Origin: an uncultured Prevotellaceae bacterium
Lineage (GTDB): Bacteria > Bacteroidota > Bacteroidia > Bacteroidales > Bacteroidaceae
Length of the DNA stretch: 40,785 bases
Assembly (NCBI GenBank): GCA_902768105.1
Contig: CACXJZ010000020.1
Span: forward strand, 1-40,785
Direction of reading: 5' to 3'
The stretch's first letter is position 1. Every line of letters begins with the position of its first letter. The translations under genes were made by a program, and so were the position numbers. Below the pieces are notes generated by a model that was not told where the DNA came from, searched no databases, and worked only from the letters and a program-made list of their open reading frames with translations. Of the stretch, positions 1 to 40,785 are shown piece by piece.

Positions 1-203
1 AGGTTGACCCGCAGAACGATGGAAATAACTACATTGTCACAGACGGTTTGAAGCCTGGCGACAAGTATGTGACCAACGGTATCACAAAGCTGTCGGACGG
101 TATGGAGATTGTCCCCATCACCCCTGAGCGTTACGAGGAGAAGATCAAGGAGCAGGCCAAGGCCATGTCCGCTGGTGACATTGTGGGAGCAATGAAGAAA
201 TAA
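1..203 (+). CDS. RND efflux membrane-fusion protein (AcrA/MexA type), C-terminal end only
   Basis: The left edge cuts this gene. The open frame begins at base 3 and stops at TAA 201-203, leaving about 66 residues. The visible part has the pattern expected of the membrane-proximal end of a periplasmic adaptor (a D-G-L-K-P-G-D stretch, then I-V-P-I), followed by a charged helix-like tail. The gene ends 34 bases before an RND pump, and an outer-membrane factor follows, which is the standard adaptor-pump-channel order of a tripartite efflux operon. The adaptor would link the inner-membrane pump to the outer-membrane channel. The N-terminal lipobox or signal and the hairpin domain lie outside the window, so the assignment rests on the tail and on context. 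Confidence 0.8.
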   Translation, partial: VDPQNDGNNYIVTDGLKPGDKYVTNGITKLSDGMEIVPITPERYEEKIKEQAKAMSAGDIVGAMKK

Positions 204-230
204 TTGTAAATGGTAAATTGTCAAATTGTA
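203..230 (+). repeat. 7-base degenerate tandem array before the RND pump
   Basis: Four consecutive heptamers of the type ATTGTAA (variants ATGGTAA, ATTGTCA) begin at the last base of the upstream stop codon and end 7 bases before the pump ATG. No Shine-Dalgarno sequence is present. Confidence 0.6.
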
Positions 231-237
231 AATTTTT

Positions 238-3200
238 ATGACTTTTACGAACTTTATTAAACGCCCGGTGCTTTCGACGGTGATTTCTATTCTCATCGTT
301 TTGCTGGGTATTATTGGATTGGTGTCGCTGCCAATTGAGCAGTACCCCAACATAGCGCCACCTACCGTTGCGGTATGGACCAGCTATCCGGGTGCTGATG
401 CTGAGACAGTGAAGAACTCCGTTATCACGCCGTTGGAAGAGAGTATCAATGGTGTGGAAGGCATGGACTATATATCATCGACGGCTGGTGTAGGATCGGC
501 ACAAATCAGTGTGCTGTTCCGTCAGGGTATGAATGCCGATATGTGTGCCGTGAACGTACAGAACCGCGTACAGCAAGCGTTGGCATTGCTGCCGGCCGAG
601 GTGACGCGTATCGGTGTGACGGTGACAAAACGACAGACATCACAAGTCTTGATGTTCACCCTTACGTCGGACGGCCGTTATGACGACGAGTTCCTGACGA
701 ACTACAACAATATCAATATTATTCCTGCTATCAAGCGTATTCAAGGCGTGGGTGACGTGCAGTCGCCTGGTCTGAAAACCTACTCTATGCGTATCTGGCT
801 GAAGCCTGACGTGATGAAGCAGCACAACCTGATGCCGTCAGACATCAGTGCTGCGCTGGCAGAACAGAACATTGAGGCAGCTCCAGGTGCATTCGGCGAG
901 CAGTCGGAGGTGGCCTACGAGTATTCTATGCGCTATACCGGCCGATTGAAAACGGCTGAGGAATTTGGTGACATCATTATCTCAAGCGATGCTGAAGGTC
1001 AGACCTTGAAACTGAAAGACGTTGCGAAGATAGAACTCGGTGGACAGCAGTACAGTGTCTCGATGAGAAACAACAACTTGCCGTCAGTACTGGGTATGGT
1101 ACAGCAGATTGCAGGTTCCAATGCTAATGAGATTGCCAAACAGGTGAAGGCCGAGTTGGAAGAGCAGGCCAAACTGTTCCCTCCAGGCATGGAGTATAAG
1201 ATTAACTATGACGTTACGGAGTTCCTGTATGCCTCTATCGAGGAGGTGGTGTTCACGCTTGTGTTCACCCTCATTCTAGTGTTCCTCGTGATTTACGTCT
1301 TCCTACAAGACTGGCGTTCTACGTTGATCCCGCTGATTGCCGTACCAGTATCACTTGTAGGTACGTTCTTCTTCCTGAGCGTCTTCGGATTTTCCATCAA
1401 CCTGCTGACGCTGTCGGCCTTGCTCTTGGCTATTGCCATTGTGGTCGATGACGCCATCGTGGTGGTTGAGGCGGTCCATGCCAAGTTGGATCAGGGCTAT
1501 AAATCGACGCTGACGGCTTCGATTGATGCCATGAACGAGATTTCGGGTGCTATTATCTCCATCACGCTGGTGATGGCGTCAGTGTTCGTCCCCGTATCGT
1601 TCATCGGTGGTACGTCAGGTTCGTTCTACCGTGAGTTCGGTGTGACGATGGCCGTGAGTATCTTCATCTCGGCGCTGAACGCTCTGACGCTGTCGCCTGC
1701 CCTGTGTGCTATATTCCTGAAACCGCATGATGAGGAAGGACATGAGCGTAAGATGTCGATGGTGGACCGTTTGCATACGTCGTTCAACACGGCATACGAT
1801 AAGATATTAGGCAAGTATAAGAAGACGGTGGAGAAAACAGTGCACAGGCCTGTGCTCATCATCGCTATGGTACTGATTGGTATCGTGGCCCTGAGCGTGA
1901 GCATGTTTACGACGAAGACTGGTCTGGTGCCCGACGAGGATACCGGTACGCTCTTCTGTACTATCTCCATGCCCCCTGCAACGTCAGTGGCCCGCACACG
2001 TCAGATTATCAATCAGGTTGATTCTATTCTGGCTGCCGACCCTGCTATTCAAAGCCGTGAGCAGATTCAGGGTTATAACTTTATTGCAGGTTCTGGTTCC
2101 GACCAGGCTACGTTCATCATCAAACTCAAGCCGTTTGCCGAGCGTCAAAAAGGACTGTGGTGGAAGATTAGCGGACTCTGGGAGGGTGACGGTATCTATC
2201 GTTTCTTCCTCAATCCGTATGAATCGACGGGTGTCATCGCACAGATATTCCTGAAGACAGCCCATATCAAGGATGCTCAGATTCTGGCTTTTGCACCGCC
2301 AATGATTCCTGGCTTCTCAGCCAACAGCGGTGTGTCGTTGGTGATGCAGGACCGTACTGGTGGTTCGCTCGACAAGTTCTATGGTATTGTCAAGGACTTC
2401 CTGGTAGAACTGAACAAGCGTCCTGAGTTCCAGGCAGCACAAACGTCTTACAACCCCAACTATCCGCAGTACATGCTCCACATGGACGTGGCCAAGTGTA
2501 AGCAGGCTGGTATCTCGCCTTCGACGGTGCTCAGCACGCTGCAGGGCTACTATGGTGGTCTGTATGCCTCAAACTTCAATGCCTATGGTAAGCTGTATCG
2601 TGTGATGATACAGGGTTTGCCCGAGACAAGAATGACGACGGAGTCACTCAACAGTATTTATGTGCGCACACCAAAGGGTATGGCTCCCGTCAATGAGTTC
2701 TGCCGCATGGAGCGCGTCTATGGTCCTGCTAACATTAACCGTTTCAACCTGTTTACGTCTATCAATGTAACGGGAACAGTGGCCAGCGGCTATTCTACTG
2801 GTGAGGCCATTAAGGCAGCCCAGGAAGTGGCTGCAGACATACTGCCTGCTGGATACACTTATGATTATCAGGGACTTACCCGTGAGGAGGCAAAGTCCTC
2901 GAATACAACGGCTGTCATCTTCGTGCTGTGCTTCATCTTCATCTACCTGATCCTGTCAGCACAGTACGAGTCGTACATCCTTCCGTTGGCAGTTGTACTC
3001 TCCGTACCTTTCGGACTGGCAGGCTGCTTCCTGTTTACCATGATGTTCGGCCATGCTAACGACATCTACATGCAGATTTCACTCATCATGCTGATTGGTC
3101 TGTTGGCAAAGAACGCTATTCTGATTGTGCAGTTCGCACTGGAGCGCCGTGAGACGGGTATGGCCATTACGTGGTCGGCCATCCTGGGTGCTGCTGCTCG

Positions 3201-3495
3201 TCTGCGTCCTATTCTGATGACGTCACTGGCAATGGTCATTGGTCTGCTGCCGATGATGTTTGCCTCGGGTGTAGGTAAGAATGGTAACCAGACACTGGGT
3301 GCTGCTGCCGTAGGCGGTATGTTGGTTGGTACGCTGCTGCAGATCTTCGTCGTTCCTACCTTGTTTGTAATCTTCCAGAGCTTGCAGGAGAAGTTCCGTC
3401 CGATGAAGTTCGAGGACGAGGACAATCAGGAAGACGTGACGACCGAGTTGATGCAATATGCCAATAAGCCCGTAGAATATAAAGTGGAGGAGTAA
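238..3495 (+). CDS. RND efflux pump, HAE1 family (AcrB/MexB-like permease)
   Basis: A 1085-residue protein, the usual length of hydrophobe/amphiphile efflux pumps. It begins with the family's N-terminal pattern (F-I-K-R-P-V-L, then hydrophobic TM1) and continues with the P-I-E-Q-Y-P-N-I-A-P-P motif. TM4 holds the paired aspartates of the proton relay (I-V-V-D-D-A-I-V-V-V-E), and TM10 holds the matching lysine (G-L-L-A-K-N-A-I). Two large periplasmic loops follow TM1 and TM7. It would export drugs, bile acids or similar amphiphiles in exchange for protons, as an inner-membrane trimer with the adaptor upstream and the outer-membrane factor that begins 4 bases downstream. The substrate cannot be read from the sequence. 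The start at 238 is the first ATG after the upstream stop and fits the conserved N-terminus. Confidence 0.95.
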   Translation: MTFTNFIKRPVLSTVISILIVLLGIIGLVSLPIEQYPNIAPPTVAVWTSYPGADAETVKNSVITPLEESINGVEGMDYISSTAGVGSAQISVLFRQGMNADMCAVNVQNRVQQALALLPAEVTRIGVTVTKRQTSQVLMFTLTSDGRYDDEFLTNYNNINIIPAIKRIQGVGDVQSPGLKTYSMRIWLKPDVMKQHNLMPSDISAALAEQNIEAAPGAFGEQSEVAYEYSMRYTGRLKTAEEFGDIIISSDAEGQTLKLKDVAKIELGGQQYSVSMRNNNLPSVLGMVQQIAGSNANEIAKQVKAELEEQAKLFPPGMEYKINYDVTEFLYASIEEVVFTLVFTLILVFLVIYVFLQDWRSTLIPLIAVPVSLVGTFFFLSVFGFSINLLTLSALLLAIAIVVDDAIVVVEAVHAKLDQGYKSTLTASIDAMNEISGAIISITLVMASVFVPVSFIGGTSGSFYREFGVTMAVSIFISALNALTLSPALCAIFLKPHDEEGHERKMSMVDRLHTSFNTAYDKILGKYKKTVEKTVHRPVLIIAMVLIGIVALSVSMFTTKTGLVPDEDTGTLFCTISMPPATSVARTRQIINQVDSILAADPAIQSREQIQGYNFIAGSGSDQATFIIKLKPFAERQKGLWWKISGLWEGDGIYRFFLNPYESTGVIAQIFLKTAHIKDAQILAFAPPMIPGFSANSGVSLVMQDRTGGSLDKFYGIVKDFLVELNKRPEFQAAQTSYNPNYPQYMLHMDVAKCKQAGISPSTVLSTLQGYYGGLYASNFNAYGKLYRVMIQGLPETRMTTESLNSIYVRTPKGMAPVNEFCRMERVYGPANINRFNLFTSINVTGTVASGYSTGEAIKAAQEVAADILPAGYTYDYQGLTREEAKSSNTTAVIFVLCFIFIYLILSAQYESYILPLAVVLSVPFGLAGCFLFTMMFGHANDIYMQISLIMLIGLLAKNAILIVQFALERRETGMAITWSAILGAAARLRPILMTSLAMVIGLLPMMFASGVGKNGNQTLGAAAVGGMLVGTLLQIFVVPTLFVIFQSLQEKFRPMKFEDEDNQEDVTTELMQYANKPVEYKVEE

Positions 3496-3499
3496 TATT

Positions 3500-4885
3500 A
3501 TGAAGAAGATTCTGATATTTGCCGCGGCTGCACTGCTCAGCGCCTGCGGAGTATATAATAAGTATGAGCGCCCTGACGTTGACACACAGGGACTGATACG
3601 CGACGCCTACATCGACACTGACACGCTGGCCGTGCAGGACACCGCCTCGTTCGGCAACCTGCCCTGGCGCCAGGTGTTCACCGACCCCCTGCTGCAAGCC
3701 TACATTAAGCAGGGACTGGAGAAGAACAGCGACCTGCTGAATGCCGCCCTCACTGTCGATATGTACGAAACCATGCTGAAGGCAGCCAAGCTGGCGTTCC
3801 TGCCTGCCATACAGTTCGGCTCGAACAACGGCATGGGAAGCATCTCTACGCTCTATACCGACCCGTCGGTAACAACGAAGTCCTACACGCTGCCTGTCAC
3901 GGCCAGCTGGACCATTGACCTCTTTGGAAACATTCTCTCGCAGAAGCGTTCCACGCAGATGAAGCTGCTGGGCTACAAGGACTACCAGATGGCTGTCCGC
4001 GCACAGGTCATCAGCAGCATCGCCAACTGCTACTATACGCTGCTCTCGCTCGACAAGCAGATGGCTATCGTCGAGGAGATGAGCCGTATGTCAAAGGAGA
4101 CATGGGAGATGATGAAGCTACAGCACCAGCTCGGACGCGTACGCTCCACAGGCGTGCAGAGTGCCGAGGCCGCCTACCTCAGCATGCAGACACGTGCCAA
4201 CGACTTCAAGCGCCAGATCCGTTCCACGGAGAACGCCCTCTGCCTGCTCATCGGACAAGCCGGACAACAGATTGAGCGCTCCACGCTCGACCAACAGTCG
4301 CTGCCCGCGGAGTTCGCTACGGGTGTCGGCATACAGCTGCTCCAGAACCGTCCCGACGTACACAACGCTGAGATGAATCTGGCAGCCTGTTTCCACGACG
4401 TACAGACGGCACGCTCGCAGTTCTACCCCACCATCAGCATCGGCGCTACGGGTGCCTTCACCAACAGCAACGGCTCCGTCAACCCAGGCAAGTGGCTGCT
4501 CAACCTCTTTGGCAACCTCACACAGCCCATCTTCATGCGCGGTGCCCTGACGGCCAACCTGAAGGTGAACGAGAAGAAGTACGAGCAGGCATTCAACACG
4601 TGGCAGAAGGCCATTCTCTCGGCTGGCAACGAGGTGTCGAACGCGCTCGTCAGCTACAACAGCTACGATGCCAACAGCAAGATTGAGGAGGAGCGCATCA
4701 CCGTGCTTTCCCAGAGCGTCGAGGACACCAAGGCCCTCTACCACAGCAGCGGCTCCAGCTATCTGGAGGTGCTGACGGCCGAGCAGAACCTGCTCAATGC
4801 GCAGCTCAACAAAGTGAACGACGACTTCGCCAAGATGCAGGCTGTCATCAGCCTCTACACCGCACTTGGCGGAGGAGGAAAATAA
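3500..4885 (+). CDS. Outer-membrane efflux lipoprotein, NodT/OprM family (TolC-like)
   Basis: A 461-residue protein with a lipoprotein signal: a short hydrophobic stretch and lipobox L-S-A-C with the modified Cys at residue 16. The body shows the internal duplication of outer-membrane factors, with long alternating helices, the motif L-L-Q-N-R-P-D-V around residues 280-290 and A-E-x-N-L-A shortly after it. It would form the trimeric channel completing the tripartite pump encoded immediately upstream. The 4-base gap to the pump gene indicates one transcript and coupled translation. Codon usage is slightly more GC-rich than in the pump, but nothing suggests transfer. Confidence 0.93.
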   Translation: MKKILIFAAAALLSACGVYNKYERPDVDTQGLIRDAYIDTDTLAVQDTASFGNLPWRQVFTDPLLQAYIKQGLEKNSDLLNAALTVDMYETMLKAAKLAFLPAIQFGSNNGMGSISTLYTDPSVTTKSYTLPVTASWTIDLFGNILSQKRSTQMKLLGYKDYQMAVRAQVISSIANCYYTLLSLDKQMAIVEEMSRMSKETWEMMKLQHQLGRVRSTGVQSAEAAYLSMQTRANDFKRQIRSTENALCLLIGQAGQQIERSTLDQQSLPAEFATGVGIQLLQNRPDVHNAEMNLAACFHDVQTARSQFYPTISIGATGAFTNSNGSVNPGKWLLNLFGNLTQPIFMRGALTANLKVNEKKYEQAFNTWQKAILSAGNEVSNALVSYNSYDANSKIEEERITVLSQSVEDTKALYHSSGSSYLEVLTAEQNLLNAQLNKVNDDFAKMQAVISLYTALGGGGK

Positions 4886-4892
4886 AATATAA

Positions 4893-4917
4893 AGTTTATA
4901 GTTTAGAGTTTATAGTT
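4893..4917 (+). repeat. 7-base degenerate tandem array running into the lpxA start codon
   Basis: AGTTTAT, AGTTTAG, AGTTTAT and a partial AGTT follow each other without interruption, and the ATG at 4918 comes directly after the last T. Confidence 0.7.
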
Positions 4918-5703
4918 ATGGCAAGCGAAATAAGCCCCAAAGCCGAGATCGACCCCAAAGCGAAAATCGGCAACAACTGCAAGATATTCCCCTTCGTCTA
5001 TATTGAGGGCGACGTGGAAATAGGCGACGGATGCATCATCTTCCCCTTTGTCAGCATCCTGAATGGCACACGCATGGGTGGCCACAACAAGATTCACCAG
5101 GGAGCAGTCATCGGTGCACTGCCCCAGGACTTCGAGTTTCGTGGCGAGAAGTCGGAGTGCATCATCGGCAACAACAACATCATCCGTGAGAACGTGGTCA
5201 TCAACCGTGCCACACACACTGGCGGAAAGACCGTCATCGGCGACGACAACGTGCTGATGGAGGGTGCCCACATCTCGCACGACACGAAGGTGGGCAACCA
5301 GTGTGTCTTCGGCTACGGCACGAAGATTGCCGGCGACTGCCAGATTGACGACTTCGCCGTCTTCTCCTCCAGCGTCATTGCCAATGCCAAGACACGCATA
5401 GGCCGAGGTGCTATGATACAGGCCGGTTGCACCTTCTCGAAGGACGTACCGCCGTACGTCATCTGCACCCGTCATGCCAGCTACGGTGGCGTCAACACAT
5501 TTGTGGGCCATCTGCACGGCACCGACGAAAAGGTGCTCCGACACATTGCCAACGCCTACCGTCTGGTGTTCCGCAGCAATACGTCACTCTTCGACGCGCT
5601 CAAACAGATCAAGGAGCAGGTGCCCGACAGCCCCGAGATACGTAACCTCCTCGAGTTCATGGGGACTACGCAGCTCGGACTCATCGGCAAGAAGAGCGGA
5701 TAA
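4918..5703 (+). CDS. lpxA: LpxA-type acyl-ACP--UDP-GlcNAc O-acyltransferase
   Basis: A 261-residue left-handed beta-helix protein (E. coli LpxA has 262) with hexapeptide repeats over roughly residues 7-180 and an alpha-helical C-terminus. The family motif G-A-H-I-S-H-D is present, with His118 and His121; His121 aligns with the catalytic base of E. coli LpxA (His125). LpxA transfers a 3-hydroxyacyl chain from ACP to UDP-GlcNAc in the cytoplasm, the first step of lipid A synthesis. The usual lipid A neighbours (lpxD, lpxC/fabZ) are absent and the gene sits behind an efflux operon. It also departs from classical LpxA around the substrate loop (A-T-H-T-G-G) and before the C-terminal helices, so it may be a second copy. 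A strong terminator follows. Confidence 0.85.
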   Translation: MASEISPKAEIDPKAKIGNNCKIFPFVYIEGDVEIGDGCIIFPFVSILNGTRMGGHNKIHQGAVIGALPQDFEFRGEKSECIIGNNNIIRENVVINRATHTGGKTVIGDDNVLMEGAHISHDTKVGNQCVFGYGTKIAGDCQIDDFAVFSSSVIANAKTRIGRGAMIQAGCTFSKDVPPYVICTRHASYGGVNTFVGHLHGTDEKVLRHIANAYRLVFRSNTSLFDALKQIKEQVPDSPEIRNLLEFMGTTQLGLIGKKSG

Positions 5704-5712
5704 ATCCGTCAG

Positions 5713-7038
5713 TCAGAAAATCCTTAATATTCCCGGACATCGCTGTATCTTTTCAGTGATGTCCGTTTTTTCGTTGCTACCACGCGTAATCTTTCCCGTC
5801 GTGTTGTAATTCATGAGCTTCGGACCGGGAACCAGCGGTGCATACCAGAGCACGTGACGTGTGCGCTGACGCTGCTGTGGCGTAAACTCGTCGTTGTAGC
5901 AATACATGTAGTCCATCGTGTTGTGCGCCACATACTCCTCCAGCGTCTTACAGTCTATACGCTTGGCGATGTCCGCCAGGTTGAATATCTCAACGCCCTT
6001 GTCCTTCTGCTCTCTGATGTAGGCCGACATGTAAGTGACGTAGTTCACGTAGTCGCAGATATGTGTGTCGCTGCAGGCATCATCCATCCTGCACTCGTCT
6101 TCCGAGAACGTATGCAGCAGCCCCAAGTAGTGGCCCAGCTCGTGTGCCATCGTGTTCACGATGTATCGCGGGTTCAGTTCATTCTCTTTCTGCCATTGGT
6201 AGATGTTCTCGTTGTTGATGCAGCATCCCCAGGGCGAAGTCGTATAGGCATAGTCGTTGGCACCGTCTGTCGCCGGCAGGCTGTCCAGCGGATGACTCAG
6301 TGGCACAATGGGCAGGTTCGATATGCCCATCGTCGTGCCCTTCTCGTCTTCCTGCTTGAAGCGGAATACGTAGATATTGATGTATTTCTTCAGGTTCTGC
6401 TCATACTTCGCATACTGGCGGTTGTCCTCGTTCTGGCTCGAGAGGAACTCCTCGGGGACGTAGTCGTCGAAGTTCACCTCGTGGCGCACCACGCCCGGTT
6501 CCTCCAGCTTCTCGCCCTTATCGTTGTACTGCGCCAGCTCGAACACGATGTTCATCTTGTTCGCGGCATACACCTTGTTCACCTCCGTCAGGATATCCGC
6601 CATGTGGCCCTCTTTCACGTACTGCGTCTCGTCACTCTTATCCTTGTAGAGCACGTGGAACACCACAGGCAGGTGATAGACGTAGTCGTCCAGACTACCC
6701 GTGAAGGCCGGCTGTGACACGCTGATGCGCCTCGTCGTGCCACCCGAGGAGATGGAGACTATACCCTCACGAGCCTCGCTCGTCAGGTTCGGACTCACCC
6801 AGATGGCCAGCTCTCCGTTGCCCTCGCCGCTGCTTTGTATGGGGGCACACCAATAGACGTCGCTCTTCGCTGTCCACTTCCCGTCGCACGTCACTTGCAC
6901 CGTCTGCAGCAGCACGTCACTCGTCCACGTCAGTTTCTCGCTGCTTACCTTCAGCGTCGCTCCCGAGTCGTCACTCTTCGAGCAGCCGGCTGCCAGCAGC
7001 CAGCACCCCATCAGCAATATCCAAACCGTCTGTTTCAT
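5713..7038 (-). CDS. BACON-domain, M43-type zinc metalloprotease lipoprotein
   Basis: A 441-residue lipoprotein with lipobox A-A-G-C (Cys19) followed by K-S-D-D. Residues about 28-112 resemble a BACON domain (W-T-S start, W-x-A at mid-domain, ending S-V-S-Q-P-A-F). The catalytic domain holds the metzincin zinc signature H-E-L-G-H-Y-L-G-L-L-H (His299, Glu300, His303, His309) and a Met-turn T-M-D-Y-M at residue 375. This fits the Bacteroides family of zinc-dependent metalloprotease lipoproteins related to pappalysins; it probably acts on the cell surface or in the periplasm, and its substrate is unknown. It starts 8 bases after the AI-2E permease gene, so it is probably the last gene of the tdk operon. 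Its final residues (about 424-441) are encoded by the terminator hairpin of the opposite gene and look like an added tail. Confidence 0.88.
   Translation of the reverse strand: MKQTVWILLMGCWLLAAGCSKSDDSGATLKVSSEKLTWTSDVLLQTVQVTCDGKWTAKSDVYWCAPIQSSGEGNGELAIWVSPNLTSEAREGIVSISSGGTTRRISVSQPAFTGSLDDYVYHLPVVFHVLYKDKSDETQYVKEGHMADILTEVNKVYAANKMNIVFELAQYNDKGEKLEEPGVVRHEVNFDDYVPEEFLSSQNEDNRQYAKYEQNLKKYINIYVFRFKQEDEKGTTMGISNLPIVPLSHPLDSLPATDGANDYAYTTSPWGCCINNENIYQWQKENELNPRYIVNTMAHELGHYLGLLHTFSEDECRMDDACSDTHICDYVNYVTYMSAYIREQKDKGVEIFNLADIAKRIDCKTLEEYVAHNTMDYMYCYNDEFTPQQRQRTRHVLWYAPLVPGPKLMNYNTTGKITRGSNEKTDITEKIQRCPGILRIF
5734..5771 (+). terminator. Rho-independent terminator of lpxA
   Basis: A 12-base-pair stem (5734-5745 with 5754-5765, one G-U pair), an 8-base loop and six T (5766-5771), starting 30 bases after the lpxA stop. 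The whole hairpin lies inside the 3' end of the convergent metalloprotease gene. Confidence 0.88.
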
Positions 7039-7046
7039 ACGCTAAG

Positions 7047-8138
7047 TCATGTTTCTTCCGCCGGTTCGTGTTCCTTCGTGATGTACCGCTTGTAGTAGGC
7101 AATGATGAGCGTGGTGAGGGGCAGGGCAATGATGAGTCCGATGAATCCGAGCAGGGCTCCCCAAACGGAGAGCGAGAGCAGCAGGATGGCAGGGTTCAGT
7201 CCCATAGCCTTACCCATGACCTTGGGGGTGACCACCATGTCGATAATGACCTGCACAATGAGGAACACGGCGAGTGCCGAGATGAGGATAATCCAGAAGT
7301 TCTGTCCCGTGTCGGCAGCCTTCAGCAGGGCGAGGAACACCGTCGGTATGAGTGCCAGTGAGTGCAGGTAAGGCACAAGGTCCATGATACCAATCATTAT
7401 GCCGAGGGCGATGGCCATCGGGAAGTCTATGATGGTGAAGCCTATGCAGAAGAGTATGCCCATGGTGAGTGCCACGAGTCCCTGTCCACGCATATAGTTG
7501 TTCATGGCCCGCTCCACGTCGTTGGCCACTCCCTGCCAGAAGGGTCGGCTCTTCTGTGGGAAGATGCGTATCCAGTTGCTGGAAAGGTACTCGTAATCGA
7601 GCAGGATGAAGAACATATATAATAAGGTAATAAACGAGCCGATGATGCTGATGATGACGTTAGCCGTCTGTCCCAGCACATTAAACACCTGCGGCATGGC
7701 CGTCTTCAGCGCCTCGGTAAAGTCGCTACTGCGGAAGAAGCGCTCTATATCGCTGTTGTGCTCCTTGATCCACTCCTGTATGGTGGCGGGTACATCGGCT
7801 ATCTGCGTATTCTGCTGCAGATAGCGGTTAGCGAGTTCGCCCAGTTTCTCGAACTGTTCAATCATGGGCGGAACAATGAGCCACACGACGCCTGCAATGA
7901 TGGCTGTGACGAAGATGAGCGTGACGATGATGGAGAGCACACGACCGGGCACGTGCATCTTGTACTGCACGAACTTCACGATAGGATAGAGCAGGTAAGC
8001 CAGCAGCCACGCAATGAAGAAGGGCAGCAGGACGCTACTCAGGTAGTTGAGCAGGTAGAGCACGGCTGCTGCTACCAGTGCGCCGATGAGCCAGCGCACG
8101 AACGTATCGAAGGTAATGGTCTTTTTTGTCATATTCAT
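7047..8138 (-). CDS. AI-2E (PerM/YdiK) family transporter
   Basis: A membrane protein of 363 residues with about eight hydrophobic segments, the central soluble loop of the family, and its C-terminal signature (M-G-K-A-M-G-L-N-P-A, later G-x-x-G-L-I-I-A-L-P). Family members include TqsA (AI-2 export) and sodium/proton antiporters, so the substrate cannot be assigned. Possible starts are GTG 8141, ATG 8138 and ATG 8132. I prefer 8138 because it overlaps the tdk stop as TGATG, which favours coupled translation. The gene lies between tdk and the M43 protease in one operon. Confidence 0.85.
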   Translation of the reverse strand: MNMTKKTITFDTFVRWLIGALVAAAVLYLLNYLSSVLLPFFIAWLLAYLLYPIVKFVQYKMHVPGRVLSIIVTLIFVTAIIAGVVWLIVPPMIEQFEKLGELANRYLQQNTQIADVPATIQEWIKEHNSDIERFFRSSDFTEALKTAMPQVFNVLGQTANVIISIIGSFITLLYMFFILLDYEYLSSNWIRIFPQKSRPFWQGVANDVERAMNNYMRGQGLVALTMGILFCIGFTIIDFPMAIALGIMIGIMDLVPYLHSLALIPTVFLALLKAADTGQNFWIILISALAVFLIVQVIIDMVVTPKVMGKAMGLNPAILLLSLSVWGALLGFIGLIIALPLTTLIIAYYKRYITKEHEPAEET

Positions 8139-8157
8139 CACTTTTCACTTGTCACTT
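8137..8157 (-). repeat. 7-base tandem array overlapping the tdk end and the permease start
   Basis: Three heptamers that read AAGTGAC, AAGTGAA and AAGTGAT on the minus strand. They encode the last residues of thymidine kinase and contain its stop codon and the first two bases of the permease ATG. Confidence 0.55.
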
Positions 8158-8719
8158 TCTGATAGCACTCGCGGCAGAGGGGCTCGTACTCCTGCGTCTC
8201 GCCCAGCAGCACGCGACGGTCGTCATCGACGATGCGGTGGCTGACGTACGCCAGGTTGCCACACTTCACGCAGATGGCGTGCACCTTTGTCACGTCGTCG
8301 GCAATGGCGCAGAGGGCAGGCATCGGTCCGAAGGGTACGCCACGGAAGTCCATGTCGAGACCAGCCACGATGACACGCATGCCTCGATTTGCCAGCTCGT
8401 TGCACACGTCAACGATACCCATGTCGAAGAACTGCGCCTCGTCGATGCCCACCACGTCGATGTCGCTCGAGAGCAGCAGGATACTGGCCGACGAGTCAAT
8501 CGGTGTTGAGGGAATGGCATGCTGGTCGTGACTGACCACGTCTTCCTCACTGTAGCGCGTGTCAATGGCGGGTTTGAATATCTCCACCCGCTGCTTGGCA
8601 AACTCCGCACGACGCATACGACGGATGAGCTCCTCCGTCTTGCCCGAGAACATCGAGCCGCACACCACCTCTATCCTACCGGGACGGCGTGCCTCTCCAC
8701 CTGAACTGATATTGAACAT
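8138..8719 (-). CDS. tdk: Thymidine kinase
   Basis: A 193-residue type II thymidine kinase. It carries the Walker A loop G-S-M-F-S-G-K-T (residues 21-28), the D-E-A-Q-F-F motif (Asp93, Glu94; the Glu is the likely catalytic base), the lasso region, and the structural zinc site formed by Cys150, Cys153, Cys182 and Cys185. It phosphorylates thymidine with ATP in the cytoplasm to salvage deoxynucleosides. It is first in an operon with the AI-2E permease and the M43 protease, driven by a TACTTTTG -7 box about 40 bases upstream. Length and motifs match the bacterial enzyme, and I see nothing unusual apart from the heptamer-derived C-terminus. Confidence 0.96.
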
Positions 8720-8762
8720 ATTTTCTATTTTCTTTAATCACTAATGACACAGATTGTGCTTA

Positions 8763-8770
8763 CAAAAGTA
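8763..8770 (-). promoter_or_regulatory. Promoter (-7 box) of tdk
   Basis: Reads TACTTTTG on the minus strand, 43 bases before the tdk ATG. A CTTG that could serve as the -33 element lies about 22 bases upstream. Confidence 0.65.
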
Positions 8771-8818
8771 ATAAAAAGAAAAGAAAGATATACAAGGTTA
8801 AAAGGTAAAAAAAGTTAA

Positions 8819-8875
8819 GCGGCAGCAAATTCTCCTCTCTCCTCTCTCCTCTCTCCTCTTTTTTTCGTACTTTTG
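8819..8875 (+). promoter_or_regulatory. rsmI promoter with shared upstream box (element A) and heptamer spacer
   Basis: The box GCGGCAGCAAATTCT (8819-8833) is followed by a 34-base spacer containing four TCTCCTC heptamers (8831-8858, overlapping the box by 3 bases), a T-run, and the -7 box TACTTTTG (8868-8875). The rsmI ATG is only 8 bases further on, so the leader is very short or absent. The same box at the same distance is found before three other genes. Confidence 0.65.
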
Positions 8876-8883
8876 GCCGCTGT

Positions 8884-9555
8884 ATGGGCACATTATACAT
8901 TGTACCGACGCCCGTGGGAAACATGGAGGACATGACTTTCCGCGCGGTGAGAATACTGAAGGAGGCCGACCTCGTGCTGGCCGAGGATACCCGCACGTCA
9001 GGCATCCTGCTGAAGCACTACGACATCAAGAACCACCTGATGTCGCACCATAAGTTCAACGAGCACGGCACCTCTGCCGGCATCGTGGAACGGCTGCGGG
9101 GCGGACAGAACGTCGCACTCATCAGCGACGCTGGCACACCAGGCATCAGCGACCCGGGGTTCTTCCTCGTACGCGAGGCCGTGCGTGCAGGCATCGAGGT
9201 GCAGACGCTGCCGGGTGCCACAGCCTTCGTGCCCGCACTGGTGTCGAGCGGACTGCCCTGCGACCGCTTCTGCTTCGAGGGGTTCCTGCCTCCGAAGAAA
9301 GGCCGTCAGAGCCGCATCGAGGCGCTGCGCGACGAGCCGCGCACCATCGTGTTCTACGAGTCGCCCTATCGCCTGCTGAAGCTGTTGCAGCAGCTGGCCG
9401 AGGCCTTTGGCGAGGAGCGTCAGGCAAGCGTGTGCCGCGAAATCTCGAAGGTTCACGAGGAGAGTCGCCGAGGCACGCTGGCAGAGCTTATCACCCACTT
9501 CACCGAGACCGCCCCGAAGGGCGAGATTGTGGTGGTGGTTGAGGGCGCCCATTGA
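8884..9555 (+). CDS. rsmI: 16S rRNA (cytidine-1402 2'-O)-methyltransferase RsmI
   Basis: A 223-residue protein of the tetrapyrrole-methylase fold with the full RsmI signature: N-terminal L-Y-I-V-P-T-P-V-G-N, A-E-D-T-R-T-S, I-S-D-A-G-T-P-G-I-S-D-P-G, then L-P-G-A-T-A-F-V-P-A-L and F-E-G-F-L-P-P-K-K-G-R. It uses S-adenosylmethionine to 2'-O-methylate C1402 in the ribosomal P-site. The protein is shorter than E. coli RsmI (286 residues) because it lacks the C-terminal extension, which is common in Bacteroidetes. The stop codon lies in the first unit of the heptamer array leading to the next gene. Confidence 0.95.
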   Translation: MGTLYIVPTPVGNMEDMTFRAVRILKEADLVLAEDTRTSGILLKHYDIKNHLMSHHKFNEHGTSAGIVERLRGGQNVALISDAGTPGISDPGFFLVREAVRAGIEVQTLPGATAFVPALVSSGLPCDRFCFEGFLPPKKGRQSRIEALRDEPRTIVFYESPYRLLKLLQQLAEAFGEERQASVCREISKVHEESRRGTLAELITHFTETAPKGEIVVVVEGAH

Positions 9556-9606
9556 GAATGGATCATTGAGTATTGAAAATAAATAATTGAGAATTGATAA
9601 TTAAAC
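9551..9606 (+). repeat. Eight-unit 7-base degenerate tandem array
   Basis: Exactly 56 bases divide into eight in-register heptamers, of which ATTGAGA is typical (others include ATTGAGT, ATTGAAA, ATTGATA and ATTAAAC). The array contains the rsmI stop codon and ends 9 bases before the ATG of the next gene. Confidence 0.7.
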
Positions 9607-9615
9607 AAAAGAGTT

Positions 9616-10482
9616 ATGAAGAAAGTATTTGTATTCGCCATGTGCTGCGCAGCACTGGCATCTTGTAACTTAGGAAAGAACAGCGATGCCGAGCTCAAGG
9701 CTATGCAGGAGCGCGACTCGCTCAATCAGGTACTCGCCCAGAGAGACAACGAGATCAATGACCTGATGACCACCTTCAACGAGATTGAAGAGGGATTCCG
9801 CGTGATTAACGAGGCAGAAGGACGCGTAGCCCTGGCCCGCTCGGGTGAGGGAAGCAACGCCACCGCCCGCATCCAGGAGAACATGCAGTTCATCCAGTCA
9901 ACCATGGAGCAGAACCGCGTGCTCATCAACAAGCTGCAGCAGCAGCTGAAGAACAGCACCGTGAAGGCTGACGCCCTGCAGAAGGCACTCGACAACCTCA
10001 CGAAGGAGCTCGAGCAGAAGGACCAGCAGATTGCCCAGCTGAAGGCTGAGCTGGAGGCTAAGGACATCCACATCCGCGAGCTCGACCAGCGCGTGACCGA
10101 GCTGCACGCCGACGTGAGCACACTCACCGAGGAGAACACGCAGCAGCAGCAGACCATCTCCAACCAGGACCGCGAGCTGAACGCCGCCTACTTCGTCTTC
10201 GGCACCAAGAAGGAGCTGAAGCAGCACGGCATCCTCGACGGCGGCAACCTGTTCAAGAAGAGCAAGGTAAGTGCCGACTTCAACAAGGAGTACTTCACCA
10301 AGGTTGACATCCGCCAGCAGAAGGAGATTAAGCTCTTCTCAAAGAAGGCAGACATCAAGACCTCGCACCCCTCAGGCAGCTACTCGCTCGACGAGGACGA
10401 GAACGGACAGTACATCCTGCACATCACCGACCCGCAGCGGTTCTGGAGCAACAGCCGCTACCTGGTCATCGTAGTGAAGTAA
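9616..10482 (+). CDS. Coiled-coil lipoprotein, possibly Cbp1-like
   Basis: A 288-residue lipoprotein with lipobox L-A-S-C (Cys17). Residues about 25-185 form a long heptad-rich coiled coil dominated by Gln, Glu, Lys and Leu, followed by a compact C-terminal domain of about 100 residues with F-G-T-K-K-E-L, H-P-S-G-S-Y and a final beta-like R-Y-L-V-I-V-V-K. The organisation resembles the Bacteroides fragilis Cbp1 group (collagen-binding glycoprotein adhesins). A Bacteroidales O-glycosylation motif D-S-L is present at residues 34-36. The family link is from memory and collagen binding is not shown here. The protein probably sits at the outer membrane and projects through its coiled coil. It follows rsmI by 60 bases and ends before a bidirectional terminator. 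Confidence 0.72.
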   Translation: MKKVFVFAMCCAALASCNLGKNSDAELKAMQERDSLNQVLAQRDNEINDLMTTFNEIEEGFRVINEAEGRVALARSGEGSNATARIQENMQFIQSTMEQNRVLINKLQQQLKNSTVKADALQKALDNLTKELEQKDQQIAQLKAELEAKDIHIRELDQRVTELHADVSTLTEENTQQQQTISNQDRELNAAYFVFGTKKELKQHGILDGGNLFKKSKVSADFNKEYFTKVDIRQQKEIKLFSKKADIKTSHPSGSYSLDEDENGQYILHITDPQRFWSNSRYLVIVVK

Positions 10483-10502
10483 TTGGGAAACTAAGAAACA
10501 AA

Positions 10503-10543
10503 AAAATATATTGGGGAGTGACGTTCACTCCCCAATATATTTT
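10503..10543. terminator. Bidirectional terminator between convergent genes
   Basis: A perfect 18-base-pair inverted repeat (10503-10520 with 10526-10543) and a 5-base loop, with A-rich and T-rich outer ends, so it can work on both strands. The response-regulator stop codon and its last residues lie inside it. Confidence 0.88.
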
Positions 10544-10875
10544 GCAATCATCTTCAGACAAACCTCGTGCGAGATGGGTTTCGCAAGGAAGTCGTTACAA
10601 CCCGCCTCCAGCGAGTCCTCACGGTCGCTGTCGAACGCATTGGCCGTCAGCGCCACAATAGGCAGGTCGGGCAGTTTCTCCCTGATTTCACGTGTGGCCT
10701 GCAGTCCGTCCTTGATGGGCATACGCAAATCCATCAGTATCAGGTCGAAGCCCTCGGCCTTGTCAATGGCTTCCTGGCCATTGGCAGCACGCTCAAACTC
10801 ATAATGGTTCTTGAGGATGTACGTCATCAGCAGATAGTTGCTGTCGTTGTCTTCTGCAATCAGAATTTTCTTCAT
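10525..10875 (-). CDS. Single-domain response regulator (REC only)
   Basis: A 116-residue receiver domain with no output domain. The acidic pair is Glu8/Asp9, the phospho-acceptor is Asp49 (in L-I-L-M-D-L-R-M-P), the switch Thr is Thr77 (A-L-T-A-N-A), and Lys99 lies in A-K-P. All catalytic residues are intact. Such CheY/Spo0F-like proteins relay phosphate between kinases or act by protein contact. No cognate kinase is adjacent, and the kinase-like protein at 22015 lacks a phospho-acceptor His, so the partner is elsewhere. The gene has its own -7 box with a 43-base leader. Confidence 0.93.
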   Translation of the reverse strand: MKKILIAEDNDSNYLLMTYILKNHYEFERAANGQEAIDKAEGFDLILMDLRMPIKDGLQATREIREKLPDLPIVALTANAFDSDREDSLEAGCNDFLAKPISHEVCLKMIAKYIGE

Positions 10876-10918
10876 ATCTTTCCTCGTTTTTACAGTTGTT
10901 AATTTGTCAATGATGTTA

Positions 10919-10926
10919 CAAAATTA
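10919..10926 (-). promoter_or_regulatory. Promoter (-7 box) of the response regulator
   Basis: Reads TAATTTTG on the minus strand, 43 bases before the start codon. No clear -33 TTTG is seen. Confidence 0.55.
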
Positions 10927-11031
10927 AGGCTTTCTATTGTAATACTCGCCTTTTGGGATAACAATTTAAGGAAATTTCACCTTTCCGTCCTATTGCTGCC
11001 CCTCGCGCTTTGCCATTTCAAGGAAAATTTT

Positions 11032-11140
11032 TAACTATGCACACGAAGCGTGCGAGAACGAATTTCAAGGTCGTGATCAAGTGACTTCTTTCCAAACCAA
11101 TTACGAAGGCGGCACTTCTCTAAGGAGAGGTGCCGTTTTT
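11032..11140 (+). ncRNA. Candidate small RNA ending at an intrinsic terminator
   Basis: A terminator hairpin (CGGCAC 11110-11115 with GTGCCG 11130-11135, inner CTCT/AGAG, then five T) stands with no gene upstream of it on this strand. About 70 bases before it, TAACTATG (11032-11039) sits in a context matching the metF promoter: TTTCAAGGAAAAT precedes both and TGCAC follows both. A transcript from there would be about 95-100 bases, with a small 5' stem-loop. The -7 box is imperfect, so expression is uncertain. Confidence 0.28.
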
Positions 11141-11161
11141 GTGACGACAAAACGACGTTTC

Positions 11162-11315
11162 GTAGGGATGAAGAGCGCCAGTTGCAGGGATGAAGAACGG
11201 CAGTTGTAGGGACGAAGAGCCGCTCTCGTCGGGTAAAGGGCGTACGTGTCTTATATGAACGCGCCCGTGTCTCATACGGGACGCGGGCGGGGATTTTATC
11301 GGACACGGGCGGGGA
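11162..11315. repeat. 22-base degenerate tandem repeat array (about seven units)
   Basis: Three clear units (11162-11183, 11184-11205, 11206-11227) share G-T-A-G-G-G-A-T-G-A-A-G-A-G followed by G-C-A-G-T-T. The following units diverge while keeping the 22-base register; the last two (11272-11293, 11294-11315) share an ending CGGGCGGGGA. Because 22 is not a multiple of three, no single reading frame repeats, so it is unlikely to be coding. The GC-rich half can form hairpins, for example 11262-11271 with 11302-11311. Confidence 0.7.
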
Positions 11316-11383
11316 ACTCCCGTGCTACTTTGCCTCCTTTTGCACTGGCAACGGCAGTGCTTGGCATTGTTGCTTTCTGGGGG

Positions 11384-11414
11384 CAAAGATAATATAATCG
11401 GAAGAAAAAAGCAA
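11384..11414 (-). promoter_or_regulatory. Promoter reading leftward into the 22-base array
   Basis: On the minus strand, TATCTTTG (11384-11391) is preceded by TTG (11412-11414) at a 20-base spacing, the expected Bacteroidetes architecture. No long gene follows. The only early ORF is about 23 codons. The transcript could be a structured RNA or a long leader of the response regulator 500 bases away. Confidence 0.55.
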
Positions 11415-11465
11415 GTTTCTAAGTAAAAAGTTTGGTTTACTTCCGTATTTTTCAAGGAAAATGAT

Positions 11466-11473
11466 TAATTTTG
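11466..11473 (+). promoter_or_regulatory. Promoter (-7 box) of metF, nearly leaderless
   Basis: TAATTTTG ends 9 bases before the metF ATG, so the predicted transcript begins within a few bases of the start codon. The gap 10927-11482 otherwise holds the small-RNA candidate, the 22-base array and the leftward promoter. Confidence 0.6.
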
Positions 11474-11482
11474 CACGCGTAA

Positions 11483-12460
11483 ATGACAACAATAGCAGAC
11501 TATATCATAGAAGGTGACGAACGCCGGTTCTCGTTTGAGGTGTTGCCACCGTTGAAGGGTACCGGCACGGAAGGGCTGTTCAGCACCATCGACAAGTTGG
11601 TGCCGTTTAACCCTGCCTTCATCAACATTACCACGCACCATTCGGAATATATCTATCGGGAGCTTCCCGACGGACAGTTTGAGCGACTGCGCTTGCGTCG
11701 CAGACCCGGCACCATTGCCATTGCCGCTGCCATTCAGCAGAAGTACAACATCCCCGTGGAGCCGCACGTCATCTGTAGCGGGCGCACCATTGAGGAGATA
11801 GAGTACGAGCTCCTGGACCTGCAGTTCCTGGGCATCAGGAACCTGATGCTACTGCGTGGCGACAAGGCGAAGGAGGACAGCCGCTTCGTTCCGACGCCGG
11901 GCGGACATGCCCACACAACGGACCTGATACGTCAGGTAGTGCGCTTCAACGAGGGCTTCTTTGCCGACGGTACGCCCATCAAGAACCCGGAGGCGAAGTT
12001 CGACTTCGGCGTGGCCTGCTATCCCGAGAAGCACGAGGAGGCGCCCAACCTGGAGATGGACATGCACTACCTGAAGGAGAAACAGGACCTGGGCGCACAG
12101 TATGCCGTGACGCAGCTGTTCTTCGACAACGAGAAATACTTCGCGTTCGTCAAGAAGGCGCGCGAGATGGGCATCACCATCCCCATCATCCCCGGCATCA
12201 AGCCGTTTGCCAAGCTGACACAGCTGACGGTGGTGCCCAAGACGTTCCACTGCGACATCCCCGAGGCACTGGCCAAGGAAATCGTGAAGTGTAAGACGGA
12301 TGACGAGGCGCGACAGCTGGGCATTGAGTGGACCACCGCCCAGTGTCAGGAGCTGTATGCCCACGGCGTGAAGAACATCCATTTCTACACGGTGTCGGCA
12401 GTAGATAGTGTGGTGGAGATAGTGAAGAGACTAAAGACCCCTCCAACCTCCCCTGTTTAG
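11483..12460 (+). CDS. metF: 5,10-methylenetetrahydrofolate reductase
   Basis: A 325-residue TIM-barrel flavoenzyme that reduces 5,10-methylene-THF to 5-methyl-THF for methionine synthesis. Family motifs are present: F-S-F-E-V-L-P-P-L-K-G near the N-terminus (Glu as catalytic acid), F-I-N-I-T-T-H-H, L-L-R-G-D at mid-protein for flavin binding, Q-L-F-F-D and I-P-G-I-K-P. The C-terminus ends K-T-P-P-T-S-P-V, and these residues and the TAG stop come from a GC-rich palindromic repeat, so a few residues are probably a late addition. First gene of a four-gene run with the clamp-loader subunit, PSP1-like protein and gldH. Confidence 0.95.
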   Translation: MTTIADYIIEGDERRFSFEVLPPLKGTGTEGLFSTIDKLVPFNPAFINITTHHSEYIYRELPDGQFERLRLRRRPGTIAIAAAIQQKYNIPVEPHVICSGRTIEEIEYELLDLQFLGIRNLMLLRGDKAKEDSRFVPTPGGHAHTTDLIRQVVRFNEGFFADGTPIKNPEAKFDFGVACYPEKHEEAPNLEMDMHYLKEKQDLGAQYAVTQLFFDNEKYFAFVKKAREMGITIPIIPGIKPFAKLTQLTVVPKTFHCDIPEALAKEIVKCKTDDEARQLGIEWTTAQCQELYAHGVKNIHFYTVSAVDSVVEIVKRLKTPPTSPV

Positions 12461-12466
12461 GGGAGG
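12447..12466. repeat. GC-rich palindrome, copy 1 (end of metF)
   Basis: CCTCCCCT (12447-12454) and AGGGGAGG (12459-12466) form an 8-base-pair stem with a 4-base loop. The metF stop codon TAG straddles the loop and right arm. Flanked by CCCCTCCAA on the left and CTTCAGG on the right, as in copy 3. Confidence 0.75.
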
Positions 12467-12493
12467 CTTCAGGAAAAAGTTAAGGAGTAGAGA

Positions 12494-13681
12494 ATGACGT
12501 TTGACGAGGTCATAGGACAGCAGGAGGTGAAGCAGCGGCTGGTGCAGCTGGTGGATGAGCAACGTCTGCCACATGCGCTGATGCTCTGTGGACCGCAGGG
12601 CAGTGGCAAGCTGGCGCTGGCAACGGCCTTCGGATGTTACCTCCTGAGCCCCACCAACCTCCCCAAAGGGGGAGGCTTAAAAGTAGAAGGTGGGGGGACT
12701 GACATGTTCGGGGAACCTATACCTTTAGAGGAGGGAAGGAGTAATCCCCTGCTGGAGAACCTGCAGCACCCGGACCTGCACTTCACCTACCCTACCATCA
12801 AGCTGCCCTCGATGAGCAGCGACTGCAAGCCCGTGAGCGCGGACTTCGCCAACGAGTGGCATGAGCTCATCAAGCGCGGGCTGTACTTCTCGATGAATGA
12901 TTGGATGCAGGCCATGGGCGGCGAGAACCAGCAGGCCATCATCACCGTTGGCGAGAGCGACGCCCTCATCCATAAGCTGTCGCTGAAGTCGAGTCAGGGC
13001 GGCTACAAGGTAAGCATCATCTGGCTGCCCGAGCGCATGAACCAGGAGTGTGCGAACAAGCTGCTGAAGCTCATTGAGGAGCCGCCACAGAAGACGGTGT
13101 TCATCATGGTGAGTCAGGAGCCCGACAAGCTGCTGGAGACCATCCGCAGTCGCGTGCAGCGCATCGACGTGAAGAAGATTGACGACGAGAGCATGGCGCA
13201 GGCACTCATGGAGCGTCGCGGACTGGGCGAGGATACGGCGCGCCGCGTGGCTCGCAGAGCCAACGGCAACTGGCTGAAAGCCCTTGAAGAGATTGAGGAG
13301 GGCAGCGAGAAGGAACTGTTCCTGGACATGTTCAAGAGTCTGATGCGACTGGCCTACACCCGTAAGGTGAACGAGCTGAAGCGCTGGAGCGAGAGCATGG
13401 CGGGCATGGGACGCGAGAAGCAGAAGCGTTTCTTGGAATACTTCCTGCTGCTGGTCCGTGAGAACTTCATGTACAACTTCCACCAGGAGGAGCTGTGCTA
13501 CATGACGCAGGCCGAGGAGGACTTTGCCAAGAACTTCGCCCGCTACATCAACGAGGCGAACGTCATTGCCCTCAACAATCTGGCGAACCGTGCCATCCGT
13601 GACATCGGACAGAATGCCAACGCGAAGATCGTGTTTTTCGACTTCGCCCTGCAAATGATTATGTTGTTAATACAGAAATAA
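12494..13681 (+). CDS. holB: DNA polymerase III delta-prime subunit (clamp loader, HolB type)
   Basis: A 395-residue AAA+ protein. The N-terminus has G-Q-x-x-V-K-Q-R-L, a Walker A loop G-P-Q-G-S-G-K (residues 33-39), a Walker B/sensor region with E-C-A-N-K-L-L-K-L-I-E-E-P-P, and S-R-V-Q-R as the sensor 1/SRC-like motif. It would be the stator of the clamp loader that places the sliding clamp on DNA. Residues about 52-83 form a Gly/Pro-rich segment (L-P-K-G-G-G ... E-G-G-G-T-D) encoded by a palindromic repeat that interrupts the P-loop-adjacent helix region. The reading frame stays open across it, so the gene should still be functional. The start at 12494 fits the conserved N-terminus. Confidence 0.9.
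   Translation: MTFDEVIGQQEVKQRLVQLVDEQRLPHALMLCGPQGSGKLALATAFGCYLLSPTNLPKGGGLKVEGGGTDMFGEPIPLEEGRSNPLLENLQHPDLHFTYPTIKLPSMSSDCKPVSADFANEWHELIKRGLYFSMNDWMQAMGGENQQAIITVGESDALIHKLSLKSSQGGYKVSIIWLPERMNQECANKLLKLIEEPPQKTVFIMVSQEPDKLLETIRSRVQRIDVKKIDDESMAQALMERRGLGEDTARRVARRANGNWLKALEEIEEGSEKELFLDMFKSLMRLAYTRKVNELKRWSESMAGMGREKQKRFLEYFLLLVRENFMYNFHQEELCYMTQAEEDFAKNFARYINEANVIALNNLANRAIRDIGQNANAKIVFFDFALQMIMLLIQK
12649..12695. repeat. GC-rich palindrome, copy 2 (in frame inside holB)
   Basis: Inner stem CCTCCCC (12658-12664) with GGGGAGG (12669-12675), and outer stem CCCCACC (12649-12655) with GGTGGGG (12689-12695). It lies wholly within the clamp-loader gene without breaking the frame. Confidence 0.75.
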
Positions 13682-13692
13682 GACCCCTCCCA

Positions 13693-13712
13693 CCTCCCCT
13701 GTTTAGGGGAGG
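13693..13712. repeat. GC-rich palindrome, copy 3 (holB to PSP1 gap)
   Basis: CCTCCCCT and AGGGGAGG with the loop GTTT, identical to copy 1 in core, beginning 12 bases after the holB stop. It fills most of the 59-base gap before the next start. Confidence 0.75.
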
Positions 13713-13740
13713 CTTAAGGAGAAAAGTAATATATAAATAT

Positions 13741-14865
13741 ATGGAGAAGGAATTAGATATCATAACGGGATGCGACCGAGGGCTGTGTAAGAATGCCGTG
13801 GGCCGACAGGACCGACAGCTGAACACCTACGACTGGCTGGCAGACGTGCCGGGCAATGCCGACACGACCGACCTGGTGGAGGTGCAGTTCAAGCACACCC
13901 GCAAGGGTTACTACCACAACGTGAACAACCTGCCGCTGAAGAAGGGCGACATCGTGGCTGTGGAAGCCAACCCGGGTCACGACATCGGTGTGGTGACGCT
14001 GACCGGACGACTGGTGAAGATGCAGCTGAAGAAGGCCAACCTGAAGAGTGCCGACGACATCAAGCGCATCTACCGCATAGCACGTCAGATTGACATGGAC
14101 AAGTTCCGCGAAGCCAAGGCCCGCGAGCACGAGACGATGATTGAGAGCCGTGAGATAGCCAAGGGGTTGGGTTTGCAGATGAAGATTGGCGACGTGGAGT
14201 ATCAGGGCGACGGCAACAAGGCCATCTTCTACTACATTGCCGACGAGCGCGTGGACTTCCGTCAGCTCATCAAGGACCTGGCGGCCGCCTTCCACGTACG
14301 CATCGAGATGAAGCAGATTGGTGCACGCCAGGAGGCTGGACGCATTGGTGGAACAGGCCCCTGCGGACGTGAGCTCTGCTGTGCCACATGGATGAAGAAC
14401 TTCTCGAGTGTCAGCACGGGTGCCGCCCGTATTCAGGACATCTCGCTCAATCCGCAGAAGCTGGCAGGCATGTGTGCAAAGCTGAAGTGCTGTCTGAACT
14501 ACGAGGTAGATGACTACATGGAAGCCAGCAAGAAGCTGCCGAACAAGGACATCGTGCTGCAGACGCTAGATGCAGACTACTACTACTTCAAGGCAGACAT
14601 CCTGGCAGGCATGCTCACCTACTCTACCGACAAGAACATGGCCGCGAACCTGGAGGTCATCACGGCTGACCGTGCGAAGGCCATCATCGAGATGAACCGC
14701 AAGGGAGAGAAGCCGGAGTCACTGCAGGAGGACGGCATGGTACAGGAAGCGAAAGGTCCCGTTGACCTGGCGACGCAGGAAAGCATCAACCGCTTCGACA
14801 AGGCCAAGAAGAAAAAGAGGAAGAATAAAAAGAAGCCCCACCAAACCTCCCCAAAGGGGGAGTAG
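13741..14865 (+). CDS. PSP1-domain protein (RicT/YaaT-like)
   Basis: A 374-residue protein with the PSP1 C-terminal domain. Its signature runs G-G-T-G-P-C-G-R-E-L-C-C, then M-C-A-K-L-K-C-C-L-N-Y-E, giving the Cys-rich Fe-S-binding motif of RicT (Bacillus YaaT). In Bacillus this protein works with RicA and RicF in RNA maturation and phosphorelay control; its role in Bacteroidetes is not established. The order holB, PSP1, gldH is a conserved Bacteroidales arrangement as I recall it. The Lys-rich tail ends K-P-H-Q-T-S-P-K-G-E, and the last nine residues and the stop come from a palindromic repeat. Confidence 0.88.
   Translation: MEKELDIITGCDRGLCKNAVGRQDRQLNTYDWLADVPGNADTTDLVEVQFKHTRKGYYHNVNNLPLKKGDIVAVEANPGHDIGVVTLTGRLVKMQLKKANLKSADDIKRIYRIARQIDMDKFREAKAREHETMIESREIAKGLGLQMKIGDVEYQGDGNKAIFYYIADERVDFRQLIKDLAAAFHVRIEMKQIGARQEAGRIGGTGPCGRELCCATWMKNFSSVSTGAARIQDISLNPQKLAGMCAKLKCCLNYEVDDYMEASKKLPNKDIVLQTLDADYYYFKADILAGMLTYSTDKNMAANLEVITADRAKAIIEMNRKGEKPESLQEDGMVQEAKGPVDLATQESINRFDKAKKKKRKNKKKPHQTSPKGE
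14846..14862. repeat. GC-rich palindrome, copy 4 (end of PSP1 gene)
   Basis: CCTCCCC AAAG GGGAG core, the same type as copy 2. The right arm is followed at once by the TAG stop of the PSP1 gene, so the repeat encodes its last residues. Confidence 0.7.
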
Positions 14866-14873
14866 TAGCCCTA

Positions 14874-14919
14874 ATGTATGATGGCTGATGTATGATGGCT
14901 GATGTATGATGGCTGATGT
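14874..14919 (+). repeat. 14-base tandem repeat before gldH with nested micro-ORFs
   Basis: Three exact copies of ATGTATGATGGCTG (14874-14887, 14888-14901, 14902-14915) and a partial fourth that supplies the gldH ATG at 14920. Each unit contains the five-codon ORF ATG GCT GAT GTA TGA, whose stop overlaps the next ATG. Confidence 0.9.
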
Positions 14920-15384
14920 ATGAAGAAGCTTAAAGTTCAAATATTATTGTTTCTGGGTTTTTGTCTGTTGACGGCGTGCAATGAGAAAACCGTCTATAGC
15001 GAGTACGAATCCATCGCCGTTGAAGGATGGGCGCGCAACGATACCATTGCATTCAACGACATCGTCATCAAGGCAACGACAGACTACAAGGAAGAGATAG
15101 GGGTGCGCATCAACGATGCCTTCCCCTTTCTCGGCTTGTTCCTGTATGTAGAGCAGGAAATCAGGCCCGGCCACATCATCAGGACCGACACGCTGAGCTG
15201 TCGGCTGATGGATGAGGAGGGAAACGTCAAGGGACGCGGCCTGAGTTTCTACCAGTATAACTTCCATCTGACAACGCTACACCTTTATGCCGGCGACACG
15301 CTGAGCATACGCATACGCCACAACATGAGACGAGAAACACTGCCTGGCGTTGCGAACATCGGCATGAGAATTTCGAAGCAATAA
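14920..15384 (+). CDS. gldH: Gliding-motility-type lipoprotein GldH
   Basis: A 154-residue lipoprotein with lipobox L-T-A-C (Cys20). After the lipid anchor the body is beta-rich, with the GldH hallmarks Y-S-E-Y, W, D-T-I-A-F near the start and R-H-N-M-R-R-E-x-L-P-G-V at the end. GldH is needed for gliding and type IX secretion-linked functions in Flavobacterium. Prevotella does not glide, so here it is more likely an envelope or secretion accessory. A PorT-like protein at 25255 is another type IX component. The start at 14920 is the last of several ATG in the upstream tandem repeat and the only one giving a proper lipoprotein signal. Confidence 0.85.
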   Translation: MKKLKVQILLFLGFCLLTACNEKTVYSEYESIAVEGWARNDTIAFNDIVIKATTDYKEEIGVRINDAFPFLGLFLYVEQEIRPGHIIRTDTLSCRLMDEEGNVKGRGLSFYQYNFHLTTLHLYAGDTLSIRIRHNMRRETLPGVANIGMRISKQ

Positions 15385-15438
15385 AGCCCCTTATGGTCCC
15401 CCCAGTAGGGGACGAAAAAGAACCCCAGTTATAAAAGA

Positions 15439-16911
15439 TTAGGTACGGATGAGGTTTCGTCCTGCATCGATGCGCAGGAAGATAAACAGCAGGAACGTGA
15501 AACCCCACAGCGACGAACCGCCGTAGCTGAAGAACGGCAGCGGAATGCCAATGACAGGCGTCAGTCCTAGCACCATGCCCACATTGATGAAGACGTGGAA
15601 GAGGAAAATGGACACCACCGAATAGCCATAGACACGTCCGAAGCGGAACGGTTGTCGCTCAGCCAGTTTGATGAGTCGCAGAATCAACGCCAGGAACAGC
15701 AGTAGCACACCGGCAGAACCCACGAAGCCCTCCTCCTCACCAACAGTACAGAAGATAAAGTCGGTATCCTGCTCAGGCACATACTTCAGCTTTGTCTGCG
15801 TGCCATTCAGGAAGCCCTTGCCCTCCAGTCCACCAGAGCCAATGGCAATCTCACTCTGATGCACGTTATAACCGGCACCCCTCAGGTCTTCCTCCAAACC
15901 CAACAGCACATTGATACGCGTACGCTGGTGCTTCTCCATGACGTTATTGAGCACATAGTCGGCCGAATAGAAGAACGCCATGGAGCCAATGGCGAAGAGC
16001 ACGATGTAGTAATAGTTACGGATGCGCGAGCCCAAGGCCGTCCACAACAGATAGCCGATCATGACCACCGTCAGGACAATCTGCACCCACACCACGTCGA
16101 ACGAATAGATAAACTTCGAAACGAACACCGCCAGCAGCGTGATGCCAATGCCATAAAGGAGTATCTGCGTAAAGATTTTCTTGTTCTTACAATACACCAG
16201 CACCAAGCCTGCCGTAAACACCTGTATCAACAGCAAGACAGAGAACTTGCCGACGGAGGTGGGCGTGCCGAGGAGCATACTCCCCTCGTACCTGATGCCA
16301 ACTACGAAATAAATGACGGCTGCCACACCCGTGAAGAGGATGGAGCCAGGCATTCCCTCACGATAGAACATGAGGAAGAAGGCTGTATAGACCAGTGCCG
16401 AACCCGTCTCACGCTGCAGCACGATGAACATCATGGGCACGAGGATGATGGCCAGCGTAGCCAGGAAATGCTTCCACTTATTGATGTTGTAGCCATAGGT
16501 GCTCATAAACTTCGCCAGCGCCAGGGCTGTGGCAAACTTCGCAAACTCAGCAGGTTGCAGTCGCAAAGGTCCCAGCACCAGCCACGATCGGGAGCCCTTG
16601 ATGGTATGGGGGTTGAAGATGGTGGCAAACAGCAGTATGAGCAGCAGGCCGTAGATGATGAACGCGAAGGAGTCGTAAAAGCGGTCGTCGAGCATGAGGA
16701 TGACGAAGCCCAGCGTGATGGACGTGCCTATCCAAACAATCTGCATGCCTGAACGGGTGCTCAGGCTGAACAGGTCAGTATCGCCATAGGTATAGCTGGC
16801 ACCGCAGACACTGACCCATCCGAAGACGAGCAGAGCCAGGTAGATGCCAATCGTCCACCAGTCAAGTGAACGCAGCACGCTTGTACTTTTCCTATCTCTC
16901 GACTGAACCAT
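15439..16911 (-). CDS. rodA: Rod-shape protein RodA (SEDS glycan polymerase)
   Basis: A 490-residue SEDS family membrane protein with about ten hydrophobic segments. Signatures are G-S-R-S-W (after the first membrane block), L-Q-P-A-E-F-A-K, D-T-D-F-I-F with E-E-G-F, and G-I-P-L-P-F-F-S-Y-G-G-S-S near the C-terminus. It polymerises peptidoglycan strands for lateral wall growth with PBP2, whose gene lies upstream and overlaps it by 20 bases. It is last in the mre operon. It is longer than E. coli RodA (370 residues) because of extra hydrophobic sequence in the middle, which I recall as usual in Bacteroidales. Confidence 0.94.
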   Translation of the reverse strand: MVQSRDRKSTSVLRSLDWWTIGIYLALLVFGWVSVCGASYTYGDTDLFSLSTRSGMQIVWIGTSITLGFVILMLDDRFYDSFAFIIYGLLLILLFATIFNPHTIKGSRSWLVLGPLRLQPAEFAKFATALALAKFMSTYGYNINKWKHFLATLAIILVPMMFIVLQRETGSALVYTAFFLMFYREGMPGSILFTGVAAVIYFVVGIRYEGSMLLGTPTSVGKFSVLLLIQVFTAGLVLVYCKNKKIFTQILLYGIGITLLAVFVSKFIYSFDVVWVQIVLTVVMIGYLLWTALGSRIRNYYYIVLFAIGSMAFFYSADYVLNNVMEKHQRTRINVLLGLEEDLRGAGYNVHQSEIAIGSGGLEGKGFLNGTQTKLKYVPEQDTDFIFCTVGEEEGFVGSAGVLLLFLALILRLIKLAERQPFRFGRVYGYSVVSIFLFHVFINVGMVLGLTPVIGIPLPFFSYGGSSLWGFTFLLFIFLRIDAGRNLIRT

Positions 16912-18742
16912 AGGCTATTCGTCTGTGTTGTATCTCGGAGGCCTTGCTTAACGAAGCGTCCGACAGTTTACCATGAATATACTGTTCCATGATGAGACCA
17001 CCGATAGGCACACCATACGTGGCACCCCAACCACCGTTCTCCACATAGACGGCAACGGCAATCTGAGGATTGTCCATAGGTGCAAAGCCCATGAAGACGG
17101 AGTGGTCGTGACCACGGTTCTGGGCCGTACCGGTCTTTCCACAGGCCTGGAAGTCATAATGTGCCAGAGCCTTACACGTACCACCCATAGCCGAGGCACG
17201 CATACCCTTCACCACGTAGTCATAGGATTCGCGACTGGCCATCGTGTAGCGACGCTTGGTATAGAGCGAATCCAGAGGCTCGCCCTCCACCTTCTTCACC
17301 ACGTGGGGCGTGATGAAGTAGCCGCGATTGGCTATGGTGGCTCCCAGATTGGCAATCTGCAGCGGCGTGGCATTTACCTCACCCTGTCCAATGGCAATGG
17401 AGATGATGGTCAGTCCGCTCCATTGGCCCTTGTAAGCCTTGTCATAGAAGTCGGCATTGGGAATCAAACCGCGTTTCTCGCCTGGCAGATCAACGCCCAG
17501 CTTATAGCCGAAGCCCATGCTCACCAGATAGTCGCGCCACTTGTTCATGGCCTTCTGGACGGAGCCGTACTTGTGGTTACCAATCATGTAGTACAGTCCC
17601 CAACAGAAGTAACCGTTACAGGAGGTGGAGAGTGCAGGCACCAGCGACAACGGAGAACCGTGACCATGACAACCCACACGCAGGCCCTTGAACACGAAGC
17701 CGCGATAGCAGGGATAGGCCGTCTGCGTAGGATGGATGATGCCTTCTGTCATAAAGGTCAGACCTTGCGTGGTCTTGAACGTAGAGCCCGGCGGATACTG
17801 TCCCATGATGCTGCGGTTGAGCAGAGGCTTCCACGCATCCTGACTGAGCAGGGCATGGTTCTTCGAACGCTGGCGTCCCACCATGAGACGAGGATCGTAG
17901 CTGGGTGACGACACCATACAGAGCACCTCACCCGTCTTGGGGTCGATGGCCACAATACCGCCAATCTTGCCCTCCATGAGTCGCTCGCCCAGCGCCTGTA
18001 GCTCCAGGTCGATGGCCAGTGTCAGGTTCTTTCCGGGTTTGGGTTTCTGGTCGAGGGCTCCGTTCTGGTAGCGTCCCTTGATGCGTCCGTGGGCATCGCG
18101 CAAGAGAATCTGTATGCCCTTCTCGCCACGCAGCTGTTTCTCGTAGCTGCGCTCTACACCCAGCTTACCGATATAGTCGCCGGGGATGTAGTAGTCGTCT
18201 TCCTCAATGTCAGCAGGCGACACCTCCGCTACATCGCCCAACACATGGGCAGCGTAGGGATAGTTGTACTGACGGATGCTACGTCGCTGCACGTAAAAGC
18301 CCGGGAAGCGGAACATCTTTTCCTGAAACAGACTGAAATCCTTGTCCGACAGCTGGCTGATGAGCATCTGCTGCGTGAAACGCGAATAGCCGGGATTCTT
18401 ATTACGGTCCTTCATCGTGTTCACACGACGGATAAAGTCCTCCTTGGTGATGTTCAAGGCATCACACAGCTCGAGCGTGTCCAGATGGTCACCCACCTCG
18501 TTCATGACGACCATCACGTCGTAGGCCGGCTGGTTATAGACCATCAGCTTGCCGTTACGGTCCTTGATGACACCACGCGAGGGGTATTCAATCTTTTTCA
18601 GGAAAGCATTGGAGTCGGCACTCTTCTTGTAGTCGTCGCTAGTTATCTGCAACGTAAAAAGGCGGATGATGTAGACTACGACAATAAAGATGGCCACACC
18701 ACCTATCACATAGCGCCGGTTATCCAAATCAAAGTTCTTCAT
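16892..18742 (-). CDS. mrdA: Penicillin-binding protein 2 (peptidoglycan DD-transpeptidase)
   Basis: A 616-residue class B PBP. TM anchor at about residues 11-30, a dimerisation domain (P-S-R-G-V-I-K-D-R-N-G), and a transpeptidase domain with S-T-F-K (Ser320, Lys323), S-C-N (Ser374 to Asn376) and K-T-G-T (from Lys536). It crosslinks lateral-wall peptidoglycan in the periplasm, activated by MreC and paired with RodA. The 3' end overlaps the rodA start by 20 bases, suggesting coupled synthesis of the polymerase-crosslinker pair. Confidence 0.95.
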   Translation of the reverse strand: MKNFDLDNRRYVIGGVAIFIVVVYIIRLFTLQITSDDYKKSADSNAFLKKIEYPSRGVIKDRNGKLMVYNQPAYDVMVVMNEVGDHLDTLELCDALNITKEDFIRRVNTMKDRNKNPGYSRFTQQMLISQLSDKDFSLFQEKMFRFPGFYVQRRSIRQYNYPYAAHVLGDVAEVSPADIEEDDYYIPGDYIGKLGVERSYEKQLRGEKGIQILLRDAHGRIKGRYQNGALDQKPKPGKNLTLAIDLELQALGERLMEGKIGGIVAIDPKTGEVLCMVSSPSYDPRLMVGRQRSKNHALLSQDAWKPLLNRSIMGQYPPGSTFKTTQGLTFMTEGIIHPTQTAYPCYRGFVFKGLRVGCHGHGSPLSLVPALSTSCNGYFCWGLYYMIGNHKYGSVQKAMNKWRDYLVSMGFGYKLGVDLPGEKRGLIPNADFYDKAYKGQWSGLTIISIAIGQGEVNATPLQIANLGATIANRGYFITPHVVKKVEGEPLDSLYTKRRYTMASRESYDYVVKGMRASAMGGTCKALAHYDFQACGKTGTAQNRGHDHSVFMGFAPMDNPQIAVAVYVENGGWGATYGVPIGGLIMEQYIHGKLSDASLSKASEIQHRRIAYGSVER

Positions 18743-18763
18743 CTGCAGTCACTCGTTTGGAAA

Positions 18764-19273
18764 TCAAGCCGTTTTATTACGCTTCACCTGCTCTATCGTC
18801 ATCACGAGCACCCACGTCAGCAGGGCACTGGTGAACGAGCTGATAAGCCAGTTTTCCCAATTGAAGAAGTTAAAGGCTTCCAGCGCAAAGAACAGCAGAC
18901 AGTAGAACAGCATCAGCGGCAAGGCATAGGCGATGAACTTCCCGTAGCCCAAAGAAGTGAGCGACGGACTGAAGTCTTCGGCAGCATCGCGAGGCACAAA
19001 CAGCTCCAACCAGTAAGGCTGCAGCACGGCTATCAACGTCAGCGAGGCACAGGCGACGCCAGGCGTATTGGAAAAGGTGTCATTGACCAGTCCCAGCGCA
19101 AAGCACCATAACAGCAGTGCCCACTTGGGATAGTTACGCGGAAAGAGCAGCACGAAATGCAGATAAAGCAGGGGGATGGCATAGCCGAACAGGTGGACAC
19201 GGTTCAGCACCAGTGCCTGAACCAGACACAGCACAACAAACAGGAACAGCCGTCTCAGAAAATCTACCGTCAT
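18764..19273 (-). CDS. mreD: Rod-shape protein MreD
   Basis: A 169-residue, very hydrophobic protein with five or six membrane segments and the small-protein size of MreD. It keeps the characteristic Q-A-L-V-L-N-R-V-H-L-F-G start and G-L-V-N-D-T-F motif. Sequence is otherwise poorly conserved in this family, so context between mreC (4-base gap) and mrdA carries weight. It is a membrane partner of the elongasome. Confidence 0.9.
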   Translation of the reverse strand: MTVDFLRRLFLFVVLCLVQALVLNRVHLFGYAIPLLYLHFVLLFPRNYPKWALLLWCFALGLVNDTFSNTPGVACASLTLIAVLQPYWLELFVPRDAAEDFSPSLTSLGYGKFIAYALPLMLFYCLLFFALEAFNFFNWENWLISSFTSALLTWVLVMTIEQVKRNKTA

Positions 19274-19277
19274 TGCC

Positions 19278-20147
19278 TTATTGGTTTTGCTTTGCTCTCA
19301 GTGAGTCCTGGGCAGCATGCAACAGCTGCGACTGCTCCAGAACACTCCTGTCGTTAATCACACACACATCGCGCAGGTTACCAAAATCGGTAGCCAGCTT
19401 CACCTGCAAACGATAAGACAAGCCGTCAGGCGAGTTAAACACCTTCTCAATCTGTCCTACCATCACGCCGGCAGGAAAAATAGACGAGTAACCGCTCGTC
19501 ACCACCCAGTCGCCTCGATGGAACTGCGCATGGCGGGGAATGTCCTCCACATAGGCACGGCTGGCATCGCCACCCGTCCAATGCAGATAGCCAAAGTAAC
19601 CGCGTCCGCGAATGGCACAGCTGATACGTGAGGAGGTGCTGTTCAGCGCAGGAATCACCACGGAATAGTGCTCACTTACCATATAGACCACGCCTACGAC
19701 GCCACTGCCACAGGCCACGCCCATATCGACGGCCACGCCGTCCTTGCTACCCTTGTCAATGGTCATCAGGTTGTCAGGCATATCTACCGTATTGTACACC
19801 ACCTTGGCAGGAATCACCTTGTACTTCTTCAGAAACTCCAGGCCGTTACGTTCCAGGACGGTGGTGTCTTTGGTCAACTCTCCATAAGCCTCCGCCAGCT
19901 CATGAACCTGTCGCTCGAGATAAAAGTTACGTAGCGTGAGCTCCTCGTTAACCTTCTTCAGCGAGAAGAAAGACTCTACGGCGGAACGTCCCTCGTAGAG
20001 TTTCCCCACTGCTGTGTTGGCAGACGAGAACCACACGCTACCCTGATAGCTGTTGTATTGGAACAGCAACACCACACTGATGACTTCGAGCAATACGAAG
20101 ATGAACCAGTGATGATACTTGGCCAGGAACTCGAGTAGGTTCTTCAC
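19278..20147 (-). CDS. mreC: Rod-shape protein MreC
   Basis: A 289-residue single-pass protein: N-terminal TM (about residues 12-30), a coiled coil (about 60-100), then the two beta-domains with V-V-G-V-V-Y and W-V-V-T-S-G-Y-S-S-I-F-P-A-G-V. MreC sits in the periplasm and activates PBP2/RodA. Gap of 5 bases to mreB upstream and 4 to mreD downstream, so a tightly packed operon. Confidence 0.94.
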   Translation of the reverse strand: MKNLLEFLAKYHHWFIFVLLEVISVVLLFQYNSYQGSVWFSSANTAVGKLYEGRSAVESFFSLKKVNEELTLRNFYLERQVHELAEAYGELTKDTTVLERNGLEFLKKYKVIPAKVVYNTVDMPDNLMTIDKGSKDGVAVDMGVACGSGVVGVVYMVSEHYSVVIPALNSTSSRISCAIRGRGYFGYLHWTGGDASRAYVEDIPRHAQFHRGDWVVTSGYSSIFPAGVMVGQIEKVFNSPDGLSYRLQVKLATDFGNLRDVCVINDRSVLEQSQLLHAAQDSLRAKQNQ

Positions 20148-20152
20148 AAAGA

Positions 20153-21175
20153 CTATCTCATCAGGAATGTGAAGCGATCAACATTCTTCAGCGCAATGCC
20201 AGCGCCCTTTGCCACACAGTGCAACGGGTCTTCAGCAATGTGGAACTGAATGTTTATCTTGTCCGTCAGACGCTTGTCCAAACCGCGCAGCAACGCTCCA
20301 CCACCAGTCAGCCAGATGCCGTTCTTCACAATGTCGGCATACAACTCAGGCGGTGTATTCTCAAGGGCTGACAGCACAGCGGTCTCTACGCGTGCCACCG
20401 TCTTGTCAAGACAGTGCGCAATCTCCTGATAGCATACGGGAACCTCCATCGGCAGTGCCGTGATGCGGTTCGGGCCATGTACGATGAAGTCCTCAGGAGC
20501 CTCATCGCCCAGGTCGGTCAGGGCTGAGCCCACTGCTATCTTGATGCGCTCGGCCATGCGCTCACTAACCTTCACATTGTGCTGACGGCTCATATACTCC
20601 TGAATGTCGGCAGTCAGGTCGTCACCAGCCACCTTGATGGAGTTGTTGCTGACGATACCGCCCAGTGAGATAACGGCAATCTCAGTCGTACCGCCACCGA
20701 TATCAACCACCATGTTGCCCTCTGGTGCTTCGACGTCAATACCGATACCTACAGCAGCAGCCATAGGCTCGAAAATCAGATAGACGTCACGGCCGTCGGC
20801 ATGTTCTGCTGAGTCGCGAACGGCACGCAGCTCCACCTCAGTAGAGCCTGAGGGTACGCCAATCACCATACGGAGCGAGGGTGAGAACAAACGATGACCG
20901 GTGTGTACCATCTTAATCAGTCCGCGCATCATCTGCTCACAAGCTGAGAAGTCAGCAATCACACCGTCACGCAACGGGCGGATGGTGCGAATGTTGTCGT
21001 GTGTCTTTTCGTACATCATCTTGGCCTTTTCGCCTACGGCAATCATCTTGTCGGTACGGCGGTCAAGGGCCACTACTGAGGGCTCGTCCACTACTATCTT
21101 ATCATCACTGATAATGATGGTATTGGCTGTTCCCAAGTCCATAGCAATCTCCTGGACAAAACTAAAAAATCCCAT
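20153..21175 (-). CDS. mreB: Rod-shape-determining protein MreB (bacterial actin)
   Basis: A 340-residue actin-fold ATPase. Phosphate 1 loop D-L-G-T-A-N-T, then P-S-V-V-A, G-V-P-S-G-S-T-E-V-E, phosphate 2 D-I-G-G-G-T-T-E-I-A-V, and the adenosine motif L-T-G-G-G-A-L-L-R-G-L. It forms membrane filaments that guide the RodA/PBP2 machinery. Length and motifs are normal. It is second in the operon, 36 bases after the IMP cyclohydrolase gene, the gap being mostly a heptamer array. Confidence 0.96.
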   Translation of the reverse strand: MGFFSFVQEIAMDLGTANTIIISDDKIVVDEPSVVALDRRTDKMIAVGEKAKMMYEKTHDNIRTIRPLRDGVIADFSACEQMMRGLIKMVHTGHRLFSPSLRMVIGVPSGSTEVELRAVRDSAEHADGRDVYLIFEPMAAAVGIGIDVEAPEGNMVVDIGGGTTEIAVISLGGIVSNNSIKVAGDDLTADIQEYMSRQHNVKVSERMAERIKIAVGSALTDLGDEAPEDFIVHGPNRITALPMEVPVCYQEIAHCLDKTVARVETAVLSALENTPPELYADIVKNGIWLTGGGALLRGLDKRLTDKINIQFHIAEDPLHCVAKGAGIALKNVDRFTFLMR

Positions 21176-21178
21176 TCT

Positions 21179-21213
21179 AATCTTTAAACTTTAAACTCTT
21201 TACTCTAAACTTT
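21179..21213 (-). repeat. 7-base degenerate tandem array before mreB
   Basis: Five heptamers reading AAAGTTT, AGAGTAA, AGAGTTT, AAAGTTT, AAAGATT on the minus strand, starting in the purH stop codon and ending 3 bases before the mreB ATG. Confidence 0.65.
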
Positions 21214-21805
21214 ATTTCTCAAACCAGCCATGTATGGCGGTGTCGTAGTGTGAGCTCACACCGAAGGCACGTGTGGCAAACATGCGGCGCTGCTCCTTCG
21301 TGGTTTCTGCGCCCTGCTTGTTCAGAATGTCAAGCAGCACACCGTACTCAGCCTTTGAAGGTACGATTACCACATCATTGAAGTTCTTGGCAGCAGCACG
21401 AATCAGCGAGATGCCGCCAATATCAATCTTCTCGATGATGTCCTGCTCGCTGGCGCCATTGGCCACCGTCTGCTCAAACGGATAAAGGTCAACGATCACG
21501 AGGTCAATCTCAGGAATCTCGTACTTAGCCATCTGCTCACGGTCACCCTCATTATCGCGACGTCCGAGAATACCTCCAAACACCTTGGGGTGCAACGTCT
21601 TCACACGTCCACCCAGAATTGAGGGATAGGTCGTCAGGTCTTCCACCTTCTGGCAGTCATAACCCAACGACTCAATAAACTGTTGCGTACCACCTGTCGA
21701 GAGAAGTGTCACACCCTCCTCGTTCAGTTTCTTCAGCAACTCGTCAAGCCCGTCCTTATGAAATACGGAGACAAGTGCCGTCTTGATTTTCTTTGTATCA
21801 GCCAT
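21212..21805 (-). CDS. purH: Stand-alone IMP cyclohydrolase domain (N-terminal half of PurH)
   Basis: A 197-residue protein that is only the MGS-like IMP cyclohydrolase domain of PurH: L-L-S-T-G-G-T, G-G-R-V-K-T-L-H-P-K-V-F-G-G-I-L, D-L-Y-P-F, I-D-I-G-G-I-S-L-I-R-A-A-A-K-N. It closes FAICAR to IMP, the last step of purine synthesis. Full-length PurH is about 510 residues and has an AICAR transformylase domain. This ORF stops at the domain border (H-G-W-F-E-K) and no remnant of the second domain lies in the 36 bases before mreB. The transformylase must be elsewhere or absent. PurH beside mreB is a recurrent Bacteroidales order, so this is likely the orthologous locus after domain loss or separation. 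Confidence 0.9.
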   Translation of the reverse strand: MADTKKIKTALVSVFHKDGLDELLKKLNEEGVTLLSTGGTQQFIESLGYDCQKVEDLTTYPSILGGRVKTLHPKVFGGILGRRDNEGDREQMAKYEIPEIDLVIVDLYPFEQTVANGASEQDIIEKIDIGGISLIRAAAKNFNDVVIVPSKAEYGVLLDILNKQGAETTKEQRRMFATRAFGVSSHYDTAIHGWFEK

Positions 21806-21842
21806 AAAATATATAACGTTATAAATTCTTCGAAACGGGTTG

Positions 21843-21850
21843 CAAAGTTA
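21843..21850 (-). promoter_or_regulatory. Promoter (-7 box) of the purH-mre-rodA operon
   Basis: Reads TAACTTTG on the minus strand within TTTTTTCGTAACTTTGC, 37 bases before the purH start. No clear -33 element. Confidence 0.65.
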
Positions 21851-21964
21851 CGAAAAAAGCACGGATAAATCATCATGTTTATACCAAAAAATTTTACGTA
21901 CACCTATTTTATGTTATAAATCAAGCAGCAGAGACCCTCTAATTGGCAAAAAAAACAAGAATTA

Positions 21965-21996
21965 TTTGGAGGGGAACAAAAAAAAGCCTATCTTTG
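21965..21996 (+). promoter_or_regulatory. Promoter of the kinase-like gene
   Basis: TTTG (21965-21968), 20-base spacer, TATCTTTG (21989-21996): a textbook Bacteroidetes promoter. It excludes the upstream in-frame ATG at 21943 as the start. Confidence 0.75.
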
Positions 21997-22014
21997 CATA
22001 ATAAAACACAACAA

Positions 22015-23526
22015 ATGACAATACCCATGAATAGAAAAGGACTATTACTTTTGAGCTTGTTCTTCTGCTTCCTCTTCGTCCATGCACAAGAGACCCAGAA
22101 GAGCGAACTGCAGCAACGTGCAGAAACAGAAGAGCAGAAGGGGAGCATTGGCAACGCCCGCTCATTGTTTATCAAAGCCTTCAACGAGTATGCAACCAAC
22201 GGACAGGTTAGACAAGGAGTAGAGTGCGGTGTCAAGGCAACGTCGCTGTACTACAAGGAAAACCTTTACAAGGAAGCCTTTGAATTTCTGCACCGCGTCG
22301 AGGCAGCCATCAGCTCCAGCAAGGAGTCGGCAGCTACGAAGGCCGGACTGCAGTACCTGACCACGAAGGAACGTCTGCAGATGTACATCAAACTGAGGAA
22401 GAGCGACAAGGCCAAGGAGCAGATGAACAACATGGAAGTACTGGTGAAACGTGCTGATGACGAGAAGCTTAGGAACGACCTGCTCTACAACAAAGCGCTC
22501 TATTTCTATTCCTTCGGACAGAACACTGAAGGTAACGCAGTCTTCAAGGAGATGGCCGACAAACTGACAGCCGACAGGGAATATGACAAGGTTGATGAGG
22601 TCTATCAGACGCTCATTACCAACGGTCGTCGCAGCAACAATGCCAGTCTGGTGGCACAGTCATACAGCAACTACATCATCTGGAAAGACTCTGTGAACGA
22701 GCTGAAGCGTGCTGACGAGATAGGGGCGCTGAAGAAGCAGATTGCCGATAACGAGGCAGAGATTGCCGACAAGGACAGCTCGCTGACTGCACGTACCGTC
22801 ATCATCACCAGTCTTAGCATCCTCGCCATCGCACTGGCAGCAGCACTGGTCGTTGGTGCCTTCGTGCTCATGCGCTACATTGTGCTTACCCGCAAGCAGA
22901 AGAAAGCCATCAAGCTGGCCAACGAGAACGATGCCTTAAAGGCCAAGTTCATCAGCAACATCTCGGCACAGCTCGATCCCACCTTGCAGAAGCTCGACAG
23001 CAAGACGCCTGAGGTAAAGGCTCTTATGGACTTCTCGCGCCACATCCAGACCTTGTCAGAACTGCAGAACAACGATGACGAGGTACTGATGGAGGACACA
23101 CAGATACAGCCGTTCTGCGAAGCTCTGACCGAAGAGATTCGCGACAAGGTAAAGAGCGGCGTCACCCTGAAGGTGAACGCTCCGAAGATGACAACTACCA
23201 TCAACAAGGAATACGTCTCGCATATCCTGCGTCACCTGCTCAACAATGCTGCCATCTACACGCCTGAAGGTGGCACCATCACCATCGACTTCAAGAAACG
23301 CAGTGCCCACGCTCAGCAATTCCTGGTGTCCGACACGGGTTGCGGCATCCCTGAAGAGAAGCGTGAAGACATCTTTAAGCCCTTCCTCAAGATCAGAGAC
23401 CTGACGACTGGTGACGGACTGGGGCTCCCCATCTGTAAGCAGATGGCACAGAAGATGAAGGGCGACCTCGAGATTGACCCGGAGTTCACCAAGGGCACGC
23501 GCTTCATTCTGAGTCTGCATATATAA
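22015..23526 (+). CDS. TPR-containing histidine-kinase-like protein lacking the phospho-acceptor His
   Basis: 503 residues from ATG 22015 (ATG 22027 is an alternative). Signal peptide ending near V-H-A-Q (residue 25), a TPR-like helical periplasmic domain (about 26-230), a short coiled coil, TM at about 262-288, then a cytoplasmic kinase region. The ATP-binding domain is intact: N-box H-L-L-N-N-A-A-I-Y-T (408-417), G1 D-T-G-C-G-I-P (from Asp440), F-box and G2 G-D-G-L-G-L-P. The H-box position reads F-I-S-N-I-S-A-Q-L-D-P-T-L (312-324): the His of the usual S-H-E-L-R-T-P is Ala318 and Glu is Gln. It could bind ATP but not autophosphorylate in the usual way, so I infer a pseudokinase or regulatory partner. 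No response regulator is adjacent; a split 5'-nucleotidase follows. Confidence 0.85.
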   Translation: MTIPMNRKGLLLLSLFFCFLFVHAQETQKSELQQRAETEEQKGSIGNARSLFIKAFNEYATNGQVRQGVECGVKATSLYYKENLYKEAFEFLHRVEAAISSSKESAATKAGLQYLTTKERLQMYIKLRKSDKAKEQMNNMEVLVKRADDEKLRNDLLYNKALYFYSFGQNTEGNAVFKEMADKLTADREYDKVDEVYQTLITNGRRSNNASLVAQSYSNYIIWKDSVNELKRADEIGALKKQIADNEAEIADKDSSLTARTVIITSLSILAIALAAALVVGAFVLMRYIVLTRKQKKAIKLANENDALKAKFISNISAQLDPTLQKLDSKTPEVKALMDFSRHIQTLSELQNNDDEVLMEDTQIQPFCEALTEEIRDKVKSGVTLKVNAPKMTTTINKEYVSHILRHLLNNAAIYTPEGGTITIDFKKRSAHAQQFLVSDTGCGIPEEKREDIFKPFLKIRDLTTGDGLGLPICKQMAQKMKGDLEIDPEFTKGTRFILSLHI

Positions 23527-23543
23527 CTAAAATGCTATATGAT

Positions 23544-24311
23544 ATGAAGAAAACAATGTTTTTAGTGGTCATCGCCGCTATGCTGATGACCATGACTGCC
23601 TGCCGCCACCACTACGAGGTGGTGAGCGTGGAACGCACGCGCATCCTCATTGACAGTCGCTGGGATGCTGCCGACAATACAGAACTGACACAATTCCTGG
23701 CTCCTTACAAGCACGACGTTGACAGCGTGCTCGGCCCTGTCGTAGGCCACTTGGCACGTAACATGTCACCCCACCGTCCTGAGAGCGAGCTGTCAAACCT
23801 CCTGCCTGACATCCTGATGTGGGCCGCCAAGAACTATGGTGAGCAGCCTGTCTTCGCCATTTACAATATGGGTGGCATACGTAACGACCTGATACGCGGA
23901 GAAGTAACCTATGGCGACGTGCTCGACGTAGCACCTTTCGAAAACAAGATTGCCTTTGCCACGATGAGCGGAGCCGACCTGCTCGAGCTCTTCGGACAGA
24001 TAGCCAAACGTGGCGGTGAGGGCGTCAGCAGTGCCGTACGCATGGTCATCACAGAGGATGGCAAGCTCGTCAGCATCAAGTTGAACGGCGAGGATATTGA
24101 CCCTCAGAAGGACTATCGCTTCGCCACCATCGACTATCTGCTGGGTGGCGCCGACCAGATGGAGGCTTTTAAGAAGAGCCGTGACATCAATGCTCCGAAG
24201 GAGGCTTCCAACAACACCCGCTTCATCATCATGGACTACTTCCGTGCCATGGAGAAGGAGGGCAAAGTAGTTGATGCTCAGATTGAAGGACGTGTTACTG
24301 TTGTAAAATAA
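23544..24311 (+). CDS. 5'-nucleotidase C-terminal domain lipoprotein
   Basis: 255 residues from ATG 23544 (an in-frame ATG at 23532 adds four residues and spoils the lipoprotein signal). Lipobox T-A-C with Cys20. The body is the substrate-binding C-terminal domain of UshA-type 5'-nucleotidases: A-I-Y-N-M-G-G-I-R, G-x-V-T-Y-G-D-V, A-P-F-E-N-K and D-Y-L-L-G-G-A-D. It has no metallophosphatase domain; that domain is encoded by the next gene, giving reversed order relative to the single-chain enzyme. The two proteins probably associate in the periplasm to hydrolyse nucleotides or similar phosphoesters. Confidence 0.88.
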   Translation: MKKTMFLVVIAAMLMTMTACRHHYEVVSVERTRILIDSRWDAADNTELTQFLAPYKHDVDSVLGPVVGHLARNMSPHRPESELSNLLPDILMWAAKNYGEQPVFAIYNMGGIRNDLIRGEVTYGDVLDVAPFENKIAFATMSGADLLELFGQIAKRGGEGVSSAVRMVITEDGKLVSIKLNGEDIDPQKDYRFATIDYLLGGADQMEAFKKSRDINAPKEASNNTRFIIMDYFRAMEKEGKVVDAQIEGRVTVVK

Positions 24312-24338
24312 TTGAGAATGATCAATGACAATTCACTA
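24311..24338 (+). repeat. 7-base degenerate array before the metallophosphatase gene
   Basis: ATTGAGA, ATGATCA, ATGACAA, TTCACTA in register, beginning at the last base of the upstream stop. It resembles the array before the coiled-coil lipoprotein and argues that the ATG inside it (24318) is not the true start. Confidence 0.45.
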
Positions 24339-24350
24339 AAACAAGAAGCT

Positions 24351-25223
24351 ATGTATTATTATAAGCATATTTTGAAAGGAAGATGGATGATGGTGATGGC
24401 TTTATCATTTATCATTTATACTTTGTCAGTGGGTAACGCTGCTGCACAAAAGCAGCTCACCATTCTGCATACGAACGATACTCACAGCACCATTCTGCCG
24501 CTTAGCCCCAATCTGGAGGACACCATGAAAGCTGGACGCGGCGGATTCCTGCGTCGCATGGCCATGCTGAAGGAAGAGCGCAAGAAAGACCCTGACCTGC
24601 TCTACTTCGACAGCGGCGACTTCTCACAGGGCTCTGGCTACTACACCATGTTCAAAGGTGACGTTGAGGTGGAACTCATGAACATGATGGGCTGCGACGC
24701 CTCTACCATCGGCAACCACGAGTTCGACTTTGGTCTCGAGAACATGGCACGCATCTTCAAACTGGCCAAGTTCCCCATCATCTGCACCAACTACGACTTC
24801 ACAGGCACCGTGTGCGAAGGTCTCGTCAAGCCTTACATCATCCTGAAGCGCAAAGGCGTGAAGATTGGCGTGTTTGCCCTTGACCCCAAGATGGAGGGAC
24901 TGGTAAGCGCCAAGAACTGCGTGGGCGTGAAGTATCTTGAGCCCGGCAAGGTTGCACTGGAGACAGCCACCATGCTGAAGCAGCAGGAGAAGTGCGACAT
25001 GGTCATCTGCATCTCACACCTCGGCTGGGATAAGCCTGGCTATGAAGACGATGAGTACATGATCAAGCACTCGCGTAATATCGACCTCGTGCTGGGAGGC
25101 CACTCCCACACCTATCTGAAGCAGTTGGAATACGTGCCCGACCTTGACGGCAAACTCGTTCCCGTCGATCAGAACGGTAAGCACGGCATATTCGTTGGAA
25201 AGATGATTGTGACGCTGAAATAG
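24351..25223 (+). CDS. Metallophosphatase domain of a split 5'-nucleotidase
   Basis: 290 residues from ATG 24351; in-frame ATG 24318 and TTG 24312 are alternatives, but 24351 puts a basic N-region right before the hydrophobic signal ending N-A-A-A-Q. Calcineurin-like metal site motifs: L-H-T-N-D-T-H-S, D-S-G-D-F, G-N-H-E-F-D-F-G, I-S-H-L-G-W-D and G-G-H-S-H-T. It is the catalytic N-terminal half of a UshA-type nucleotidase and ends where the C-terminal domain would begin; that domain is the preceding gene. A periplasmic location is expected. Confidence 0.9.
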   Translation: MYYYKHILKGRWMMVMALSFIIYTLSVGNAAAQKQLTILHTNDTHSTILPLSPNLEDTMKAGRGGFLRRMAMLKEERKKDPDLLYFDSGDFSQGSGYYTMFKGDVEVELMNMMGCDASTIGNHEFDFGLENMARIFKLAKFPIICTNYDFTGTVCEGLVKPYIILKRKGVKIGVFALDPKMEGLVSAKNCVGVKYLEPGKVALETATMLKQQEKCDMVICISHLGWDKPGYEDDEYMIKHSRNIDLVLGGHSHTYLKQLEYVPDLDGKLVPVDQNGKHGIFVGKMIVTLK

Positions 25224-25254
25224 CTGTTGGCCAACAGCTAACGGCCATTACTCA

Positions 25255-25998
25255 CTACTCAAAGTAGAACGTCAAGACAATCATCTTGGAGTGAGCGTTG
25301 CGGACGGAATTCGCATAGACGATCATATTGGCGTCGCGGAGTTCGTCCGCATGTTTTGTGTTTAAGCTGTTCGTCAGACTGTAACAGAACTTCAGCTCAG
25401 GGTTCAGCTTGAAGAACGGCAGGTAGAAGTCGCAACCCATTCCCACCTCAAACATTACGTCGTAGCGCTTCAGCTGCAGGAAGTCCTGATCGCTCCGCGT
25501 CAGGTTAATCATCGGGTTGATGCCCGCAATGAGGTACGGACGGTAGTTGTTGAAACGCTGTGCACTGAACTTCAGGTCAAGGGGCAGCGAGAGGTACGTA
25601 TTCTTCATATCCTGCGTCATCTGGCGCGGTAGCCCCTCCGGGTCGAGGTCAGTCAAGTTTCGGAATACCAGATGCTTGGCACCAAAATGCATCGTGGGTG
25701 CAAAGCGTATGGCAAAGTGGTTGCTCAAACGTCCCTCGGCCAGTACACCTACCGTGAAGCCCGGGTTCCACTTGTCGGCATCAGTCACGATGGTCTGCTC
25801 CACCACTGTACCGTCGTCTAACGTCACTATCTGCGGTCCCACGTTTTCCAATTCCACGTCCTGGAAATTTGTACCAACCAAGATGCCGAAGTGCAGCGGT
25901 CGTAAGTCAATATACGGTTTGTTCATCGGCTTACGCTCCTGTGCTGCAGCAGCCAGGAATATAAATACACAACTATATAAAATTATAAAACGCTTCAT
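25255..25998 (-). CDS. porT: PorT-family outer-membrane beta-barrel protein
   Basis: 247 residues with signal peptide (cleavage near A-A-A-Q, residue 19), then L-R-P-L-H-F-G-I-L-V-G, alternating beta strands, L-S-L-P-L-D-L-K-F, Y-R-P-Y-L-I-A-G and a C-terminal aromatic strand ending T-F-Y-F-E, as for small outer-membrane barrels. PorT of Porphyromonas gingivalis is required for type IX secretion. Similarity to PorT is from the N-terminal motif and overall pattern; a general porin-family barrel is the alternative. Its start codon directly follows a heptamer array. Confidence 0.78.
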   Translation of the reverse strand: MKRFIILYSCVFIFLAAAAQERKPMNKPYIDLRPLHFGILVGTNFQDVELENVGPQIVTLDDGTVVEQTIVTDADKWNPGFTVGVLAEGRLSNHFAIRFAPTMHFGAKHLVFRNLTDLDPEGLPRQMTQDMKNTYLSLPLDLKFSAQRFNNYRPYLIAGINPMINLTRSDQDFLQLKRYDVMFEVGMGCDFYLPFFKLNPELKFCYSLTNSLNTKHADELRDANMIVYANSVRNAHSKMIVLTFYFE

Positions 25999-26026
25999 CT
26001 GTAAACCGTAAACTGTGAACTGTAAA
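25999..26026 (-). repeat. 7-base degenerate tandem array touching the porT start codon
   Basis: Four heptamers on the minus strand, TTTACAG twice, TTCACAG and TTTACGG, ending at the base before the ATG. Confidence 0.75.
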
Positions 26027-26136
26027 CTAATTTAATAACGTAAAAACAGCAGTCTTATTATATATGTTGCTATTTCGACAAAGTATAAATAAGTAAAAAT
26101 TCTCCTCAAAAATAGGTAATATTCGGAAATAATCAT

Positions 26137-26144
26137 TACCTTTG
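26137..26144 (+). promoter_or_regulatory. Promoter (-7 box) of the ferredoxin gene
   Basis: TACCTTTG followed by C, 42 bases before the ATG. No good -33 TTTG is visible. Confidence 0.65.
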
Positions 26145-26186
26145 CATCACTATTTTTGAGTATTAACAATTAAACAAATTAGAATT

Positions 26187-26354
26187 ATGGCTTACGTTAT
26201 TGGTGACGACTGTATCGCTTGCGGTACTTGTATCGATGAATGCCCCGCTGGAGCAATCTCTGAGGGCGATAAGTATTCAATTAACCCCGACATGTGCACC
26301 GAGTGTGGCACTTGCGCAGATGTTTGTCCGTCTGAGGCTATCAGCCTGCCCTAA
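26187..26354 (+). CDS. 2[4Fe-4S] ferredoxin
   Basis: A 55-residue protein with two Cys clusters: C-I-A-C-G-T-C-I-D-E-C-P (first) and C-T-E-C-G-T-C-A-D-V-C-P (second), each of the C-x2-C-x2-C-x3-C-P form for a [4Fe-4S] cluster. This is a clostridial-type low-potential electron carrier, used in anaerobes by pyruvate:ferredoxin oxidoreductase, Rnf and hydrogenases. It is monocistronic, with a good promoter and a strong terminator, and has AT-rich codon choice typical of highly expressed genes here. Confidence 0.97.
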   Translation: MAYVIGDDCIACGTCIDECPAGAISEGDKYSINPDMCTECGTCADVCPSEAISLP

Positions 26355-26380
26355 TTGAAACTACTTGTTCAAGATACTTA

Positions 26381-26410
26381 AAGAGGATGCAGTGTTGCAT
26401 CCTCTTTTTT
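26381..26410 (+). terminator. Rho-independent terminator of the ferredoxin gene
   Basis: An 11-base-pair stem (26381-26391 with 26396-26406), a GTGT loop and a T-run to 26410, starting 26 bases after the stop. Confidence 0.93.
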
Positions 26411-26485
26411 GTGTCCATGCCAAAATCGTGCCCATTCGCCATAGGGTCAGTGGATTCTCGATTTACATAGCGTCCCGACACCTTG

Positions 26486-26546
26486 GATGCGACAAATTTT
26501 GCGGTCGCTCCCCCGATTTGTCGCAAAAAGGGGTGGTTGTCGCATC
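26486..26546. repeat. Overlapping inverted repeats built on GCGACAA
   Basis: GATGCGACAA (26486-26495) can pair with TTGTCGCATC (26537-26546), while GCGACAAAT (26489-26497) can pair with ATTTGTCGC (26516-26524). The two pairings exclude each other. No gene or promoter explains them. The gap 26355-26755 otherwise holds the ferredoxin terminator, an orphan promoter and a hairpin. Confidence 0.5.
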
Positions 26547-26596
26547 AAGTTGAAACAAAAAAGGGAAGATTTTATGGAACAGGACGTTTTTCGTCA

Positions 26597-26740
26597 TAAC
26601 TTTGCATCAACAAAAAGATTTTGATTCATACGATCACATAAGACAGACATAAGGTTAAATAATTTGTTTCTTTCATTTTGATTTAGTTTTTTAAGTTAGT
26701 AATAGCGCATAAGGCTCGCAGGGATGCGAGCCTTATGTGT
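26597..26740 (+). ncRNA. Candidate small RNA with its own promoter
   Basis: TAACTTTG (26597-26604) is a consensus -7 box with TTTA about 22 bases upstream. No ATG occurs in the 100 bases that follow, and an AU-rich stretch leads into a 13-base-pair hairpin (26708-26720 with 26725-26737), extended by weaker pairs. A transcript would be about 130 bases. The hairpin lacks a T-run on this strand and may instead terminate the glycosyltransferase gene from the other side. Confidence 0.35.
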
Positions 26741-26755
26741 GATTTATGCGGATCT

Positions 26756-27631
26756 TTAATATGTTTGTGTGCGGATATGTCTTGCCAACCGCTTGACAAT
26801 ATCCATATCACTCTCGGAGAATTTTCGCGCCCACAGATGGGGGCTGCTTATCAGTTCGTCATAATCAGCCGACTGCCACGTATAGGGTTTTCCCCTTGTC
26901 CAGTCTATCTTCCTGAGACATCCCATGTATGCATCGTCAGCGTTGTAGATGCGCTCCCTGAACAAGGGCTTGCTGTGTATGAATGTCTGAAGGAATAGCT
27001 CGTCCGGAATGCCGACATACTTGTATCTCGACAGGATGGCGTCCTTATCACGCAGCAACGCCGTCGCCAGGTCGTGCGTGATGCTGAACCACTGTGGCCC
27101 ACCTTTGAAGACGTAGCCAGGACGATGGCGGTATATGTGCAGTCGCCTTTGGGTGCGTAAGAGCAGCGAGCCGGTCTTTCTGGCATAGGTATGCTTGCGT
27201 TCGAGGTTTCCGCCAATCAGATGATAATAGGAGACACGCCTCTGTATGACGGAATCCCAATGGTGGATAAACCCGACGAACTCCCTACCCTCGTTACGCT
27301 GGAAGAAATCATGTATATACTTGTTGCTCTTGATGGGGAAATCGACACCTGAGAGCAGATGATAATAGTCGTAATAGCCCTTTACCGACTCCGCCAGTAG
27401 ATTGAGGGTGGCCTCAACGACGGACACGCGTCCCCACGACACGCTGATGCGTTTCTTGATAAAGGTGACCTTGGAGCTCTTAGCCAACACTGAAAAAGAC
27501 CTGTCATCCATCTTTCCGAGCTTGCGGTCAAGATGGATGAACAGGTCATTCTCGGGAGCATCGAGTGCTTTTATCAGCTCCTTCAATAACTCCAGACTGT
27601 CATGGGCGATGATGAGATAGGCAAATCGCAT
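26756..27631 (-). CDS. GT14-family (core-2/I-branching) glycosyltransferase
   Basis: 291 residues without signal peptide. N-terminal A-Y-L-I-I-A-H-D, then F-I-H-L-D-R-K, Y-H-L-L-S-G-V-D-F-P-I-K (a family hallmark), G-P-Q-W-F-S-I-T and P-D-E-L-F-L-Q-T-F. These match the 'Branch' domain of beta-1,6-N-acetylglucosaminyl/xylosyltransferases. It is probably a cytoplasmic enzyme adding a sugar to a surface polysaccharide or glycoprotein glycan; donor and acceptor are unknown. It begins 3 bases after the TraB/GumN gene, so the two share a transcript although no functional link is obvious. Confidence 0.87.
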   Translation of the reverse strand: MRFAYLIIAHDSLELLKELIKALDAPENDLFIHLDRKLGKMDDRSFSVLAKSSKVTFIKKRISVSWGRVSVVEATLNLLAESVKGYYDYYHLLSGVDFPIKSNKYIHDFFQRNEGREFVGFIHHWDSVIQRRVSYYHLIGGNLERKHTYARKTGSLLLRTQRRLHIYRHRPGYVFKGGPQWFSITHDLATALLRDKDAILSRYKYVGIPDELFLQTFIHSKPLFRERIYNADDAYMGCLRKIDWTRGKPYTWQSADYDELISSPHLWARKFSESDMDIVKRLARHIRTQTY

Positions 27632-27634
27632 GCT

Positions 27635-28540
27635 CTACTTCACAGCCTCAACGGTATAGCCTGCCGACTGCAACAGCTGCAGCACGCCCTTGTCGCCTGG
27701 TAAATGGCCTGCGCCGACAGCGAAGAATGTGGGCTTAGCAGACATAATCTCCGGCATGAGTTTCACCCAGTTTGCATTGCGGTCGTAGATGAGCCGGTTC
27801 TCCTCTTCAGGGGTATAGTCGCACGAGTTGTTCTGCTTCTCGTCCATAATAGCCTTGATGCCCATAAGGTCCTGCTTGAAGAATGCCTCTACGACTCGCT
27901 CGGACACCTGGTTTTCGTACTCCAGATTATCCACCATACACATGAGTAGCTCCTTCTGACGCTTCAGGGTATATCCTTGATAGAGCACGCTCACCTGGAA
28001 GTCAACAGTCTCCAGTCCGCCAACGGGCTTTCCCTGCTGGAGGGCAACCTTCTGGAAATAGCCGTCGAAGGTGTCCTGCGGATTAAAGCCGCTGTGCTTC
28101 TTCAAATAAATGAGCATGGAGAGCTGTGTCTGTAGGGCGATGGGCGACAGGCCGCCCAACTGCTGTGCAATCAGGCCGTTGGTCATGTCCATACCCAACA
28201 GCTCCTTCAGGGCAGCGTTCAAGCGCTTCATCTCGTCGGCCGAAAGCAGCGTGGAGAGCGTAGTGCCTTCGGGCAGCATCATGGCAGCCTGCATTTTCTG
28301 CAAGTTCTCTGGCGAAGTGAGGTTCTGCATATCGAGCTCACCATAGACCTGATCGCTGGCAGCCAGCGCCTTCTGTAGGCCTGAGATTGAGTCAGCAAAC
28401 ATGACGGGTGCCAGATGATAGGTACCAATGATATAGGATGGCTTGTCAAGTCCGTTGCCGGAAATCTTGTAAAGCAGTTGAGCCTGCATGCCCACGACGG
28501 TCATCACCGCGCAGGCGAAAGTCATCAAAAACTTCTTCAT
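27635..28540 (-). CDS. TraB/GumN family protein
   Basis: 301 residues from ATG 28540 (ATG 28552 would add four residues before the signal). Signal peptide ends near G-M-Q-A-Q. The family motifs are G-T-Y-H-L-A-P near residue 40 and G-A-G-H-L-P-G near the C-terminus, which contain the paired His thought to bind metal in the Tiki/TraB/EreA fold. A periplasmic or surface hydrolase or protease is possible, but no substrate is known for this clade. It follows the TPR gene but behind a terminator, so it may rely on readthrough or a promoter I cannot identify. Confidence 0.86.
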   Translation of the reverse strand: MKKFLMTFACAVMTVVGMQAQLLYKISGNGLDKPSYIIGTYHLAPVMFADSISGLQKALAASDQVYGELDMQNLTSPENLQKMQAAMMLPEGTTLSTLLSADEMKRLNAALKELLGMDMTNGLIAQQLGGLSPIALQTQLSMLIYLKKHSGFNPQDTFDGYFQKVALQQGKPVGGLETVDFQVSVLYQGYTLKRQKELLMCMVDNLEYENQVSERVVEAFFKQDLMGIKAIMDEKQNNSCDYTPEEENRLIYDRNANWVKLMPEIMSAKPTFFAVGAGHLPGDKGVLQLLQSAGYTVEAVK

Positions 28541-28554
28541 TGTTGTATGCATTT

Positions 28555-28592
28555 AAAAAAGGACCGCCCTCAGGACTCTTCCTTTGGGCGGT
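28555..28592 (-). terminator. Rho-independent terminator after the TPR gene
   Basis: On the minus strand ACCGCCC (28592-28586) pairs with GGGCGGT (28569-28563) around a 16-base loop that has its own short stem, and a T-run follows (28560-28555). It closes the exbB-to-TPR operon. Confidence 0.75.
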
Positions 28593-28616
28593 TCCCAGAA
28601 TAACTAATACTACTTT

Positions 28617-30041
28617 CTATTGCAGGAACTGGTCGGCCTCCGTGTTAGAGGGATCAAGTTCCTTTACCTTACGCCAGTAACTCTGGCTCTTATCTCTGTC
28701 TTTCTGCTCGTTGTAGTACCAACCGAGGTAACGATAGCACTCCACGAGACGAGTGGTCTCAGCAGCCTCACGATTAGCCTTTGCCTCAAGCATCTGGGCA
28801 GCGCTCTCGTAGTAAGGCTTTGCCAGTCCCTGACTCATGTCAGCATCAATCGTGGCGTTCAGACGTGCACGAAGGATGGTCAAGTACTCAGCATTAGCCG
28901 GGAATTTCTGAATGGCCTCACCATAGGTGGCATCAGCCTTCATCTGCCACTGCTTCTTCTCTGCCTCAGGCACCTCCTCAGCGTGCTTCAGGTACATACG
29001 TGCCAGTGAGTTATAGTCGTTGGCACTGGGGTTGCCCTTAGCAGCAAGGTACTCGTTGTAATACTTGATGGCATTGTCGAAGTCACCCTTTGCAGAATAA
29101 GCGGAATAGATAGACTGAATGAGGCTCACCTTGTTGCTGGCAGGAACATCCATGCCCAGAGCATTCTTGAACTCGGCAATGGCGCCGTCGTAGTCGCTGC
29201 GAGCGCTCTGCAGGCACAGTCCGTGATAGAAGTGGTCCATCCAAGAAGCCTTCAAGCTGTCAGAAGCATTGAACAGACGATCAGCAAACTCGAGAGCCTT
29301 CTCGTGGTTGCCCAGCTCGTAGTTGAAAAACATACCCAGACGGTTGAACGGCGCATGACGCGGGAAGCGCTTGATACCCTCCTCGACGATAGGCAGACCG
29401 TCAGCATGCTTGCCTGTGAAATAGTTCGCAGTAGCGAAGTTGGTCAAATCACCACGATCGAGCTTGTTCAGCGGGTCGAGTTTATACACCTCAATGGCCT
29501 TGTCGAACTCCTTGTCGTCGAACCAGAAGCGAGCCTTCATAGCGTTAACGGCAATGTCGGGGCGCTGTTTGGCCAGTTCGTCAAGCTTGGCAACAGCAAG
29601 TTTCGGGCTTACCTTACGATAGACGCTGGCATACTTGAAGTAACCCTCGGGATTCTTCGGGTCATCATCAATAGCCATGAGGTACTGCGAAGCAGCAGGA
29701 CCAGCGTGGTCAGCAATAGCCTCGATGTCACCCAGCAGGATACGAGCAGGTGCATAGTGGTTCTTGGCAGCCTTCAGCGCGAGCTCAGCATACTCACGGG
29801 CATTTGCCGTGTCGTTGGCTTCCTTGAAGGCTACGCCCATGGCTGTGAGCACCTTGGCGTTCTTCTTGTTTTTCTTGTACACGCTCTTCACCTCGTCCTT
29901 GATGGCATCGAAACCACCCTTGTTTTCCTTGATGACTCTGGTGATGGCATTGATGGTAGCCTGGTCTTCATCCTGGGCTACGGCGGGAACGCTGAATACT
30001 AACATCAGTGCTCCGATGAACAGATATTTGATTGCTTTCAT
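28617..30041 (-). CDS. Periplasmic TPR protein of the TonB-energising operon
   Basis: 474 residues with signal peptide (cleaved near A-V-A-Q, residue 23) and helical repeats over most of the length, with TPR-like A-x-x-Y and P-x-N-x-E-x-Y patterns (for example D-P-K-N-P-E-G-Y-F-K-Y-A). The last repeat ends E-L-D-P-S-N-T-E-A. It is last in an operon with ExbB, two ExbD, TonB and a PstS-like lipoprotein. I infer a scaffold for that complex or for TonB-dependent transport, since TPR proteins bind other proteins. No catalytic motif is visible. Confidence 0.85.
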   Translation of the reverse strand: MKAIKYLFIGALMLVFSVPAVAQDEDQATINAITRVIKENKGGFDAIKDEVKSVYKKNKKNAKVLTAMGVAFKEANDTANAREYAELALKAAKNHYAPARILLGDIEAIADHAGPAASQYLMAIDDDPKNPEGYFKYASVYRKVSPKLAVAKLDELAKQRPDIAVNAMKARFWFDDKEFDKAIEVYKLDPLNKLDRGDLTNFATANYFTGKHADGLPIVEEGIKRFPRHAPFNRLGMFFNYELGNHEKALEFADRLFNASDSLKASWMDHFYHGLCLQSARSDYDGAIAEFKNALGMDVPASNKVSLIQSIYSAYSAKGDFDNAIKYYNEYLAAKGNPSANDYNSLARMYLKHAEEVPEAEKKQWQMKADATYGEAIQKFPANAEYLTILRARLNATIDADMSQGLAKPYYESAAQMLEAKANREAAETTRLVECYRYLGWYYNEQKDRDKSQSYWRKVKELDPSNTEADQFLQ

Positions 30042-30112
30042 AATCGTTGAAGTTTTAAGTTCTTCTTTACTATTGTCAAGTGTATGACGTTTCTTTTCTG
30101 CAAAAGTTTAGC

Positions 30113-31078
30113 TTATTTACTTACGTTAACTTCCCTGACGGTCAGGTCTCCGCGATAGGGCAACAGGCTCGAACGGAAGATGATGAGCTGTCCCTTGGGT
30201 GACGACACGAACTGCGTGAATCCCCAGGGCAGACCATGTATGGGGTCTGTGCAGAGGGCGTAGATCGTGCGTATGAGCGGATAGTTTCCGTTATATAAAT
30301 AATATTGGTAAGGCTTCCACGAGTTCATGGCCGTAGCCGTGTCCATGCGGCTTACCGACATTACCTGAATATTCTTCTTGAAGGTGACGTTCGTCGTGTC
30401 ACGCTTGTCGTTGAGCCAGTTGGAACCGATGATTCCAATGGAGTTGGCATGATTCTCAACGTAGTTGACAACCTCGGCGCTCGTCTTTACTGCGTAGATA
30501 TTGGGGCTGTTGATGGGTTTGCCGCCAAGGATGGAATCTACGCACCAGCGTACGGTGCTGGAGTTCTTGTTGTCAAAGACAACCTCAATGTCTCCCTGCT
30601 TGGAGTTAGGGAACACTTCTTTCCACTTCGACACTTCGCCTCCGAGAATGCGGCGGATGTCTTTCACCGTGATACAGGTGTCGCTGTTGGCCTTGTTGAT
30701 AATCAGTGACAGGCCGTCGTAGCCAATGGGCATAGAGACGGGTGCACCACCGATGGCCTTGAGTGCCTTCAGCTCTTTCTCGGTATAGTCGCGCGAAGCG
30801 AAAATAAGACATACGGAGTCGTTCAAAAGCATTTCCATTGCAGCATACTCGTCCGTATAGACGGGATGCAGGACGGCATCCTTATAGGTTGCCTCGAATA
30901 CTTTGACCTCCTCATTGATGATAGGACTGAAACTCTCGTCGGCAGCAAATGCAATCTCACCTGATGAGAATGTATCAGTACGGGTGTATTTACTATGTTT
31001 AGGTTTGTCGCCGGAACAAGCCGACAACAAACCTAATATGAGAGTTAATCCAACTGTTACGTTGAATAAGCGATTCAT
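30113..31078 (-). CDS. PstS-like substrate-binding lipoprotein
   Basis: 321 residues, lipobox L-L-S-A-C (Cys21) with C-S-G-D after it. The body is a type II periplasmic binding fold: the central region has I-G-Y-D-G-L-S-L-I-I-N-K, I-L-G-G-E-V-S-K-W and the S-S-T-V-R-W anion-binding-like stretch seen in phosphate-binding PstS proteins. No pst permease is nearby. It lies 2 bases after tonB and before the TPR gene, an arrangement that I recall in many Bacteroidetes. A role in sensing or handing over a ligand to the TonB system is inference. Confidence 0.85.
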   Translation of the reverse strand: MNRLFNVTVGLTLILGLLSACSGDKPKHSKYTRTDTFSSGEIAFAADESFSPIINEEVKVFEATYKDAVLHPVYTDEYAAMEMLLNDSVCLIFASRDYTEKELKALKAIGGAPVSMPIGYDGLSLIINKANSDTCITVKDIRRILGGEVSKWKEVFPNSKQGDIEVVFDNKNSSTVRWCVDSILGGKPINSPNIYAVKTSAEVVNYVENHANSIGIIGSNWLNDKRDTTNVTFKKNIQVMSVSRMDTATAMNSWKPYQYYLYNGNYPLIRTIYALCTDPIHGLPWGFTQFVSSPKGQLIIFRSSLLPYRGDLTVREVNVSK

Positions 31079-31080
31079 GT

Positions 31081-31905
31081 TTACTGTAGTTTAAATTGAA
31101 CAGGAACGTTGTACTTCACACGAACGGGTGAGCCATTCTGCATACCAGGATTCCACTTCGGCATGGACTTTACCACGCGCATGGCCTCCTTGTCGAGAGA
31201 TGGGTCAACACCACGGAGTATCTGAACGTGAGAGATAGAGCCGTCGCGCTCAACGACGAAACCTACAACGACACGACCCTGGATACCGTTCTCAGCAGCT
31301 ACAGGAGGATACTGCATGTTGCGTGCAAGCCATGCACGAACGTCGCCTTCCTTAAACGTAGGCTGCTGCTCTACGACGTCGAAAATCTTGTCTTCAGCGG
31401 GTTTGGGTTCAGGCTGAGCAACCTCTTCGACAGCCTTCAGCACCTGTGCATCGGCATCGTCGGTATTACCCTTAACGTCGAAACCACCGATGGCGGTCGT
31501 GTTCTGGTTCAACTCGTCCTGACTCTTCAACTCCTTGTCCTCACGTACGTCCTTATCTTCCTTAACTACAGGGGGAACGAACTTAATAGAGCTCTTTACC
31601 TGCTCAACGGGCTTTGCCTCCTCAATCTTCACAGGTGCCTTCTCCTCCACCTCAGGCTTCTTCTCAGCCAGAGCAGAGAGGTTCACATCTGCAGCGATGT
31701 CAGCTTCACCTTCGTTAGCAGCACTGATGATAGCATTTGCACCTACAACGGCAGCAATGAGAGCGGCGGCAATGAGCATAATGAAGATCGACCACAGATT
31801 ACGCTTGCCAGTGTTCTTGCGCAGCTGATAAGCGCCGTAGGCCTGGTTCTTGCCTTCGAAGACAAGATCGACCCAACTATTGTCTATAAGATCAATTTTA
31901 GCCAT
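31081..31905 (-). CDS. tonB: Energy transducer TonB
   Basis: 274 residues: short cytoplasmic N-terminus with the Bacteroidetes start W-V-D-L-V-F-E-G-K-N-Q-A-Y-G-A-Y-x-L-R-K, TM at about residues 35-60, Pro/Lys/Glu-rich periplasmic linker (about 75-185), and the TonB C-terminal domain with G-R-V-V-V-G-F-V-V, then G-V-D-P-S-L-D-K-E-A and W-N-P-G. It transmits proton-motive force from ExbB/ExbD to SusC-like and siderophore receptors in the outer membrane. Third functional component of the operon. Confidence 0.94.
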   Translation of the reverse strand: MAKIDLIDNSWVDLVFEGKNQAYGAYQLRKNTGKRNLWSIFIMLIAAALIAAVVGANAIISAANEGEADIAADVNLSALAEKKPEVEEKAPVKIEEAKPVEQVKSSIKFVPPVVKEDKDVREDKELKSQDELNQNTTAIGGFDVKGNTDDADAQVLKAVEEVAQPEPKPAEDKIFDVVEQQPTFKEGDVRAWLARNMQYPPVAAENGIQGRVVVGFVVERDGSISHVQILRGVDPSLDKEAMRVVKSMPKWNPGMQNGSPVRVKYNVPVQFKLQ

Positions 31906-31934
31906 AATTCTTAATACATTTAATAGTTATACAA

Positions 31935-32594
31935 TCATTCATACTTGATTCCCTTCAACGTCAGAAGCTTCTGGTCGTCTTCGGTAACCTTATCAATGAC
32001 GTACGTATTAATACCGCTAATCTGCATTTCATCGAGAACTGTCACCATGTTGTCATAGGTAGCAACATCCAACGGCTTGATGATGATGGTCATCGTAGGA
32101 ACTTTCTTGGGCTCACCCTTAATGTTACCTTTCTTGATTTCGCTAAGCTCTTTCTCCCAGATGGAGTCGGGCTTTGCTTCGGGATTAGCCTTTCTTTCCT
32201 TTTCCAGTTCGCTCATTGCTTTCCTGATCTTGGCAACCGGGTAGGTTCCATCTTCAGTCTTGTGGTTCAAGAGGACGTCGCGAATACCTGTCTCGCCGTA
32301 TGTCGTCTCCTTCAGGCACGTGGGGTCGTCGTACTTGGTAATACCTTCCACATAGTACAACTTGTCGTTACCTGCAAGATAGAACGTCATCGTCTGAGAA
32401 GCCTTCGCTTCGTTACGGTCCTGATCCTGAATGTTCTGATCGTTACTTGGCATGGTCAACTGCATCGCCTGCGGCTTCTGGAGCGTGGTACACAGCATGA
32501 AGAACGTAATCAGAAGCATCATCATGTCCACCATCGGCGTGAAGTCAACGCGGACATTCATCTTTTTCTGTTTGCTTGCTTTTTGTTTTGCCAT
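31935..32594 (-). CDS. exbD: ExbD/TolR-family protein (second copy)
   Basis: 219 residues with one TM near the N-terminus and the key Asp in V-D-F-T-P-M-V-D-M-M-M-L-L, the proton-carrying motif. It has an enlarged periplasmic part with about 80 residues more than E. coli ExbD. It starts 1 base after the first ExbD gene ends, so the two are translated together. Together with ExbB it forms the motor for TonB. Confidence 0.92.
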   Translation of the reverse strand: MAKQKASKQKKMNVRVDFTPMVDMMMLLITFFMLCTTLQKPQAMQLTMPSNDQNIQDQDRNEAKASQTMTFYLAGNDKLYYVEGITKYDDPTCLKETTYGETGIRDVLLNHKTEDGTYPVAKIRKAMSELEKERKANPEAKPDSIWEKELSEIKKGNIKGEPKKVPTMTIIIKPLDVATYDNMVTVLDEMQISGINTYVIDKVTEDDQKLLTLKGIKYE

Positions 32595-32595
32595 G

Positions 32596-33246
32596 TTACT
32601 TTACCTCCTTAGTTTCTTGTACCTTGTACGATGTAATCAACTGGTAACGGTTCTCCTCCATATCCTGGAGTTCAGACATCAGTTTCTTCACAGTTTTGTA
32701 AGAAGTCTTGCTATCAGCCTTGATACAAATCTTCAGATCATGAGAGTCCAGTGTCAGCGAGTTCTTGGCTGAACGTTTAGCCTCTTTCACCCACTGCTGG
32801 AATTCGCTCATACCACCTGCAATACTATCAGTAGGAATACCTTTGGTGGGCAGTATCTTTACACGCTCACCCTGCTTCTTGTCCAGATAGCTGTGCAGTT
32901 CCCTCAGGCCAACACCGAACATGGGGTCGTCCTTGAAGGCCTTCATCTGTGCCGGTGACAATGCGGGCAGGTTGTTGTTCTCGAGAAGAGCAACAATGGT
33001 CTGCTCCAAGTCGGGCATCTTATCCATGCTCATGAACACCTTGCCGTCAGGGTTGACAAGGATGTTGAGCACATCCACATCCGGCACCTTGACCTTTGAC
33101 TGCGACTGCGGCGTGTTGACCTGTACTGGCTCCGGCGTGACGAACGTTGACGTCATCATGAAGAAAGTCAGCAAAAGCACCATCACGTCCGACATTGGCG
33201 TCATGTCAATCCAGATGTCACTTTTCTTAATTTTTACTTTACCCAT
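32596..33246 (-). CDS. exbD: ExbD/TolR-family protein (first copy)
   Basis: 216 residues with the same layout as the following ExbD: N-terminal I-W-I-D-M-T-P-M-S-D-V-M-V-L-L-L-T-F, one TM, and a periplasmic domain ending in a predicted dimerisation strand. The two copies differ enough to suggest heteromeric assembly rather than recent duplication. ExbB lies 31 bases upstream. Confidence 0.92.
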   Translation of the reverse strand: MGKVKIKKSDIWIDMTPMSDVMVLLLTFFMMTSTFVTPEPVQVNTPQSQSKVKVPDVDVLNILVNPDGKVFMSMDKMPDLEQTIVALLENNNLPALSPAQMKAFKDDPMFGVGLRELHSYLDKKQGERVKILPTKGIPTDSIAGGMSEFQQWVKEAKRSAKNSLTLDSHDLKICIKADSKTSYKTVKKLMSELQDMEENRYQLITSYKVQETKEVK

Positions 33247-33277
33247 AGCGATAAATGTTTTAAAGGGTTAGCAAAAA

Positions 33278-34108
33278 TTAAGCCTCTTCTGCGTGGTTAG
33301 CTTCGTAAGTCTGAGCAATTGAATAACCAACTTCGTCGAGGGCAAATGTCAGCTTGTCGATCTTGTTCGTGTAGTAGTTATAAGCTACAACGGCTACCCA
33401 AGACGTCAAGATACCTGATGCCGTGTTAACCAGGGCCTCAGAAATACCGAGTGACAGAGCCTGAGAGTCAGCACCACCACCAGCTGCCAGAGCTGCGAAT
33501 GAACGGATCATACCTACAACGGTTCCGAACAGAGCGGTCAGAGTACCCAGTGTAACGATGGTAGCGATGATCGGCATGTTCATGGTCAGAGTCGGCATCT
33601 CAAGCTGTGTAGCCTCCTCGTGAGCCTGCTGGATGCGGGCGATCTTCTGCTCCTTCTTGATACCTGATGTAGCTTCCATGTCCTTGTAAGCCTTCAGAGA
33701 AGCACCTACTACGTTAGCAACGGTACCGCGCTGAGCGTCGCAGAGCTGCTGAGCCTTTACAAAGTCGTTAGCGTTCAGGGCTGCCTTGATGTTAGCCACG
33801 AACTTGGGGAGCTTACCCTTACCGAAAGCGGTGTTCAGAGCCAGCCAGCGCTCGATAGAGAGGGCGATAACGGTGAACAACAGGGTCAGGATGACGGGCA
33901 CAACGACACCACCTTTGTAGATGGTACCCCAAATGTTACCGTCGATTACTTCACCGTTTTCAGCGATGTGGTCGCTGTTACCGAGGAAGAACTGGAAGAA
34001 ACAAACTGCGAGGATGAAACATACAACGATGATCCAGAACGCTGCTTTGATTCCCTGGAAGCCCGTGCTCTTCTTAGCTGGGGCTGCTGTTTTTTGTGTA
34101 GTTGCCAT
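33278..34108 (-). CDS. exbB: MotA/TolQ/ExbB proton channel protein
   Basis: 276 residues with three membrane segments: TM1 about 24-42, a further one around 68-85, and the C-terminal pair around 185-250. The conserved TolQ/ExbB segment is G-T-L-T-A-L-F-G-T-V-V-G-M-I-R-S-F and later N-T-A-S-G-I-L-T-S-W-V-A. It forms the pentameric channel around ExbD and powers TonB. First gene of the operon, with a 122-base leader after a good promoter. Confidence 0.93.
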   Translation of the reverse strand: MATTQKTAAPAKKSTGFQGIKAAFWIIVVCFILAVCFFQFFLGNSDHIAENGEVIDGNIWGTIYKGGVVVPVILTLLFTVIALSIERWLALNTAFGKGKLPKFVANIKAALNANDFVKAQQLCDAQRGTVANVVGASLKAYKDMEATSGIKKEQKIARIQQAHEEATQLEMPTLTMNMPIIATIVTLGTLTALFGTVVGMIRSFAALAAGGGADSQALSLGISEALVNTASGILTSWVAVVAYNYYTNKIDKLTFALDEVGYSIAQTYEANHAEEA

Positions 34109-34230
34109 AATTTTAAAATGTTTTGATTTTAGTTATTTATTAAAAATTAAGTTTGTTATGTTTCTGATATAACGTTTTTTACCGCGTTTTAGTATGCGCA
34201 CAACGACCCTATTGGGCCGTTACGCATCGG

Positions 34231-34262
34231 CAAAGATAGTAAATTCGGGCGGACTAAACAAT
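34231..34262 (-). promoter_or_regulatory. Promoter of the exbB operon
   Basis: On the minus strand TATCTTTG (34231-34238) has ATTG (34259-34262) 20 bases upstream. The leader begins with an 8-base-pair stem (AACGGCCC with GGGTCGTT, one G-U pair) 20-30 bases after the start point. Confidence 0.65.
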
Positions 34263-34294
34263 GAGTTAATATTTTTTAACTTGATATTTCTCAA

Positions 34295-35491
34295 TTATTT
34301 TAGTTTTCCCAACACTTCCTTGATGCGTCGCATGGCCTCGCGGATGTTTTCGTCGCTTGTTGCGTAGCTCATGCGGAAGCACTCCGGGTCGCCAAAAGCA
34401 TCACCTCCGACGCTAGCCACATGACCCTTCTCCAGAAGGTAAAGTGCCAGGTCGGTAGAGTTGTTGATGACAGCACCCTCTTCAGTCTTCTTGCCGTAGA
34501 AGCTGCTGCACTTGGGGAAGAGGTAGAACGCACCCTCGGGGACGTTGACTTCCAGGCCGGGGATATCCTTCGCCAGCTCGACGATGAGGTTGCGACGGCG
34601 CTCAAACGCCTGACGCATCTGCTCCACGCACTCCTGACTCTCGGTATAGGCGAACTCGGCAGCCTTCTGGCTGACGGAACACGGTCCGCTAGTGTATTGT
34701 CCCTGCAGCTTGTTGCAGCCTTTGACAATCCACTCGGGGGCGGCAATGTAACCGATGCGCCAGCCCGTCATAGCGTATGCCTTCGAGACACCGTTCACGA
34801 TGATACTGCGCTCCTTCATGCCCTCAAACTGGGCGATGCTCTCGTGCTTGCCTACGTAGTTGATATGTTCGTAAATCTCGTCGGCCAGTACAAACAGGTC
34901 GTCGTGACGCTTGATAACCTCAGCCAGTCCTGCCAGCTCGGCCTTCGAATAGACGCTACCTGTGGGGTTGCTGGGCGAGCAGAGGATGAGCATGCGCGTC
35001 TTAGGTGTGATGGCAGCCTCCAGCTGCTCAGGGGTAATCTTGAAGTTCTGGTCGAAGCGGGCCTCAACGAAGACGGGCTCGCCACCAGCCAGCAGTACCA
35101 TCTGCGGATAGCTGACCCAGTAAGGCGTAGGGATGATGACCTCGTCGCCGGGGTTCACCAGCGCCATCACCGTGTTGCAGACACTCTGCTTGGCACCGTT
35201 TGAAACCAAGATCTCCGAAGGCAGGTAGTGCAGCTGATTCTCACGCTCCAGCTTACGTGCGATGGCCTGACGCAGCTCAGCATAGCCAGGAACAGGCGAA
35301 TACTTCGAGAAGTTCTCGTCGATGGCGAGCTTGGCAGCCTTCTTGATATGGTCGGGGGTGTTGAAGTCGGGCTCGCCGACGCTCATGTTGATGACGTCGA
35401 TGCCCTGAGCTTTCATTTCAGAACTTTTCTGCGACATTGCCAGCGTTGCTGACGGTGCCAGTCTTTGCAGACGATTGGATAATTGTGCCAT
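34295..35491 (-). CDS. aspC: PLP-dependent aminotransferase (aspartate aminotransferase, class Ib type)
   Basis: 398 residues of fold type I. PLP-binding residues are visible: S-N-G-A-K near 98-101, Asn175 in S-P-S-N-P-T-G, Asp204 and Tyr207 in A-D-E-I-Y, the Schiff-base Lys237 in V-S-K-A-Y-A-M-T-G-W-R, and a conserved Arg near the C-terminus. It most resembles the class Ib aspartate aminotransferase family, which often also uses aromatic or other amino donors, so the exact substrate is uncertain. It has its own promoter (element D) and follows ribBA. Confidence 0.9.
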   Translation of the reverse strand: MAQLSNRLQRLAPSATLAMSQKSSEMKAQGIDVINMSVGEPDFNTPDHIKKAAKLAIDENFSKYSPVPGYAELRQAIARKLERENQLHYLPSEILVSNGAKQSVCNTVMALVNPGDEVIIPTPYWVSYPQMVLLAGGEPVFVEARFDQNFKITPEQLEAAITPKTRMLILCSPSNPTGSVYSKAELAGLAEVIKRHDDLFVLADEIYEHINYVGKHESIAQFEGMKERSIIVNGVSKAYAMTGWRIGYIAAPEWIVKGCNKLQGQYTSGPCSVSQKAAEFAYTESQECVEQMRQAFERRRNLIVELAKDIPGLEVNVPEGAFYLFPKCSSFYGKKTEEGAVINNSTDLALYLLEKGHVASVGGDAFGDPECFRMSYATSDENIREAMRRIKEVLGKLK

Positions 35492-35518
35492 TTTCGTGTT
35501 AGCGTTTTATTTTGGATG

Positions 35519-35574
35519 CAAAAGTACAAAAAAAAGTGAATAGCAAAGAGTGAATAGTGAGAATTTGCTGTCAC
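35519..35574 (-). promoter_or_regulatory. Aminotransferase promoter with shared upstream box (element D)
   Basis: On the minus strand the box is GTGACAGCAAATTCT (35574-35560), then 33 bases including AGTGAAT-type heptamers, then TACTTTTG (35526-35519). Upstream it continues with GATGAAACGTTAAAAA (35598-35583), also found in element C. Conserved relative to the other copies at GCAAATTCT. Confidence 0.6.
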
Positions 35575-35614
35575 AATACGTTTTTTTAACGTTTCATCAC
35601 TCCCCACGCAGCAC

Positions 35615-36832
35615 TCACTTCAGATGCAGCGTGTGGCCCATGCGCTCCTTCTTGGTCTCCAGGTAGCGCAGGTTATACTCGTTGGGGGTCACCTCAATGG
35701 GAACATTCTCCACGATTTCCAGTCCGTAGGCCTCCAGACCCACGCGCTTCACGGGGTTGTTGGTCAGCAGACGCATCTTGTGCACACCCAGGTGGCGCAG
35801 CATCTGTGCACCACAGCCGTAGTCGCGCTCATCGGGCTTGAAGCCCAGGTGCACGTTCGCATCGACAGTGTCGTAGCCCTGCTCCTGCAGCTTGTAGGCG
35901 GCAATCTTGTTCATCAGGCCGATGCCGCGCCCCTCCTGCTGCATGTAGATGACCACGCCCCTACCCTCTTTCTCGATGGCCTGCATCGCCTTGTGCAGCT
36001 GTTCGCCGCAGTCGCAGCGCTTCGAGCCGAGGATGTCGCCTGTGGCACACGACGAGTGTACGCGCACCAGCACAGGCTCGTCTTCCTTCCACTCGCCCTT
36101 CACCAGTGCCATGTGCTCCAGTCCGTTGCTCGTCTGTCGGAAGGGGATGAGCTTGAAGTGTCCGTAGTCGGTCGGCATATCCACCATGTCGCCCACCTCA
36201 ATGAGCGACTCCTTCTTCAGGCGATAAGCTATGAGGTCCTTGATGGTGATGATTTTCAGGTTGTGCTCCTGTGCGAAGACCTGCAGCTCCGGCATGCGTG
36301 CCATCGTGCCATCATCGTTCATAATCTCCATGAGCGCTCCGGCAGGATACAGCCCGCTCAGCATACACAAATCGACGGCCGCCTCCGTATGTCCGCTTCT
36401 GCGTAGCACGCCGTGCTCCTGGGCATACAGGGGGTTGATGTGTCCCGGACGTCCGAAAGTCTCGGGTGTCGATGTGGGGTCGGCCAGCGCCCTGATGGTG
36501 GCTGCACGGTCGTGGGCGCTCACTCCCGTGGTACATCCCTCCAACTTGTCGATGGTCACCGTGAAGGGTGTCCCCAGCACCGAGGTATTGTCCTGTACCT
36601 GTCGCGGCAGGTCCAGTTCCTCGCTCCGGCTGATGGTGATGGGTGCGCAGAGCACGCCACGCGCATACTTCAGCATGAAGTTCACTTTCTCAGGTGTTAT
36701 CATTTCTGCCGCCACAATCAGGTCGCCCTCATTCTCGCGGTCTTCATCATCTACAACAATGACAAATTCGCCCCGACGGAAATCCTCGAGGGCCTCTTCG
36801 ATGGTGTTTAGCTTAAATTCTCCCATATACAT
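35615..36832 (-). CDS. ribBA: Bifunctional 3,4-dihydroxy-2-butanone-4-phosphate synthase / GTP cyclohydrolase II
   Basis: 405 residues. The N-terminal RibB half shows [11 protein letters not shown] (metal-binding acids) and R[10 protein letters not shown]. The C-terminal RibA half begins at about residue 210 and has [18 protein letters not shown] (zinc Cys) and Q-Q-E-G-R-G-I-G-L. It makes both committed precursors of riboflavin. ATG 36832 and ATG 36826 (M-G-E-F) are both possible; the difference is two residues. It lies 14 bases after the LptF/G gene in one transcript. Confidence 0.95.
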
Positions 36833-36846
36833 TATTATATATAGTA

Positions 36847-38757
36847 TTAGTAAGTAGTCATAAATCGCTCGTCGATGCGTGCAATGATGGCATCGCTGGC
36901 CTGACGCATGTTCTTCAGGTCACGGAAGAGCCGGAAGCGGAAGCGTAGCATGCGGAAGTAGAAGAACACGCCCAGCGGCAGGATGAGTCCAGTCACCACG
37001 TTCAGCCACTTGCGCACAAATGGACGCGTGTGGGCGTGGGTGGCCATGATGGGGATGTTGTTCAGCTCGTTCAGGATTATCTTGTCCTTCGAGTAGCTGA
37101 GGTTCTCTACTGTCTCCTCCAGCACCTCGTTGATCTCGGCTATATCGTGGTCATCGCCAGGACGGAAGAACACCTTGATGGGGTTCGGCCAGCGTAGCAG
37201 CTTGTGCTCATGCGTATAGCTGTCCGTCTTCTCGTTGATCTCCACGAGCTTGGCGCGATCCTCAACATACCTCGGGTCTTCTATGATGACCTCCTTGCGG
37301 GTGATGTTGCGCTTCATGCGCAGTCCCAGCATACGCATGGCGATGTTCTTGTAGAGGTCTATGTTGAAGACCACAGAGTCGTTGTTGGCCTTGTAGGTGA
37401 AGAACACGGCAATAGGCGTCAGCACCGCTGTACCTATCCATCGGCCGAAGAGCACCGTCCACTCGTCTGCACGCGCCATGCGGAAGCCCGTGTTGTCGAA
37501 GATGTAGAACACGATGAACACCAGCACCGACACGATGACGGGCACACCCAGTCCACCCTTGCGGATAATGGCTCCCAGCGGTGCTCCGATGAAGAAGAAG
37601 ATGACGCACGACAGCGCCAGCGTAATCTTTCCGTACGCCTCCAGCTCGTGCAGACGCTCGTTGCGGTTCAGCATCTCCGAGTATTCGCTCTTCAGCTCCA
37701 GGTCCATCTGCGCCGTACGTGCATACTCCGTTGCAGCCTTTACCACAAGCTGCTTGTCCTCAGCCTTCAGCTTAGCGAAGAGCGAGTCAAACTCCATGTC
37801 CTCCTTCGCAGCGGCAGCCACGGCCTTCAGCGAGTCCTTCTTTTCTATCTGCGGCTTCCTGTACGTGATGTAGCGTCCCTCGTCGTAGAAGGCGTGTGCC
37901 ACCGAGTCGTTAAACTCACGGATGGAGTCCAGGTCGTGGTAGATGCGACGTATGCTCTTGGCCTTTGCGCTGGCGGCAATACCGCTGACGTCGGCCAGCG
38001 AGAAATCACCGTCGAAGTCAAGCACTATCTGCTTGTGGCTGAACGTCTCGCGGCGATAGGGCACGTTGGCACTACCGGCAAGGTCCTGCGACCGCATGTT
38101 CTCAAACCACTCGCCGCTGTAGAGCGTCAGCAGCAGGTGCTTCTTCTCGGCTGTCGCCTGCAGCATACCCGAGTCTGCCAAGATGATGGCATGATCCTCG
38201 AAGCTGCCGTTCTGACGGTATATCATGATGCCATACAGCTTTCCCGTGTCCAAATTCTTCTTCTGCACGTAAAGGTTACAGTTGGGTACACCGTCGTAGA
38301 AAATGCCCTCAGGAATCTCCACCTCAGGACTCTTCTGCTTCATCGACAGCAGCAGCTGGCCAAACGACTTGTTGGCCTCCGGACCAATGACGTCTTGGAA
38401 ATAGAAGGAGATACCCGTAATCACCAGCGTGATGACGATGAGCGAGCGCATGGCCTGCATCAGCGAGATGCCTGCCGCCTTGATGGCCGTCAGCTCCGAG
38501 CTCTCGCCCAGGTTACCAAACGCTATCAGCGACGACAGCAGGATGGCCAGCGGCAAAGCCTGTGGCAGCAGCATCAGTCCCATGTACCAGAAGAACTGCG
38601 CCAGCACCGTCAGCGAAAGTCCCTTGCCGATGAGGTCGTCCACATATCGCCACAGGAACTGCATCATCAGCACAAACTGGCAGATGAAGAACGTTCCTGC
38701 AAACAACAGCAAGAACTGTTTGGCAATAAATATGTCTAATTTTTTTATGCGAAACAT
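36847..38757 (-). CDS. LptF/LptG-family lipopolysaccharide export permease (YjgP/YjgQ)
   Basis: 636 residues, much longer than E. coli LptF (366). Six membrane segments are arranged as three N-terminal (about 13-33, 53-80, 105-122), then a large periplasmic beta-jellyroll-like region, then three C-terminal; motifs include [31 protein letters not shown] in two parts and [12 protein letters not shown]. It would be part of the ABC machine that moves LPS from the inner membrane onto the Lpt bridge. The extra length lies in a C-terminal extension after the transmembrane core. Bacteroidetes often have this long single form. Confidence 0.9.
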
Positions 38758-38768
38758 ATTTCAGCCTG

Positions 38769-38826
38769 CAAAGATACGACTTTTTAGTGAAAAGTGAAGA
38801 GTGAAGAGTGAAGAATTTGCTGCCGC
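38769..38826 (-). promoter_or_regulatory. lptF promoter with shared upstream box (element B)
   Basis: On the minus strand the box GCGGCAGCAAATTCT (38826-38812) is followed by 35 bases containing CTTCACT-type heptamers and an A-run, then TATCTTTG (38776-38769). The box is identical to that of element A (rsmI). Confidence 0.65.
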
Positions 38827-38885
38827 TTTAGTTTTTTTTTGTTTTGCTGGCCGATTCTTCACTCTTCACTCTACACTCTTCATTT
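38786..38885. repeat. Long imperfect inverted repeat of AGTGAAG heptamers
   Basis: Four AGTGAAn units (38786-38813) face their reverse complements (about 38854-38882). The arms pair over at least 21 bases with one mismatch around a loop containing the shared box. The hairpin could terminate the START-like gene just upstream. Confidence 0.65.
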
Positions 38886-38890
38886 CATCT

Positions 38891-39292
38891 TTACAGTCCA
38901 CTGACGCGGTGCAGTCTGTCAAGATTTTCGTCCCAAATGCCGCGCAGGTCCTCTATTTCGTCATCCTCGGCATAGTCCGTAATCAGCATGTTCAGGTGGC
39001 CCGTCAGTTCACTGGGCTCAAGTCTGATTTCCCAAAAAGCCTGCGGATCAGCTTCTTGGTAGTCCCACTTCATGCGTATATGACTGAATTTATTACACTC
39101 CAGGATCTGCGATTTCTTCGTGTCGCGGTCTGTCCACGGATGGCCCCATGTGAATGTCATGGTCTCTCCGTCAGCATCAGCTACTACAATGTCAGCCAGC
39201 CATTTCTGCAAACCCTCGGCCGTGCTAATCATGCCCCACACAATGTTGGGCGACTTGGTGTTTAGCGGGTATTCAACGGTCAATTTCTGCAT
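38891..39292 (-). CDS. START-like domain protein (SRPBCC superfamily)
   Basis: A 133-residue soluble protein without signal peptide. Start M-Q-K-L-T-V-E-Y-P-L-N, then W-G-M-I-S-T-A-E-G-L-Q-K-W-L-A-D, F-x-W-G and a C-terminal W-D-E-N-L-D-R-L-H-R-V. This matches the Bacteroidetes START-like family (helix-grip fold with a hydrophobic pocket). The ligand is unknown. It lies upstream of lptF and has its own promoter with the shared box (element C). Confidence 0.85.
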   Translation of the reverse strand: MQKLTVEYPLNTKSPNIVWGMISTAEGLQKWLADIVVADADGETMTFTWGHPWTDRDTKKSQILECNKFSHIRMKWDYQEADPQAFWEIRLEPSELTGHLNMLITDYAEDDEIEDLRGIWDENLDRLHRVSGL

Positions 39293-39320
39293 AGTCCCTT
39301 TAGATTTTTAGCGTTTGCTG

Positions 39321-39377
39321 CAAAGGTACTAAAAAAAAAGAATAGCAAAGAATGAAGAGTGAAGAATTTGCTACCGC
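39321..39377 (-). promoter_or_regulatory. START-like gene promoter with shared upstream box (element C)
   Basis: On the minus strand GCGGTAGCAAATTCT (39377-39363) is followed by 34 bases, then TACCTTTG (39328-39321). GATGAAACGTTAAAAA lies upstream (39400-39385), as in element D; C and D are alike over about 80 bases. Confidence 0.62.
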
Positions 39378-39439
39378 TATACGATTTTTAACGTTTCATC
39401 TTTTTAACTTTTTATTTTTTTAAAAATTATCGCATAAAA

Positions 39440-39471
39440 TTTGGCAGTTCCGCAAAAAACCATTACCTTTG
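39440..39471 (+). promoter_or_regulatory. Promoter of the tRNA gene
   Basis: TTTG (39440-39443), 20-base spacer, TACCTTTG (39464-39471). Transcription would start about 25-27 bases before the mature tRNA. Confidence 0.8.
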
Positions 39472-39501
39472 CACCCGCAAAACGAGAAATCGCGATGTGA
39501 T

Positions 39502-39575
39502 GGCGGGGTAGCTCAGCTGGTTAGAGCGTCGGATTCATAATCCGGAGGTCGAGGGTTCGGGTCCCCCTCCCGCTA
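39502..39575 (+). tRNA. tRNA-Met (anticodon CAT), probably elongator
   Basis: A cloverleaf of 74 bases without encoded CCA: acceptor GGCGGGG with TCCCGCT (G1-U72 and G7-U66 wobble), D-arm GCTC/GAGC, anticodon stem TCGGA/TCCGG with loop TTCATAA, T-loop TTCGGGT. The anticodon stem lacks the GGG/CCC of initiators, so elongator Met is preferred; the lysidine-modified Ile tRNA, which also has CAT, cannot be excluded by eye. The T-arm is odd: A50 faces C64, and position 58 is G where A is nearly universal. Confidence 0.92.
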
Positions 39576-39584
39576 CAAAGAACA

Positions 39585-39620
39585 CCCTGTAGATGCTTAT
39601 CTACAGGGCTTTTTTGTTTT
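39585..39620 (+). terminator. Rho-independent terminator of tRNA-Met
   Basis: A 9-base-pair stem (39585-39593 with 39600-39608), a 6-base loop and a T-rich tail, 9 bases after the tRNA. Confidence 0.92.
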
Positions 39621-39642
39621 ACAAGGTGTACTAAAAGTGGCG

Positions 39643-40047
39643 TCACACAAACTCCTTGGGCAGCACGATGTTCTCCACGGGGAGTGCCTCAGCAAAGAGC
39701 GGAGCTATCTCCTCCACCCTGAAGCCGGCAATGCCGCAACCAATCTTCGTCACCAGGAAACGCAGTTCGGGATGACCCTTGGCAAAGCTGATAAATTCGT
39801 CCACATAGGGCTTGATGGCCTCCACGCCGCCGTGCATGGTAGGAATGCCATAGCTCTGCCCCTGCAGTCCCACGCCCTGTCCCCAGACAGCACCAAACTT
39901 CCTGTAGGCCAAGGCTGCAGCCCCTCCGCCGTGCATGCCTGCGAGGTTCGAGCCAAACACGAACACCTCGTCCTCAGCCAGTTCCGTTATAAACTCCGGC
40001 GTATATTGCGCCCGTCCGTCCTTCACTTTATACACTCCGTTTGTCAT
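39643..40047 (-). CDS. Macro-like domain protein, phage-type family
   Basis: 134 residues from ATG 40047 (ATG 40077 would add ten residues overlapping the previous gene's end). Motifs: E-V-F-V-F-G-S-N-L-A-G-M-H-G-G-G-A-A near residue 30, G-Q-S-Y-G-I-P-T near 65, and V-T-K-I-G-C-G-I-A-G-F near 105. These fit a small family of macro-like or ADP-ribose-related proteins found in phages and many bacteria. No biochemical role is established as far as I recall. It follows the small secreted protein by 31 bases and probably shares its transcript. Confidence 0.7.
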   Translation of the reverse strand: MTNGVYKVKDGRAQYTPEFITELAEDEVFVFGSNLAGMHGGGAAALAYRKFGAVWGQGVGLQGQSYGIPTMHGGVEAIKPYVDEFISFAKGHPELRFLVTKIGCGIAGFRVEEIAPLFAEALPVENIVLPKEFV

Positions 40048-40078
40048 ATTCCTTGCGTTTTTTGATGTTGTCCTCACT

Positions 40079-40456
40079 TCAAGAAGCAGGGCGAGAGCCT
40101 ATTTTCTTGCCGTTCTTATCCCAGAAGAATATCCAGCTGCCAAGCCGACTGGTGATTGTTTCGCCTGAAACAGACAACACCTCGCCAACCGTACTGACGC
40201 TCAGCGCTTTCAGAACCTTCCCCTTAATATCATAGATCCTGTAGAACCCATGTTGCTTGCCGACAAAGAAATCCGTTCCCCATCCTACGACTTCCCCCAC
40301 GCTGCTGCGCGAGAAGCCAGCCAACTTCTTTCCCTGGGTGTCATAGACATAATGCCAGTTCTTGTTAGACTCAATATATCCAATCTGGTTCTTCTGCGCA
40401 AAACCGTTATTTGCCAAGAACACTGCCAACAAGCAAATCAATAGTCTTTTCATCAT
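40079..40456 (-). CDS. Small secreted protein of unknown function
   Basis: 125 residues with a signal peptide ending F-A-Q (residue 21). The rest is beta-rich with repeated short strands ending in G-K-K or G-K-V (Y-D-T-Q-G-K-K, Y-D-I-K-G-K-V, W-D-K-N-G-K-K), resembling WG or RHS-like short repeats, and S-V-G-E-V occurs twice. I do not recognise the family. It has a full promoter and is followed by the macro-like gene. Confidence 0.8.
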   Translation of the reverse strand: MMKRLLICLLAVFLANNGFAQKNQIGYIESNKNWHYVYDTQGKKLAGFSRSSVGEVVGWGTDFFVGKQHGFYRIYDIKGKVLKALSVSTVGEVLSVSGETITSRLGSWIFFWDKNGKKIGSRPAS

Positions 40457-40478
40457 ATTCTTAATTCATCTATGCTTG

Positions 40479-40510
40479 CAAAGATACGAATAAACGAGCA
40501 GAAAACCAAA
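40479..40510 (-). promoter_or_regulatory. Promoter of the small secreted protein gene
   Basis: On the minus strand TATCTTTG (40479-40486) has TTTG (40507-40510) exactly 20 bases upstream. Confidence 0.78.
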
Positions 40511-40610
40511 AGATTTTTGAGTTTTCTTTGTCTCGATATTCAAGCGGCGAAAAATTGCGCCCGTTAACTTTCTTCAAATTATGTCACTTACACCGTGATA
40601 CATCCAGCCA

Positions 40611-40785
40611 GCTGAAATTTCAGCCCGGCTCCATGTTTCGAGGCTGGACGATGGTTCGGGATGTTAATGCAAATTTGCATCCACATACATTTTCTCATGC
40701 TGGCTCCATGTTGTCCGTTAACATCTTGGTAAGACCCCAATCGAAAATTCGATTCGGCTATTTTTCCCATGCTGGTTCCATGTTT
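40611..40785. repeat. Palindrome-containing repeat units, cut by the right edge
   Basis: Three palindromes with AT cores, GCTGAAATTTCAGC (40611-40624), ATGCAAATTTGCAT (40667-40680) and AATCGAA-AA-TTCGATT (40739-40754), are each followed by a copy of a sequence close to GGCTCCATGTT (about 40627, 40703, 40774). The last two copies share CATGCTGG before it. The flanking stretch 40511-40610 shows nothing recognisable. Confidence 0.55.

Follow-up and report, generated by a model that had tools for sequence, protein, structure and literature searches.

The window analysed here is the whole 40,785-nucleotide stretch of an uncultured Prevotellaceae bacterium (contig CACXJZ010000020.1). Four of its genes share a 15-nt box upstream of a TAnnTTTG −7 box. 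In a preliminary description, this box was assigned to four sites, each in the direction of its gene, and all were located: 8819-8833 (+), 35560-35574 (−), 38812-38826 (−) and 39363-39377 (−). Remeasured distances from box end to TAnnTTTG are identical to those given originally (34, 33, 35 and 34 nt), and the assigned gene names agree with the encoded domains: TP_methylase (RsmI-type), class I/II aminotransferase, LptF_LptG and START_2. Two of the boxes are exact, one has 1 mismatch and one has 2 mismatches. In shuffled windows, 1.44 matches are expected at ≤3 mismatches, and five were reached in 1 of 100 shuffles. We confirm the box, all four positions and the 33-35 nt spacing, which stand far above chance expectation. 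A fifth match, with 3 mismatches, lies at 30939, away from the four promoter sites. The lptF and START copies (C and D) had also been described as alike further upstream; instead, GATGAAACGTTAAAAA is common to the aminotransferase (35583-35598) and START (39385-39400) promoters and is absent at lptF. The features are as follows.

8763..8770, − strand: divergent −7 box, CAAAAGTA when read on the + strand, 48 nt to the left of the box; the thymidine kinase gene (8138-8719) lies downstream of it
8819..8859, + strand: repeat copy A, rsmI promoter; exact box at 8819-8833, CTCTCCT-type heptamer array at 8834-8859
8868..8875, + strand: resident −7 box TACTTTTG of rsmI, 34 nt past the box; locus L151, without the repeat, has TACCTTTG and nearly the same leader
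35519..35526, − strand: resident −7 box TACTTTTG of the aminotransferase gene; found without the repeat in L111, L069 and L097
35534..35574, − strand: decayed repeat copy B, aminotransferase promoter; box GTGACAGCAAATTCT at 35560-35574
38769..38776, − strand: resident −7 box TATCTTTG of lptF; L069, without the repeat, has TACCTTTG and nearly the same leader
38782..38893, no strand: copy C and its partner arm as a predicted hairpin (−46.9 kcal/mol, z −7.2)
38786..38826, − strand: repeat copy C, lptF promoter; exact box at 38812-38826
38854..38884, + strand: partner arm, head to head with copy C, directly past the stop of the START gene; degenerate box end
39321..39328, − strand: −7 box TACCTTTG of the START gene
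39337..39377, − strand: repeat copy D, START-gene promoter; box GCGGTAGCAAATTCT at 39363-39377, array decayed; a decayed copy also stands at this place in L069

The repeat behind the box

Rather than standing alone as a promoter element, the box forms the inner end of a short, dispersed Prevotella repeat. The repeat is usually about 41-42 nt long and consists of GCGGCAGCAAATTCT followed, in most cases, by four 7-nt units (mostly TTCACTC or TTCATTC), so that a single arm can be written as GCGGCAGCAAATT and a G-poor array that usually has four heptamers. Its dispersal is observed directly. The exact box occurs 20 times in the window's genome versus 0 for the reversed control, and the looser GNRGCAGCAAATTCT at ≤2 mismatches occurs 107 times versus 31; exact searches pass over variants such as GCGGTAGC. 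At E<1e-3 the genome holds at least 80 repeat copies (38 at promoters, 21 in open frames and 21 elsewhere), which is a lower bound because 150 of 1521 candidates were scored; 20 of the 100 listed rows were left out for E>1e-3, including an exact-box promoter copy (C59:7849). Of the 30 genera in a family-wide sample, one carries the box, namely that of the window, and this genome ranks first among the 150 sampled by number of exact boxes.

Two head-to-head copies make a near-perfect hairpin of ~104 nt. Of 37 such pairs, 10 have a 22-nt spacer, and in 28 the spacer length is congruent to 1 mod 3. Predicted folding energies of two full pairs are −70.2 and −70.1 kcal/mol (z about −15), and two single arms from the window fold no better than shuffles. 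The pairs thus have the terminal inverted repeats that characterize a MITE; single arms are nonetheless common. A known RNA family was rejected because Rfam searches of two stretches gave no match above the gathering score; sub-threshold matches are nearly all hairpin-shaped.

Heptamer microsatellites could have arisen locally by slippage, with a common flank shared by chance. Further heptamer arrays exist in the window and orthologues differ in their arrays, as slippage would allow, yet we regard this origin as extremely unlikely given an exact 15-nt box at 20 places with none in the control, box-array composites within unrelated genes, and only a slight lag-7 excess among 61 promoters without the box, taken from ten control stretches and the window (0.339 vs 0.301 shuffled, with a match of ≥0.7 in 1 of 61). 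The same values led us to reject heptamers as a general promoter feature.

Placement relative to −7 boxes

TAnnTTTG lies just downstream of 38 copies in the window's genome, and 8-10 nt past the reported repeat end in 35 of the 80, as counted from the end of the match, which in some rows stops before position 41. No copy has its nearest −7 box at 15-60 nt. On the opposite strand, TAnnTTTG occurs 47-48 nt away in 14 of the 80. Searching a collection of genome contigs for the box, N24-36 and TAnnTTTG gave 90 stretches, two of which look like chance (L113 and L125); among their 92 distinct box rows, the spacer is 34 in 52 and 35 in 32 within the 24-36 range covered. The same peak appears genome-wide and in relatives without that spacer limit, which extends the fixed distance first described for the window: 21 of 115 exact-box copies in relatives belong to the promoter class (TAnnTTTG at 29-37), with spacings of 34-36 among the matches listed. 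Three box-less copies (C19:13589, C28:3814 and C44:34744) share an 8-nt junction to the −7 box, so the spacing belongs to the outer end of the repeat. Shorter arrays bring the box 7-14 nt nearer to the −7 box (21 nt at C43:25078 and 27 nt at L098). GTTAAGC precedes the box in many promoter copies of this genome; its resemblance to the integron attC core motif was set aside because copies within genes lack GTTAAGC.

A promoter element would be expected in orthologous promoters. Only 2 of 28 rsmI orthologues carry the box, and the other 26 have TAnnTTTG without it; the set comprises L062, which was fetched for holding the box, and 27 of the closest loci from a search in which 112 of 120 genomes matched. 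TAnnTTTG promoters without the box also occur for lptF (L069), the aminotransferase gene (L069, L111 and L097) and the START gene (L097 and L143), and the region upstream of lptF in L111 has neither box nor TAnnTTTG. Strong box-less promoters of homologous genes in close relatives had been named beforehand as evidence that would speak against the element; TAnnTTTG promoters without the box exist in relatives for all four genes. The −7 box is resident, since it stays in relatives that lack the repeat (rsmI, lptF and aminotransferase). The rsmI arrays are of nearly equal length and unlike sequence (CTCTCCT in the window, TTCATTC in L062). The rsmI locus of L152 has a box-like GGGGCAAAT and a different array. 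The same gene carries the box in several species in the case of lptF and of genes read by eye as fructose-bisphosphate aldolase and ribosomal protein S16. Most of the orthologue comparison draws on loci fetched for holding the box, which over-counts shared presence, and 17 of 35 promoter genes had an orthologue in the set.

The box could be a cis-regulatory element, recognized some 50 nt before the start site by the polymerase or by a regulator, with the array as a set-length spacer. This would explain the razor-sharp spacing to the −7 box and a spacer that changes in sequence and rarely in length, and some of the same genes do carry the box in several species, though most loci were fetched for holding it. 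Promoter copies also keep the box better than gene copies do, with mean box mismatches of 1.55 at 38 promoter copies vs 3.86 at 21 open-frame copies, while array mismatches average 2.95 vs 1.52 (permutation p 0.0005). Some gene copies may never have carried a box, promoter copies may share ancestry, and promoter means are raised by two rows out of register (C20:35535 and C66:1103) and by several arrays of another heptamer type. We nevertheless consider a regulatory element unlikely: orthologous promoters of all four window genes lack the box, box-less repeats occupy the same junction, the box shifts 7-14 nt with array length, and the promoter class is just 21 of 115 exact-box copies in relatives. 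Of the proposed functional upstream promoter element, what remains is the better preservation of the box at promoters and the constant length of unlike arrays.

Intragenic, gene-end and viral copies

Within genes, the repeat reads as 14 in-frame codons, AAANSSLFTLHSSL, or SEELRVKSEEFAAA when reversed. Among the relatives' 115 exact-box copies, 31 are in-frame and intragenic and 1 is frameshifted; alongside the promoter class, 15 are coding on the array side only, a class that includes at least L041 and L057, both intragenic, and 47 are other or at contig edges, with 40 'other' rows that include more intragenic copies (L042). Forward intragenic copies are in one phase in 18 of 19 cases, a count that takes in two paralogous copies of one genome (L036 and L263); all three phases are open in that orientation. 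Pfam identifies the hosts as CTP synthase (two genomes, two different sites), CarB, carbon-nitrogen hydrolase, AMP-binding enzyme and a MenC-like protein. Further copies in the window's genome lie at gene ends. If the mobile reading is right, shared 'promoter boxes' and odd 14-residue inserts in Prevotella can be repeats rather than regulons or domains.

Empty sites are also observed. The amidase on contig C29 has a 42-residue insert; this box-array insert is present in 0 of 28 readable relatives, nine of which show just DEDGVP or a close variant, and empty sites occur at viral DarB and at the gene preceding TerL. Around the insertion points, relatives are too diverged to show whether the target site is duplicated. 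In L331, the amidase loop has a box-like CGGTAGCAAAC without an array.

The repeat is carried by 43 IMG/VR stretches, some copies lying within recognizable viral genes; these contigs may include host DNA, and viral identity was recognized for only some repeat neighbours or hosts. A tblastn search with the 35-aa full insert found no match among named phages and plasmids, a weak search given the low-complexity filter and short query. On viral contigs, the stop of the upstream ORF falls inside the box in 15 of the 17 T-variant copies that have such an ORF of ≥60 codons. Such placement could reflect insertion machinery that prefers opened DNA just upstream of −7 boxes and gene junctions, with position set by mechanism and not by selection. 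Besides the viral stops, it would account for the absence of copies with a nearest −7 box at 15-60 nt and for array-only copies landing at the same spot. Directed insertion is possible, if on balance unlikely: no enzyme for it is known, and selection against all other positions could give equal precision.

A probable mobile repeat and its known counterparts

We consider it probable that a small, non-autonomous, palindromic mobile repeat of rumen Prevotella has the box as its inner end and that some of its copies are kept at promoters. Because the same repeat is found before promoters and in frame inside bacterial and viral genes, a small mobile element describes it better than a promoter switch does. 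The original suggestion of a mobile promoter-bearing repeat survives in its first half, given copies in genes, at gene ends and on viral contigs together with empty sites; its second half fails, as the −7 box is kept where the repeat is absent. In the proposed mechanism, two arms facing each other around a ~22-nt loop form the hairpin of about 104 nt, and a candidate enzyme acting in trans may move it. Insertion into genes as 42 nt keeps the reading frame, insertion at gene ends can let the repeat's own stop codons end the gene, and other copies have entered just upstream of already existing −7 boxes. Promoter copies may have been retained secondarily, with array and box replacing the ancestral −33 region while expression was kept or gained. 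Repeats would then occupy the very positions at which promoters could make use of them, and viral contigs could spread them.

Some observations count against the mobile reading. No mobilizer, strain-level polymorphism or proven target-site duplication was seen. Random insertion would give nothing like so precise a distance to the −7 box or so precise a codon phase, and nearly equal-length arrays of unlike sequence at one promoter are unexplained by simple copying. Fewer box mismatches at promoters than in genes speak against purely neutral copies. If the mobile reading is right, the precision with which a 42-nt element preserves reading frames, promoter spacing and stop codons becomes open to testing. 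An expression-aware DNA-writing process in rumen Prevotella, which would place a constant box and a set-length, changeable heptamer array at three kinds of functional site (8-10 nt before −7 boxes, at stop codons, and between codons in a single phase), is very unlikely; if true, it would point to insertion via RNA or open transcription complexes and an array made by iterating a 7-nt template.

REP sequences are short dispersed palindromes moved by RAYT (Y1_Tnp) enzymes. The Prevotella repeat resembles them as a short dispersed palindrome (see PMC3733652 for REP sequences); it differs in that its own genome (86.5% complete) has 0 Y1_Tnp matches despite having the most exact boxes, so RAYT was rejected as mobilizer, with a match in 72 of 120 genomes of the genus. 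Correia elements and other promoter-associated MITEs are described as small repeats just upstream of genes, with Correia subtypes bringing their own promoters (PMC10969869); the Prevotella repeat shares the position, but its −7 box is resident. The BrickBuilt MITE of Porphyromonas gingivalis is also from Bacteroidales, is also a tandem repeat in an inverted-repeat element and has been linked to bidirectional transcription (PMC4596501). Its units are 23 nt, and according to that account it is always intergenic, 49-591 nt from coding sequence, whereas the Prevotella repeat has 7-nt units, enters genes and abuts −7 boxes.

Rickettsia palindromic elements (RPEs) are reported as ~150 bp palindromic repeats that lie in frame within unrelated conserved genes and elsewhere, adding a peptide (PMC10969869). 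The Prevotella repeat would work like them and is not classed as a member: it is also palindromic, short and in frame in unrelated conserved genes, with palindromic pairs and, among 115 copies, 31 intragenic ones in frame versus 1 frameshifted. If this holds, a genus of gut commensals has its own version of the Rickettsia trick, in which small palindromes lengthen conserved enzymes with the frame intact. As RPEs are described there, the Prevotella repeat differs in its 42-nt arms and ~104-nt hairpins of heptamer arrays, in its occurrence in Bacteroidota and viral contigs, and in having a promoter class at a fixed distance from the −7 box.

Dispersal and anatomy of the repeat

The copies described below demonstrate the dispersal, insertion and position of a repeat that is best read as a small non-autonomous mobile element. 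Each arm (about 41–42 nt) has a 15-nt box at its inner end, followed in aligned copies by an array of about 26 nt, TCACT(CTTCACT)3 or variants based on TTCATTC, CTCTCCT or TAAACTT. This composite is present even without a downstream promoter, and in some cases copies are reduced to ATTCT plus the array. The genome to which the window belongs (2.70 Mb, 90 contigs, 86.5% complete; the window is contig C20) contains 20 exact boxes compared to 0 for a reversed control, and at least 80 copies at E<1e-3 with a sequence-only model of 41 nt. One or more exact boxes occur in 44 of 150 genus genomes, and a longer pattern in 3 of 151 family genomes, all from one of 30 genera (own genome included in both counts). 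Named records with the box followed by TAnnTTTG (24–36 nt spacer) are mostly from Prevotella/Prevotellaceae, many from ruminant stomachs; the host genus is taken as Prevotella, judged from titles of named box-bearing records.

Arms also occur head-to-head as hairpin-forming pairs, with 37 distinct pairs among fetched loci (22-nt spacer in 10 pairs, 25-nt spacer in 5); the 22-nt loops of L041, L280, L311 and L321 are similar by eye. Each of two complete elements has a folding energy near −70 kcal/mol, with z-scores of −15.3 and −14.8. The lptF copy in the window has a head-to-head partner and folds at −46.9 over 38782–38893 (z −7.2), while single copies at rsmI and the START-like gene fold no better than shuffles (z −1.0 and −0.7). 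Locus L009 (G000:C21:28244–28377) has 47-nt units in tandem (array, TTAAAAATGGTTAA and box) before one promoter. The window also has a perfect 14-nt tandem repeat at 14874–14923 (ATGTATGATGGCTG, 3.6 copies), where one ORF ends (14865) and the next starts (14920), and box-less heptamer arrays of other sequences near ORF ends (202–234, 4893–4917, 21178–21214 and 25999–26028).

No RAYT-type enzymes were found in the genome as assembled. Published accounts of Rickettsia palindromic elements (PMC10969869) and BrickBuilt (PMC4596501) were used for comparison. A literature search listed no paper on this repeat, judged by titles and abstract openings; it covered a minority of subscription-journal papers and no bioRxiv, so novelty is provisional.

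Position at promoters

The four box sites of the preliminary description are confirmed, each oriented with its gene (rsmI, an aminotransferase, lptF and a START-like gene, all correctly named) and with box-to-TAnnTTTG distances of 34, 33, 35 and 34 nt as claimed. The upstream likeness GATGAAACGTTAAAAA assigned there to the lptF and START copies is actually common to the aminotransferase and START copies. Measured from the reported end of the repeat match, the nearest TAnnTTTG (the −7 element) lies at 8 nt in 18 own copies, 9 nt in 12 and 10 nt in 5, with outliers at 3, 13 and 14 nt (one each) and at 62 and 63 nt (two copies that are tandem or composite). Among 80 own copies, none has its nearest TAnnTTTG at 15–60 nt, and the remaining 40 have none within 110 nt; the expectation at 3–14 nt from AT-rich background is 3% per copy. 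Three box-less copies keep the same 8-nt junction; spacing is therefore a property of the outer end of the array. Fourteen own copies have, in addition, an opposite-strand TAnnTTTG at 47–48 nt and a second array, whose units are A-rich. At divergent promoters (for example C24:36494, C5:2590 and window 8763–8818) this second array lies left of the box; its units resemble copies of the −7 element (AAAAGGT, other strand), and the distance to the divergent −7 is fixed at 47–48 nt.

Sequence comparison shows that the −7 element is resident, and present where the repeat is absent. It is kept with its leader but without the repeat at rsmI in L151 and lptF in L069; the aminotransferase retains TACTTTTG in L069, L111 and L097, and in L097 the leader can be recognised too. 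The promoter is box-less in 26 of 28 rsmI orthologues read, and one of the two with a box was fetched because of it. Upstream of lptF in L111, the box and TAnnTTTG are both missing. In L069 the START-gene copy persists at its position in decayed form; L111 carries it with an exact box, and L097 and L143 lack it. Fixed positions are compatible with selection and with directed insertion alike.

The box may have gained a function at promoters after insertion. In favour of the functional element of the preliminary description, mean box mismatches are 1.55 at 38 promoter copies versus 3.86 at 21 open-frame copies, while mean array mismatches are 2.95 versus 1.52 (box/array contrast p 0.0005). This is not proof of constraint, because a box may have been lacking from the outset in part of the gene copies. 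At rsmI, array sequence varies by species (CTCTCCT, TTCATTC or TTCACTC-like) with nearly constant length.

Copies inside genes and empty sites

Among 115 exact-box copies in relatives, 19 forward and 12 reverse copies are intragenic and in frame, and 1 is frameshifted. Forward copies translate as AAANSSLFTLHSSL and reverse copies as SEELRVKSEEFAAA, with TGA in the array changed to TTA or another sense codon. One codon phase is used in 18 of 19 forward copies, a count that takes in two paralogous copies, with all three phases open there (binomial 3e-8). CTP synthase is a host in two genomes, with the insert at two different sites; further hosts include CarB, a carbon-nitrogen hydrolase, a C13 peptidase, an epimerase and an AMP-binding enzyme, and a single Pfam match spans the insert in several host proteins. 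A DUF5597 glycosidase has an in-frame insert at the same site in two species (L057 and own C9:15229); the own copy has an almost unchanged array but diverged box codons.

The amidase on own contig C29 carries a head-to-head insert of 42 residues. Matches listed for it break near query residues 220–226 and 254–265, except for five full-length matches. From 30 loci fetched, 28 relatives are readable and none has the box-array insert: nine have DEDGVP or a close variant alone and others a longer loop. In some relatives a different repeat occupies this loop: L329 and L334 have heptamers there, L332 a palindrome and L336 paired GGGGACAGTCCCC. A box-like CGGTAGCAAAC is present in L331. The loop that carries the present repeat in one species thus accommodates, in frame, short repeats or palindromes quite unlike it in others (L329, L330, L332, L334, L336 and L342). 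Several families of such in-frame inserts seem to exist in Prevotella and viral contigs.

Copies on viral contigs

The repeat occurs in 43 IMG/VR stretches, with neighbours or hosts that include a DarB-like antirestriction protein, an integrase, a TerL nuclease domain and a metal-dependent hydrolase. The site in DarB-like proteins is readable in 5 of 11 loci, with the insert in L422, none in L423, L424 and L426, and another palindromic repeat in L432; the latter is in frame at the same loop position, as in the amidase loop. In the gene that precedes the terminase, L407/L408 have the box in common with L409, which is 93% identical, but not the array; neither box nor array occurs in L411, L413 and L414.

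Variant GCGGTAGC is found in 31 of 39 distinct IMG/VR copies. Where such copies have an upstream ORF of at least 60 codons, it stops at the TAG inside the box in 15 of 17, and 7 of these 15 have an ATG at 45–50. An ATG often directly follows the array in GCGGTAGC copies, and upstream genes in L359, L362, L365, L379 and L393 end in R and a stop through the TAG of the variant.
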